The notes under the pieces: generated by a model
The model's input: the letters and a program-made list of their open reading frames with translations, nothing else
The model's database searches: none
Told to the model about the DNA's origin: nothing
Position numbers and translations under genes: made by a program
Assembly: GCF_002234675.1 (NCBI RefSeq)
Contig: NC_019872.2
Coordinates: forward strand, 12,459,950 to 12,523,949
DNA from: Oryzias latipes
Taxonomy: Eukaryota; Chordata; Actinopteri; Beloniformes; Adrianichthyidae
Direction: 5' to 3'
Length of the DNA stretch: 64,000 bases
Part shown: positions 1 to 64,000 of the stretch, piece by piece
Numbering within the stretch: position 1 is the first letter of the stretch
Layout of the letters: each line of letters starts with the position of its first letter

Positions 1-3000
1 CTCTCTTGGGTCAGTTTTTCTCTGAGTTTATCAAGATCTCTTCTCTCCATGTCAAACATATTTGTCTTTTCTGTTTCCACTCCATCCCTCTCTTTGATCA
101 CATCTGACATAGCATTCTTTAGGGCTTCCTTTTGAATTTGGAAGTCCTCTCTGTAAAGAGACATGTTTCGTTTCAGTTCTTCAATGGATTTGACCGTTTC
201 CTCCAAGTCAGAGCCTAATTGAATTGTTTGCTCCATTTTGTTTTTTAATATGGCCATCTTTTGTTTGAAGTCCCCAGAGATGGTCTTTCTGAGGTCCTGA
301 ATTTTGGATTCACTGTTTTCTAATGAATTCATTCGGTCCAGGAGTTGTTGTTCTCTTACTTTCAACTCAGATTTTTTACTTTCAATTCTATCCTTTTCCG
401 TTTGACTCCTTTCTCTCTCATTTTCTACGGCTACCCTCATTTGATTGACTTCTTCCTTTTCACGAAGAAGGTCCATCATGGCAGCGTCAACCTCTTCTTT
501 CATTTTGTTGGTCCTGTCATTCACAGCATTGAGCTCTTCTCTTTCTGTCTGAACCTGTTTCAGTCTGATTTCAAGTTCTTCTGCTTGTCTTTGGATTTCT
601 TCCTCCTTGCTGGCTCTTTCGGATTGTTGTGTGATGACTGAGTCCAAGACAACGTCAAGTCTTTTTCTTTGGGAGTCAACATGTACCTTGAGTTGCTGAA
701 GTTCTAATGTCTCTCTTTGCATGTCCTCCATCAAAGTGTTGGCAGCTTCAGTCTTCCGCTGAAGCTCAATGTTTGCATTATCCATCTTGTCCTTTTCCGT
801 CGTCAAATCATTCTCGGCTTGCTTCATGACTTCCCCAAGTTTCTTGCTTTCAGACTTCATGTGTTCCAAGTACAATTTTTCTTCCTTCATTGCGTTGATT
901 GCTCTGTCCAGATCTTGTCTCTCTTGGGTCAGTTCTTCTCTGAGTTTATCAAGATCTCTTCTCTCCATGTCAAACATATTTGTCTTTTCTGTTTCCACTC
1001 CATCCCTCTGTTTGATCACATCTGACATAGCATTCTTTAGGGCTTCCTTTTGAATTTGGAAGTCCTCACTGTAAAGAGTCATGTTTTGCTTCAGTTCTTC
1101 AATGGATTTGACCGTTTCCTCCAAGTCAGAGCCTAATTGAATTGTTTGCTCCATTTTGTTTTTTAATATGGCCATCTTTTCTTTGAAGTCCCCAGAGATG
1201 GTCTTACTGAGGTCCTGAATTTTGGATTCACTGTTTTCTAATGACTTCATTCGGTCCAGGAGTTGTTGTTCTCTTACTTTCAACTCAGATTTTTCACTTT
1301 CAATTCTATCCTTTTCAGTTTGAGTCCTTTGTCTCTCATTTTCTATGGCTACCCTCATTTGATTGACTTCTTCCTTTTCACGAAGAAGGTCCATCATGGC
1401 AGCGTCAACCTTTTCTTTCATTTTGTTGGTCCTGTCATTCACAGCATTGAGCTCTTCTCTTTCTGTCTGAACCTGTTTCAGTCTGATTTCAAGTTCTTCT
1501 GCTTGTCTTTGGATTTCTTCTTCTTTGTTGGCTCTTTCGGATTGTTGTGTGACGACTGAGTCCAAGACAACGTCAAGTCTTTTTCTTTGGGAGTCAACAT
1601 GTACCTTGAGTTGCTGAAGTTCTAATCTCTCTCTTTGCATGTCCTCCATCAACGTGTTGGCAGCTTCAGTCTTCCTCTGAAGCTCAATGTTTGCATTATC
1701 CATCTTGTCCTTTTCCGTCGTCAAATCATTCTCGGCTAGCTTCATGACTTCCCCAAGTTTCTTGCTTTCAGACTTCATGTGTTCCAAGTACAATTTTTCT
1801 TCCTTCATTGCGTTGATTGCTCTGTCCAGATCTTGTCTCTCTTGGGTCAGTTCTTCTCTGAGTTTATCAAGATCTCTTCTCTCCATGTTAAACATATTTG
1901 TCTTTTCTGTTTCCATTCCATCCCTCTCTTTGATCACATCTGACATAGCATTCTTTAGGGCTTCCTTTTGAATTTGGAAGTCCTCTCTGTAAAGAGACAT
2001 GTTTCGTTTCAGTTCTTCAATGGATTTGACCGTTTCCTCTAAGTCAGAGCCTAATTGAATTGTTTGCTCCATTTTGTTTTTTAATATGGCCATCTTTTCT
2101 TTGAAGTCCCCAGAGATGGTCTTTCTGAGGTCCTGAATTTTGGATTCACTGTTTTCTAATGAATACATTCGGTCCAGGAGTTGTTGTTCTCTTACTTTCA
2201 ACTCAGATTTTTTACTTTCAATTCTATCCTTTTCCGTTTGACTCCTTTCTCTCTCATTTTCTACGGCTACCCTCATTTGATTGACTTCTTCCTTTTCACG
2301 AAGAAGGTCCATCATGGCAGCGTCAACCTCATCTTTCATTTTGTTGGTCCTGTCATTCACAGCATTGAGCTCTTCTCTTTCTGTCTGAACCTGTTTCAGT
2401 CTGATTTCAAGTTCTTCTGCTTGTCTTTGGATTTCTTCTTCTTTGCTGGCTCTTTCGGATTGTTGTGTGACGACTGAGTCCAAGACAACGTCAAGTCTTT
2501 TTCTTTGGGAGTCAACATGTACCTTGAGTTGCTGAAGTTCTAATCTCTCTCTTTGCATGTCCTCCATCAACGTGTTGGCAGCTTCAGTCTTCCTCTGAAG
2601 CTCAATGTTTGCATTATCCATCTTGTCCTTTTCCGTCGTCAAATCATTCTCGGCTAGCTTCATGACTTCCCCAAGTTTCTTGCTTTCAGACTTCATGTGT
2701 TCCAAGTACAATTTTTCTTCCTTCATTGCGTTGATTGCTCTGTCCAGATCTTGTCTCTCTTGGGTCAGTTCTTCTCTGAGTTTATCAAGATCTCTTCTCT
2801 CCATGTCAAACATATTTGTCTTTTCTGTTTCCACTCCATCCCTCTCTTTGATCACATCTGACATAGCATTCTTTAGGGCTTCCTTTTGAATTTGGAAGTC
2901 CTCTCTGTAAAGAGATATGTTTCGTTTCAGTTCTTCAATGGATTTGACCGTTTCCTCCAAGTCAGAGCCTAATTGAATTGTTTGCTCCATTTTGTTTTTT

Positions 3001-6000
3001 AATATGGCCATCTTTTGTTTGAAGTCCCCAGAGATGGTCTTTCTGAGGTCCTGAATTTTGGATTCACTGTTTTCTAATGAATTCATTCGGTCCAGGAGTT
3101 GTTGTTCTCTTACTTTCAACTCAGATTTTTTACTTTCAATTCTATCCTTTTCCGTTTGACTCCTTTCTCTCTCATTTTCTACGGCTACCCTCATTTGATT
3201 GACTTCTTCCTTTTCACGAAGAAGGTCCATCATGGCAGCGTCAACCTCTTCTTTCATTTTGTTGGTCCTGTCATTCACAGCATTGAGCTCTTCTCTTTCT
3301 GTCTGAACCTGTTTCAGTCTGATTTCAAGTTCTTCTGCTTGTCTTTGGATTTCTTCCTCCTTGCTGGCTCTTTCGGATTGTTGTGTGATGACTGAGTCCA
3401 AGACAACGTCAAGTCTTTTTCTTTGGGAGTCAACATGTACCTTGAGTTGCTGAAGTTCTAATCTCTCTCTTTGCATGTCCTCCATCAAAGTGTTGGCAGC
3501 TTCAGTCTTCCGCTGAAGCTCAATGTTTGCATTATCCATCTTGTCCTTTTCCGTCGTCAAATCATTCTCGGCTTGCTTCATGACTTCCCCAAGTTTCTTG
3601 CTTTCAGACTTCATGTGTTCCAAGTACAATTTTTCTTCCTTCATTGCGTTGATTGCTCTGTCCAGATCTTGTCTCTCTTGGGTCAGTTCTTCTCTGAGTT
3701 TATCAAGATCTCTTCTCTCCATGTCAAACATATTTGTCTTTTCTGTTTCCACTCCATCCCTCTGTTTGATCACATCTGACATAGCATTCTTTAGGGCTTC
3801 CTTTTGAATTTGGAAGTCCTCACTGTAAAGAGTCATGTTTTGCTTCAGTTCTTCAATGGATTTGACCGTTTCGTCCAAGTCAGAGCCTAATTGAATTGTT
3901 TGCTCCATTTTGTTTTTTAATATGGCCATCTTTTGTTTGAAGTCCCCAGAGATGGTCTTACTGAGGTCCTGAATTTTGGATTCACTGTTTTCTAATGACT
4001 TCATTCGGTCCAGGAGTTGTTGTTCTCTTACTTTCAACTCAGATTTTTCACTTTCAATTCTATCCTTTTCAGTTTGAGTCCTTTGTCTCTCATTTTCTAT
4101 GGCTACCCTCATTTGATTGACTTCTTCCTTTTCACGAAGAAGGTCCATCATGGCAGCGTCAACCTCTTCTTTCATTTTGTTGGTCCTGTCATTCACAGCA
4201 TTGAGCTCTTCTCTTTCTGTCTGAACCTGTTTCAGTCTGATTTCAAGTTCTTCTGCTTGTCTTTGGATTTCTTCTTCCTTGCTGGCTCTTTCGGATTGTT
4301 GTGTGACGACTGAGTCCAAGACAACGTCAAGTCTTTTTCTTTGGGAGTCAACATGTACCTTGAGTTGCTGAAGTTCTAATCTCTCTCTTTGCATGTCCTC
4401 CATCAACGTGTTGGCAGCTTCAGTCTTCCGCTGAAGCTCAATGTTTGCATTATCCATCTTGTCCTTTTCCGTCGTCAAATCATTCTCGGCTAGCTTCATG
4501 ACTTCCCCAAGTTTCTTGCTTTCAGACTTCATGTGTTCCAAGTACAATTTTTCTTCCTTCATTGCGTTGATTGCTCTGTCCAGATCTTGTCTCTCTTGGG
4601 TCAGTTCTTCTCTGAGTTTATCAAGATCTCTTCTCTCCATGTCAAACATATTTGTCTTTTCTGTTTCCACTCCATCCCTCTGTTTGATCACATCTGACAT
4701 AGCATTCTTTAGGGCTTCCTTTTGAATTTGGAAGTCCTCACTGTAAAGAGTCATGTTTTGCTTCAGTTCTTCAATGGATTTGACCGTTTCGTCCAAGTCA
4801 GAGCCTAATTGAATTGTTTGCTCCATTTTGTTTTTTAATATGGCCATCTTTTGTTTGAAGTCCCCAGAGATGGTCTTTCTGAGGTCCTGAATTTTGGATT
4901 CACTGTTTTCTAATGAATTCATTCGGTCCAGGAGTTGTTGTTCTCTTACTTTCAACTCAGATTTTTTACTTTCAATTCTATCCTTTTCCGTTTGACTCCT
5001 TTCTCTCTCATTTTCTACGGCTACCCTCATTTGATTGACTTCTTCCTTTTCACGAAGAAGGTCCATCATGGCAGCGTCAACCTCTTCTTTCATTTTGTTG
5101 GTCCTGTCATTCACAGCATTGAGCTCTTCTCTTTCTGTCTGAACCTGTTTCAGTCTGATTTCAAGTTCTTCTGCTTGTCTTTGGATTTCTTCTTCCTTGC
5201 TGGCTCTTTCGGATTGTTGTGTGACGACTGAGTCCAAGACAACGTCAAGTCTTTTTCTTTGGGAGTCAACATGTACCTTGAGTTGCTGAAGTTCTAATCT
5301 CTCTCTTTGCATGTCCTCCATCAACGTGTTGGCAGCTTCAGTCTTCCGCTGAAGCTCAATGTTTGCATTATCCATCTTGTCCTTTTCCGTCGTCAAATCA
5401 TTCTCGGCTAGCTTCATGACTTCCCCAAGTTTCTTGCTTTCAGACTTCATGTGTTCCAAGTACAATTTTTCTTCCTTCATTGCGTTGATTGCTCTGTCCA
5501 GATCTTGTCTCTCTTGGGTCAGTTCTTCTCTGAGTTTATCAAGATCTCTTCTCTCCATGTCAAACATATTTGTCTTTTCTGTTTCCACTCCATCCCTCTG
5601 TTTGATCACATCTGACATAGCATTCTTTAGGGCTTCCTTTTGAATTTGGAAGTCCTCACTGTAAAGAGTCATGTTTTGCTTCAGTTCTTCAATGGATTTG
5701 ACCGTTTCCTCCAAGTCAGAGCCTAATTGAATTGTTTGCTCCATTTTGTTTTTTAATATGGCCATCTTTTGTTTGAAGTCCCCAGAGATGGTCTTTCTGA
5801 GGTCCTGAATTTTGGATTCACTGTTTTCTAATGACTTCATTCGGTCCAGGAGTTGTTGTTCTCTTACTTTCAACTCAGATTTTTCACTTTCAATTCTATC
5901 CTTTTCCGTTTGACTCCTTTCTCTCTCATTTTCTATGGCTACCCTCATTTGATTGACTTCTTCCTTTTCACGAAGAAGGTCCATCATGGCAGCGTCAACC

Positions 6001-9000
6001 TCTTCTTTCATTTTGTTGGTCCTGTCATTCACAGCATTGAGCTCTTCTCTTTCTGTCTGAACCTGTTTCAGTCTGATTTCAAGTTCTTCTGCTTGTCTTT
6101 GGATTTCTTCTTCCTTGCTGGCTCTTTCGGATTGTTGTGTGACGACTGAGTCCAAGACAACGTCAAGTCTTTTTCTTTGGGAGTCAACATGTACCTTGAG
6201 TTGCTGAAGTTCTAATCTCTCTCTTTGCATGTCCTCCATCAACGTGTTGGCAGCTTCAGTCTTCCGCTGAAGCTCAATGTTTGCATTATCCATCTTGTCC
6301 TTTTCCGTCGTCAAATCATTCTCGGCTAGCTTCATGACTTCCCCAAGTTTCTTGCTTTCAGACTTCATGTGTTCCAAGTACAATTTTTCTTCCTTCATTG
6401 CGTTGATTGCTCTGTCCAGATCTTGTCTCTCTTGGGTCAGTTCTTCTCTGAGTTTATCAAGATCTCTTCTCTCCATGTCAAACATATTTGTCTTTTCTGT
6501 TTCCACTCCATCCCTCTGTTTGATCACATCTGACATAGCATTCTTTAGGGCTTCCTTTTGAATTTGGAAGTCCTCTCTGTAAAGAGACATGTTTCGTTTC
6601 AGTTCTTCAATGGATTTGACCGTTTCGTCCAAGTCAGAGCCTAATTGAATTGTTTGCTCCATTTTGTTTTTTAATATGGCCATCTTTTGTTTGAAGTCCC
6701 CAGAGATGGTCTTTCTGAGGTCCTGAATTTTGGATTCACTGTTTTCTAATGAATTCATTCGGTCCAGGAGTTGTTGTTCTCTTACTTTCAACTCAGATTT
6801 TTACTTTCAATTCTATCCTTTTCAGTTTGAGTCCTTTCTCTCTCATTTTCTATGGCTACCCTCATTTGATTGACTTCTTCCTTTTCACGAAGAAGGTCCA
6901 TCATGGCAGCGTCAACCTCTTCTTTCATTTTGTTGGTCCTGTCATTCACAGCATTGAGCTCTTCTCTTTCTGTCTGAACCTGTTTCAGTCTGATTTCAAG
7001 TTCTTCTGCTTGTCTTTGGATTTCTTCTTCCTTGCTGGCTCTTTCGGATTGTTGTGTGACGACTGAGTCCAAGACAACGTCAAGTCTTTTTCTTTGGGAG
7101 TCAACATGTACCTTGAGTTGCTGAAGTTCTAATCTCTCTCTTTGCATGTCCTCCATCAAAGTGTTGGCAGCTTCAGTCTTCCGCTGAAGCTCAATGTTTG
7201 CATTATCCATCTTGTCCTTTTCCGTCGTCAAATCATTCTCGGCTAGCTTCATGACTTCCCCAAGTTTCTTGCTTTCAGACTTCATGTGTTCCAAGTACAA
7301 TTTTTCTTCCTTCATTGCGTTGATTGCTCTGTCCAGATCTTGTCTCTCTTGGGTCAGTTCTTCTCTGAGTTTATCAAGATCTCTTCTCTCCATGTCAAAC
7401 ATATTTGTCTTTTCTGTTTCCACTCCATCCCTCTGTTTGATCACATCTGACATAGCATTCTTTAGGGCTTCCTTTTGAATTTGGAAGTCCTCACTGTAAA
7501 GAGTCATGTTTTGCTTCAGTTCTTCAATGGATTTGACCGTTTCCTCCAAGTCAGAGCCTAATTGAATTGTTTGCTCCATTTTGTTTTTTAATATGGCCAT
7601 CTTTTGTTTGAAGTCCCCAGAGATGGTCTTTCTGAGGTCCTGAATTTTGGATTCACTGTTTTCTAATGAATACATTCGGTCCAGGAGTTGTTGTTCTCTT
7701 ACTTTCAACTCAGATTTTTTACTTTCAATTCTATCCTTTTCCGTTTGACTCCTTTCTCTCTCATTTTCTACGGCTACCCTCATTTGATTGACTTCTTCCT
7801 TTTCACGAAGAAGGTCCATCATGGCAGCGTCAACCTCTTCTTTCATTTTGTTGGTCCTGTCATTCACAGCATTGAGCTCTTCTCTTTCTGTCTGAACCTG
7901 TTTCAGTCTGATTTCAAGTTCTTCTGCTTGTCTTTGGATTTCTTCCTCCTTGCTGGCTCTTTCGGATTGTTGTGTGAGACTGAGTCCAAGACAACGTCAA
8001 GTCTTTTTCTTTGGGAGTCAACATGTACCTTGAGTTGCTGAAGTTCTAATCTCTCTCTTTGCATGTCCTCCATCAAAGTGTTGGCAGCTTCAGTCTTCCG
8101 CTGAAGCTCAATGTTTGCATTATCCATCTTGTCCTTTTCCGTCGTCAAATCATTCTCGGCTAGCTTCATGACTTCCCCAAGTTTCTTGCTTTCAGACTTC
8201 ATGTGTTCCAAGTACAATTTTTCTTCCTTCATTGCGTTGATTGCTCTGTCCAGATCTTGTCTCTCTTGGGTCAGTTCTTCTCTGAGTTTATCAAGATCTC
8301 TTCTCTCCATGTCAAACATATTTGTCTTTTCTGTTTCCACTCCATCCCTCTGTTTGATCACATCTGACATAGCATTCTTTAGGGCTTCCTTTTGAATTTG
8401 GAAGTCCTCTCTGTAAAGAGACATGTTTCGTTTCAGTTCTTCAATGGATTTGACCGTTTCTCCAAGTCAGAGCCTAATTGAATTGTTTGCTCCATTTTGT
8501 TTTTTAATATGGCCATCTTTTGTTTGAAGTCCCCAGAGATGGTCTTTCTGAGGTCCTGAATTTTGGATTCACTGTTTTCTAATGAATTCATTCGGTCCAG
8601 GAGTTGTTGTTCTCTTACTTTCAACTCAGATTTTTACTTTCAATTCTATCCTTTTCAGTTTGACTCCTTTCTCTCTCATTTTCTATGGCTACCCTCATTT
8701 GATTGACTTCTTCCTTTTCACGAAGAAGGTCCATCATGGCAGCGTCAACCTCTTCTTTCATTTTGTTGGTCCTGTCATTCACAGCATTGAGCTCTTCTCT
8801 TTCTGTCTGAACCTGTTTCAGTCTGATTTCAAGTTCTTCTGCTTGTCTTTGGATTTCTTCCTCCTTGCTGGCTCTTTCGGATTGTTGTGTGATGACTGAG
8901 TCCAAGACAACGTCAAGTCTTTTTCTTTGGGAGTCAACATGTACCTTGAGTTGCTGAAGTTCTAATCTCTCTCTTTGCATGTCCTCCATCAAAGTGTTGG

Positions 9001-12000
9001 CAGCTTCAGTCTTCCGCTGAAGCTCAATGTTTGCATTATCCATCTTGTCCTTTTCCGTCGTCAAATCATTCTCGGCTAGCTTCATGACTTCCCCAAGTTT
9101 CTTGCTTTCAGACTTCATGTGTTCCAAGTACAATTTTTCTTCCTTCATTGCGTTGATTGCTCTGTCCAGATCTTGTCTCTCTTGGGTCAGTTCTTCTCTG
9201 AGTTTATCAAGATCTCTTCTCTCCATGTCAAACATATTTGTCTTTTCTGTTTCCACTCCATCCCTCTGTTTGATCACATCTGACATAGCATTCTTTAGGG
9301 CTTCCTTTTGAATTTGGAAGTCCTCACTGTAAAGAGTCATGTTTTGCTTCAGTTCTTCAATGGATTTGACCGTTTCTCCAAGTCAGAGCCTAATTGAATT
9401 GTTTGCTCCATTTTGTTTTTTAATATGGCCATCTTTTGTTTGAAGTCCCCAGAGATGGTCTTTCTGAGGTCCTGAATTTTGGATTCACTGTTTTCTAATG
9501 ATTCATTCGGTCCAGGAGTTGTTGTTCTCTTACTTTCAACTCAGATTTTTCACTTTCAATTCTATCCTTTTCAGTTTGAGTCCTTTTCTCTCATTTTCTA
9601 TGGCTACCCTCATTTGATTGACTTCTTCCTTTTCACGAAGAAGGTCCATCATGGCAGCGTCAACCTCTTCTTTCATTTTGTTGGTCCTGTCATTCACAGC
9701 ATTGAGCTCTTCTCTTTCTGTCTGAACCTGTTTCAGTCTGATTTCAAGTTCTTCTGCTTGTCTTTGGATTTCTTCTCTTGCTGGCTCTTTCGGATTGTTG
9801 TGTGACGACTGAGTCCAAGACAACGTCAAGTCTTTTTCTTTGGGAGTCAACATGTACCTTGAGTTGCTGAAGTTCTAATCTCTCTCTTTGCATGTCCTCC
9901 ATCAAGTGTTGGCAGCTTCAGTCTTCCGCTGAAGCTCAATGTTTGCATTATCCATCTTGTCCTTTTCCGTCGTCAAATCATTCTCGGCTAGCTTCATGAC
10001 TTCCCCAAGTTTCTTGCTTTCAGACTTCATGTGTTCCAAGTACAATTTTCTTCCTTCATTGCGTTGATTGCTCTGTCCAGATCTTGTCTCTCTTGGGTCA
10101 GTTCTTCTCTGAGTTTATCAAGATCTCTTCTCTCCATGTCAAACATATTTGTCTTTTCTGTTTCCACTCCATCCCTCTTTTGATCACATCTGACATAGCA
10201 TTCTTTAGGGCTTCCTTTTGAATTTGAAGTCCTCCTGTAAAGAGACATGTTTCGTTTCAGTTCTTCAATGGATTTGACCGTTTCTCCAAGTCAGAGCCTA
10301 ATTGAATTGTTTGCTCCATTTTGTTTTTTAATATGGCCATCTTTTGTTTGAAGTCCCCAGAGATGGTCTTTCTGAGGTCCTGAATTTTGGATTCACTGTT
10401 TTCTAATGACTTCATTCGGTCCAGGAGTTGTTGTTCTCTTACTTTCAACTCAGATTTTTCACTTTCAATTCTATCCTTTTCCGTTTGACTCCTTTCTCTC
10501 TCATTTTCTATGGCTACCCTCATTTGATTGACTTCTTCCTTTTCACGAAGAAGGTCCATCATGGCAGCGTCAACCTCTTCTTTCATTTTGTTGGTCCTGT
10601 CATTCACAGCATTGAGCTCTTCTCTTTCTGTCTGAACCTGTTTCAGTCTGATTTCAAGTTCTTCTGCTTGTCTTTGGATTTCTTCTTCCTTGCTGGCTCT
10701 TTCGGATTGTTGTGTGACGACTGAGTCCAAGACAACGTCAAGTCTTTTCTTTGGGAGTCAACATGTACCTTGAGTTGCTGAAGTTCTAATCTCTCTCTTT
10801 GCATGTCCTCCATCAACGTGTTGGCAGCTTCAGTCTTCCGCTGAAGCTCAATGTTTGCATTATCCATCTTGTCCTTTTCCGTCGTCAAATCATTCTCGGC
10901 TAGCTTCATGACTTCCCCAAGTTTCTTGCTTTCAGACTTCATGTGTTCCAAGTACAATTTTTCTTCCTTCATTGCGTTGATTGCTCTGTCCAGATCTTGT
11001 CTCTCTTGGGTCAGTTCTTCTCTGAGTTTATCAAGATCTCTTCTCTCCATGTAAACATATTTGTCTTTTCTGTTTCCACTCCATCCCTCTCTTTGATCAC
11101 ATCTGACATAGCATTCTTTAGGGCTTCCTTTTGAATTTGGAAGTCCTCTCTGTAAAGAGACATGTTTCGTTTCAGTTCTTCAATGGATTTGACCGTTTCC
11201 TCCAAGTCAGAGCCTAATTGAATTGTTTGCTCCATTTTGTTTTTTAATATGGCCATCTTTTGTTTGAAGTCCCCAGAGATGGTCTTTCTGAGGTCCTGAA
11301 TTTTGGATTCACTGTTTTCTAATGATTCATTCGGTCCAGGAGTTGTTGTTCTCTTACTTTCAACTCAGATTTTTACTTTCAATTCTATCCTTTTCGTTTG
11401 ACTCCTTTTCTCTCATTTTCTACGGCTACCCTCATTTGATTGACTTCTTCCTTTTCACGAAGAAGGTCCATCATGGCAGCGTCAACCTCTTCTTTCATTT
11501 TGTTGGTCCTGTCATTCACAGCATTGAGCTCTTCTCTTTCTGTCTGAACCTGTTTCAGTCTGATTTCAAGTTCTTCTGCTTGTCTTTGGATTTCTTCTTC
11601 CTTGCTGGCTCTTTCGGATTGTTGTGTGACGACTGAGTCCAAGACAACGTCAAGTCTTTTTCTTTGGGAGTCAACATGTACCTTGAGTTGCTGAAGTTCT
11701 AATCTCTCTCTTTGCATGTCCTCCATCAACGTGTTGGCAGCTTCAGTCTTCCGCTGAAGCTCAATGTTTGCATTATCCATCTTTCCTTTTCCGTCGTCAA
11801 ATCATTCTCGGCTAGCTTCATGACTTCCCCAAGTTTCTTGCTTTCAGACTTCATGTGTTCCAAGTACAATTTTTCTTCCTTCATTGCGTTGATTGCTCTG
11901 TCCAGATCTTGTCTCTCTTGGGTCAGTTCTTCTCTGAGTTTATCAAGATCTCTTCTCTCCATGTCAAACATATTTGTCTTTTCTGTTTCCACTCCATCCC

Positions 12001-15000
12001 TCTGTTTGATCAATCTGACATAGCATTCTTTAGGGCTTCCTTTGAATTTGGAAGTCCTCACTGTAAAGAGTCATGTTTTGTTTCAGTTCTTCAATGGATT
12101 TGACCGTTTCTCCAAGTCAGAGCCTAATTGAATTGTTTGCTCCATTTTGTTTTTTAATATGGCCATCTTTTGTTTGAAGTCCCCAGAGATGGTCTTTCTG
12201 AGGTCCTGAATTTTGGATTCACTGTTTTCTAATGAATTCATTCGGTCCAGGAGTTGTTGTTCTCTTACTTTCAACTCAGATTTTTTCACTTTCAATTCTA
12301 TCCTTTTCAGTTTGAGTCCTTTGTCTCTCATTTTCTATGGCTACCCTCATTTGATTGACTTCTTCCTTTTCACGAAGAAGGTCCATCATGCAGCGTCAAC
12401 CTCTTCTTTCATTTTGTTGGTCCTGTCATTCACAGCATGAGCTCTTCTCTTTCTGTCTGAACCTGTTTCAGTCTGATTTCAAGTTCTTCTGCTTGTCTTT
12501 GGATTTCTTCTCCTTGCTGGCTCTTTCGGATTTTTGTGTGACGACTGAGTCCAAGACAACGTCAAGTCTTTTTCTTTGGAGTCAACATGTACCTTGAGTT
12601 TGCTGAAGTTCTAATCTCTCTCTTTGCATGTCCTCCATCAAGTGTTGGCGCTTCAGTCTTCCGCTGAAGCTCAATGTTTGCATTATCCATCTTGTCCTTT
12701 TCCGTCGTCAAATCATTCTCGGCTAGCTTCATGACTTCCCCAAGTTTCTTGCTTTCAGACTTCATGTGTTCCAAGTACAATTTTTTTCCTTCATTGCGTT
12801 GATTGCTCTGTCCAGATCTTGTCTCTCTTGGGTCAGTTCTTCTCTGAGTTTATCAAGATCTCTTCTCTCCATGTCAAACATATTTGTCTTTTCTGTTTCC
12901 ACTCCATCCCTCTGTTTGATCACATCTGACATAGCATTCTTTAGGGCTTCCTTTTGAATTTGGAAGTCCTCACTGTAAAGAGTCATGTTTGTTCAGTTCT
13001 TCAATGGATTTGACCGTTTCTCCAAGTCAGAGCCTAATTGAATTGTTTGCTCCATTTTGTTTTTTAATATGGCCATCTTTTGTTTGAAGTCCCCAGAGAT
13101 GGTCTTCTGAGGTCCTGAATTTTGGATTCACTGTTTTCTAATGAATTCATTCGGTCCAGGAGTTGTTGTTCTCTTACTTTCAACTCAGATTTTTTACTTT
13201 CAATTCTATCCTTTTCGTTTGATCCTTTCTCTCTCATTTTCTAGGCTACCCTCATTTGATTGACTTCTTCCTTTTCACGAAGAAGGTCCATCATGGCAGC
13301 GTNNNNNNNNNNNNNNNNNNNNNNNNNNNNNNNNNNNNNNNNNNNNNNNNNNNNNNNNNNNNNNNNNNNNNNNNNNNNNNNNNNNNNNNNNNNNNNNNNN
13401 NNNNNNNNNNNNNNNNNNNNNNNNNNNNNNNNNNNNNNNNNNNNNNNNNNNNNNNNNNNNNNNNNNNNNNNNNNNNNNNNNNNNNNNNNNNNNNNNNNNN
13501 NNNNNNNNNNNNNNNNNNNNNNNNNNNNNNNNNNNNNNNNNNNNNNNNNNNNNNNNNNNNNNNNNNNNNNNNNNNNNNNNNNNNNNNNNNNNNNNNNNNN
13601 NNNNNNNNNNNNNNNNNNNNNNNNNNNNNNNNNNNNNNNNNNNNNNNNNNNNNNNNNNNNNNNNNNNNNNNNNNNNNNNNNNNNNNNNNNNNNNNNNNNN
13701 NNNNNNNNNNNNNNNNNNNNNNNNNNNNNNNNNNNNNNNNNNNNNNNNNNNNNNNNNNNNNNNNNNNNNNNNNNNNNNNNNNNNNNNNNNNNNNNNNNNN
13801 NNNNNNNNNNNNNNNNNNNNNNNNNNNNNNNNNNNNNNNNNNNNNNNNNNNNNNNNNNNNNNNNNNNNNNNNNNNNNNNNNNNNNNNNNNNNNNNNNNNN
13901 NNNNNNNNNNNNNNNNNNNNNNNNNNNNNNNNNNNNNNNNNNNNNNNNNNNNNNNNNNNNNNNNNNNNNNNNNNNNNNNNNNNNNNNNNNNNNNNNNNNN
14001 NNNNNNNNNNNNNNNNNNNNNNNNNNNNNNNNNNNNNNNNNNNNNNNNNNNNNNNNNNNNNNNNNNNNNNNNNNNNNNNNNNNNNNNNNNNNNNNNNNNN
14101 NNNNNNNNNNNNNNNNNNNNNNNNNNNNNNNNNNNNNNNNNNNNNNNNNNNNNNNNNNNNNNNNNNNNNNNNNNNNNNNNNNNNNNNNNNNNNNNNNNNN
14201 NNNNNNNNNNNNNNNNNNNNNNNNNNNNNNNNNNNNNNNNNNNNNNNNNNNNNNNNNNNNNNNNNNNNNNNNNNNNNNNNNNNNNNNNNNNNNNNNNNNN
14301 NNTCAAGTCTTTTTCTTTGGGAGTCAACATGTACCTTGAGTTGCTGAAGTTCTAATCTCTCTCTTTGCATGTCCTCCATCAAAGTGTTGGCAGCTTCAGT
14401 CTTCCGCTGAAGCTCAATGTTTGCATTATCCATCTTGTCCTTTTCCGTCGTCAAATCATTCTCGGCTAGCTTCATGACTTCCCCAAGTTTCTTGCTTTCA
14501 GACTTCATGTGTTCCAAGTACAATTTTTCTTCCTTCATTGCGTTGATTGCTCTGTCCAGATCTTGTCTCTCTTGGGTCAGTTCTTCTCTGAGTTTATCAA
14601 GATCTCTTCTCTCCATGTCAAACATATTTGTCTTTTCTGTTTCCACTCCATCCCTCTGTTTGATCACATCTGACATAGCATTCTTTAGGGCTTCCTTTTG
14701 AATTTGGAAGTCCTCACTGTAAAGAGTCATGTTTTGCTTCAGTTCTTCAATGGATTTGACCGTTTCTCCAAGTCAGAGCCTAATTGAATTGTTTGCTCCA
14801 TTTTGTTTTTTAATATGGCCATCTTTTGTTTGAAGTCCCCAGAGATGGTCTTTCTGAGGTCCTGAATTTTGGATTCACTGTTTTCTAATGAATACATTCG
14901 GTCCAGGAGTTGTTGTTCTCTTACTTTCAACTCAGATTTTTTACTTTCAATTCTATCCTTTTCCGTTTGACTCCTTTCTCTCTCATTTTCTACGGCTACC

Positions 15001-18000
15001 CTCATTTGATTGACTTCTTCCTTTTCACGAAGAAGGTCCATCATGGCAGCGTCAACCTCTTCTTTCATTTTGTTGGTCCTGTCATTCACAGCATTGAGCT
15101 CTTCTCTTTCTGTCTGAACCTGTTTCAGTCTGATTTCAAGTTCTTCTGCTTGTCTTTGGATTTCTTCTCCTTGCTGGCTCTTTCGGATTGTTGTGTGACG
15201 ACTGAGTCCAAGACAACGTCAAGTCTTTTTCTTTGGGAGTCAACATGTACCTTGAGTTGCTGAAGTTCTAATCTCTCTCTTTGCATGTCCTCCATCAACG
15301 TGTTGGCAGCTTCAGTCTTCCGCTGAAGCTCAATGTTTGCATTATCCATCTTGTCCTTTTCCGTCGTCAAATCATTCTCGGCTAGCTTCATGACTTCCCC
15401 AAGTTTCTTGCTTTCAGACTTCATGTGTTCCAAGTACAATTTTTCTTCCTTCATTGCGTTGATTGCTCTGTCCAGATCTTGTCTCTCTTGGGTCAGTTCT
15501 TCTCTGAGTTTATCAAGATCTCTTCTCTCCATGTCAAACATATTTGTCTTTTCTGTTTCCACTCCATCCCTCTGTTTGATCACATCTGACATAGCATTCT
15601 TTAGGGCTTCCTTTTGAATTTGGAAGTCCTCACTGTAAAGAGTCATGTTTTGCTTCAGTTCTTCAATGGATTTGACCGTTTCGTCCAAGTCAGAGCCTAA
15701 TTGAATTGTTTGCTCCATTTTGTTTTTTAATATGGCCATCTTTTGTTTGAAGTCCCCAGAGATGGTCTTTCTGAGGTCCTGAATTTTGGATTCACTGTTT
15801 TCTAATGAATTCATTCGGTCCAGGAGTTGTTGTTCTCTTACTTTCAACTCAGATTTTTTACTTTCAATTCTATCCTTTTCAGTTTGACTCCTTTCTCTCT
15901 CATTTTCTACGGCTACCCTCATTTGATTGACTTCTTCCTTTTCACGAAGAAGGTCCATCATGGCAGCGTCAACCTCTTCTTTCATTTTGTTGGTCCTGTC
16001 ATTCACAGCATTGAGCTCTTCTCTTTCTGTCTGAACCTGTTTCAGTCTGATTTCAAGTTCTTCTGCTTGTCTTTGGATTTCTTCTTCCTTGCTGGCTCTT
16101 TCGGATTGTTGTGTGACGACTGAGTCCAAGACAACGTCAAGTCTTTTTCTTTGGGAGTCAACATGTACCTTGAGTTGCTGAAGTTCTAATCTCTCTCTTT
16201 GCATGTCCTCCATCAACGTGTTGGCAGCTTCAGTCTTCCGCTGAAGCTCAATGTTTGCATTATCCATCTTGTCCTTTTCCGTCGTCAAATCATTCTCGGC
16301 TAGCTTCATGACTTCCCCAAGTTTCTTGCTTTCAGACTTCATGTGTTCCAAGTACAATTTTTCTTCCTTCATTGCGTTGATTGCTCTGTCCAGATCTTGT
16401 CTCTCTTGGGTCAGTTCTTCTCTGAGTTTATCAAGATCTCTTCTCTCCATGTCAAACATATTTGTCTTTTCTGTTTCCACTCCATCCCTCTGTTTGATCA
16501 CATCTGACATAGCATTCTTTAGGGCTTCCTTTTGAATTTGGAAGTCCTCACTGTAAAGAGTCATGTTTTGCTTCAGTTCTTCAATGGATTTGACCGTTTC
16601 CTCCAAGTCAGAGCCTAATTGAATTGTTTGCTCCATTTTGTTTTTTAATATGGCCATCTTTTGTTTGAAGTCCCCAGAGATGGTCTTTCTGAGGTCCTGA
16701 ATTTTGGATTCACTGTTTTCTAATGAATACATTCGGTCCAGGAGTTGTTGTTCTCTTACTTTCATCTCAGATTTTTTACTTTCAATTCTATCCTTTTCCG
16801 TTTGACTCCTTTCTCTCTCATTTTCTACGGCTACCCTCATTTGATTGACTTCTTCCTTTTCACGAAGAAGGTCCATCATGGCAGCGTCAACCTCTTCTTT
16901 CATTTTGTTGGTCCTGTCATTCACAGCATTGAGCTCTTCTCTTTCTGTCTGAACCTGTTTCAGTCTGATTTCAAGTTCTTCTGCTTGTCTTTGGATTTCT
17001 TCCTCCTTGCTGGCTCTTTCGGATTGTTGTGTGATGACTGAGTCCAAGACAACGTCAAGTCTTTTTCTTTGGGAGTCAACATGTACCTTGAGTTGCTGAA
17101 GTTCTAATCTCTCTCTTTGCATGTCCTCCATCAAAGTGTTGGCAGCTTCAGTCTTCCGCTGAAGCTCAATGTTTGCATTATCCATCTTGTCCTTTTCCGT
17201 CGTCAAATCATTCTCGGCTAGCTTCATGACTTCCCCAAGTTTCTTGCTTTCAGACTTCATGTGTTCCAAGTACAATTTTTCTTCCTTCATTGCGTTGATT
17301 GCTCTGTCCAGATCTTGTCTCTCTTGGGTCAGTTCTTCTCTGAGTTTATCAAGATCTCTTCTCTCCATGTCAAACATATTTGTCTTTTCTGTTTCCACTC
17401 CATCCCTCTGTTTGATCACATCTGACATAGCATTCTTTAGGGCTTCCTTTTGAATTTGGAAGTCCTCTCTGTAAAGAGACATGTTTCGTTTCAGTTCTTC
17501 AATGGATTTGACCGTTTCGTCCAAGTCAGAGCATAATTGAATTGTTTGCTCCATTTTGTTTTTTAATATGGCCATCTTTTGTTTGAAGTCCCCAGAGATG
17601 GTCTTTCTGAGGTCCTGAATTTTGGATTCACTGTTTTCTAATGAATTCATTCGGTCCAGGAGTTGTTGTTCTCTTACTTTCAACTCAGATTTTTTACTTT
17701 CAATTCTATCCTTTTCAGTTTGACTCCTTTCTCTCTCATTTTCTATGGCTACCCTCATTTGATTGACTTCTTCCTTTTCACGAAGAAGGTCCATCATGGC
17801 AGCGTCAACCTCTTCTTTCATTTTGTTGGTCCTGTCATTCACAGCATTGAGCTCTTCTCTTTCTGTCTGAACCTGTTTCAGTCTGATTTCAAGTTCTTCT
17901 GCTTGTCTTTGGATTTCTTCCTCCTTGCTGGCTCTTTCGGATTGTTGTGTGATGACTGAGTCCAAGACAACGTCAAGTCTTTTTCTTTGGGAGTCAACAT

Positions 18001-21000
18001 GTACCTTGAGTTGCTGAAGTTCTAATCTCTCTCTTTGCATGTCCTCCATCAAAGTGTTGGCAGCTTCAGTCTTCCGCTGAAGCTCAATGTTTGCATTATC
18101 CATCTTGTCCTTTTCCGTCGTCAAATCATTCTCGGCTTGCTTCATGACTTCCCCAAGTTTCTTGCTTTCAGACTTCATGTGTTCCAAGTACAATTTTTCT
18201 TCCTTCATTGCGTTGATTGCTCTGTCCAGATCTTGTCTCTCTTGGGTCAGTTCTTCTCTGAGTTTATCAAGATCTCTTCTCTCCATGTCAAACATATTTG
18301 TCTTTTCTGTTTCCACTCCATCCCTCTGTTTGATCACATCTGACATAGCATTCTTTAGGGCTTCCTTTTGAATTTGGAAGTCCTCACTGTAAAGAGTCAT
18401 GTTTTGCTTCAGTTCTTCAATGGATTTGACCGTTTCGTCCAAGTCAGAGCCTAATTGAATTGTTTGCTCCATTTTGTTTTTTAATATGGCCATCTTTTGT
18501 TTGAAGTCCCCAGAGATGGTCTTACTGAGGTCCTGAATTTTGGATTCACTGTTTTCTAATGACTTCATTCGGTCCAGGAGTTGTTGTTCTCTTACTTTCA
18601 ACTCAGATTTTTCACTTTCAATTCTATCCTTTTCAGTTTGAGTCCTTTGTCTCTCATTTTCTATGGCTACCCTCATTTGATTGACTTCTTCCTTTTCACG
18701 AAGAAGGTCCATCATGGCAGCGTCAACCTCTTCTTTCATTTTGTTGGTCCTGTCATTCACAGCATTGAGCTCTTCTCTTTCTGTCTGAACCTGTTTCAGT
18801 CTGATTTCAAGTTCTTCTGCTTGTCTTTGGATTTCTTCTTCCTTGCTGGCTCTTTCGGATTGTTGTGTGACGACTGAGTCCAAGACAACGTCAAGTCTTT
18901 TTCTTTGGGAGTCAACATGTACCTTGAGTTGCTGAAGTTCTAATCTCTCTCTTTGCATGTCCTCCATCAACGTGTTGGCAGCTTCAGTCTTCCGCTGAAG
19001 CTCAATGTTTGCATTATCCATCTTGTCCTTTTCCGTCGTCAAATCATTCTCGGCTAGCTTCATGACTTCCCCAAGTTTCTTGCTTTCAGACTTCATGTGT
19101 TCCAAGTACAATTTTTCTTCCTTCATTGCGTTGATTGCTCTGTCCAGATCTTGTCTCTCTTGGGTCAGTTCTTCTCTGAGTTTATCAAGATCTCTTCTCT
19201 CCATGTCAAACATATTTGTCTTTTCTGTTTCCACTCCATCCCTCTGTTTGATCACATCTGACATAGCATTCTTTAGGGCTTCCTTTTGAATTTGGAAGTC
19301 CTCTCTGTAAAGAGACATGTTTCGTTTCAGTTCTTCAATGGATTTGACCGTTTCCTCCAAGTCAGAGCCTAATTGAATTGTTTGCTCCATTTTGTTTTTT
19401 AATATGGCCATCTTTTGTTTGAAGTCCCCAGAGATGGTCTTTCTGAGGTCCTGAATTTTGGATTCACTGTTTTCTAATGACTTCATTCGGTCCAGGAGTT
19501 GTTGTTCTCTTACTTTCAACTCAGATTTTTCACTTTCAATTCTATCCTTTTCCGTTTGACTCCTTTGTCTCTCATTTTCTATGGCTACCCTCATTTGATT
19601 GACTTCTTCCTTTTCACGAAGAAGGTCCATCATGGCAGCGTCAACCTCTTCTTTCATTTTGTTGGTCCTGTCATTCACAGCATTGAGCTCTTCTCTTTCT
19701 GTCTGAACCTGTTTCAGTCTGATTTCAAGTTCTTCTGCTTGTCTTTGGATTTCTTCTTCCTTGCTGGCTCTTTCGGATTGTTGTGTGACGACTGAGTCCA
19801 AGACAACGTCAAGTCTTTTTCTTTGGGAGTCAACATGTACCTTGAGTTGCTGAAGTTCTAATCTCTCTCTTTGCATGTCCTCCATCAACGTGTTGGCAGC
19901 TTCAGTCTTCCGCTGAAGCTCAATGTTTGCATTATCCATCTTGTCCTTTTCCGTCGTCAAATCATTCTCGGCTAGCTTCATGACTTCCCCAAGTTTCTTG
20001 CTTTCAGACTTCATGTGTTCCAAGTACAATTTTTCTTCCTTCATTGCGTTGATTGCTCTGTCCAGATCTTGTCTCTCTTGGGTCAGTTCTTCTCTGAGTT
20101 TATCAAGATCTCTTCTCTCCATGTCAAACATATTTGTCTTTTCTGTTTCCACTCCATCCCTCTGTTTGATCACATCTGACATAGCATTCTTTAGGGCTTC
20201 CTTTTGAATTTGGAAGTCCTCACTGTAAAGAGTCATGTTTCGTTTCAGTTCTTCAATGGATTTGACCGTTTCCTCTAAATCAGAGCCTAATTGAATTGTT
20301 TGCTCCATTTTGTTTTTTAATATGGCCATCTTTTGTTTGAAGTCCCCAGAGATGGTCTTTCTGAGGTCCTGAATTTTGGATTCACTGTTTTCTAATGACT
20401 TCATTCGGTCCAGGAGTTGTTGTTCTCTTACTTTCAACTCAGATTTTTCACTTTCAATTCTATCCTTTTCAGTTTGAGTCCTTTGTCTCTCATTTTCTAT
20501 GGCTACCCTCATTTGATTGACTTCTTCCTTTTCACGAAGAAGGTCCATCATGGCAGCGTCAACCTCTTCTTTCATTTTGTTGGTCCTGTCATTCACAGCA
20601 TTGAGCTCTTCTCTTTCTGTCTGAACCTGTTTCAGTCTGATTTCAAGTTCTTCTGCTTGTCTTTGGATTTCTTCTTCCTTGCTGGCTCTTTCGGATTGTT
20701 GTGTGACGACTGAGTCCAAGACAACGTCAAGTCTTTTTCTTTGGGAGTCAACATGTACCTTGAGTTGCTGAAGTTCTAATCTCTCTCTTTGCATGTCCTC
20801 CATCAACGTGTTGGCAGCTTCAGTCTTCCGCTGAAGCTCAATGTTTGCATTATCCATCTTTTCCTTTTCCGTCGTCAAATCATTCTCGGCTAGCTTCATG
20901 ACTTCCCCAAGTTTCTTGCTTTCAGACTTCATGTGTTCCAAGTACAATTTTTCTTCCTTCATTGCGTTGATTGCTCTGTCCAGATCTTGTCTCTCTTGGG

Positions 21001-24000
21001 TCAGTTCTTCTCTGAGTTTATCAAGATCTCTTCTCTCCATGTCAAACATATTTGTCTTTTCTGTTTCCACTCCATCCCTCTGTTTGATCACATCTGACAT
21101 AGCATTCTTTAGGGCTTCCTTTTGAATTTGGAAGTCCTCACTGTAAAGAGTCATGTTTTGCTTCAGTTCTTCAATGGATTTGACCGTTTCGTCCAAGTCA
21201 GAGCCTAATTGAATTGTTTGCTCCATTTTGTTTTTTAATATGGCCATCTTTTGTTTGAAGTCCCCAGAGATGGTCTTTCTGAGGTCCTGAATTTTGGATT
21301 CACTGTTTTCTAATGAATACATTCGGTCCAGGAGTTGTTGTTCTCTTACTTTCAACTCAGATTTTTTACTTTCAATTCTATCCTTTTCCATTTGACTCCT
21401 TTCTCTCTCATTTTCTACGGCTACCCTCATTTGATTGACTTCTTCCTTTTCACGAAGAAGGTCCATCATGGCAGCGTCAACCTCTTCTTTCATTTTGTTG
21501 GTCCTGTCATTCACAGCATTGAGCTCTTCTCTTTCTGTCTGAACCTGTTTCAGTCTGATTTCAAGTTCTTCTGCTTGTCTTTGGATTTCTTCCTCCTTGC
21601 TGGCTCTTTCGGATTGTTGTGTGATGACTGAGTCCAAGACAACGTCAAGTCTTTTTCTTTGGGAGTCAACATGTACCTTGAGTTGCTGAAGTTCTAATCT
21701 CTCTCTTTGCATGTCCTCCATCAACGTGTTGGCAGCTTCAGTCTTCCGCTGAAGCTCAATGTTTGCATTATCCATCTTGTCCTTTTCCGTCGTCAAATCA
21801 TTCTCGGCTAGCTTCATGACTTCCCCAAGTTTCTTGCTTTCAGACTTCATGTGTTCCAAGTACAATTTTTCTTCCTTCATTGCGTTGATTGCTCTGTCCA
21901 GATCTTGTCTCTCTTGGGTCAGTTCTTCTCTGAGTTTATCAAGATCTCTTCTCTCCATGTCAAACATATTTGTCTTTTCTGTTTCCACTCCATCCCTCTG
22001 TTTGATCACATCTGACATAGCATTCTTTAGGGCTTCCTTTTGAATTTGGAAGTCCTCTCTGTAAAGAGACATGTTTTGTTTCAGTTCTTCAATGGATTTG
22101 ACCGTTTCCTCCAAGTCAGAGCCTAATTGAATTGTTTGCTCCATTTTGTTTTTTAATATGGCCATCTTTTGTTTGAAGTCCCCAGAGATGGTCTTTCTGA
22201 GGTCCTGAATTTTGGATTCACTGTTTTCTAATGAATTCATTCGGTCCAGGAGTTTTTGTTCTCTTACTTTCAACTCAGATTTTTCACTTTCAATTTTATC
22301 CTTTTCAGTTTGAGTCCTTTGTCTCTCATTTTCTATGGCTACCCTCATTTGATTGACTTCTTCCTTTTCACGAAGAAGGTCCATCATGGCAGCGTCAACC
22401 TCTTCTTTCATTTTGTTGGTCCTGTCATTCACAGCATTGAGCTCTTCTCTTTCTGTCTGAACCTGTTTCAGTCTGATTTCAAGTTCTTCTGCTTGTCTTT
22501 GGATTTCTTCCTCCTTGCTGGCTCTTTCGGATTGTTGTGTGACGACTGAGTCCAAGACAACGTCAAGTCTTTTTCTTTGGGAGTCAACATGTACCTTGAG
22601 TTGCTGAAGTTCTAATCTCTCTCTTTGCATGTCCTCCATCAAAGTGTTGGCAGCTTCAGTCTTCCGCTGAAGCTCAATGTTTGCATTATCCATCTTGTCC
22701 TTTTCCGTCGTCAAATCATTCTCGGCTAGCTTCATGACTTCCCCAAGTTTCTTGCTTTCAGACTTCATGTGTTCCAAGTACAATTTTTCTTCCTTCATTG
22801 CGTTGATTGCTCTGTCCAGATCTTGTCTCTCTTGGGTCAGTTCTTCTCTGAGTTTATCAAGATCTCTTCTCTCCATGTCAAACATATTTGTCTTTTCTGT
22901 TTCCACTCCATCCCTCTGTTTGATCACATCTGACATAGCATTCTTTAGGGCTTCCTTTTGAATTTGGAAGTCCTCTCTGTAAAGAGACATGTTTCGTTTC
23001 AGTTCTTCAATGGATTTGACCGTTTCGTCCAAGTCAGAGCCTAATTGAATTGTTTGCTCCATTTTGTTTTTTAATATGGCCATCTTTTGTTTGAAGTCCC
23101 CAGAGATGGTCTTTCTGAGGTCCTGAATTTTGGATTCACTGTTTTCTAATGAATTCATTCGGTCCAGGAGTTGTTGTTCTCTTACTTTCAACTCAGATTT
23201 TTTACTTTCAATTCTATCCTTTTCAGTTTGACTCCTTTCTCTCTCATTTTCTATGGCTACCCTCATTTGATTGACTTCTTCCTTTTCACGAAGAAGGTCC
23301 ATCATGGCAGCGTCAACCTCTTCTTTCATTTTGTTGGTCCTGTCATTCACAGCATTGAGCTCCTTTCTTTCTGTCTGAACCTGTTTCAGTCTGATTTCAA
23401 GTTCTTCTGCTTGTCTTTGGATTTCTTCCTCCTTGCTGGCTCTTTCGGATTGTTGTGTGATGACTGAGTCCAAGACAACGTCAAGTCTTTTTCTTTGGGA
23501 GTCAACATGTACCTTGAGTTGCTGAAGTTCTAATCTCTCTCTTTGCATGTCCTCCATCAAAGTGTTGGCAGCTTCAGTCTTCCGCTGAAGCTCAATGTTT
23601 GCATTATCCATCTTGTCCTTTTCCGTCGTCAAATCATTCTCGGCTAGCTTCATGACTTCCCCAAGTTTCTTGCTTTCAGACTTCATGTGTTCCAAGTACA
23701 ATTTTTCTTCCTTCATTGCGTTGATTGCTCTGTCCAGATCTTGTCTCTCTTGGGTCAGTTCTTCTCTGAGTTTATCAAGATCTCTTCTCTCCATGTCAAA
23801 CATATTTGTCTTTTCTGTTTCCACTCCATCCCTCTGTTTGATCACATCTGACATAGCATTCTTTAGGGCTTCCTTTTGAATTTGGAAGTCCTCTCTGTAA
23901 AGAGACATGTTTCGTTTCAGTTCTTCAATGGATTTGACCGTTTCCTCCAAGTCAGAGCCTAATTGAATTGTTTGCTCCATTTTGTTTAGTAATTTGGCCA

Positions 24001-27000
24001 TCTTTTCTTTGAAGTCCCCAGAGATGGTCTTACTGAGGTCCTGAATTTTGGATTCACTGTTTTCTAATGACTTCATTCGGTCCAGGAGTTGTTGTTCTCT
24101 TACTTTCAACTCAGATTTTTCACTTTCAATTCTATCCTTTTCAGTTTGAGTCCTTTGTCTCTCATTTTCTATAGCTACCCTCATTTGATTGACTTCTTCC
24201 TTTTCACGAAGAAGGTCCATCATGGCAGCGTCAACCTCTTCTTTCATTTTGTTGGTCCTGTCATTCACAGCATTGAGCTCTTCTCTTTCTGTCTGAACCT
24301 GTTTCAGTCTGATTTCAAGTTCTTCTGCTTGTCTTTGGATTTCTTCTTCTTTGCTGGCTCTTTCGGATTGTTGTGTGACGACTGAGTCCAAGACAACGTC
24401 AAGTCTTTTTCTTTGGGAGTCAACATGTACCTTGAGTTGCTGAAGTTCTAATCTCTCTCTTTGCATGTCCTCCATCAAAGTGTTGGCAGCTTCAGTCTTC
24501 CGCTGAAGCTCAATGTTTGCATTATCCATCTTGTCCTTTTCCGTCGTCAAATCATTCTCGGCTAGCTTCATGACTTCCCCAAGTTTCTTGCTTTCAGACT
24601 TCATGTGTTCCAAGTACAATTTTTCTTCCTTCATTGCGTTGATTGCTCTGTCCAGATCTTGTCTCTCTTGGGTCAGTTCTTCTCTGAGTTTATCAAGATC
24701 TCTTCTCTCCATGTCAAACATATTTGTCTTTTCTGTTTCCACTCCATCCCTCTCTTTGATCACATCTGACATAGCATTCTTTAGGGCTTCCTTTTGAATT
24801 TGGAAGTCCTCTCTGTAAAGAGACATGTTTCGTTTCAGTTCTTCAATGGATTTGACCGTTTCCTCCAAGTCAGAGCCTAATTGAATTGTTTGCTCCATTT
24901 TGTTTTTTAATATGGCCATCTTTTGTTTGAAGTCCCCAGAGATGGTCTTACTGAGGTCCTGAATTTTGGATTCACTGTTTTCTAATGACTTCATTCGGTC
25001 CAGGAGTTGTTGTTCTCTTACTTTCAACTCAGATTTTTCACTTTCAATTCTATCCTTTTCAGTTTGAGTCCTTTGTCTCTCATTTTCTATGGCTACCCTC
25101 ATTTGATTGACTTCTTCCTTTTCACGAAGAAGGTCCATCATGGCAGCGTCAACCTCTTCTTTCATTTTGTTGGTCCTGTCATTCACAGCATTGAGCTCTT
25201 CTCTTTCTGTCTGAACCTGTTTCAGTCTGATTTCAAGTTCTTCTGCTTGTCTTTGGATTTCTTCCTCCTTGCTGGCTCTTTCGGATTTTTGTGTGACGAC
25301 TGAGTCCAAGACAACGTCAAGTCTTTTTCTTTGGGAGTCAACATGTACCTTGAGTTGCTGAAGTTCTAATCTCTCTCTTTGCATGTCCTCCATCAAAGTG
25401 TTGGCAGCTTCAGTCTTCCGCTGAAGCTCAATGTTTGCATTATCCATCTTGTCCTTTTCCGTCGTCAAATCATTCTCGGCTAGCTTCATGACTTCCCCAA
25501 GTTTCTTGCTTTCAGACTTCATGTGTTCCAAGTACAATTTTTCTTCCTTCATTGCGTTGATTGCTCTGTCCAGATCTTGTCTCTCTTGGGTCAGTTCTTC
25601 TCTGAGTTTATCAAGATCTCTTCTCTCCATGTCAAACATATTTGTCTTTTCTGTTTCCACTCCATCCCTCTCTTTGATCACATCTGACATAGCATTCTTT
25701 AGGGCTTCCTTTTGAATTTGGAAGTCCTCACTGTAAAGAGTCATGTTTTGCTTCAGTTCTTCAATGGATTTGACCGTTTCCTCCAAGTCAGAGCCTAATT
25801 GAATTGTTTGCTCCATTTTGTTTAGTAATTTGGCCATCTTTTCTTTGAAGTCCCCAGAGATGGTCTTACTGAGGTCCTGAATTTTGGATTCACTGTTTTC
25901 TAATGACTTCATTCGGTCCAGGAGTTTTTGTTCTCTTACTTTCAACTCAGATTTTTCACTTTCAATTCTATCCTTTTCAGTTTGAGTCCTTTGTCTCTCA
26001 TTTTCTATGGCTACCCTCATTTGATTGACTTCTTCCTTTTCACGAAGAAGGTCCATCATGGCAGCGTCAACCTCTTCTTTCATTTTGTTGGTCCTGTCAT
26101 TCACAGCATTGAGCTCTTCTCTTTCTGTCTGAACCTGTTTCAGTCTGATTTCAAGTTCTTCTGCTTGTCTTTGGAATTCTTCTTCCTTGCTGGCTCTTTC
26201 GGATTGTTGTGTGACGACTGAGTCCAAGACAACGTCAAGTCTTTTTCTTTGGGAGTCAACATGTACCTTGAGTTGCTGAAGTTCTAATCTCTCTCTTTGC
26301 ATGTCCTCCATCAAAGTGTTGGCAGCTTCAGTCTTCCGCTGAAGCTCAATGTTTGCATTATCCATCTTTTCCTTTTCCGTCGTCAAATCATTCTCGGCTA
26401 GCTTCATGACTTCCCCAAGTTTCTTGCTTTCAGACTTCATGTGTTCCAAGTACAATTTTTCTTCCTTCATTGCGTTGATTGCTCTGTCCAGATCTTGTCT
26501 CTCTTGGGTCAGTTCTTCTCTGAGTTTATCAAGATCTCTTCTCTCCATGTCAAACATATTTGTCTTTTCTGTTTCCACTCCATCCCTCTGTTTGATCACA
26601 TCTGACATAGCATTCTTTAGGGCTTCCTTTTGAATTTGGAAGTCCTCTCTGTAAAGAGACATGTTTCGTTTCAGTTCTTCAATGGATTTGACCGTTTCCT
26701 CCAAGTCAGAGCCTAATTGAATTGTTTGCTCCATTTTGTTTTTTAATATGGCCATCTTTTCTTTGAAGTCCCCAGAGATGGTCTTACTGAGGTCCTGAAT
26801 TTTGGATTCACTGTTTTCTAATGACTTCATTCGGTCCAGGAGTTGTTGTTCTCTTACTTTCAACTCAGATTTTTCACTTTCAATTCTATCCTTTTCAGTT
26901 TGAGTCCTTTGTCTCTCATTTTCTATGGCTACCCTCATTTGATTGACTTCTTCCTTTTCACGAAGAAGGTCCATCATGGCAGCGTCAACCTCTTCTTTCA

Positions 27001-30000
27001 TTTTGTTGGTCCTGTCATTCACAGCATTGAGCTCTTCTCTTTCTGTCTGAACCTGTTTCAGTCTGATTTCAAGTTCTTCTGCTTGTCTTTGGATTTCTTC
27101 CTCCTTGCTGGCTCTTTCGGATTGTTGTGTGACGACTGAGTCCAAGACAACGTCAAGTCTTTTTCTTTGGGAGTCAACATGTACCTTGAGTTGCTGAAGT
27201 TCTAATCTCTCTCTTTGCATGTCCTCCATCAACGTGTTGGCAGCTTCAGTCTTCCTCTGAAGCTCAATGTTTGCATTATCCATCTTGTCCTTTTCCGTCG
27301 TCAAATCATTCTCGGCTAGCTTCATGACTTCCCCAAGTTTCTTGCTTTCAGACTTCATGTGTTCCAAGTACAATTTTTCTTCCTTCATTGCGTTGATTGC
27401 TCTGTCCAGATCTTGTCTCTCTTGGGTCAGTTCTTCTCTGAGTTTATCAAGATCTCTTCTCTCCATGTTAAACATATTTGTCTTTTCTGTTTCCATTCCA
27501 TCCCTCTCTTTGATCACATCTGACATAGCATTCTTTAGGGCTTCCTTTTGAATTTCGAAGTCCTCTCTGTAAAGAGACATGTTTCGTTTCAGTTCTTCAA
27601 TGGATTTGACCGTTTCGTCCAAGTCAGAGCCTAATTGAATTGTTTGCTCCATTTTGTTTTTTAATATGGCCATCTTTTCTTTGAAGTCCCCAGAGATGGT
27701 CTTACTGAGGTCCTGAATTTTGGATTCAATGTTTTCTAATGACTTCATTCGGTCCAGGAGTTGTTGTTCTCTTACTTTCAACTCAGATTTTTCACTTTCA
27801 ATTCTATCCTTTTCAGTTTGAGTCCTTTGTCTCTCATTTTCTATGGCTACCCTCATTTGATTGACTTCTTCCTTTTCACGAAGAAGGTCCATCATGGCAG
27901 CGTCAACCTCTTCTTTCATTTTGTTGGTCCTGTCATTCACAGCATTGAGCTCTTCTCTTTCTGTCTGAACCTGTTTCAGTCTGATTTCAAGTTCTTCTGC
28001 TTGTCTTTGGATTTCTTCCTCCTTGCTGGCTCTTTCGGATTGTTGTGTGACGACTGAGTCCAAGACAACGTCAAGTCTTTTTCTTTGGGAGTCAACATGT
28101 ACCTTGAGTTGCTGAAGTTCTAATCTCTCTCTTTGCATGTCCTCCATCAACGTGTTGGCAGCTTCAGTCTTCCGCTGAAGCTCAATGTTTGCATTATCCA
28201 TCTTGTCCTTTTCCGTCGTCAAATCATTCTCGGCTAGCTTCATGACTTCCCCAAGTTTCTTGCTTTCAGACTTCATGTGTTCCAAGTACAATTTTTCTTC
28301 CTTCATTGCGTTGATTGCTCTGTCCAGATCTTGTCTCTCTTGGGTCAGTTCTTCTCTGAGTTTATCAAGATCTCTTCTCTCCATGTCAAACATATTTGTC
28401 TTTTCTGTTTCCACTCCATCCCTCTGTTTGATCACATCTGACATAGCATTCTTTAGGGCTTCCTTTTGAATTTGGAAGTCCTCACTGTAAAGAGTTATGT
28501 TTTGCTTCAGTTCTTCAATGGATTTGACCGTTTCCTCCAAGTCAGAGCCTAATTGAATTGTTTGCTCCATTTTGTTTTTTAATATGGCCATCTTTTGTTT
28601 GAAGTCCCCAGAGATGGTCTTACTGAGGTCCTGAATTTTGGATTCACTGTTTTCTAATGACTTCATTCGGTCCAGGAGTTGTTGTTCTCTTACTTTCAAC
28701 TCAGATTTTTCACTTTCAATTCTATCCTTTTCAGTTTGAGTCCTTTGTCTCTCATTTTCTATAGCTACCCTCATTTGATTGACTTCTTCCTTTTCACGAA
28801 GAAGGTCCATCATGGCAGCGTCAACCTCTTCTTTCATTTTGTTGGTCCTGTCATTCACAGCATTGAGCTCTTCTCTTTCTGTCTGAACCTGTTTCAGTCT
28901 GATTTCAAGTTCTTCTGCTTGTCTTTGGATTTCTTCTTCTTTGCTGGCTCTTTCGGATTGTTGTGTGACGACTGAGTCCAAGACAACGTCAAGTCTTTTT
29001 CTTTGGGAGTCAACATGTACCTTGAGTTGCTGAAGTTCTAATCTCTCTCTTTGCATGTCCTCCATCAACGTGTTGGCAGCTTCAGTCTTCCGCTGAAGCT
29101 CAATGTTTGCATTATCCATCTTGTCCTTTTCCGTCGTCAAATCATTCTCGGCTAGCTTCATGACTTCCCCAAATTTCTTGCTTTCAGACTTCATGTGTTC
29201 CAAGTACAATTTTTCTTCCTTCATTGCATTGATTGCTCTGTCCAGATCTTGTCTCTCTTGGGTCAGTTCTTCTCTGAGTTTATCAAGATCTCTTCTCTCC
29301 ATGTCAAACATATTTGTCTTTTCTGTTTCCACTCCATCCCTCTGTTTGATCACATCTGACATAGCATTCTTTAGGGCTTCCTTTTGAATTTGGAAGTCCT
29401 CACTGTAAAGAGTCATGTTTTGCTTCAGTTCTTCAATGGATTTGACCGTTTCCTCCAAGTCAGAGCCTAATTGAATTGTTTGCTCCATTTTGTTTTTTAA
29501 TATGGCCATCTTTTGTTTGAAGTCCCCAGAGATGGTCTTACTGAGGTCCTGAATTTTGGATTCACTGTTTTCTAATGACTTCATTCGGTCCAGGAGTTGT
29601 TGTTCTCTTACTTTCAACTCAGATTTTTCACTTTCAATTCTATCCTTTTCAGTTTGAGTCCTTTGTCTCTCATTTTCTACGGCTACCCTCATTTGATTGA
29701 CTTCTTCCTTTTCACGAAGAAGGTCCATCATGGCAGCGTCAACCTCTTCTTTCATTTTGTTGGTCCTGTCATTCACAGCATTGAGCTCTTCTCTTTCTGT
29801 CTGAACCTGTTTCAGTCTGATTTCAAGTTCTTCTGCTTGTCTTTGGATTTCTTCTTCTTTGCTGGCTCTTTCGGATTGTTGTGTGACGACTGAGTCCAAG
29901 ACAACGTCAAGTCTTTTTCTTTGGGAGTCAACATGTACCTTGAGTTGTTGAAGTTCTAATCTCTCTCTTTGCATGTCCTCCATCAACGTGTTGGCAGCTT

Positions 30001-31385
30001 CAGTCTTCCGCTGAAGCTCAATATTTGCATTATCCATCTTGTCCTTTTCCGTCGTCAAATCATTCTCGGCTAGCTTCATGACTTCCCCAAGTTTCTTGCT
30101 TTCAGACTTCATGTGTTCCAAGTACAATTTTTCTTCCTTCATTGCGTTGATTGCTCTGTCCAGATCTTGTCTCTCTTGGGTCAGTTCTTCTCTGAGTTTA
30201 TCAAGATCTCTTCTCTCCATGTCAAACATATTTGTCTTTTCTGTTTCCACTCCATCCCTCTGTTTGATCACATCTGACATAGCATTCTTTAGGGCTTCCT
30301 TTTGAATTTGGAAGTCCTCACTGTAAAGAGTCATGTTTTGCTTCAGTTCTTCAATGGATTTGACCGTTTCCTCCAAGTCAGAGCCTAATTGAATTGTTTG
30401 CTCCATTTTGTTTAGTAATTTGGCCATCTTTTCTTTGAAGTCCCCAGAGATGGTCTTACTGAGGTCCTGAATTTTGGATTCACTGTTTTCTAATGACTTC
30501 ATTCGGTCCAGGAGTTGTTGTTCTCTTACTTTCAACTCAGATTTTTCACTTTCAATTCTATCCTTTTCAGTTTGAGTCCTTTGTCTCTCATTTTCTATGG
30601 CTACCCTCATTTGATTGACTTCTTCCTTTTCACGAAGAAGGTCCATCATGGCAGCGTCAACCTCTTCTTTCATTTTGTTGGTCCTGTCATTCACAGCATT
30701 GAGCTCTTCTCTTTCTGTCTGAACCTGTTTCAGTCTGATTTCAAGTTCTTCTGCTTGTCTTTGGATTTCTTCTTCTTTGCTGGCTCTTTCGGATTGTTGT
30801 GTGACGACTGAGTCCAAGACAACGTCAAGTCTTTTTCTTTGGGAGTCAACATGTACCTTGAGTTGCTGAAGTTCTAATCTCTCTCTTTGCATGTCCTCCA
30901 TCAAAGTGTTGGCAGCTTCAGTCTTCCGCTGAAGCTCAATGTTTGCATTATCCATCTTGTCCTTTTCCGTCGTCAAATCATTCTCGGCTAGCTTCATGAC
31001 TTCCCCAAGTTTCTTGCTTTCAGACTTCATGTGTTCCAAGTACAATTTTTCTTCCTTCATTGCGTTTATTGCTCTGTCCAGATCTTGTCTCTCTTGGGTC
31101 AGTTCTTCTCTGAGTTTATCAAGATCTCTTCTCTCCATGTCAAACATATTTGTCTTTTCTGTTTCCACTCCATCCCTCTGTTTGATCACATCTGACATAG
31201 CATTCTTTAGGGCTTCCTTTTGAATTTGGAAGTCCTCGCTGTAAAGAGTCATGTTTTTCTTCAGTTCTTCAATGGATTTGACCGTTTCCTCCAAGTCAGA
31301 GCCTAATTGAATTGCTTGCTCGATTTTGGCTTGTAATATGGCCATCTTTTGTTTGAAATCCTCAGAGATGGTGTTTCTGATAATT
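1..31385 (-). CDS. Exon 5, tandem-array part encoding 306-residue coiled-coil repeats
   Basis: The frame continues from the unique part of exon 5 and is stop-free from 34948 to 15125, the longest clean stretch (6,607 codons). Each 918-bp unit encodes 306 residues and begins near DFKQKMAILKNKMEQ. Landmarks in order are GSDLEETVKSIEELK, ERRDLDKLREELTQE, KKLGEVMKLAENDLT, RKRLDVVLDSVVTQQ, AEELEIRLKQVQTE, DAAMMDLLREKEEVN and ELKVREQQLLDRM. There is almost no Pro, and Gly is rare. The length, 306, is not a multiple of 7 but equals 39 heptads plus 3 hendecads, so skips in the coiled coil are expected. From 6788 to about 15170 single-base indels break the frame. From about 6787 to 1 no in-frame stop is visible. 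Confidence 0.83.
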
Positions 31386-34300
31386 TCCAAGACATTGTTA
31401 AGCCGTGAACTAAATAATTCACTTTCTTCGGACTGATCATGAACATTATTTGCCTTTTGTTTCCCCTTTTCTATTTCTTCTTTATCCTTCCACACCAGTT
31501 TTGTCTCCTCCCCAATGTCATCCATTTTGTCTTGATTCTTTGGCTCATGTAACATTTGTTTTTCCACATTCAGGGTTTCAGTTCCTGGGATCCACATCTT
31601 ACTTTCACTTTTTGTCCCAAAGAACACATCTGACTCTTTTTTTTTCATCAACAGTTTACTCTTGTTGGTTTTGGTTGGTTTCTTTTTGACAACTTTTGTT
31701 TCTTCCTCTCTCTTTTTAATCCCTTCTTGTGACACATTTTCTTCTCTTGCATTTACGTAGTTAATGTTATAACTTTCATCATAACAGTCATCATCCACTT
31801 TTTTAAAGTTTACGTTTTGAGTAGTTTCCTGTATTTTTATTGCTTTAACGTTTTTCACTCCACTCTTTTTTTTTTGCCAGTTTTTATCTTGAATTGTAAT
31901 ATTTTGTGTTTCTTTCCCTTTTAGGGCTCTTTTACAGGCAATAATAGGTTCTTCAGTTTGGTGTATTACACTGCTCTCTTGTTCCTGTTGATCAATTTTA
32001 ACCGTTGTTTTCCAAAGTTCTTCTAGTTCAGTAGAAGTCTCTTTTTTGCCTTGTCTTTTGGGCACACCTTTTGATTTTTTCGTCATTTTCTTTTCTGTCG
32101 TAACACTACTTTCGTCTTTTCTTCTGATTTTATCTTGTTGTAAAAACCTTTGCCCTTCCTGAATCCTTTTAACTGCACTCTGTATTACCTCTCTTTGCCT
32201 TTTAATTTCTATTTGGATTTTACTTGTTTCTTTTCTGGAATTTGTGATCATATCTGCATGTACACTAATTTGTTGTTTGACATCCATAATTGTCCGAATA
32301 AGACCTTCACAGTCTGTCTTTATGTTACCACATTTCTTTGTACACATTTGGAGTAAAGTCCAGTGGTTCTGGATGTCTCCTAGAACTTGTGAAACACCTG
32401 TCGTCCCCAAATCAATCATCCCACTTGTGAACACTTCCTCTTCTTTTTTAAACCTGAGCTTCATTACCTCTAGTTCATCTCTCTCTCTGATAATTCTCTC
32501 TAGTCTCTGATCAAGTTCTTTCTTTCTTCTTTGCGTTTCTCTTTTGAGAGCATCTTTTTCTTCTCTGACTTCATTCCACATTCTTTTAACATCTTGTTCT
32601 TTCTGGATGCTCTTTCGAACAATTCGTTGATTTTCTTTTTTCTTAATTTCCAAATCCGTCATCAGCAACTCTAATTCTTGTCTTTCTCTTCTAACTTTTT
32701 CTAGAGCAACATCAAGCTCTAGTTTTTGGGCGTCATTTTTCTTGTGAATCATTTCAACCATTTCTTCTCCTTTCTCTTGGATCATTTTATTAAAGACTGT
32801 CTTTATTTGAGCTTTAACTCTTATCACTTCATCTTTTAACCTAAGGTTCTCACCTTGAAAGATTTTTAGTCCATCTTTTTGTTGGTCTAAACACACTACG
32901 AGACTTTCCAGAGTGTTTTTGTCTCCCATGATTTTTGCCAAATGATCATGGATCTTTTGTTTAATCCTTTCAAGGTTTTTGATGGAACCAGCAATTTCTA
33001 TGCTTAGGTGTTGTTTTCCAATTTCCTCTTTAAGGCTTTTCTTATCTGTTGTTTCCAAACTTTCTTTTTGATCTTCACTGCACACATCCAGGTCGGCAGT
33101 TTTGTCTTTGACATGTAGCTGCTGAGCAACCAGCTCTTCCTTTAGTCGATTCATCTTCAAGCGGACCACTTCCAATGCATCTCTCTCCCTGATGATTTTC
33201 TCTAGCCTTTGGTTTACTTCTCTTTTTTTCTTCCTAGTCTCTCTTCTTAATGACATCTTTTCCTGTTTTACTTGATATAGGATTATTTCATTTTGCTCTC
33301 CTTGTCTCACAAGTTTTCTGAGTATTTGTTCATTTTCTTTCCTCTTTATTTGCAACTCTGACTTTAAGATCTCCATTTCCTGAACTTCTCTTCTTATCCG
33401 TTGGAAGTGGTCATTGAGTTCCTGTTCTTTTACTTCGATTTGTTTTTTCATTTTATGAACCTCTTCGCCAAGCGGTTCTGGTGAAACTCTTCCACCTAAA
33501 AGTTCTGCTTGGATCTGTGTAAGCCTTTTAGATATTTCTTTTCTTCCATCTATCATTTCTTTCTCAATGTTGAACTCGCTTAACTCTTTGATTTTAGTTC
33601 TAATCATTTCAAGCTCAGACATGCATTTTGTTTTTAAAAGACAAATTCTTTCCACGTTTTGCTGTTGAGTGGCTTCCGTTGTTGTGTTCGTTTGTTCCAG
33701 CAGTTTCAATTTTATTTCTGTCTTCTTCATCCTCACTTTTATTTCTTCATTTTTTTCTCTGGACTTTGCAATCATTTTTGTCATGGAGCTCCAACATTTT
33801 GTCATTTTCTCTGCGTTCTTCTGAGTTTCTATGGTCTCTCTCTGGACTTTAATTTTCAAGATTTCTAATTCATCTCTTTGCCTTAAAATTTGCTCTAGCT
33901 TGTGATCCAGTACTCTTCTTCTCTTTTCCACTGCAAATGTCATGCTCTTTGTATCTCTTTTGATACACAATTTTCCATGTTGTATTGCTGTTTTTACCGT
34001 TTGCAAAAGCTCTTGGAACTGTTTCATTTTGTGCACTACTCTTTCACTTTCACCATTTTCATTTTTAAATTGTTGATTTGTGTTTGTTTCTCTAACTTGG
34101 TACCCTATTTCTAAAAGAAACACTTTGATGACTTCTATGGTTTGGTGAATTTCCAAGTCCAGCCTTTGTACTGCTGCATCTTTAGGGATGTTTTCTTCAG
34201 AAACTTCATGTCTGTCTTCAAACATCATCTGCAGATCTACTTGTAAATCCTGATTTTGCATTTGTTTTTCATCTCCAACTTTCATCCAATACGACTCTTG

Positions 34301-37300
34301 ACTTGATTCAGTACTTTCCCCTACTTCAAGCTGCTTCATTGGTTCTCTGGAAGTACTTTTCCCCACTATTTCTCCGCCCTGTATTTCAGTCAGCACTTTG
34401 ATTGCTTTATTGTGACTTAATGTGTCTGGATCGTGACACTGGAGCTCATTTATTTCTGTGATGAGCTTTGTCATCTTTTGACTCTTTTCCTTGACATTTT
34501 GTATATCATCATACATTTTAACTTTGATGTCAAATTCTTGCCCCTTAAGCTCAGACATCTGTTTTTCCAAATTGATCTTCTCTGATGAATCTATCAAAAA
34601 TTTTGCCTCATCTTTTTCTGGTATTGTTTGGTCCTGGATTGGTGCCTCCATCAGAGGGTGCTGGGGTTCAAAACTTTCTTTAACTTTATTTTGAGCTTCC
34701 ACCATTGCAAAAGGCTGCAGGAATGTTATTGCTTTTACTTTGCTTATGTGTTCTGGAGATCCTGTTTTAAGATTTGGTTTTGCTTCTTTCTGATGCTCTT
34801 CAGGTTCACAAGTATCACCTGGAAAAATCTTACCAACTGAAGACTTTTTCATTTTCCATGAGTTGACTCGATCTTTCATGGAGGCCAAAGTCTCCTTCAC
34901 AAAGAAAAATATTTTGTTACTATTAATTGATACAAAAAGTACAATCATGATTTCTGAGACCTATCCCTTTACTTGTTTTCTAGCTGTCCCTGACCTGCTA
35001 AGTACTGAAAGACTGAGCACACCTAATCAATTATCAGAAGCTGAAATAGTCTGATCCAGGTAATCAACAATGAATGGGGCAGGAATAATTAAAACATTTG
35101 TATTGGATTCTGACTCAAATATTAGATTTTGCCAGTTTCTTTTTCTGTAGCAGACCCCATTTCTATAGGGCCCTTCCATTGCACTTCTGATGGAGCCTCT
35201 CTGACTGATGCAGATTGGATAGAAGCATCTGATGTCATGACAATGTGCAAAACCATTGTTTTTTGCAAATAGAGATCAACAATCAAATATCTAAATGTGA
35301 TTAAAATAGGACAAGATTCAAATTGAACTACTAACACAACATTTTTTAGAATCACCTAGCTTGAGATTTTGCTTTTTCATGCAAGTGTTATCCAATATTG
35401 CATATTAAGCTTAAAGCCTTAGTCACAACTGCCCTCACAGGTAGATACAGGTTGTCTATGGGTGAAAAATGGACAAAACTGTACGGGGGACGCAGGTGGC
35501 CTGCAAAAAATATCATGGTCATAGGCCGCTCGGTAAAGTTGTTGAACAAAAATGTTCATGGAAACTTTTTTCTATACGGGCATGCCCCGGGGGATAGGTC
35601 GAAGTGACTTATATATAAATGTAACCAAACTAAACAATTAGAATGTAGTTTGTGTGGGTATCCTATAGGCATCCTATAGGCACTTATGTGTCACCTGCAT
35701 ATCCTGGGAGCGTAGCATTTGTGCACGGTCATTAAAGGTAAAGTACTCACACTTTACTAATGACCAGAGTATGGCCTATGGGCACGTACGACAGAATCAC
35801 CGGTATGTCATAAATGTACACAATTTACATTATCCTTACAAATACTTCACAAAACACTTACCACATGCATTACAATCATATGTTTCATTTTCATGACGTC
35901 CCTTAAAGTGGCCACACGAGCCTTAAGGGAACTGCAAGACACACCTGCGCTCCCCCTGAACATGCTCCTGTTCACGAAAATCCAGAAAATTTCAAAAACT
36001 CACAGCTCTTATACGGGTCAACTCCCTGTATGAGTGCATGTGACTAAGGCTTTACCTGCCATTGGCAGGCATGTTAGGAGACACAGATAAGTAAAAGCAA
36101 TCAGTCAGAAACAGGCTGCTGAGATTTCTTGGAGTGGGCCCTTTGATCTTATGAAGCTACGGACACACCAGACAAGTGACGTGCATGTAGCCCACGGTGT
36201 TCCCTCTGGACGATCGGGATGGGACTCTTTTTTCTTCTTTTTCTACTGTTTACTTGCGCATGTTTGACTTGTTGAAGAGACTTGGTGCAAAATTTCAAAA
36301 TGGTGCAAATATTGTGAATCTTGCTCCAGGTTTTTTTATTTCAAAGCTCTATTCCTATATATGAAAGACTTGGTGTCATTTAAATCCAGCCGGCCACAAA
36401 CTGCATTTAATAATTTCTCCTCCATGACCAATTTTCAAACATTGAATTAAAATGGACGCCATCTATATGTCAAAATCTCACTACCAAATCCATGTCCCTT
36501 ACCGGTCAAAGTTCACCCTGGTTTAGCTTGCAGCGTGTTGAATGGACACACGTTTTGTATGTAGAGCCTGAAAACGGTCGTGAAAACCTGCGTAGCTTTG
36601 CGTGAAAGCAAGAGTTTTTAACCCGGTAACACAAAACATGCATTTACACACGTTTATATTGACTTTTCATTGTAAGTGGCCCCTTGAACTAATGTGGCCA
36701 AGGCCGGTGTGAACGTAACTTAATAGTACCGATAGTTAAGCCCATTTTAGCCTCAACTCATTAAGCACAACAAGGATTAGTCTGATTACTGCTGATTTTA
36801 CAACTATACTTTATAAAGTATTGAGAAAAACAAAAACTCTTACCAGGTTTTTCCTTAGTTCTTTGCTGTAATCTGCTGTACTTGATTTGATTTTGAGGAC
36901 ATCCTCCATGATGCTTCTGATTTCTTCATATGCATTTTCCATGTTAGTCTTCACTTTGGCCACAGTAAGGATTGAAGCCATTACATCTTGTTTTTGCCTT
37001 TCAACGTCTTGTTTTTGTTGCTGTATTTGCATCTTTATGATTTCTAACTCGTCTCTCTGTCTTACTGTCTTCTCAAGCCGACAGTCGAGCTCTCGTCTCC
37101 TCTTCTTTGCATGTAAATCAACCCATTTCATTTGTTTGGATTTACATTGTTCACAAACGTAAATCGGCTGCGGCAGACATTCCTCTGTCTTGGTTGATCC
37201 TTCCTCTGTGTCTTGCACAGTTCCATCAGTCTTAATGGATGTGTCTTCCTTTCTCTTCCTGTTACTTTTCATCATCTTTTCAAGATTATTTTTCTTTATT

Positions 37301-40289
37301 TGGACTTCTCTGTTCACCACTTCCATCTCTCTGATTTCTCTCTTTACTCTTTGTAACTTGTTATCTAACTCTTCCATTTCACCTTCAATACTCTTTCGCG
37401 TACACTTCAATGCATTCATTTCTGTATCGATCAGTTTCCTGTCTCTCTCTATGTCCAGTCTTTCTGCTTGCATTTCAATTTTGATTGTTTCAATCTGAGT
37501 TTTTTCAAATTTGACTTGTGTTGAATATTCTTTCAGTTCATTGAAAGCATTTTGCATGATTTCCTGGATTTGGCCAAGTTGAACTTCCAAATGGTCAAAC
37601 ACTGATGTTCCATCTGATAGTTTCTCTCTGCTTTGCAATTCTGCTTGCTTTAAGATGTTTTTAATGTCATTGATTATTTCAGTCATTCGTCGCTTTTCCT
37701 CATCCATGGTTTCTTGTTTGGGGTGTGTTGCAGTTGGAGCTTGTGCCTCATCTAAAAGTTGTTCATTTTCCATCATCATGTTGTTCTGTTGATTTTGTTC
37801 TGTTGAACAAAGAGAAACAGTAATGTAAAAAATAAAAAGCATTTTAAAAAATCCAAACAACAGTAAACTAGACATAGTTTAAATTAGAATCAATAAAAGC
37901 AATTTTATGTTTTGTTAAACTGGTATATGCACTGTATTTACATGTTTGTTCAACAATATAAAAAAGAACAAATTGACAACAATAAAGATTAATTTATTGT
38001 TAATACTTGTATTTTGAATCTAAAAACGACGCAAATAAAATTATTTAGTTTCTACTTTAACACTAGAGACACGAAAAATAAAAATTAAAATACCAGTAGT
38101 TAAAATGGTAGTTAAAAAACTCTGGGTATTTGTTTTGAATGCAAAATTTTAATAAATATGAGTTAAATCCAAACGTAGAAACATTTGCTTTTTTCTTTGC
38201 TGAAAAATCAAATCAGGGATGAGCAGTTTTTTTTCTGTGTGCTGCAGTTCTTCTAAGGTGTTGCTTTTAACAAATGTATTTTTGCAAAAAAAATGTTAAT
38301 TGTTATATCTATAGTTTTGACTATAAACCAAATGGTTATAAATGATAAATTAACCCCAGCCGGGTTGGCTGGGTGTAATTTTAGATATGTGTAAATGTTT
38401 TTTTTGTCTGTTTTACATGTTAAACTGTGGTACATAATGTTCACCAACAGAGGGCGCTGCCTCCAAATGTAAGAAGACAGGTTTCAAAGACAGGTTTAAA
38501 ACCTGTACATAGCCAAGACCAAGAAGCAACGTTTTGAATAAATTAATAACAAAAGCTAGACGAATTTTAAAGTTCATATTGAAAATGTGTTTTTTAAGTT
38601 GTAGTTTTTTAAATCTTTAGCTAGTAAAACAAGTATTTGGTTATTTGAAAAAAAACATTTTTCTGTCATTTGTTTAAAAGAAGGAATTATTGTTTCACAG
38701 AAATTGACCTCTTGAACACATAAATACCACAGTTTTTTAAGTTTTTATAAGTACTTTTTAAACAAAATAACTGTTCATAGTACAACATGTAAATATGTTG
38801 CTGTTGTTTTTGTATTATTTGCTGTTATGTGGTAATAAACAGGATTGGAAATCTGAGGGTTGCCAAAATAACATATAATGGAAACAATTTGTCTGTAGAA
38901 GGTTTTAGGCATAAAAAACCACAACATTTTAAATACAACAATATAAATATGGATAATACTCAGTTAAAAAACAGTCACTTCCTGACCTCTGTAATCAACA
39001 AAAGACAGCAAAGCAAGAGAGGTTGAAATACTTTACAAAAAATACTGTATATGAATTTTAAATATAATTATAAAAAATATCACATTTGTATGGATAATTT
39101 GTGGAATTTTGCAAGCATTGATCAAAAACAAATGGATTTTCTATATTTTAACTTACCAATGATTGACAGCTGAAAAATTTGTGGTTTTGTTCAGCATACG
39201 TGCATTTATTCATAAAAATGTTTTTATTTGCTCGGCTCTTGAACTATTTTTAGTTATGGAATTTTTGTTTTCTCATTTATTTTGCAACTCTGTTTAATCC
39301 TCACTCCATTAAGTTCTCTAAATTGTGTGCAGTAGATTCTTTTCACTTCAATCTTACATTTTCATTTTTGAGAGAACAAATATATCTTGGGCTTTAACTC
39401 CAAATCCTTCATCTTTGAAAAATCCACAACAATGATTGTGCATTTAAAAAAGGTAAAATACAGCATTTATAGGTCACTAAAGCTGTTTAATCTTACAATA
39501 TGATAAACATTTAAAACATGATAAAGACTATAATTTTTAGTTATTACATCAAGGTGATGCAAAAAACTATTTACTACCTGAAAGGGAACAAATACAGCTG
39601 CCCTTTTATCAGCCTCATAAATTAGCTAACTGTGCATGGAAATATACTGAAAGAAAAGCATAAATCTGTGTCCAATATTATAACCAAAGTAAAATGACTT
39701 GAAAGAAATTTTTGTAAAATTTGTAAAATCTTGATGTATTTTCAGGTTTGCTGAAGTTGAAGCACACACATCCTCTTTTAATTATGATTATTTACTTCAA
39801 TAGGTTTTGAACAATAATCACCAAAAGAAAATATAGATTTTCTCTACATTGTGAATTCATCTGTTTTGTGATGATCCATAATGTTTAATAGAAATAGCAT
39901 AGAATGTAGGTCAGATATGGCTTACCTCCTTCAAAGGCAGGTCCCGGATTTAAAAATATCTGGTTAAGAGCTTCCCTGGATTGTGATGATCCTCCTTCTA
40001 CAGCATGAAGCAGAACCCTCACTTGGTCCTGTGGTGTCAGTGAGTTCCAGGTCCCCATGAGGGCTCCAGGATTCCTCAGTCCAGACACCATCTGCACTCT
40101 GATCTCCTCCAGGAAGCTTTTCACTGCAAAGAAGCTTTGAGATCACTCAAACTGTGCTGCAGAAGTCTACGGCCTCTCTTGAGATTTTTCTTTTTTTAAT
40201 ATATGTAAATACGGTTGAAACAGACTCGTGCGATTGTTTCTGAGAACCAAACTGAATGTAGACTCACCATGGGCTTCTGATTTCGTCAT
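1..40289 (-). CDS. Giant repetitive coiled-coil protein, five-exon gene, 3' end beyond window
   Basis: Gene-level entry; coding segments are 40289-40268, 40123-39926, 37799-36844 and 34894 to beyond position 1. Every junction has a GT donor and AG acceptor and the phases agree: phase 1, phase 1, then phase 0. The protein has a 73-residue N-terminus, then a charged heptad-rich region to about residue 1,560, then near-identical 306-residue repeats up to the window edge. About 11,690 codons are visible outside the N gap. Composition is dominated by Glu, Lys, Gln, Arg and Leu, as in long alpha-helical coiled coils. No signal peptide, membrane segment or catalytic motif is visible, so a cytoplasmic or cytoskeletal scaffold is inferred. 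I do not recognise the family. Automatic annotation would probably name it trichohyalin-like, golgin-like or interaptin-like from composition alone. It is divergent from cblb. Frameshifts near the gap are probably assembly errors. Confidence 0.82.
6788..15170 (-). other. Frame-broken stretch of the array, probable consensus errors
   Basis: Compared with intact units, this stretch has many single-base indels, nearly all deletions and many in homopolymers. Examples are near 6800 (T run), 7976, 8460, 8634, 9376, 9775, 10048, 10746, 11051, 12012, 12391, 12437 and 13105, and a lost base near 15166 that ends the long open frame. Indels are rare before 8000, dense at 9500-13300 beside the gap, and absent to the right of 15170. 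Substitution-level identity to intact units stays high. This pattern fits unpolished long-read sequence at a contig end. True pseudogenisation is less likely but not excluded. Confidence 0.8.
13303..14302. other. Assembly gap of exactly 1000 N inside the tandem array
   Basis: There are 1000 consecutive N, a round number typical of a gap of unknown size. By comparison with intact units, the sequence should resume 167 bases later within the unit, so the true missing length should be close to 167 + 918n (167, 1085, 2003 and so on) and not 1000. The number of repeats in the gene is therefore uncertain. Confidence 0.97.
31386..34894 (-). CDS. Exon 5, unique part before the tandem array
   Basis: The acceptor atttttctttgtgaag precedes 34894, and the phase (0) fits the end of exon 4, giving KELRKNL joined to ETLASMKDRV. 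This part encodes about residues 393-1,562. It is Lys/Glu/Gln-rich, with coiled-coil blocks separated by a more polar stretch (about residues 1,300-1,550) containing many Lys, Thr and Asp. A degenerate module appears at about residues 717-745, 899-975 and 1,133-1,212. Its signature is an IKKKEN-like segment followed by KKELDQRLERIIRERDELE. The frame is open without interruption and leads straight into the first tandem repeat. Confidence 0.85.
35412..36054. mobile_element. MITE-like element with 15-bp terminal inverted repeats
   Basis: TAAAGCCTTAGTCAC at 35412-35426 is perfectly matched by its reverse complement at 36040-36054, bounding a 643-bp block. The outermost TA on each side may be a TA target-site duplication, which would fit a Tc1/mariner-like or PIF-like non-autonomous element. 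There is no transposase reading frame inside. The interior is more GC-rich than the surrounding intron (for example the segment around 35490-35600). Confidence 0.7.
36154..36722. mobile_element. Interspersed repeat, same family as the one at 63450-64000
   Basis: The left end GAAGCTACGGACACACC and the reverse complement of the right end, TAAGTTACGTTCACACC, match at 13 of 17 positions, suggesting inverted ends. The interior shares colinear segments with 63650-63790, for example CTCTATTCCTATA here and CTCTGTTCCTATA there, followed by a similar GTCAT...ATCC...CCGG...CACAAAC pattern. It has no coding capacity. It is probably a non-autonomous DNA transposon; boundaries are approximate. Confidence 0.55.
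36844..37799 (-). CDS. Exon 4 of the giant gene, charged coiled-coil region
   Basis: A very good acceptor (a pyrimidine tract ending gttcaacag) precedes 37799, and the donor GTAAGA follows 36844. The exon is 956 nt and completes a split Glu codon (residue 74), then encodes residues 75-392, ending KELRKNL. It is strongly helical and charged with heptad-like spacing. A CEQC motif lies near residues 289-292, followed by a module RRRELDCRLEK...RQRDELEIIK (about 306-329) that recurs in exon 5. The reading frame is also open upstream of the acceptor with a signal-peptide-like start at 37875, but that part has the character of an intron pyrimidine tract and is excluded. Confidence 0.78.
37800..39925 (-). 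other. Intron 3 of the giant gene
   Basis: This 2,126-nt intron runs from the donor GTAAGC at 39925 to the acceptor ending at 37800. It is very AT-rich with many short A and T runs. No gene, RNA or clear repeat was recognised. Confidence 0.7.
39926..40123 (-). CDS. Exon 3 of the giant gene, short globular-looking N-terminal segment
   Basis: The exon lies between the acceptor ttctttgcag (before 40123) and the donor GTAAGC (after 39926). It is 198 nt long, enters at phase 1 and leaves at phase 1. It encodes residues 8-73, beginning VKSFLEEIRVQ and ending NPGPAFEG. Unlike the rest of the protein this stretch has Gly, Pro and Trp and mixed hydrophobic residues (for example GTWNSLTPQDQVRVLLHAVE), so it may be a small helical domain rather than coiled coil. 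I do not recognise the domain. Confidence 0.7.
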
Positions 40290-40608
40290 GGTTACAGGTT
40301 ATAAACTTAGAAGTGATGTTTTTCATTTGAGCACCAATCTGGAAACAAATTTCATTAATATTTTTTAATAATTTGACCAGTTTTACTATTCAAGGCATCT
40401 AAAACATACTGTTAGCATGTGAAATTAGATATAAGAATCTCATTTCCTAAATAAAAATGCTGTTTATGTACCAATCACCATTTCTTACCTCAGTTTGGTC
40501 ATATCTGGACTCCAAATAAGAACAGATCATGCAAGAGTGTTCTGCTGGTCTCTGGTAGAAACTGCTGAAGAAGCAGGGTGTCTCTGGTCCAAACCCAGCA
40601 TATCTCAT
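40123..40608 (-). other. Upstream ORF overlapping the main start codon of the giant gene
   Basis: If the 5' exon is joined to exons 2 and 3 as proposed, an ATG at 40608 opens a frame of 116 codons. It runs through exon 1 (40 codons), exon 2 and most of exon 3, in a different frame from the main CDS, stopping inside exon 3. It starts MRYAGFGPETP and contains HSCMICSY and SKFITCNHDE. It may be a regulatory upstream ORF that limits translation of the main frame, or it may be open by chance. The coordinates given cover exons 1-2 and the start of exon 3. Confidence 0.3.
40268..40338 (-). CDS. Exon 2 of the giant gene, carries the start codon
   Basis: The acceptor (a T-rich tract ending in ccag) precedes 40338. 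The start ATG is at 40289 and the exon ends at 40268 before GTGAGT. It codes for MTKSEAH plus one base of the next codon. Forty-nine bases of 5' UTR precede the ATG. This start was chosen because its frame runs open through exons 3, 4 and 5 with matching phases, while the alternative upstream ATG leads to a stop inside exon 3. The tiny coding part is typical of vertebrate start exons. Confidence 0.65.
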
Positions 40609-40730
40609 TAGTTTAGAAAGCACGCTGACTGGCAGATTTGGGCATCAAACAGATGCAGAACTGAGTAATTGGCGGCTGTGGATGTTTGGGTGCTGAAACG
40701 TCACGCTCACAGAGTCTGGTCTTGACTGAT
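40489..40730 (-). other. Untranslated first exon of the giant coiled-coil gene (5' end approximate)
   Basis: A strong splice donor, GAG followed by GTAAGAAA, ends the exon at 40489. It pairs with the acceptor at 40339 across a 150-nt intron. The transcription start is not visible and is placed only roughly, just downstream (in gene direction) of a GATA/CACCC-type motif pair. The exon contains an ATG at 40608 in a different frame from the main protein, listed separately as an upstream ORF. The exon rests on splice signals only. Confidence 0.5.
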
Positions 40731-40740
40731 AAGGGTGGGG
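40698..40740 (-). promoter_or_regulatory. Possible promoter-proximal motifs of the giant gene
   Basis: On the minus strand a CCCCACCC box (40740-40733) directly abuts CTTATCA, a GATA-type site (40733-40727), and a TGACGT half-CRE lies at 40703-40698. All are just upstream of, or at the start of, the proposed first exon. No TATA box is evident. CACCC and GATA sites side by side are known from erythroid and some other tissue-specific promoters; their use here is inference only. Confidence 0.25.
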
Positions 40741-43700
40741 CTCGTGTTTAGCTTTCCTCAGCTCCTCTGATGTTTGTGTTTTTAGCAATAGGCAATAGCA
40801 AACGACCAAACTGGGGCTACAATACTGAATGATACATGTTCCTATTTAACAAAATAATGTTCTTTGTCATTAATTACACTAGATATTCCACATTTGATCT
40901 ACATATTGATCATTTTTATACTAGATTATTTTGAATTGATAATTAGACCACATGTGAACATCAACTACTTTCTGTTTCTATCTTAAAAGTGGAAAAAAAA
41001 TGTGATTATGTGACAAACACTTTCTCATTGCATCAACATATCTGTTCTTTGTTTTAAGGGGTTCCATCAAAACTGTGCTGGATTACACATGTATAGAAGA
41101 ATACAGTACATTAAGTTGTACTGTTGTATTTGAACGTGATCCAAACTATCTTTTTGGTGCAAGTGAAACTTTTTTTTGGTAGTAACAAATCTTTTAAGTA
41201 ATGCATTTTGTACACCTAGGTTTTAAATGTATTATTTGAAAGATGCTAAAATTGCAACACACATATATTACTGATGTGAGGTCAGAGCTGAGTATTTGGG
41301 CTGTGCACTGCAAAAACTCTCAACAATAAATAAATGTTATTTAATGGAAGGACCAAAAAAAGTATTATTTTCATCCTTGGAGAAGAAGTTGAAGTTCTGA
41401 ATTGTCAACACATTTGTGTTCACCTAAAAAAACAGACTTGATCAGATATCCAACATAAAGGGTATTCTTTAGGAAAAGAATGACATTTGGTCTTTTTAGG
41501 TCATTCAGTTTTACAAGAAAGAAAGAAATATGTTTTGCATTTTGCATCTCATGAATTGATGAGGGAAGTTACCCAGTTTTTTGATGTAGGACATTTAGAG
41601 GATATGAACTTTCAAAGAAGCTAAAAGACCCACTCTGATGAATTTCTTTTTTTTTGGGGGGGGGGGGGGGGGCTTTCAGGCGATGTGACCCAGGGGCTGG
41701 GGAGACCTGGACCCAATACTGGAAGGGCTTGGGGACGGTTGTTTGACCAACCAGGGGCCAGTCTAGCGGCTGTCCCCGACTTACCCTCTTCCTCATATAA
41801 TCACTTATTAGGGTGATGGGGGGAGGGGGTCAGCATGCGATGCTGCTTGGGGGGTGGAGCTACTTGGCAGTGGTCCCACTCCGACGGGTGCTTTGATATC
41901 ACTGTGAGCAAGCAGAAGATGACCTCCCACTGCCCCCCTACCCGCCGACTTTAACTTCACCCTATGTACACACACCCTTTACCCCACAACAATATGCACA
42001 CCAACACACATACACGCACACACACATGCTCACAAACAAACACATGAACATTACACAAGGAAGGAGGGACCTCTGAACTTCTACTGTCCCCTACCCCATC
42101 CCTGGCGTGCGGTACCAGGCACCTAGCCACAGGGCCCATGTCCCTTGGGTGCTGGCTTCCTCTCTACGCAGGGACAGGGATCCCTGAGTTATCTGGCAAG
42201 ACCGGGGGCCGGGGTTCACATCACATCTGAGCCTCCAATATTCCAACTGTGGATGAGCCTAGTCGGGCCACTTTTACAACACTCCTTGGGGGCCCCCTCT
42301 TCTCTTGGGCGTCCCCCTCCTGGGCAGGGGTGGCCTTACTCTCTCCTGGACCAACCGTGGGCTGGGTGGGTGGCTGCCTGGAGCGTGTCTCCCTTGGGGG
42401 ACCCTGGCTCATGCCTGGGGTTGGGGTGGGGGGGATGCTCAGAACTGGGTGTTGGGGGGTTGCTCGTCTGAACAGTATTGTAGCAAACGGGAATGTTTGT
42501 AACATTTGAGTGTGTGACAGGCCCCGCCCCTTTTAGATTTATTATACATTCAAACCTGACAGTAATGATTATAAACTTCTACTTGTTGCTTTATGATGCT
42601 TTCTGATTTTACCCCCCCCCCCTTCTATAATCAGCCTCCTACCCCCCCCCCCCCCTCTTTTCCCCTTCTTTTCTTTTCCGTCTGGTCCAACAAAAAACTG
42701 TTACAAATATAGTTACTATGAATAAAGTTTAGTCTAAATTACAAAAGGGATTTATTCAAATGTATAATATATACCTTGTGTGTCAGAAGATTCATAACCC
42801 TATGTGGTGACAGCGGTCAGCGGGCCACAATCTTCCCGCTCTGCTCCGCAACGGTCCCACCCACAAACTCAGAAACAAATTTCTAATCAACTACTGCTTT
42901 CTGCTTAAAATATGTCATAAAAAACAACACGTTTTTTTTTTGATTAAAACTTCTAAATCATAATTAAAATACCACTGGGAATGCTGCAGAAATAGATCAA
43001 AAGATGATTGGAGTGGGACTTTGAGGTAAAAAAAAAAAAAAGTAGATCAATAAGAACCAAGATAGGCAAAAGTCTGACCCTGCATTCCTCAGTGTAACTG
43101 ATCTGTTTTTTGTGCATAATTGCACAGAGTTGTCCTACTTTGTATTTTTGGTAAAGGAAAGACATAAATTCAAATATCAAAGAAAGCTTCAAGACGAAGA
43201 AAAGTTTTTTTTCTCAAATAAAACTTTTGTTTATTTCTTTATGTTGTTAACTTACATTTTTAGTTCTGGTTTTAACACATATCTTCCTAAAAAAAAACAA
43301 GTCTAAATATTATTAACATTGCATTAAAGTCCAGCTGTAGCACATTTGCTAACCATTTTTCTATTTTTTGCTATTCCACCCCCTTATTTTCCATTGTTCA
43401 CTTACATGCTGCTGCTTGAAAAAATTGTATCTTAGCTGTTATCTAATATTCGCTTCACATTTTTCAAGTATTGTCTCCCTTTATGGTGTTTGCTGCCCTT
43501 TTTGTCTAGTTTTTGTCAAGTTACAGTAAATGAAAATGAAAATAAGTGGAGACAAAGGACGTCAGTACATACTTTTCTCAGTAGATGGCGCTCGTGTGCT
43601 AGACCACAGCAGCGGTAGACCCCTTTTTTTAAAGCGCAAACAAGTAAACAATTAACTGAGTTTGTTACCAGTGAACAGTAAACCGGAAACTGTGCTGTCA
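40741..43700. other. Intergenic region between the divergent genes
   Basis: No convincing coding exon was found on either strand. The left part (40760-41640) is AT-rich. The middle (41641-42660) is an unusually GC-rich block described separately. From 42660 to 43700 the sequence is AT-rich again with homopolymer runs and an AATAAA at about 42720. Confidence 0.6.
41646..42655. repeat. GC-rich low-complexity block between G and C homopolymers
   Basis: The block begins with a T run joined to 17 G (41656-41672) and ends with two C runs (42612-42622 and 42642-42655). Between them lie G-rich tracts (41815-41860, 42280-42460) and a CA-rich stretch (41970-42050). Its base composition is very different from the flanks. 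It looks like an inserted repeat or a retroelement 3' region rather than a gene. The open frames in it arise from the lack of AT-rich stop codons. Several G tracts could form G-quadruplexes. Confidence 0.5.
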
Positions 43701-44049
43701 AAATAAAGTTCTCTTTTAATCAACTGAGTCCCCAGAGGGTCGCGGCAGTGTTCGGTGGGGCTCTGCAGGAGTGGCGGTGTTTCCTGCAGGCATCTGTCGG
43801 CACCACGGTCCGCTCCGCTCCGCTCATTCACCAGCGGCTGCCTCCCGCTCCTGTCTGTCGTTACGCCGGTCATTTCCTGAAATAAAAAAAAAATCACACA
43901 GCTTGACACTCCTCCGTGTCCCTCCCACTGAAAACAACAGTCAAGGTGCAGACAAACAGCAGGATGTAGGAGCCCGCGTGCGGGTTAGAGCGTGACTGTT
44001 CATAGGAAGAGAAGCCCAAAATAGATTGGATTTACTCAGCACTTGCGTT

Positions 44050-44366
44050 AATGATAAGAAGAAAACGAGTCGGAGTGAACAATTTGAAATTGATCGACAA
44101 CGCTCGAGTACTTTATTTTGAAACGATGAAAAGGATGTGGGATTTCTTTTAATCCTTCTCTCTCTCTCTCTCTGGTACGTGTGTGGACGGGAACAGCCAC
44201 AGCCTCGCGTGCGTTCGGCCAAAAGCAGCAGCCTTCTTATCGGAGGATGTGAAACAGTGGGACAACCCGTGAAGTGACTGGGCCGGTCCCGTGGATTACT
44301 TCTGGAGCTACTCCGACCCGTTAGCGCCCCAGTCGTTCGAGTTCTGCTGCAAAGCTCCCGTTTCTG
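44050..44366 (+). other. cblb: Untranslated first exon of cblb (5' end approximate)
   Basis: The sequence CTG followed by GTAAGT marks a consensus donor at 44367, in CpG-rich DNA about 800 bp before the acceptor of the exon with the start codon. Mammalian CBLB also has a non-coding first exon with the ATG in the next exon, which supports this reading. The transcription start is not visible, so the left coordinate is a guess. A TC-repeat lies inside. Confidence 0.5.
44157..44174 (+). repeat. (TC)n microsatellite in the cblb leader
   Basis: A run of TC dinucleotides of about 18 bp lies within the presumed 5' UTR exon of cblb. Pyrimidine-rich repeats in leaders are often length-polymorphic. Confidence 0.8.
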
Positions 44367-44936
44367 GTAAGTTCGGACCCAGTCTCCCCTCATATAGATA
44401 AAAGCTGCTGCCGGGTCGACTGTTGATTGAGGCTCTAGTTCGAGTCGGGGACAGGAAGCACAGCGGGAAAAGTGTCGTACGTGCAGCTCAACAGCTCACC
44501 TGGTTTCAAACCAACACTAGTTCTCAGGAAGGAGCCTCGGCCGGGTTCTTCTTGGAACTGCAGAACTACGCACGCGCGCTAAAATGAGCAGTTTGCTCGC
44601 TGTTGCTGTTTTCCACTAAGATTTTCCAGATTCGTACACGTTTATTGAGTTTGATTGTGTGTAATACCTGGAGTCATGTTTTTAAAAAAGAAAAAAAATT
44701 AATAACACTGATCGATTTTGACTTTAAATGTGCAATATCGATTTATTATTTCCATTGTTTTCTTTAATTTGTTTATCCTTAGGGGGGAAAGGCAACTTAC
44801 CGTTCGTCTTTTTATCCAAATCTTACTAATGAAAGTTTCGTTTTTGTTGTGCTTCAATTACTAGTTATCTAAATATCCAATATTTCATCAGCCAGCAACA
44901 AACAAAATTTCAATTCTTTAATGATTAGATTTAGCT

Positions 44937-44956
44937 CTAACCCTAACCCTAACCCT
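44937..44956 (+). repeat. Short interstitial telomere-like repeat
   Basis: CTAACCCTAACCCTAACCCT is just over three CCCTAA units, the complement of the vertebrate telomere repeat TTAGGG, inside the first intron of cblb. Such short stretches are usually traces of double-strand-break repair or chance, not real telomere. Confidence 0.75.
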
Positions 44957-45171
44957 TTACACCCAGCCATTGGTAATGACATAGTAATTACAAAGAGACA
45001 ACTTGAGACATGGAAGTTTAGAAGTTGCATCCTTGCCCTTCAACATGAATATAGAATTATTTTATAAATGAAAGATTGTTCTACTGTAAATAAATCAAAG
45101 GTTGGCTTTATATTTTTGAGCCAAGGCACCCAATAAAAGTCCGTAAATGTTTGTCTTCCACGAATCTTTAG

Positions 45172-45342
45172 GACATGGCAGCTGCCCTCAGCGGCCGAAA
45201 CCCTGGCGGACGTGGGCCTAACAAAAGCAAGGGTCGCATTTTAGGCATCTTTGATGCAATCCAGGATGCAGTGGGGCCACCGAAGCAGGCTGCTGCCGAT
45301 CGGAAAACCGTGGAGAAAACCTGGAAACTCATGGATAAAGTT
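45172..45342 (+). CDS. cblb: cblb first coding exon
   Basis: The acceptor (atctttag) precedes 45172, three bases before the ATG at 45175; the donor GTAAGT starts at 45343. The 168 coding bases give 56 residues ending KLMDKV, phase 0. The human protein has its exon junction at the same place, before VRLCQNP. Confidence 0.93.
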
Positions 45343-46764
45343 GTAAGTGCTGTAGAGTCTGTCTGCCAGATGGCTGACTCAGCCTTTGTTATATTTTTAA
45401 AGCGAACACAGATGTATGCATAATTGGGCCTCACTTTTATGCATGTTTTTTTTTCTAATTTCAAGTTCTAAAAAGCCTTTTTTGTGAATTTTTGTTTGTC
45501 GTCACTTACAGTTTTTTAAAGCTGTACCCATGTAACAAAACATTGATCCTCCACTGAAAGACCTGCTGCATTGTGTTAAAGATCCCCTATGATCATTTTT
45601 AAACTATTATAAAAGCGTTCCCAGCTGTCTTTTTGTTTTGATCATACCATTTTGAGCCAAAATCCAAAAACGTGTGCCGTTTTCTAGGACATAGTTTCTG
45701 CAGAGCGGCAGTAGGTCTTTAGAAATTTGCCTCTTAGTTAATAGTTGGATGGATGGATGGATGGATGACTTTATTAATCCCACAATGGGGAAATTTCATT
45801 TCTCTGTGGCAGCAAAAACGGCATTCAGAAATAATCTATATAATATATCAAAAAGGACTTCAAAAATGACATTCATATTAAATTATTAAAAATTATTATT
45901 AAAATTATTAATACAATTATTATGAAAATTATTATCATATATAAAATGAGATTTGTATTTTATTCGTAAGGCCAGACCTTCTGAAAAGGAGAAACCCCGC
46001 CCCCTGCCCCTCCCAGCATTTTTTCGTCTGTTCCTGATTCAAAATGGATTTTTTTTCCATCACCTGAAAAATGGCACAAGAACATGTTAAGAACACCAAA
46101 AACTGCATATTTTTTTTATTGGAGAGGCTCTTTAAGCAACACCATGCTGGATGGAGCAGCTGGAAATATTAATTTAAGCATTCTTAAAAAAGAAAAAGTA
46201 ATTTCTTTTGCCCAGATGGAATAGGGGGAAAAAAGTTTTGTTGGTGCAGAAATCTTTAAAGGTCAGACTAAATAGAAAAAAAGGGGCTCACATTATTATT
46301 AGTGGAGCCAAGTTCTGCTAAAAAAAAATAGTGAGCTTGCTAAAGTCAGTAGATGCTGCGCCTCTTTTCAAGCACTTGGCACAGCAAAAGCCACACGATT
46401 ATTTGCATAATCCATTTTAACCTTATAAATATCTTGCGTCTGTTGCTGTGACAGATATGGATTCCCCTGCAGTTGTAGAGGATTAAAAATGGTTTTGGGT
46501 TGTTTTGTTACAGGTTCGACTCTGCCAAAATCCACGCCTGCAGCTGAAAAACAGTCCACCCTACATCCTTGACATCTTACCCGATGCTTACCAACACCTG
46601 CGCCTAATACTGGGCAAATATGAGGAAAACCAGAGACTTACTCAGCTCAGCGAGAATGAGTATTTTAAAATCTACATCGATGGCCTCATGAACAAATCCA
46701 AACGGGCCATCCGCCTCTTTAAGGAAGGAAAAGAGAGAATGTATGAGGAGCAGTCACAGGACAG
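45175..46764 (+). CDS. cblb: E3 ubiquitin-protein ligase CBL-B, N-terminal part (3' exons beyond window)
   Basis: CBL-B is a cytosolic RING E3 ligase that binds phosphotyrosine sites on activated receptors and kinases and marks them for degradation, restraining T-cell and growth-factor signalling. Two joined coding segments (45175-45342 and 46514-46764) encode residues 1-139, with two bases of codon 140. The sequence [32 protein letters not shown] and [11 protein letters not shown] is characteristic of CBLB rather than CBL, whose N-terminus has a histidine run. The second segment, with [24 protein letters not shown] and [18 protein letters not shown], belongs to the four-helix bundle of the tyrosine-kinase-binding domain. 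The EF-hand, SH2, RING, proline-rich and UBA parts lie beyond the window. The start has a good Kozak context (G at -3 and +4). Confidence 0.95.
45343..46513 (+). other. cblb: cblb intron between the two coding exons
   Basis: A 1,171-nt intron. It contains a (GGAT)n microsatellite at 45747-45767, an adjoining stretch typical of fish retroelement tails, and an AT-rich ATT-repeat-like tract at about 45885-45945. No other gene is seen. Confidence 0.85.
45747..45830 (+). repeat. (GGAT)n microsatellite with retroelement-tail-like sequence
   Basis: Five GGAT units are followed by ACTTTATTAATCCCACAATG and GGGGAAATTTC. A tetranucleotide repeat next to TTTATTAATCCC...GGGAAATT is a pattern I know from many teleost genomes as the end of an interspersed retroelement. 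The exact family was not determined. Confidence 0.5.
46514..46764 (+). CDS. cblb: cblb second coding exon
   Basis: The acceptor gttacag precedes 46514 and the donor GTAAGA starts at 46765. The 251 bases begin [17 protein letters not shown] and end inside the Arg codon after EEQSQD, so the next exon should begin with the last base of that codon and continue RNLTKLSLIF-like. Those residues are not found in the rest of the window. Confidence 0.94.
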
Positions 46765-48000
46765 GTAAGAGCTTTGTCAATCAATAAATGCTGTTGTAAT
46801 TACTTTTTTTCAAGATTTATATGGCAGCTAATGGAGTTTTATTGTGAAGCCATAAAAAGATTAGTGTTTTGAGACTTTTGTTAAAGCGGTGTGGGTGAGA
46901 CATTTAATGTATGGGATAAATACTTTTTTCACCTCATGAAAATGATTATTTTAGCTTTATTTTCTGTTTACTGTATGTTTTCTAAATCCGTTTAAAGTCT
47001 AGATCAAGCAGAAGTTCTGGTCAATAAGAAACGCTCAAGCAGTATGTTCAGTTGGATTCAGCTGCAGTGATAGATGCTGTGCTTTGACATCTACTGGTAG
47101 TGAAAGTGTGATGACGTGAAGTCAGAACTGTGCTCTAAAACTCTAAATCAACCACTGAACTCCAGGGTTGCCCAAAAGAGCAAAAGCTGTCATGCTTAAG
47201 CACTGATCTAGTTTTTGAGAAGCACCGCATTTGCAGTCCAAACCCAGATTTTTTTCCTCTGCATTTTGCCTGAACAGAAAGCAGCCCACTATGATGTTGA
47301 TGTGAGCCTAACTGACTCAGATTATAAGAAGCGTAGGAGGTGGAGATGGGAAAAAAGGGAAAAACAAGGACATTTTCTGAATAAAGTAACAGCTTTTGCC
47401 TTTTTTTTTTTTTAATTTGCTGCCATTGCTCATATTTTATGCTTAATAGTACAAAATCATTTTCCAAAAAAATAGCATGAATGCAAAAAAAGAAGAGGAA
47501 CTGTAAGTATGCCATAAGTTGTTGTGATGGAAATATTCACTCATGCCTGCCACTCTGAAGCCAAATGACACATCGGGTTTCATCGAAAAAAAAAAAAAAA
47601 CTGCTAAAAAAACAAAATAAAAACTGCATGACAGCTTTGGAGAATACACGCCACTTTATACAGACTAAGCAAAAACCCAAGCCCCTTATAGAAAAATATA
47701 AACATTTTTGTGAATGTATTCATTTTAGGATATTCATTGAACTCAAATGTTCAATAAGGAAAAAGCTGTTGATAAAGTTTAGTACTGTTTAATAGTTTAT
47801 TTTCTTTTTTAAGTTGGTTTAAAATCATTATGCATGACATAAAAGGGTGCTGAAAATGAGGTGAGGGTTGTCATAAGAAGACTAACATGAAACTAAAGTA
47901 CCAACCGTTTTCCATCTGAAACAAACAAAATCAATCAAACAAACACCATTATAATCCTTGAATACCGTATAGACGTTGCCAGAGATACCTAAATAACACA

Positions 48001-48523
48001 TATTCTTTGACACGTCGTAACCCTTCGACCGTTCACTCAGTCAATGGGAATCAGCTAATTCTGACGCAGATAAAAAGTGACTTTTCTTATTGGCTTTGCA
48101 CTGATATGCAACACATTACAAACATAAAGTGTTGCATATCAGTTCAAGGCTGCTTTTCTCTGCTTCAGTATCGGCTGGTTGTTGTTCTTCACCTTTTGGC
48201 ATATCCCTACAAGGGTCACCGCAGCAAATCAGCTTTCACTGAGGAAGGTTGGCAGACATTTCCACGCCGGATGCCCTTTCCTGACACAACCCTGTATTTT
48301 ATCCGGGCTGGGGACCGGCACATGGGGATCCAGACTTGGGCCCCCTTGTGGGTACATAGGCAGTAGCGCAAAGGGTCTTGCCCAAAGATGTACACTGGAT
48401 GAAGCTCATAGCGCCCCCTGGGAATTGAAACCTAGTTCCCATGTTCCAGTCTTGCACGCAGCCAAATACGCCATCCATTGTTTAAACGGTTGAAGAGTTA
48501 CGGTAGTCAAAAGAATCTCAACA
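48001..48523. mobile_element. MITE copy 1 (GTAACTCTTCGACCGTT family), interrupted by another repeat
   Basis: The left end has GTAACCCTTCGACCGTT (from 48017). The right end AACGGTTGAAGAGTTAC is its near-perfect inverted copy. The interior left half (AAAGTGTTGCATATCAG, GGCTGCTTTTCTCTGCTTC) matches the copy at 57695-58010. The right half is replaced by an unrelated sequence from about 48179. Non-coding. Confidence 0.65.
48179..48478 (+). repeat. Teleost interspersed repeat inserted in the MITE
   Basis: The stretch with CCGGATGCCCTTTCCTGACA, CAACCCTGTATTTTATCCGG and GCTGGGGACCGGCAC is a motif series that recurs in many fish genomes as a high-copy repeat. The open frames through it are incidental. 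Its position between the two halves of a MITE makes it the younger insertion. No target-site duplication was identified with confidence. Confidence 0.5.
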
Positions 48524-51520
48524 AGTGGTTAGGGGTTAAGGAAGTTGAAATTTCATTTGGACATTTTGTTAAACTCTGACCTTTGATTATAGTATTTAAA
48601 AAGGATCTAAAGATAAAAAAAACTTTTTTACAGTAAAAATCTTACTAAATCAAAAAAATGTTTTTCCAAGTTTTAACAGCTTTTTACAAAAGTCAATCCT
48701 TGAAAGTCTCGAAAAACCTCAAAACATTTAAACAACTTTTTTTTGTTGTTTAAATGATGATAATCCAAACTCAGGCAGAACACAGCTCTATGCCAATTTA
48801 CCATTTATTTTTAATGTATTACCTATGAGTTACTGCCTCAGCAGATGAAGAAACTTTAAAAAAGTAAAGTACATTCATGTTAAAGCCAGCTTATTAACAA
48901 TGCTGCCTAGTGATGCAAATCAACAGATCACATTGATAAGTAGTTTGCAGTCATCTAAACCTGAAAAAATGAAAGCAAAGTTTTCTGTGTTATTTTGGGA
49001 CAGCATTTTTTTAACATGATCATTATCATATTCTAATCTGTACTAGGGAGACTTTAGCTTTTTTACTCTTCTCTTGTAAAATGTCTAAAATTGAATAAAA
49101 TTTACTGAGTGATGATCCACGAATAAACTGTACAGAGTGAAATGTTTTTTGGTAGACTAATTTGCAAGACTATTTTAAGGATTTGGACAAAATGATCTAT
49201 TTTTTATTTGATACCAAGCCCCCACCTTTTTATTTAAATGCAAACAAGGAAGTACCAAGAGCTGCAGTTCCTCTTTAGACCACCGGAGGTAAATTGGAGA
49301 GGGAGGCAAATCTTCTCCATTGACTCCTAAATTCAGGATTTTAGTTTCTGTCATTTTATTTTAATACTTTATTTGTTATTATTTAGCACATTGTAGACAA
49401 TCTTTTTAAATTACCCTTTTATTTTCTCTGATAAGGGTTCCAATTGGAACATTTTTAGGAGTGTGTTTTTTAAATTTTTTTGTTTGGCAGTGGGTTGAAC
49501 CAACAGAGCTTTAAATTTCACCTCGTCCTGCCTGATTGTTGTTTTTGGAAAGTTGTTGAGTTGGGTGGTGTGAACTGTTGTCTGAACTGTGTGAACTTCC
49601 TGCTTTATTTTCTCTGTTCAGAATCCAAGGGGACACGTCAGTGACCATCTGTGTAATTTATAAATGTTGAAACTAATGAAGATACAGAAACAAACTGCTG
49701 AAATGATGCAATGAGATGGCTTTTTGAACTGAATCCATAACCAGCACCTGATCAAAAAGTGACTCGTGGTGTTCTAAAAGTTTCCCACGGCAATAGTCCA
49801 AGGGCTACAGCCGGGGCCTCTAAAATAGCCCCAACGTACTTGTCCTACACCCAGCCAACTGAGCCATCCAGCCGCCAACATACTCGTGCTGTGAAGTCTG
49901 TATTTTAGTTGAAATGCAGAGTCAAGGGGTTGTTCTTATTGACTGTATATGAGAAGTGGACTGAGGGAGTGCAACGTCACCCATAGAAAATAGTTTACTA
50001 TAGTTTAACAAATAGTTTATCAATTCAGTCGCCATTTTCCCCTGATATGGACTCCACCATGTTGGACCCAGACGTCATTTCTGAGACGACCACTCTCGCC
50101 AATCAGGAGTGACCTTGTTGGAAGTCCACGAAAGTGGGCTCAGGAGAATCTGTCGATTAAACATTTCGAACGTTCATAGTGAGACCACCTACTTTTATTG
50201 ATTCAGTTTAAAACTGAATAAATGTAGCAGAGCAGAATGGTTGTTCTGACAAATATAATGACTGAGTAATAACTGTTGATTTTTTATGGGATTAGGCTTT
50301 GTGGAAGCCTGCGGGTACTTCCTGTTTGGAACGTCAGGGGGGAGGGTACCTCAGTCCAATTCTCAAATACAGTCAGTGGTTCCTCTCAACTGAGGCTGAA
50401 ATCTTTATGATTATTACTTGCTATCAGCCATCTAAACACTATTTGTCACCTCCTGTATCAGACTTTGATCACTATGACTAGCATGTTTAGATCTAGATAT
50501 CTACTTTTTTTGCTTATTTTTTCTTTTATGTAGGTCAGTATCTTTTTTGTTATTGTGTTGTAGCACTTTGGCTCACTGAATATTTAGGCAAAAGTTTAAA
50601 TAAACATTTACCTAGGGTAATTTGACACAAAATAATATTAAAAACATCAGTATGAAGAAATAACATTATATTATTTTTGATAGAGGAGTCTGTTGAATGC
50701 GTTTTTTCAGCTCTTTTTTTGTCCGTCAGTTGTAATGTGTCAGTGGGCAGAGCAAAAAATGATTTTTCAGGATTTGTATTACATTTTTTGTGAAGATTTC
50801 CTGTTGTAAATGTATTGATCTATGGATCATGTTGCATGGTGCCGCTGTAGCAAAGCCACTACTCCTACCAACTGTCAGGTTTCACATTTAACTTTAGAGC
50901 ACACAGGAATTCACCACAACCTCAATAAGATGCCGTGGTTTCTGTGGCTGGAAGCCTAAAATCACCAAGGAGGTCTTTGAGCTGACATTCTACCTTTATT
51001 TTATCCAATGACTCTAGAGACACAGATGTGTAAAGACACCGCCCGCACCTGTGTATCAGGCTTGTTAATGGTCAGAAATGGTTAAATAGGCGGGACAAAT
51101 AGTCTTGAAGGTTTGTGTAACATGCCCAGTAAGACTATTTGTGAGATGAAGATTCAAAGATCATCTGACAGACAAAATGCCACGTCCCAATTTTTATATC
51201 AAATATAAGATAAAATAATAAAAATAGACGTTCGGTCGATGGTTCCGTGATGGTTGTTTTGATTATTAAAGATTAAGCAAGTTTTACTAACCAGAGGTTG
51301 AGTTGAATGAGAAATGGCAATGGAAAAAATGTGGACTGATTTGAAAGTAAAAAAACAAGACATTGAGGTTACTTGGTGACCTGATGTGGCTCCAGCTATG
51401 GGTTTAAATATATCTCAAACAGTCCAACTGTTGCCCCCTTTGTCACCAAGCTTGAACTGTCTATTGCAGCGAAACATCTTAACTTTTGTCTTGAATTGTT
51501 AGTGTCAATAAAAAGCCCGC

Positions 51521-52150
51521 TGTAGGTACCATAACCATTCGGCCTGCACCAACCGTTCGGGGTCCTTCGACTAGTGCTGAGGTCACATTATGTGATTGGC
51601 TGTCTTTTGGTCCGATGACATGTCAGATAGTGATTGGTCTGGACAAATTATGATACTACCATAAAAGAAGATATTATGCGATCCGTTGTAAACAAACAGA
51701 GCTCCGACACAGAGCGAGATTATTTTCTAAACGTGCTTTTAATATGATTATTATTAAGTGCATTGCAGCCAAACGGACTGCGGTCCAAACTGTTCTCCGG
51801 ACCGCACACTCTAACAAAGCACCTTCCCTGCCTGCGAACACGAAGCTACTAGACTCCAGCTGCTCTGCTCAGAGACACGGTTCTCTAGTGTGGAGCAGCA
51901 GGTTCATTCTAACAGCCACAGATCTTTTTACAAAGTGGGTTGTGTCAAAATCTCTCAATAAACACGACAAAGAATAATCTCAGACACAACTTATGAAGGT
52001 AAAGAAATTTAGGTTACAAAAGGAAATGTGAAATGAAAATAGGTAGAGCCCGAGCAGTTTTGTCCAAGTGGGGCTACCGTAGTGTGACGTTATCCTCAGT
52101 CAAAAGGACCCCGAACGGTTATTACAGGGCAAATGGTTACGGTACCTACA
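51521..52150. mobile_element. Non-autonomous DNA transposon with long terminal inverted repeats
   Basis: The ends are TGTAGGTACCATAACCATTC on the left and, reverse-complemented, TGTAGGTACCGTAACCATTT on the right. About 41 of the first 47 positions agree, including a shared AACCGTTCGGGGTCCTT. The element is 630 bp. A target-site duplication is not evident. The interior has a 77-codon frame (51744-51977) with no resemblance to a transposase that I can see. Superfamily undetermined. Confidence 0.75.
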
Positions 52151-55100
52151 CTGGCTGCTCAGGTGCCTGTTGAGAAAGAATATAAAGGCTTTATCTCAGA
52201 AAACGCCCCAAACAATTCATACATGTTAATTTTTTGTTTTTTGTTTTAACTTTTTAACAAGTTTTTTATCGGTTGCTGTTGTGTATTTTTTGTGTCATTA
52301 TATTAGGACTCCCTCAGAATACACTTTTGATTTCACAAAGTAGCCCACAATTACTTGAACTGCCATGTTACCAAGGTAATGTGAGAATCCTACGGGCTTC
52401 ATGTCCATGAAAGCAGTGATGATGCACTTTGTTTCTATTGTGCTTCTGCATTATGGATGAAGTTTGGGTCTATAAATATAGTCATAAATGCTATATGATT
52501 TAGACATAAATATGTCGCTTATGTATTAAGCTAAAACTTGACTAGATGTTTATATTGCATATTATATTTGACCCATATCAAATGCTTAAAATTGATTAGT
52601 TCTTACTTTCACACTTGAGATGTAACTTTTGCAATCACCAACTTTTACTAATTTATATTAAATATACAGTACATTTTGGAAGGAAAACTTAGTTTTCATT
52701 TTCCATTTGAACACTGATCTAATAAACGCTTATAGTCGGCAGCTATTTCACTTGTTTCTTTCATGTACTACATTGGCTTGTAGAAATAAGAAAGCTCTAC
52801 ATAAAAAAAAAAACAGTAACAGAAGCCCTAAAAAGCAAATTTTCGGTCAAAGTCCTGTTGAAACTCCATAGACTTATATAAACTGAGTGGATCAGTCAAT
52901 ACGATTTTAGACGGTAAAAATGAAGGGTAAAGTAGGACGAGCAGATTAGCCAATTTTCAACACCCACCCAGAAGTAACGTGAGTTTTGTTAAGTTCACCT
53001 GAGAGCCCACCCACCTGTCAAAAGAAACCCCACCCTCAAGGAGTGATTGGAACTGATTAGAAGAATTTCTAACCAATCAGCATCAACCGTCATGTCCATG
53101 TCTGTGATTGGCTGGCTTTTGGGACACATTTGTCACACATTGCCCTGCTCTGGTTTGAGTGCACAAGACAGACAGAATTTCTCTCGAGTGAAATTTTTTT
53201 GTTTGCACATATTTTGATTTTCAGGTGCATTTTTATTTTCAAGTGCAATATAATTTTTTGAGCTCACAAAGTTTTACGCTCAAATAGTAGTTGTTGCGCT
53301 TGGAATAATGGCACAAAAACCATTCCATAAGCGTCAAGTAAAAATCGCTCCCTTTTGCAACCTGCCTCTAGTGGTCTTTTGAGGGACTGCAACATTTGGT
53401 ACTTTCTGGTCTGCAATAACTCTCAATAGTCATCTTTAGAGTGACTGTAGCTAAAATGTAGCTAAATGCAAGGATCAGATTTGTGGTTTCCAGAATGTGC
53501 TCCCTAACTTGAGTGTGAGGACTAATAAAAAGACAAAAAAAAACAAAGGACTGTAAACTACTTTTACTTCAAACTTTAAAATAAATATTAATAATATATG
53601 TTTTTGGCGTTTGGTGAGGTCATTTTGGTATTTAGCAGTTTAATCACCACGTGATCTCTGCACTTGTATTTGGAATGCCTGTTTAGAAATGAGGCAGGAG
53701 TTGGAAAAAGTCAAATTTGTCAAATTATGCTGGAGTATGAGTCAATGCTATGCAGGTTTCTGTATTTTTATAGTAACATTTAAGAAACAGGATCCAGAGA
53801 AAAAAGTTTGTGATCACATAGACGTTTTGTGCAAGAGGGGCTGCAGCATTTCAATGGAGTTTTAAGCTGCTGTTGATTCTCAGGAGTTCACCCTGAGTGC
53901 CAAGAGCAGAGCTGCAGGGGAAAAGTCCCCCACACACTTCGCATCCTGTTCATATGTTTCCGCAGTTGTACTTTCATCTGACTGCATGTTTCAGATTTTC
54001 TCTTTTAATTCAAATCACTTGTGTCCAGCCTGTCGATGGCTCTGTACCAAAGCCGCCCCTGCAGACCTATGGCATTTCTTGGGACTGTCACAATGACGCT
54101 GCACCCTTTATGGCATTTACTGCTACATGAAGATTACCAACAATGCAACATCTTCCCCAAAATAAGTTTTCAGACTGTCAAATTTCATTTTTGAGTGGAT
54201 TTTTGTGAAGTTTAGAACAGATTTTGCAATTTTGAAAGTCATGCAATTTGTTATAAGCCCATGAATCCATGAACTGGTTTATACAGGATAAGAACTGGAT
54301 ATAATGTTGCTATTCATGGATTATAAGGGTATACAATAGGGTATGAATAGTACAAAGTTATTCCAAAATCACTTTGAACAAAAATGTTTAGTTTCTCACA
54401 AACAGTGAAATGCGAATTTTTAACCCATCAACTTGATATCATACACATCACAATACATGTGGACAATTCTGCGTCACAGTGGCCTCTTTGCTCCCTTTAG
54501 GTGTTCTCCTTTCGCGGTCTCACTGTTTCTCACATTTTTTCAGTGCATGCTTTTATTTTTATTCTTTCCAGCACACTGTGTTCTGCTTACTGATTGACTG
54601 ATTGTCAGTCCATCTCCATGCCATGTCTCCTGTACAGAATGCTATCAGTTTATCAAACCTATATAAAATCCTCAAATGCAAGCAAATCTTTGTTTGTATT
54701 TTATAACACTGGACTTATTTTTCTACAAATGTTTGAACTTTGAGATTTTAAATAAAAGAGAACAGTGCGAAAATATTAATGTCTTTCAGGGAAGTTTATA
54801 AAGTGTGTAGTTAGGGGGTTAACAGCCGTGATAAATGAGGAAATACTGCACTGTCAATCCCTACACAGTTCAATAACTGATGTAAGTAAGGACAGTGGTG
54901 ATTCCCTGATTTAGTGTATCAGCAGCAAATTACTTTATTCACTCCTTTATGCTTTCAGCATATAGGAAGTTTCAGATTTATCTAAATGGATGTGTATTAA
55001 ATATTGAAGATGTCATAAAGTGTCCAACAAAAAAAATACATTAGAAAATATACATCTGTCAGCCACCGTATTTTAAAGCTCAGCTTTTATTTACCTAAGA

Positions 55101-55182
55101 TGTGAAGATATTCAACCTTTGCAGACTCTTATGAATCATAATTACCGGATTTTTTGCTTTTCTTGTATGACTCGGTTTGCTG

Positions 55183-55560
55183 CATGGTGGCTCAGTGGTA
55201 AGCGCTCTAGATACACTGCAAGAAGGCCCCCGGTTCAAGTCCCGGCTGAGGGACCTGAACAGGAACATCAATGGGGGACCTTTCTGTGTGGAGTTTGCAT
55301 GTTCTCCCCGTGCATGCGTAGGTTTTCTCCGGGGACTCTGGCTTCCTCCCATGCTTTATAGGTTAATTGGTTACTCTAAATTGTCCATATGTGTGTGAAT
55401 ATGAGTGTGCATGGGTGTGTGATTGTGGCCCTGCGACAGACTGGCGACCTGTCCAGGATGTCCCCAGCCTTCGCTCGCAAGTGGCCGGAATAGGCTTTGG
55501 CAGCTCCGTGACCCAGGAAGGGACAAAACGGAATAGAAAATGATAATTAGAAGATGAATG
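55183..55560 (+). mobile_element. tRNA-derived SINE
   Basis: The head has polymerase III promoter boxes: an A-box-like TGGCTCAGTGGTAAGCGCTC and a B box GGTTCAAGTCC (55232-55242). The body GTGTGGAGTTTGCATGTTCT, TTAATTGGTTACTCTAAATTG, GACAGACTGGCGACCTGTCC and the tail ending GAAGATGAATG are the familiar body of a very abundant teleost SINE family. The copy is nearly full-length and mildly diverged. Confidence 0.88.
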
Positions 55561-57694
55561 ACTTGTTTTGCACTTCTTTGATTAAATAAAACTGATACAT
55601 TTATAATAAATCTGGACTATTGGAACATTGAGACAAAAACAGCTATTTTTCTCTGGGTAATACTTATGCAGCAACTTTGTATCTAACGTAAGTGACAGGT
55701 CTTCTATTGGTGTGAATGTCAAATGAGGTGGTAGCATTTGGTACAAAGCCAGTTCATTCTTTAATGAGATGAGAACGATCAGGAGAGACCTACTGCTACT
55801 GCAGTATAAAATGTACTGAACCAGCTTTACTGATCCGCACTGTTAGGGTGTAAAACTCTAAATGAGCTCTCTCTCTCAGAACAGCCTGTGTTTTCTGATG
55901 GTTGGATCAGATTTTTGACTCGCAAATGCATTCAGTCAACATTCAAAACTGCTCCTTGTAGCTTCTAATGCATGCACTCACATTTAGTTTTGCTGTCACA
56001 GGATTATTTTCAAAATAGCTGCATGGTAAATGTGTTCCTCATTTTGTTTCGAGAAGCTGTAAGAGCTCTATTTGCTGCCACATCATAAAACCTCAATGTA
56101 TCGTCATAAAAAATTGAACTTTTATAAACAGACCAGCCATCTTCTTGCAGTTGTGCATTACCCAGATAACGAACTATAAGAAAAGCAGTACTTTTAACTG
56201 ATTTGAAAGATTTCAGGTTCAATAAGTACTGAGTTTCTTGCTGTTTTAGAAGCAAAAAAGCCCTTTCTTCAATTTTGTGAGGTTGTCACAATAAATCATA
56301 CTAGTATAGTTTGCTTCCTGTGATCCCCAATGAATCTAATTCATGTTTAGAAGTGTTGAGTAAAAGAAAACGCCAGTGGCCGTGTGTTTACGGTACATAC
56401 ATTCCTGGAGCAGTGAGTGCTTTTGGTGAGAAGTGACGTCATCACAGTCAGTGCATTCTCTTCTTGCGGGCTGGAGTGATCCTCCACCGGGGACTTGGCG
56501 CGCTGCGGGGCTGGTCAAGGCTTTCTGAAGACAGAAAAAAAATTGTTTTCAATGTAGTTAAACGTGCATGGGCAGTGATGTATGTTTCAGAGGATGTTCG
56601 ATTGGCCATTCTGCATGTCAATCAAGTCAAAATATCGTTTTCTTTTTTTGGTTAGTTATCTTTGATGGCCCGCGATCAACCAGTTAATTGTGATCAGCAT
56701 AATGAGAACCCCTGCTTTAGATAGACATTTAATGGTAATTTTTAAATCAGTGGGTAGGAGTGATTAAAGCTATCAGAAAAACAGAGCATATACAGTGGTC
56801 CCAAATTATAATGTGGTTCATCTCAGTTTGTGGTTCATGTTTTGCCTCCTGATTGGCTGTAGACCATTGTCAGTCAATCTCCTCTGTGGCGTGTCTCCTT
56901 TACACTACAGAATGCATTCAGCTTTGGTTTCATTCTACAGAACTGGATTTATTTCTCTATGAAAGCTTGAACTTTTTGAGAGTTTAAACAAGAAATAAAA
57001 GTGTGAAAATGTTCATGTCTGTCTGTGTGACATGCATTTAGTGTGTAGTTAGGGGTTTTAGAGCCTTAAAACATCTAAAATAAAAAAAAAGACCATTACT
57101 ATTTTACCAATTGCAGGTCTTTTTTAGAACGTATGTCCTGTAATAAGCTAGGAATGACTGTACACTTACTCCTTCCAGTTTTTTATTGTGTTTAAGGATC
57201 TTAAAATCTGGGAATTCAGTCTTAGACTCTATATATTAAAATGACCCTAGAACTACGCAGAATATGTTTACATTAGGCTGCAACTGACAATACTTTTAGT
57301 TACCTGATTTATTATTTTTTAAATCATCTTTAGAGTATTTTGAAAGCATCAGTTTCACTTTTATCCATTTAAGTCAGTTAAAATGACTCATCTGAAAGCT
57401 GATTTTAAATAAGATTTTGTAAATTAACCACATTCAATAGTTCACCATCACTATTTCTTTATATTGATGTTTATACATTTGGTATGGTATAAAAATGGTT
57501 TTGGGGCCTCAGTATCAGTATTAATGTGAACTTAAGGCTGACTCTTTAACAAACAATTTTCCCTTTTTTCCAAGTCTCAGGAATATGGCAGAAACCCCAA
57601 GATACACAAGATTAAAGCCAAGATATTAACCATGTTACATTATGAAACACTTTTCTGGAGTTTAACCCTTTAACACCAGAGATTTAACACCTTT

Positions 57695-58010
57695 TTGACA
57701 TTCTGTAACTCTTCGACCGTTTACACAACCAACACGAATCGGCAGTTTTGCATTGAATATGCAGCACATTACTAACGTAAAGTGTTGCAAGCCGCTTTTC
57801 TCTCCAGCTGAATCAGCTGGTTTACGTTGATTGCGGAACCTCTGGGAAAGCGCACATGATTCCAGTCCATTATTATTATTATTATTATTATTCACTATTG
57901 TACAGTGTAGCATATCAGCACAAGGCTGCTTTTCTCCGCTACAGAATTCGCTGGAATTACAGTAATTACGTTAGTGTTTGAAGAGTTACGGTAGTCCAAA
58001 GAATGTCAAC
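57695..58010. mobile_element. MITE copy 2 (same family as 48001-48523), with ATT microsatellite
   Basis: The left end GTAACTCTTCGACCGTTTAC and the right end TTGAAGAGTTACGGTAGTC are inverted relative to each other. Two interior arms both contain GCTTTTCTC...GCTGG, suggesting a palindromic fold. A run of ATT triplets lies at 57869-57892. Uninterrupted compared with copy 1. Non-coding. Confidence 0.7.
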
Positions 58011-58019
58011 ACTCGAAAT

Positions 58020-58480
58020 AAAGCTCTGTGTTAGACTTTCAGATCATCTCGACCAGCAGGGGCAGAAGAGAATTTAAAAGGAGGTCAAGCGTTAACAGGT
58101 AGCTAGACAGTAAAGCTCAGTTCAAATAGGCCAGTGTGGTTCTCACTTAGGAGTAACAGGGATTCTTTACCACAGGAGTTGATAGCAAATAGACAATGGA
58201 GGTCTTGACACTCAAGTTAAAATGTAGAACTCTGGTCCAGGGCATCAAATTCAAGGTCCAAAACAAAGGTCAGAATAACAGGCCACAGGCTGGGGCAGAA
58301 AAAAACAGCTAGAAATTCAGGAAACAAAGAAGCACACTGGAAGCAAGGCACACGACACTTACTCTCTGGCACCAGATGAATGAACAAGAGACGCTTAAAT
58401 AGAGCACAGGTGAGGTGAGTTTAGTAATTAGAGCCAGGTGCAGAGAGCAAAGATACAGCGGGGGGGAGGGAGGAGAGCAG
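58020..58480. repeat. Degenerate interspersed repeat
   Basis: A purine-rich stretch with phrases such as GACACTTACTCTCTGGCACC, CTTAAATAGAGCACAGGTGA and AATTAGAGCCAGGTGC resembles sequences I have seen repeated in fish genomes, ending in a G run at 58460. No coding capacity. Family and limits are uncertain. Confidence 0.35.
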
Positions 58481-61301
58481 CCAACCATAACACCACGAAT
58501 TTGGTTGTTCTTTTATTGAAGATTGTTAATTAACTCTCTGACAGAATTTGAGTCGGCAAAAAAAGTACATTTTAATAAAAAAAAATTGTTTACCATATAT
58601 ATTAATTGCAAATCTCTTCCACGCATTGGAGTACTTGGCCAAAATAATGTAAGAGGATATTGGATCAGGTGCAAAATAAAGATCTAGAACCCATTTTCTT
58701 CATGTGTAACTGTCTTGTTTTTTTCTGTTAAAATTTACAGACATCGTTTTGTCCAAATAGCTTGACTACTCACTACCTAGTGCACTATATAGTGGGCTTG
58801 CCATTTTGTATCACTGTCCTAATCTTTGAAAATCCAGTGCCCTAGAAATTTCGCTGAAGTCTCTGAGAAAAACCAATGTGCATCTATGCTCACTAGATTG
58901 GCCGGTATAGACCACAGTATTTGCATGCATGTTGCAATCATCATGCTATGTTAGCATCCAAATACTAAAACCACAACTTTGTAAACATTAGAGGGGAAAA
59001 TAGCACCCTTTTTATTAACCTTTTTTTCGAGAACTGATTTGGAAACACATACAGAAGCATGTTGCAGCCAAGAGTGTTGAACAGAAAACCTAGCAAGGAG
59101 GAAACAATATTCAACTTTCCTTCTGCCAGAGTCTTTCATTCCAACCTTTGTTGTTTGTTCAATGTTTATATAACAAGCTTATATAATAGAAACCATTGAC
59201 AACTAAAAATTGTGTAACAAGATATGTTAATTGTTGACATCGCTGCTTACAAATTGCCAAAGTCTTACCATAAATGTCTGTTTCTGATCTTATCTGGAAA
59301 ACCGGCTGTTGAAAATGCAATATTGGTGTGTAGCGCAGGAAACAGAGACACTGTTTGGTTTAGAAGCATCAATACTTCCACTCACATGCATGCACTCCCA
59401 CAGCCAGCTCAGCAAACCCCTCTGTGTGCTTTCAACAGCATTGGGCACCAGAAGGAAGCTCCACTCATAGAAAATCCATCCAGATATGAGGCTTAAAAAA
59501 AACATTGTCACCTGGACATGACAAATAACCTTCTCTGAGCCACAATTTACAATGTCAGAGTTGGGCTTGAATTGTTCCAGAATCAGATGGTGTTTTAAGA
59601 TAAACTTTTTTTTGTATTTCTTTTCTGACTGTGACAAAACTTTGCAGTTTTGGTGTCCCTGAATGCTCAGTGTCTTGGATCTGGGGACTAAAATTCCTTC
59701 TTGACTCAGTTGGTTGAGCTGTAGATAATAACTGAAAGAAAATGCATTCCATTAGTTAAAACAGATCACACCACGTTTGAGTAAATTTGTTAGTCTAGAG
59801 ATGTGTTGTGATATCCACTTAAAATATTGTCACAGTTGTAAAGGCATGTTATCCCTTAGGTCACAATTCTTGGCCTAAGTTCAAATTTTTGAACTTCAAG
59901 GAGGAAGTGTTGTTTGGGCAGGAAGTGCAGTGCTGATGAAGAATGCTCTCAGTGTTTGCTTGCATGTGTGTGTTTGTTATTTTTTTAACAGCCTTTTTAG
60001 ACATTTTTGTTAATTCTACCAGTACTTCTGCTCTGATTGATTTCTAATGGAGAAAAAAGGCTCAAAAGCTCTCCTGATAAATTAGATTATTACTTAAACT
60101 TTTAAAGAAGTCTTTTTTAACCTGATCTTGCTTCAACATAACTTGCTTTAAACAAACTTTTTTCCCCATGAATTTCCTTGTCTCAGATGTCGATTGAAAA
60201 TCCCTGCTGATTACCTTGTGTGTAGACAAACTTTAAGTCATCATATCAACGCTGTGTGATTGCTGGCAAATATTAAAGAGATTTCAGAGGTCAGTCTAAG
60301 ATTTATGCCAAGACACGGTAAAATATTGAAGATGTTAAACTTTGTGGATCTGTGTCATTCTGGTTTAGAAGTTCCTTTCTTTCCTGCTACTGATTATCTG
60401 AATCAAGTGGATTTTGTCACAAAAAAAACTGCAATTGTAGGTTCGTTAGAAACGAGCTGGGCAGCAGCCTTCGACTATTTTCACACATCTGATGTAGACA
60501 ATGTTCAGAGGACAGGAAACCAGGAGGGAAGGCGCTAGTGAGTGGTTGAGACCAGGTGTTACCACAGTAACAGTGTAGCTGCCTGTGACCCGTCAACAAG
60601 TTAATATCTCCTTGAAGAAGTTATTTGTCTCTTTTACATCTTTCATCATCAACCACAAACGTGGAAGTTAGATACAGTGGAAGTTAGATACAGTGCTTCT
60701 ATACCAGTGGGTTGTAATTTATCATTTTGTAGACCAGAGGACATGTTGCTTCTTTAGAAGAAACAAACTTCTCAGTCTCTGGGGGAAGTTTTTGTTAGTC
60801 TGGCCAGAGTACAAACCTCAGGTTTGAGACCAGCATCATAAGGCTTTTTTTGTTTTGTTTTTGTTTTGCATTTTAATGAGTAATCTACTGTAGTTGTAGA
60901 ATACTGAAGCAGCTCTGGAACATTACAGGGATGTTGGAGGGTGCATTTGTACAACCTGCTTTCAAGTATACCCCAACTATCAGATGGTATACAACTGTGA
61001 TTCTCATTGTGAACTGTTGGGTTCTGGGTTTAGTCATGCCCCAGCTCAAAGATGCAATGTTTGCACTGCTGCTGAAAGGTTACATAACTCCTGGATAGTC
61101 TGGGTTACTCTTTATAATAATTCAGAATATCTAAGTACAGTAAGGTTAGCCATTGGAACATTAAAACCTTTACATTTAATGCCATGTCTTCAGTCAGAAA
61201 AGCATTGGTCCCCCCTTTCAATAGTTGAAGTATCTCAGATTTGTTTATCAGAAGGTTGAAACAGGGAAGTAAATTGGCTGGTCACTACAGAACACCTAGA
61301 G

Positions 61302-62443
61302 CAGGGGTCGGGAACCTTTTTGGCCAAGAGAGCCATAAACGCCACATATTTTTAAATGTAATTTCGAAAGAGCCATACAATAATGTAGTGTCTCTTTCCC
61401 ACACTGAGGCATGGAGACTTAACCTCATTTAAGGTTCTTTATTCTGGTTACTGCAGACCGCAACAAACGCCGTAAAATTAATTCAGCAACTCCTGAATCT
61501 CTCCTGTCGACACGAGACGAGAGAGAGCGCTTCTACCAACTTTATATTCACCTGCTCCCGCTCCAGGCCTCCCATTTCCCTTATTCGGCCCATAGCTGAA
61601 CCCCATTGGTCCAAACTACCTAACAACAGGCTGAGCGACAGAACTGAGAGCCAATCAGATCTCTGCTTGATGCCTTCAATGAACCCCAGAACTTTTAACG
61701 CGGCCCGACAGCCAAGTTAAACTCAGTCCGCGACAATATGTTTAAAACTAAATATACAAGTGAATGTGTGCATTTGATGTAATTTCAACATTTTTAAAGT
61801 ACAATAAGTCTGTGGATTATTTTTAATAACATTGTTATTCTGTTGCTAATAAATGATGAGTATTTCTCGTGGTAGTTCTGCTGATGGTCTAGTCTGGTTG
61901 ATACGTGGTGAGTTTCTGCTTCATGCAGGCGTTGAGACTTTAAACGTGATCTTAGGTTGGTCTGAATGTTCTGTAGATGTGACAAAGACTGCTCACATGC
62001 AGACGCGGAGCCAAACACACACTCACACACTGCAGTGAGTGACGGGCATTGGGTTTTACGTTTTTACAATCCCTGCGCGATTCACCTGCAGCCTGTCCCA
62101 CCAACCCCTCACCCCCACCCTCTGCTTTCTCCCTCACACATCCCGTCTCCGCATCTGCGCGCTCTTTCTCAGAGACGGGAGCGCGAACTTTAAGGCACGG
62201 CAATTCACAGGTTTCCAGTTGGTACAAACTCTGTGAAATTATAGATAATTGTAAACTTATAGCGCTGGCGCAGATTTTTCTCTCCAAGCACCGCTACTAC
62301 TGCGCGCCTCTGGCATCGCATCGCGCCCGAGAAGGACTGGACTAATGATAAAAAAAAAGTATAATTAAAGATTTGTCTGCGAGCCACATGTGACCATCAA
62401 AAGAGCCATATATGGCTCGCGAGCCATAGGTTCCCGACCCCTG
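61302..62443. mobile_element. Non-autonomous hAT transposon with 8-bp target-site duplication
   Basis: The terminal inverted repeats start CAGGGGTCGGGAACCT at both ends (61302 and, reversed, 62443). The flanking ACCTAGAG occurs at 61294-61301 and again at 62444-62451, a perfect 8-bp duplication diagnostic of the hAT superfamily. The CAGGGGTCGG end followed by repeated GAGCCATA/TGGCTC motifs is typical of Charlie-like hAT elements. No transposase frame is present. A separate LTR-like block lies inside. Confidence 0.92.
61384..61735 (-). mobile_element. Probable solo LTR nested in the hAT element
   Basis: Read on the minus strand, this 352-bp block starts TGTCGCGGACTGAG and ends GAGACACTACA, the TG...CA ends of LTRs. 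In order it has a CCAAT box (ACCAATGGGG), a TATA box (GAATATAAAG, about 61547-61539) and a polyadenylation signal AATAAAG (61443-61437), the order expected of an LTR promoter and terminator. CAATA occurs next to both ends, but a clean target duplication could not be placed. No internal retroviral genes are present. Confidence 0.6.
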
Positions 62444-63449
62444 ACCTAGAGGGTTGAGGTTGCTGCTTCCTGTTGATCCATATTTTAGTAATAATCTTTG
62501 TCTTTTTAAGCTCAGGATAATAGCATAAAATACAAGACTAGTGTATGAAATCAATTAAAGTTTTCTTCAAAGAATGACCAGCAAACATTATTTATCTTCA
62601 GCTCCTTCATATCAGCAGGAGCCAATCAGTTAAGATGGTTGGACATTGGACGAGACACCTTCCGGATGCTTTCATGGAGGTTGTTGGGTTGAGCACTTGC
62701 CTTTGCTGCCTCAGCAATAACCATTTGTCCTAATGGGGATGGTAAATGAGCAGAAAAAAATAGTTTTTGTCAGAAAAAGGTTTGGGGATATCTCCTCTGT
62801 TTATCAGTATGTAGGTCCTGGAAAATCTGTAAAAATGACATACCGGTAATTTAATGTTTTTCCTTTTTTTATGTAGAGCTATATAGATTCCCTTAAAAAC
62901 AGGAAGTTAAATGAAGTTTTAAAAAAAACAAGCAAACCTAATTTAGTAGATTAAAATGTTTGTCTCTGTAGAATGGGAAAGAATTGTTACTGTCTGTGGA
63001 AATCTATAAAATATTGAACGTTTCATTGAACATTTGAAGATACAAAGGGACAAGGCTGACAAAGGCATTTAAGGCCTTGGATCCCAGGGACTTCAGTTCA
63101 GTCAGCATTAAAAAAACACAAACCTTATCTAATACTGCTATGTATTCAACATTGTCTACTTTAGACTTGCGGAAATTCACGTTTTTAGAACTTGCTGACC
63201 TCTAAAGACTTCAATGATCTTAGTAGGGCTGTCAAGGATTAGTCGACATAAACTAATCAACTGTAAAATTCATCAAATGCTAATTTGGTATTGTCGACGC
63301 ATGTATCATTATTATTTTTTTGTCATTTTAAATGATTACCATAACCACCATCCAGTCATTGGGATCGCAAAGCACAACAGGAGCTTTTGGAGGTGGTATA
63401 GCCCTTTCTCAACCATAGAAGAAGAAGACAGATATAAAGTTACGTTTAA

Positions 63450-64000
63450 TGCTGCATTCACACTGGCTGCGTGTGGTGCGTTCAAGAACGCCCTACGCGT
63501 TTTATGAACACACATACAGCTGGTTGTATACACGCCGGACTGGCGGCACAGACGCAGGTAGCAACAGGGAGAAGATTTTTCTTCTTTTGTGCATTAACCG
63601 TTTATTAGCACTCATCTGCCCACCTACAATATAAAGAGGCTAGGGGCGCAAAATCAAATCCCGCAAATTTTGCTCCAGACGTTTTTTTTTCACAGCTCTG
63701 TTCCTATAAAAGTCAGTCTTGGAGTCATATTAATCCGACCGGACACAAACCGCTATTATTAATGTCTCCTTGGTGATCATGTTTACAAAAGTTGTTACTT
63801 ACATTATTATTTACTTATACTTATTATTTACTTATAATAATTTAAAGTGGATGCCACCCACACGTCAGTACTAAATCTAAGTCCCCGATTGGTCACAGTA
63901 GTGTGTTGCTGCGATTCAGCAAGAAAGAGTTCAACCGGTTCTAAAAGGATTGAGACCTGTGTCAATGGTTGAGGTAGGATGGATTTAAAAACATACAGTT
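63450..64000. mobile_element. Partial interspersed repeat (family of 36154-36722), cut by window edge
   Basis: It starts GCTGCATTCACACTGG, similar to the inverted ends of the element in intron 4 of the giant gene. The interior GCAAATTTTGCTCCAGACG, CTCTGTTCCTATAAAAGTC and CCGGACACAAACCG is colinear with that copy. The right end lies outside the window. Confidence 0.5.

Follow-up and report, generated by a model that had tools for sequence, protein, structure and literature searches.

A window of 64,000 nucleotides from the medaka, Oryzias latipes (the whole stretch of DNA analysed herein), contains a minus-strand reading frame that runs into tens of kilobases, most of them near-identical repeats, and that is broken in the assembly beside a run of N. 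The locus raises the question of whether these repeats belong to one working gene or to the remains of one, and what kind of protein such a gene would specify. We favor, tentatively and with a probability of roughly 0.4, a four-exon fish gene in which about 35 repeat units give rise to a coiled-coil rod of ~12,500 or more residues, likely a membrane-anchored tether. No paper on this gene was found in the open-licence literature.

Exons, array and neighbors

Four exons are predicted for the giant gene, all of them minus-strand, with GT/AG ends and joined in phase. The features, in window coordinates, are as follows.

40289-40268, minus strand: coding part of exon 1 (predicted), MTKSEAH plus the first base of the next codon; GT donor; in phase with exon 2
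40123-39926, minus strand: exon 2, a short head of 66 codons that aligns with the CARD-like head of homologue P0009
37799-36844, minus strand: exon 3, coiled-coil, 318 complete codons, hydrophobic period 3.54
34894-31395, minus strand: exon 4, unique part ahead of the array, ~1,165 codons, an open frame with similarity to fish proteins
31394-15533, minus strand: exon 4, intact part of the array, 17 units of exactly 918 bp (306 aa), no stop
15532-6477, minus strand: array units with single-base deletions (41), flanking the gap
13303-14302, no strand: run of 1,000 N, apparently a contig break whose true size the assembly does not give
6800-1 and on to the TAA, minus strand: array and open frame continuing past the window edge, a 3,077-aa open frame
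45172..46768, plus strand: a neighboring CBL-B gene (its first two coding exons), in head-to-head arrangement with the giant gene and not part of it

A DNA search of its own genome located exon 3 here and nowhere else. The stop-free run from 34960 to 15125 comprises 6,611 codons from stop to stop, in agreement with the long open run that a reading of the sequence alone had reported. At 6800 the frame opens again and crosses the window edge, 3,077 codons in all; with the flanking 40 kb to the left added, it ends in a TAA, at -2433 in window coordinates (C14:12457516). The C-terminus therefore lies outside the window, as that reading had supposed, by 2,433 bases. Exon 4 measures 37,328 bases (1,000 N included), and the coding bases total 37,504, or ~12,500 codons, with the 1-kb N gap inside. 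Within the window alone there are ~11,690 codons, so the earlier figure of more than 11,600 visible residues was sound as arithmetic; its single open exon reaching to the window edge was not, since 41 deletions, 2 insertions, a stop at 15125 and the 1,000 N intervene. As read from the exons, the predicted product has ~12,500 residues or more, about 351 of them unique residues that follow the array at the C-terminal end, and would rank with the largest proteins of vertebrates. To our knowledge, the giant coding exon exceeds the largest exons of titin and MUC16. Rfam and tRNA scans of the locus gave no match.

On the other strand, 46502-46765 matches CBL-B chains (2.6e-46), and the first exon, at 45172, we take to be CBL-B as well. 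The start of this gene lies ~5 kb from the giant gene's start codon and can serve as a synteny marker for finding orthologues. Farther along, 55171-55398 (plus strand) codes for 'GGSVVSALDTLQEGPRFKSRLRD'-like text, presumably a common fish interspersed repeat.

The array begins near 31.4 kb and repeats every 918 bases exactly. Thirty-five unit starts are counted, 33 of them inside the window and two, read by eye, beyond its edge; the final unit is partial. Upstream of the gap, 17 intact units (starts 31138 to 16450) differ from the consensus by 2-14 nucleotides and contain no stop; over the whole window there are 23 intact units, each 2-19 of 918 bases from the consensus and again with no stop. 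They are 98-99.8% like their consensus and ~98-99% alike within the array, and so close an identity among 23 units cannot be due to chance. One seeming stop allele in the variant table is not a stop, since the units contain none.

Selection on the protein had been argued from a frame kept open over about 20 kb of repeats. The frame is indeed open in the intact units, but as stated the argument is weak, since a single open unit, copied almost without change, makes up the array. Their variation amounts to 50 alleles, with 35 nonsynonymous and 14 synonymous against expectations of 36.8 and 10.7, and within the array mean pairwise dN is 0.62 times mean dS. There is slight amino-acid constraint inside the array; codon variation across it is no proof of strong selection.

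Frame breaks beside the run of N

The breaks in the frame might be real, in which case the gene is decaying and makes a protein of ~7,000 residues, or none. As assembled, the 41 single-base deletions and the stop at 15125 speak for this, as does the weak constraint among the units, and what decides the matter is where the deletions fall. Eight full and two partial units between 15532 and 6477 were aligned with the unit consensus, giving the 41 deletions and 2 insertions; the full units, which lie around the 1,000 N, are 910-917 bases long, and the stop at 15125 comes after a one-base deletion. Fifty variable columns were defined among the intact units. Thirty-two of the 41 deletions fall on such a column or in the same-base run with one, where 3.2 were expected (binomial P 7e-28); by the exact-column criterion the count is 27 of 41. 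The mismatches in the broken units are at variable columns without exception (54 of 54). On the low-coordinate side of the gap the deletions thin out with distance, which also tells against decay: the partial unit carries 7 and the successive full units 10, 6, 5, 7, 2, 1 and 1, then none. Above the gap the partial unit (14616-14303) carries none and the next unit two, so that the trend with distance exists on one side only; this undamaged partial unit, together with the 9 of 41 deletions away from variable columns, fits decay better. Finally, the frame that reopens for 3,077 codons ends in the conserved tail of the family described below, a further point against decay.

Because the deletions concentrate on the positions at which intact units differ, we read the breaks as an artefact: they look like consensus errors beside a contig break. 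Such deletions would result if the consensus caller skipped a base wherever the reads of the several copies conflict, and mutation would not favor those columns. Real decay as the cause of the breaks is rejected on these grounds, and a decaying gene appears very improbable. Homopolymer errors fit poorly too, for 35 of the 41 deletions are in runs of one or two bases. Deletions at sites that vary between copies, as seen in 15532-6477, may more generally mark consensus errors in the tandem-repeat genes of long-read assemblies.

The medaka assembly paper (PMC5705604) describes 1-kb gaps placed between neighboring contigs, counts 491 gaps in the Hd-rR assembly, and considers inter-contig gaps likely longer than fosmids (median 37.5 kb). 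Given such inserted gaps, the run of N would be a break of unstated true size.

Relatives in other fishes

A protein search with the unique part of exon 4 returned 5 fish proteins out of 7,993 scored candidates. Further protein searches returned 3 of 4,554 and 5 of 4,793, the latter counting the query itself and two already found, and ten homologues (P0001-P0010) are now recognized. Searches of this kind detect only relatives with common short exact words and within a length range, and the family may therefore be wider. Of the ten, the closest is P0001 of Oryzias javanicus, ~60% identical to the unique part over the best stretch; Pempheris, two Scomber proteins and Neolamprologus have 31-34% identity to it, and over the nine other fish proteins together the best stretches range from 29 to 38%. 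The additional homologues are from Thalassophryne (7,427 aa), Xiphias (4,731), Scatophagus (4,070), Epinephelus (2,778) and Xiphophorus (6,357).

The sequence across the exon 3/4 junction is present in 8 of the 10 homologues (pattern search), and this, along with a matching C-terminal tail, supports the proposal of a giant spliced coiled-coil gene. The repeat unit has 298 residues in Thalassophryne, 306 in Xiphias and 303 in Scatophagus; Xiphophorus P0010 (6357 aa) has a higher-order repeat, a 608-aa double unit with a 77% self-match, and no clear array period was found in Epinephelus P0009. An end-to-end alignment of the window unit with the Xiphias unit gives 30% over 306 columns, and the best stretches of the window unit are 24-37% identical in 9 of the 10 homologues, none being reported for the short P0001. 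A homologous unique region, a unit of roughly 300 residues and a Cys-rich C-terminal tail thus place the medaka gene in a family of giant coiled-coil proteins of fishes. That the unique parts, the junction and the tail are conserved between fishes is a stronger argument for a working protein than the array itself.

Units that are ~98-99% alike within the array yet only 24-37% identical to the homologues over the best stretches point to an array homogenised within its lineage, a case of concerted evolution keeping a giant reading frame. The number of units, and with it the length of the rod, would shift easily via unequal crossing-over between near-identical units.

Annotators have labelled P0006-P0010 nesprin-1-like, golgin B1-like, golgin A4-like, trichohyalin-like and uncharacterized LOC102219462. 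Judging from the sequences, the trichohyalin-, golgin- and nesprin-like names are wrong, and under such unrelated names the family escapes study. Papers on turbot blood and on akame name a 'trichohyalin-like' gene; the label is generic, and they were not used.

Predicted rod, tail and head

Hydrophobic residues recur with a period of 3.52 in the unit and 3.54 in exon 3 (0 of 500 shuffles as strong in either case); the unique part of exon 4 has no significant period (66 of 500). An AlphaFold model of the unit (single sequence; mean pLDDT 86, pTM 0.26) consists of two long helices, residues 2-95 and 103-305, interrupted at residues 96-102. The helices and the hydrophobic period together predict a coiled-coil rod of great length, which may be hinged, possibly with one hinge per unit. 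Against Pfam the unit gave FBF1 (0.0085), DUF3450 (0.019) and Fez1 (0.84), all far below their cut-offs and taken as coiled-coil likeness; exons 2 and 3 and the unique part of exon 4 gave no family at E up to 1, and neither the unit nor the unique part had a match in the PDB.

The protein might simply be a bulk structural one, of a cytoskeletal or cornification type, serving as mechanical filler and not as a tether. The trichohyalin-like name given by an annotator and a composition rich in Glu, Lys, Gln and Arg would suit such a role, but Pfam finds no S100/EF-hand family in exons 2 and 3 or the unique part of exon 4, and the conserved features of the tail suggest an anchored, dimerised protein. 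We hold this alternative to be unlikely.

These features lie ~2 kb outside the window. The C-terminal 32 residues hold 7-10 Cys in all six tail-reaching proteins (the giant gene and five homologues); in the giant gene there are 9 Cys in the last 32 residues and none in the 3,045 before. The second feature is DKKVQTE, 238 residues ahead of the C-terminal end, which fits in full the LC8 consensus, [DS]-K-x-[TVI]-Q-[TV]-[DE] near a coiled coil, as given in PMC3078936. Three of the six proteins (the giant gene, Xiphias and Scatophagus) match the full consensus and the other three are one position short, at 238-300 residues from the end, where shuffles lead one to expect 0-0.06 full matches per protein. 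In the alignment DKKVQTE stands opposite the relatives' second QT site, not their DK..QT site, and from their sequences the LC8-type sites may not be the same by descent. The C-terminal 351 residues have no PDB match at E up to 1, and in Pfam DUF5771 alone (E 0.028, below its cut-off).

A golgin-type tether, acting at the Golgi or on vesicles, would share this architecture, a coiled coil with a C-terminal anchor being the golgin plan, and two homologues carry the golgin B1-like and A4-like labels. No GRIP or other golgin family is found in the C-terminal 351 residues or in P0007, P0008 and P0009, however, and a golgin seems to us quite improbable.

At the other end, P0007 and P0009 begin with a short head similar to that of exons 1 and 2. 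The exon 2 head is 44% identical to the head of Epinephelus P0009 and shorter. In Pfam the P0009 head has CARD (PF00619) as its sole match, with an E of 0.00099 and 19.5 bits against a cut-off of 23.9; in the PDB a fish GBP-like protein (4.1e-5) and NLRP1 chains account for the best 8 of its 11 matches, and we take the matched parts to be CARDs. A profile of three heads recovers the same GBP-like and NLRP1 entries as its best 6 of 10 PDB matches (best E 0.0029). A C-terminal CARD is mentioned for zebrafish Gbp4 in PMC4932187. Scanned over its full length, P0009 matched no Pfam family (E up to 0.01). No CARD turned up in the Xiphias head, whose weak Pfam matches were Cmyb_C (0.046) and HTH_psq (0.064). 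The window head likewise gave no CARD by Pfam or PDB search (one PDB match, E 0.96, unrelated), so exon 2 does not appear to be a plain CARD. Neither Foldseek nor VIA-align found a CARD in its AlphaFold model (three sequences, pLDDT 69), a result that is no evidence against one. The window head is shortened and may have lost any recruitment of CARD partners.

These matches raise the possibility of a CARD signalling scaffold of the CARD9/CARD11 type, with CARD assemblies nucleated at the head and arranged by the coiled coil. The Pfam and PDB matches of P0009 and the three-head profile are in its favor; the subthreshold Pfam score and the Xiphias and window heads without a CARD match (the window copy being shorter than that of P0009) weigh against it, the fold search was no help, and we regard it as improbable.

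The sequence-only reading had seen neither a catalytic nor a targeting motif. Searches likewise turned up no catalytic family; the LC8-type motif and the Cys-rich tail, together with a head that is weakly CARD-like in one homologue, qualify the rest, and the filament, spacer or scaffold role that it put forward may apply. Under the membrane-anchored tether that we favor, the Cys-rich end would be S-palmitoylated and sit on a membrane, and DKKVQTE would bind LC8, clamping two chains in parallel. With a helical rise of 0.1485 nm per residue, the rod could reach up to ~1.9 micrometres if helical throughout, holding the N-terminal head outward; in the relative with the CARD-like head, that head might recruit CARD partners. 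A model fish would then provide what may be a molecular tether of micrometre length. A bolder extension, which we consider somewhat unlikely, is that the contig break hides many more units, giving a continuous coiled coil well over 12,500 and perhaps 20,000-25,000 residues long in one coding exon. This would be the longest coiled coil and the largest coding exon among vertebrates, a lipid-anchored, micrometre-scale tether with its reach set by copy number and differing between individuals.

Comparison with known systems

The giant gene resembles P0001-P0010 in its unique region, its repeat unit and, for gene models that extend that far, its C-terminal tail; it differs in that four of the five tail-reaching homologues have 4,070-7,427 residues (Epinephelus 2,778) and less uniform arrays, whereas the medaka has ~35 units. 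CARD9/10/11/14 also place a head before a coiled coil, and the head here is weakly CARD-like in one homologue, but they are small proteins (~500-1,150 aa) without giant arrays. With trichohyalin (S100 fused-type) there is a name given by annotators and charged helical repeats in common, but no S100 domain in exons 2 and 3 or the unique part of exon 4. Nesprin-1 is likewise a giant helical protein with a C-terminal membrane end, as the giant gene's product would have; no spectrin, CH or KASH domain, however, is found in the window parts, the C-terminal 351 residues, P0007, P0008 or P0009. Giantin and the golgins share the long coiled coil and, probably, the C-terminal anchor, whereas the product of the giant gene has no GRIP or other family match and is much larger.
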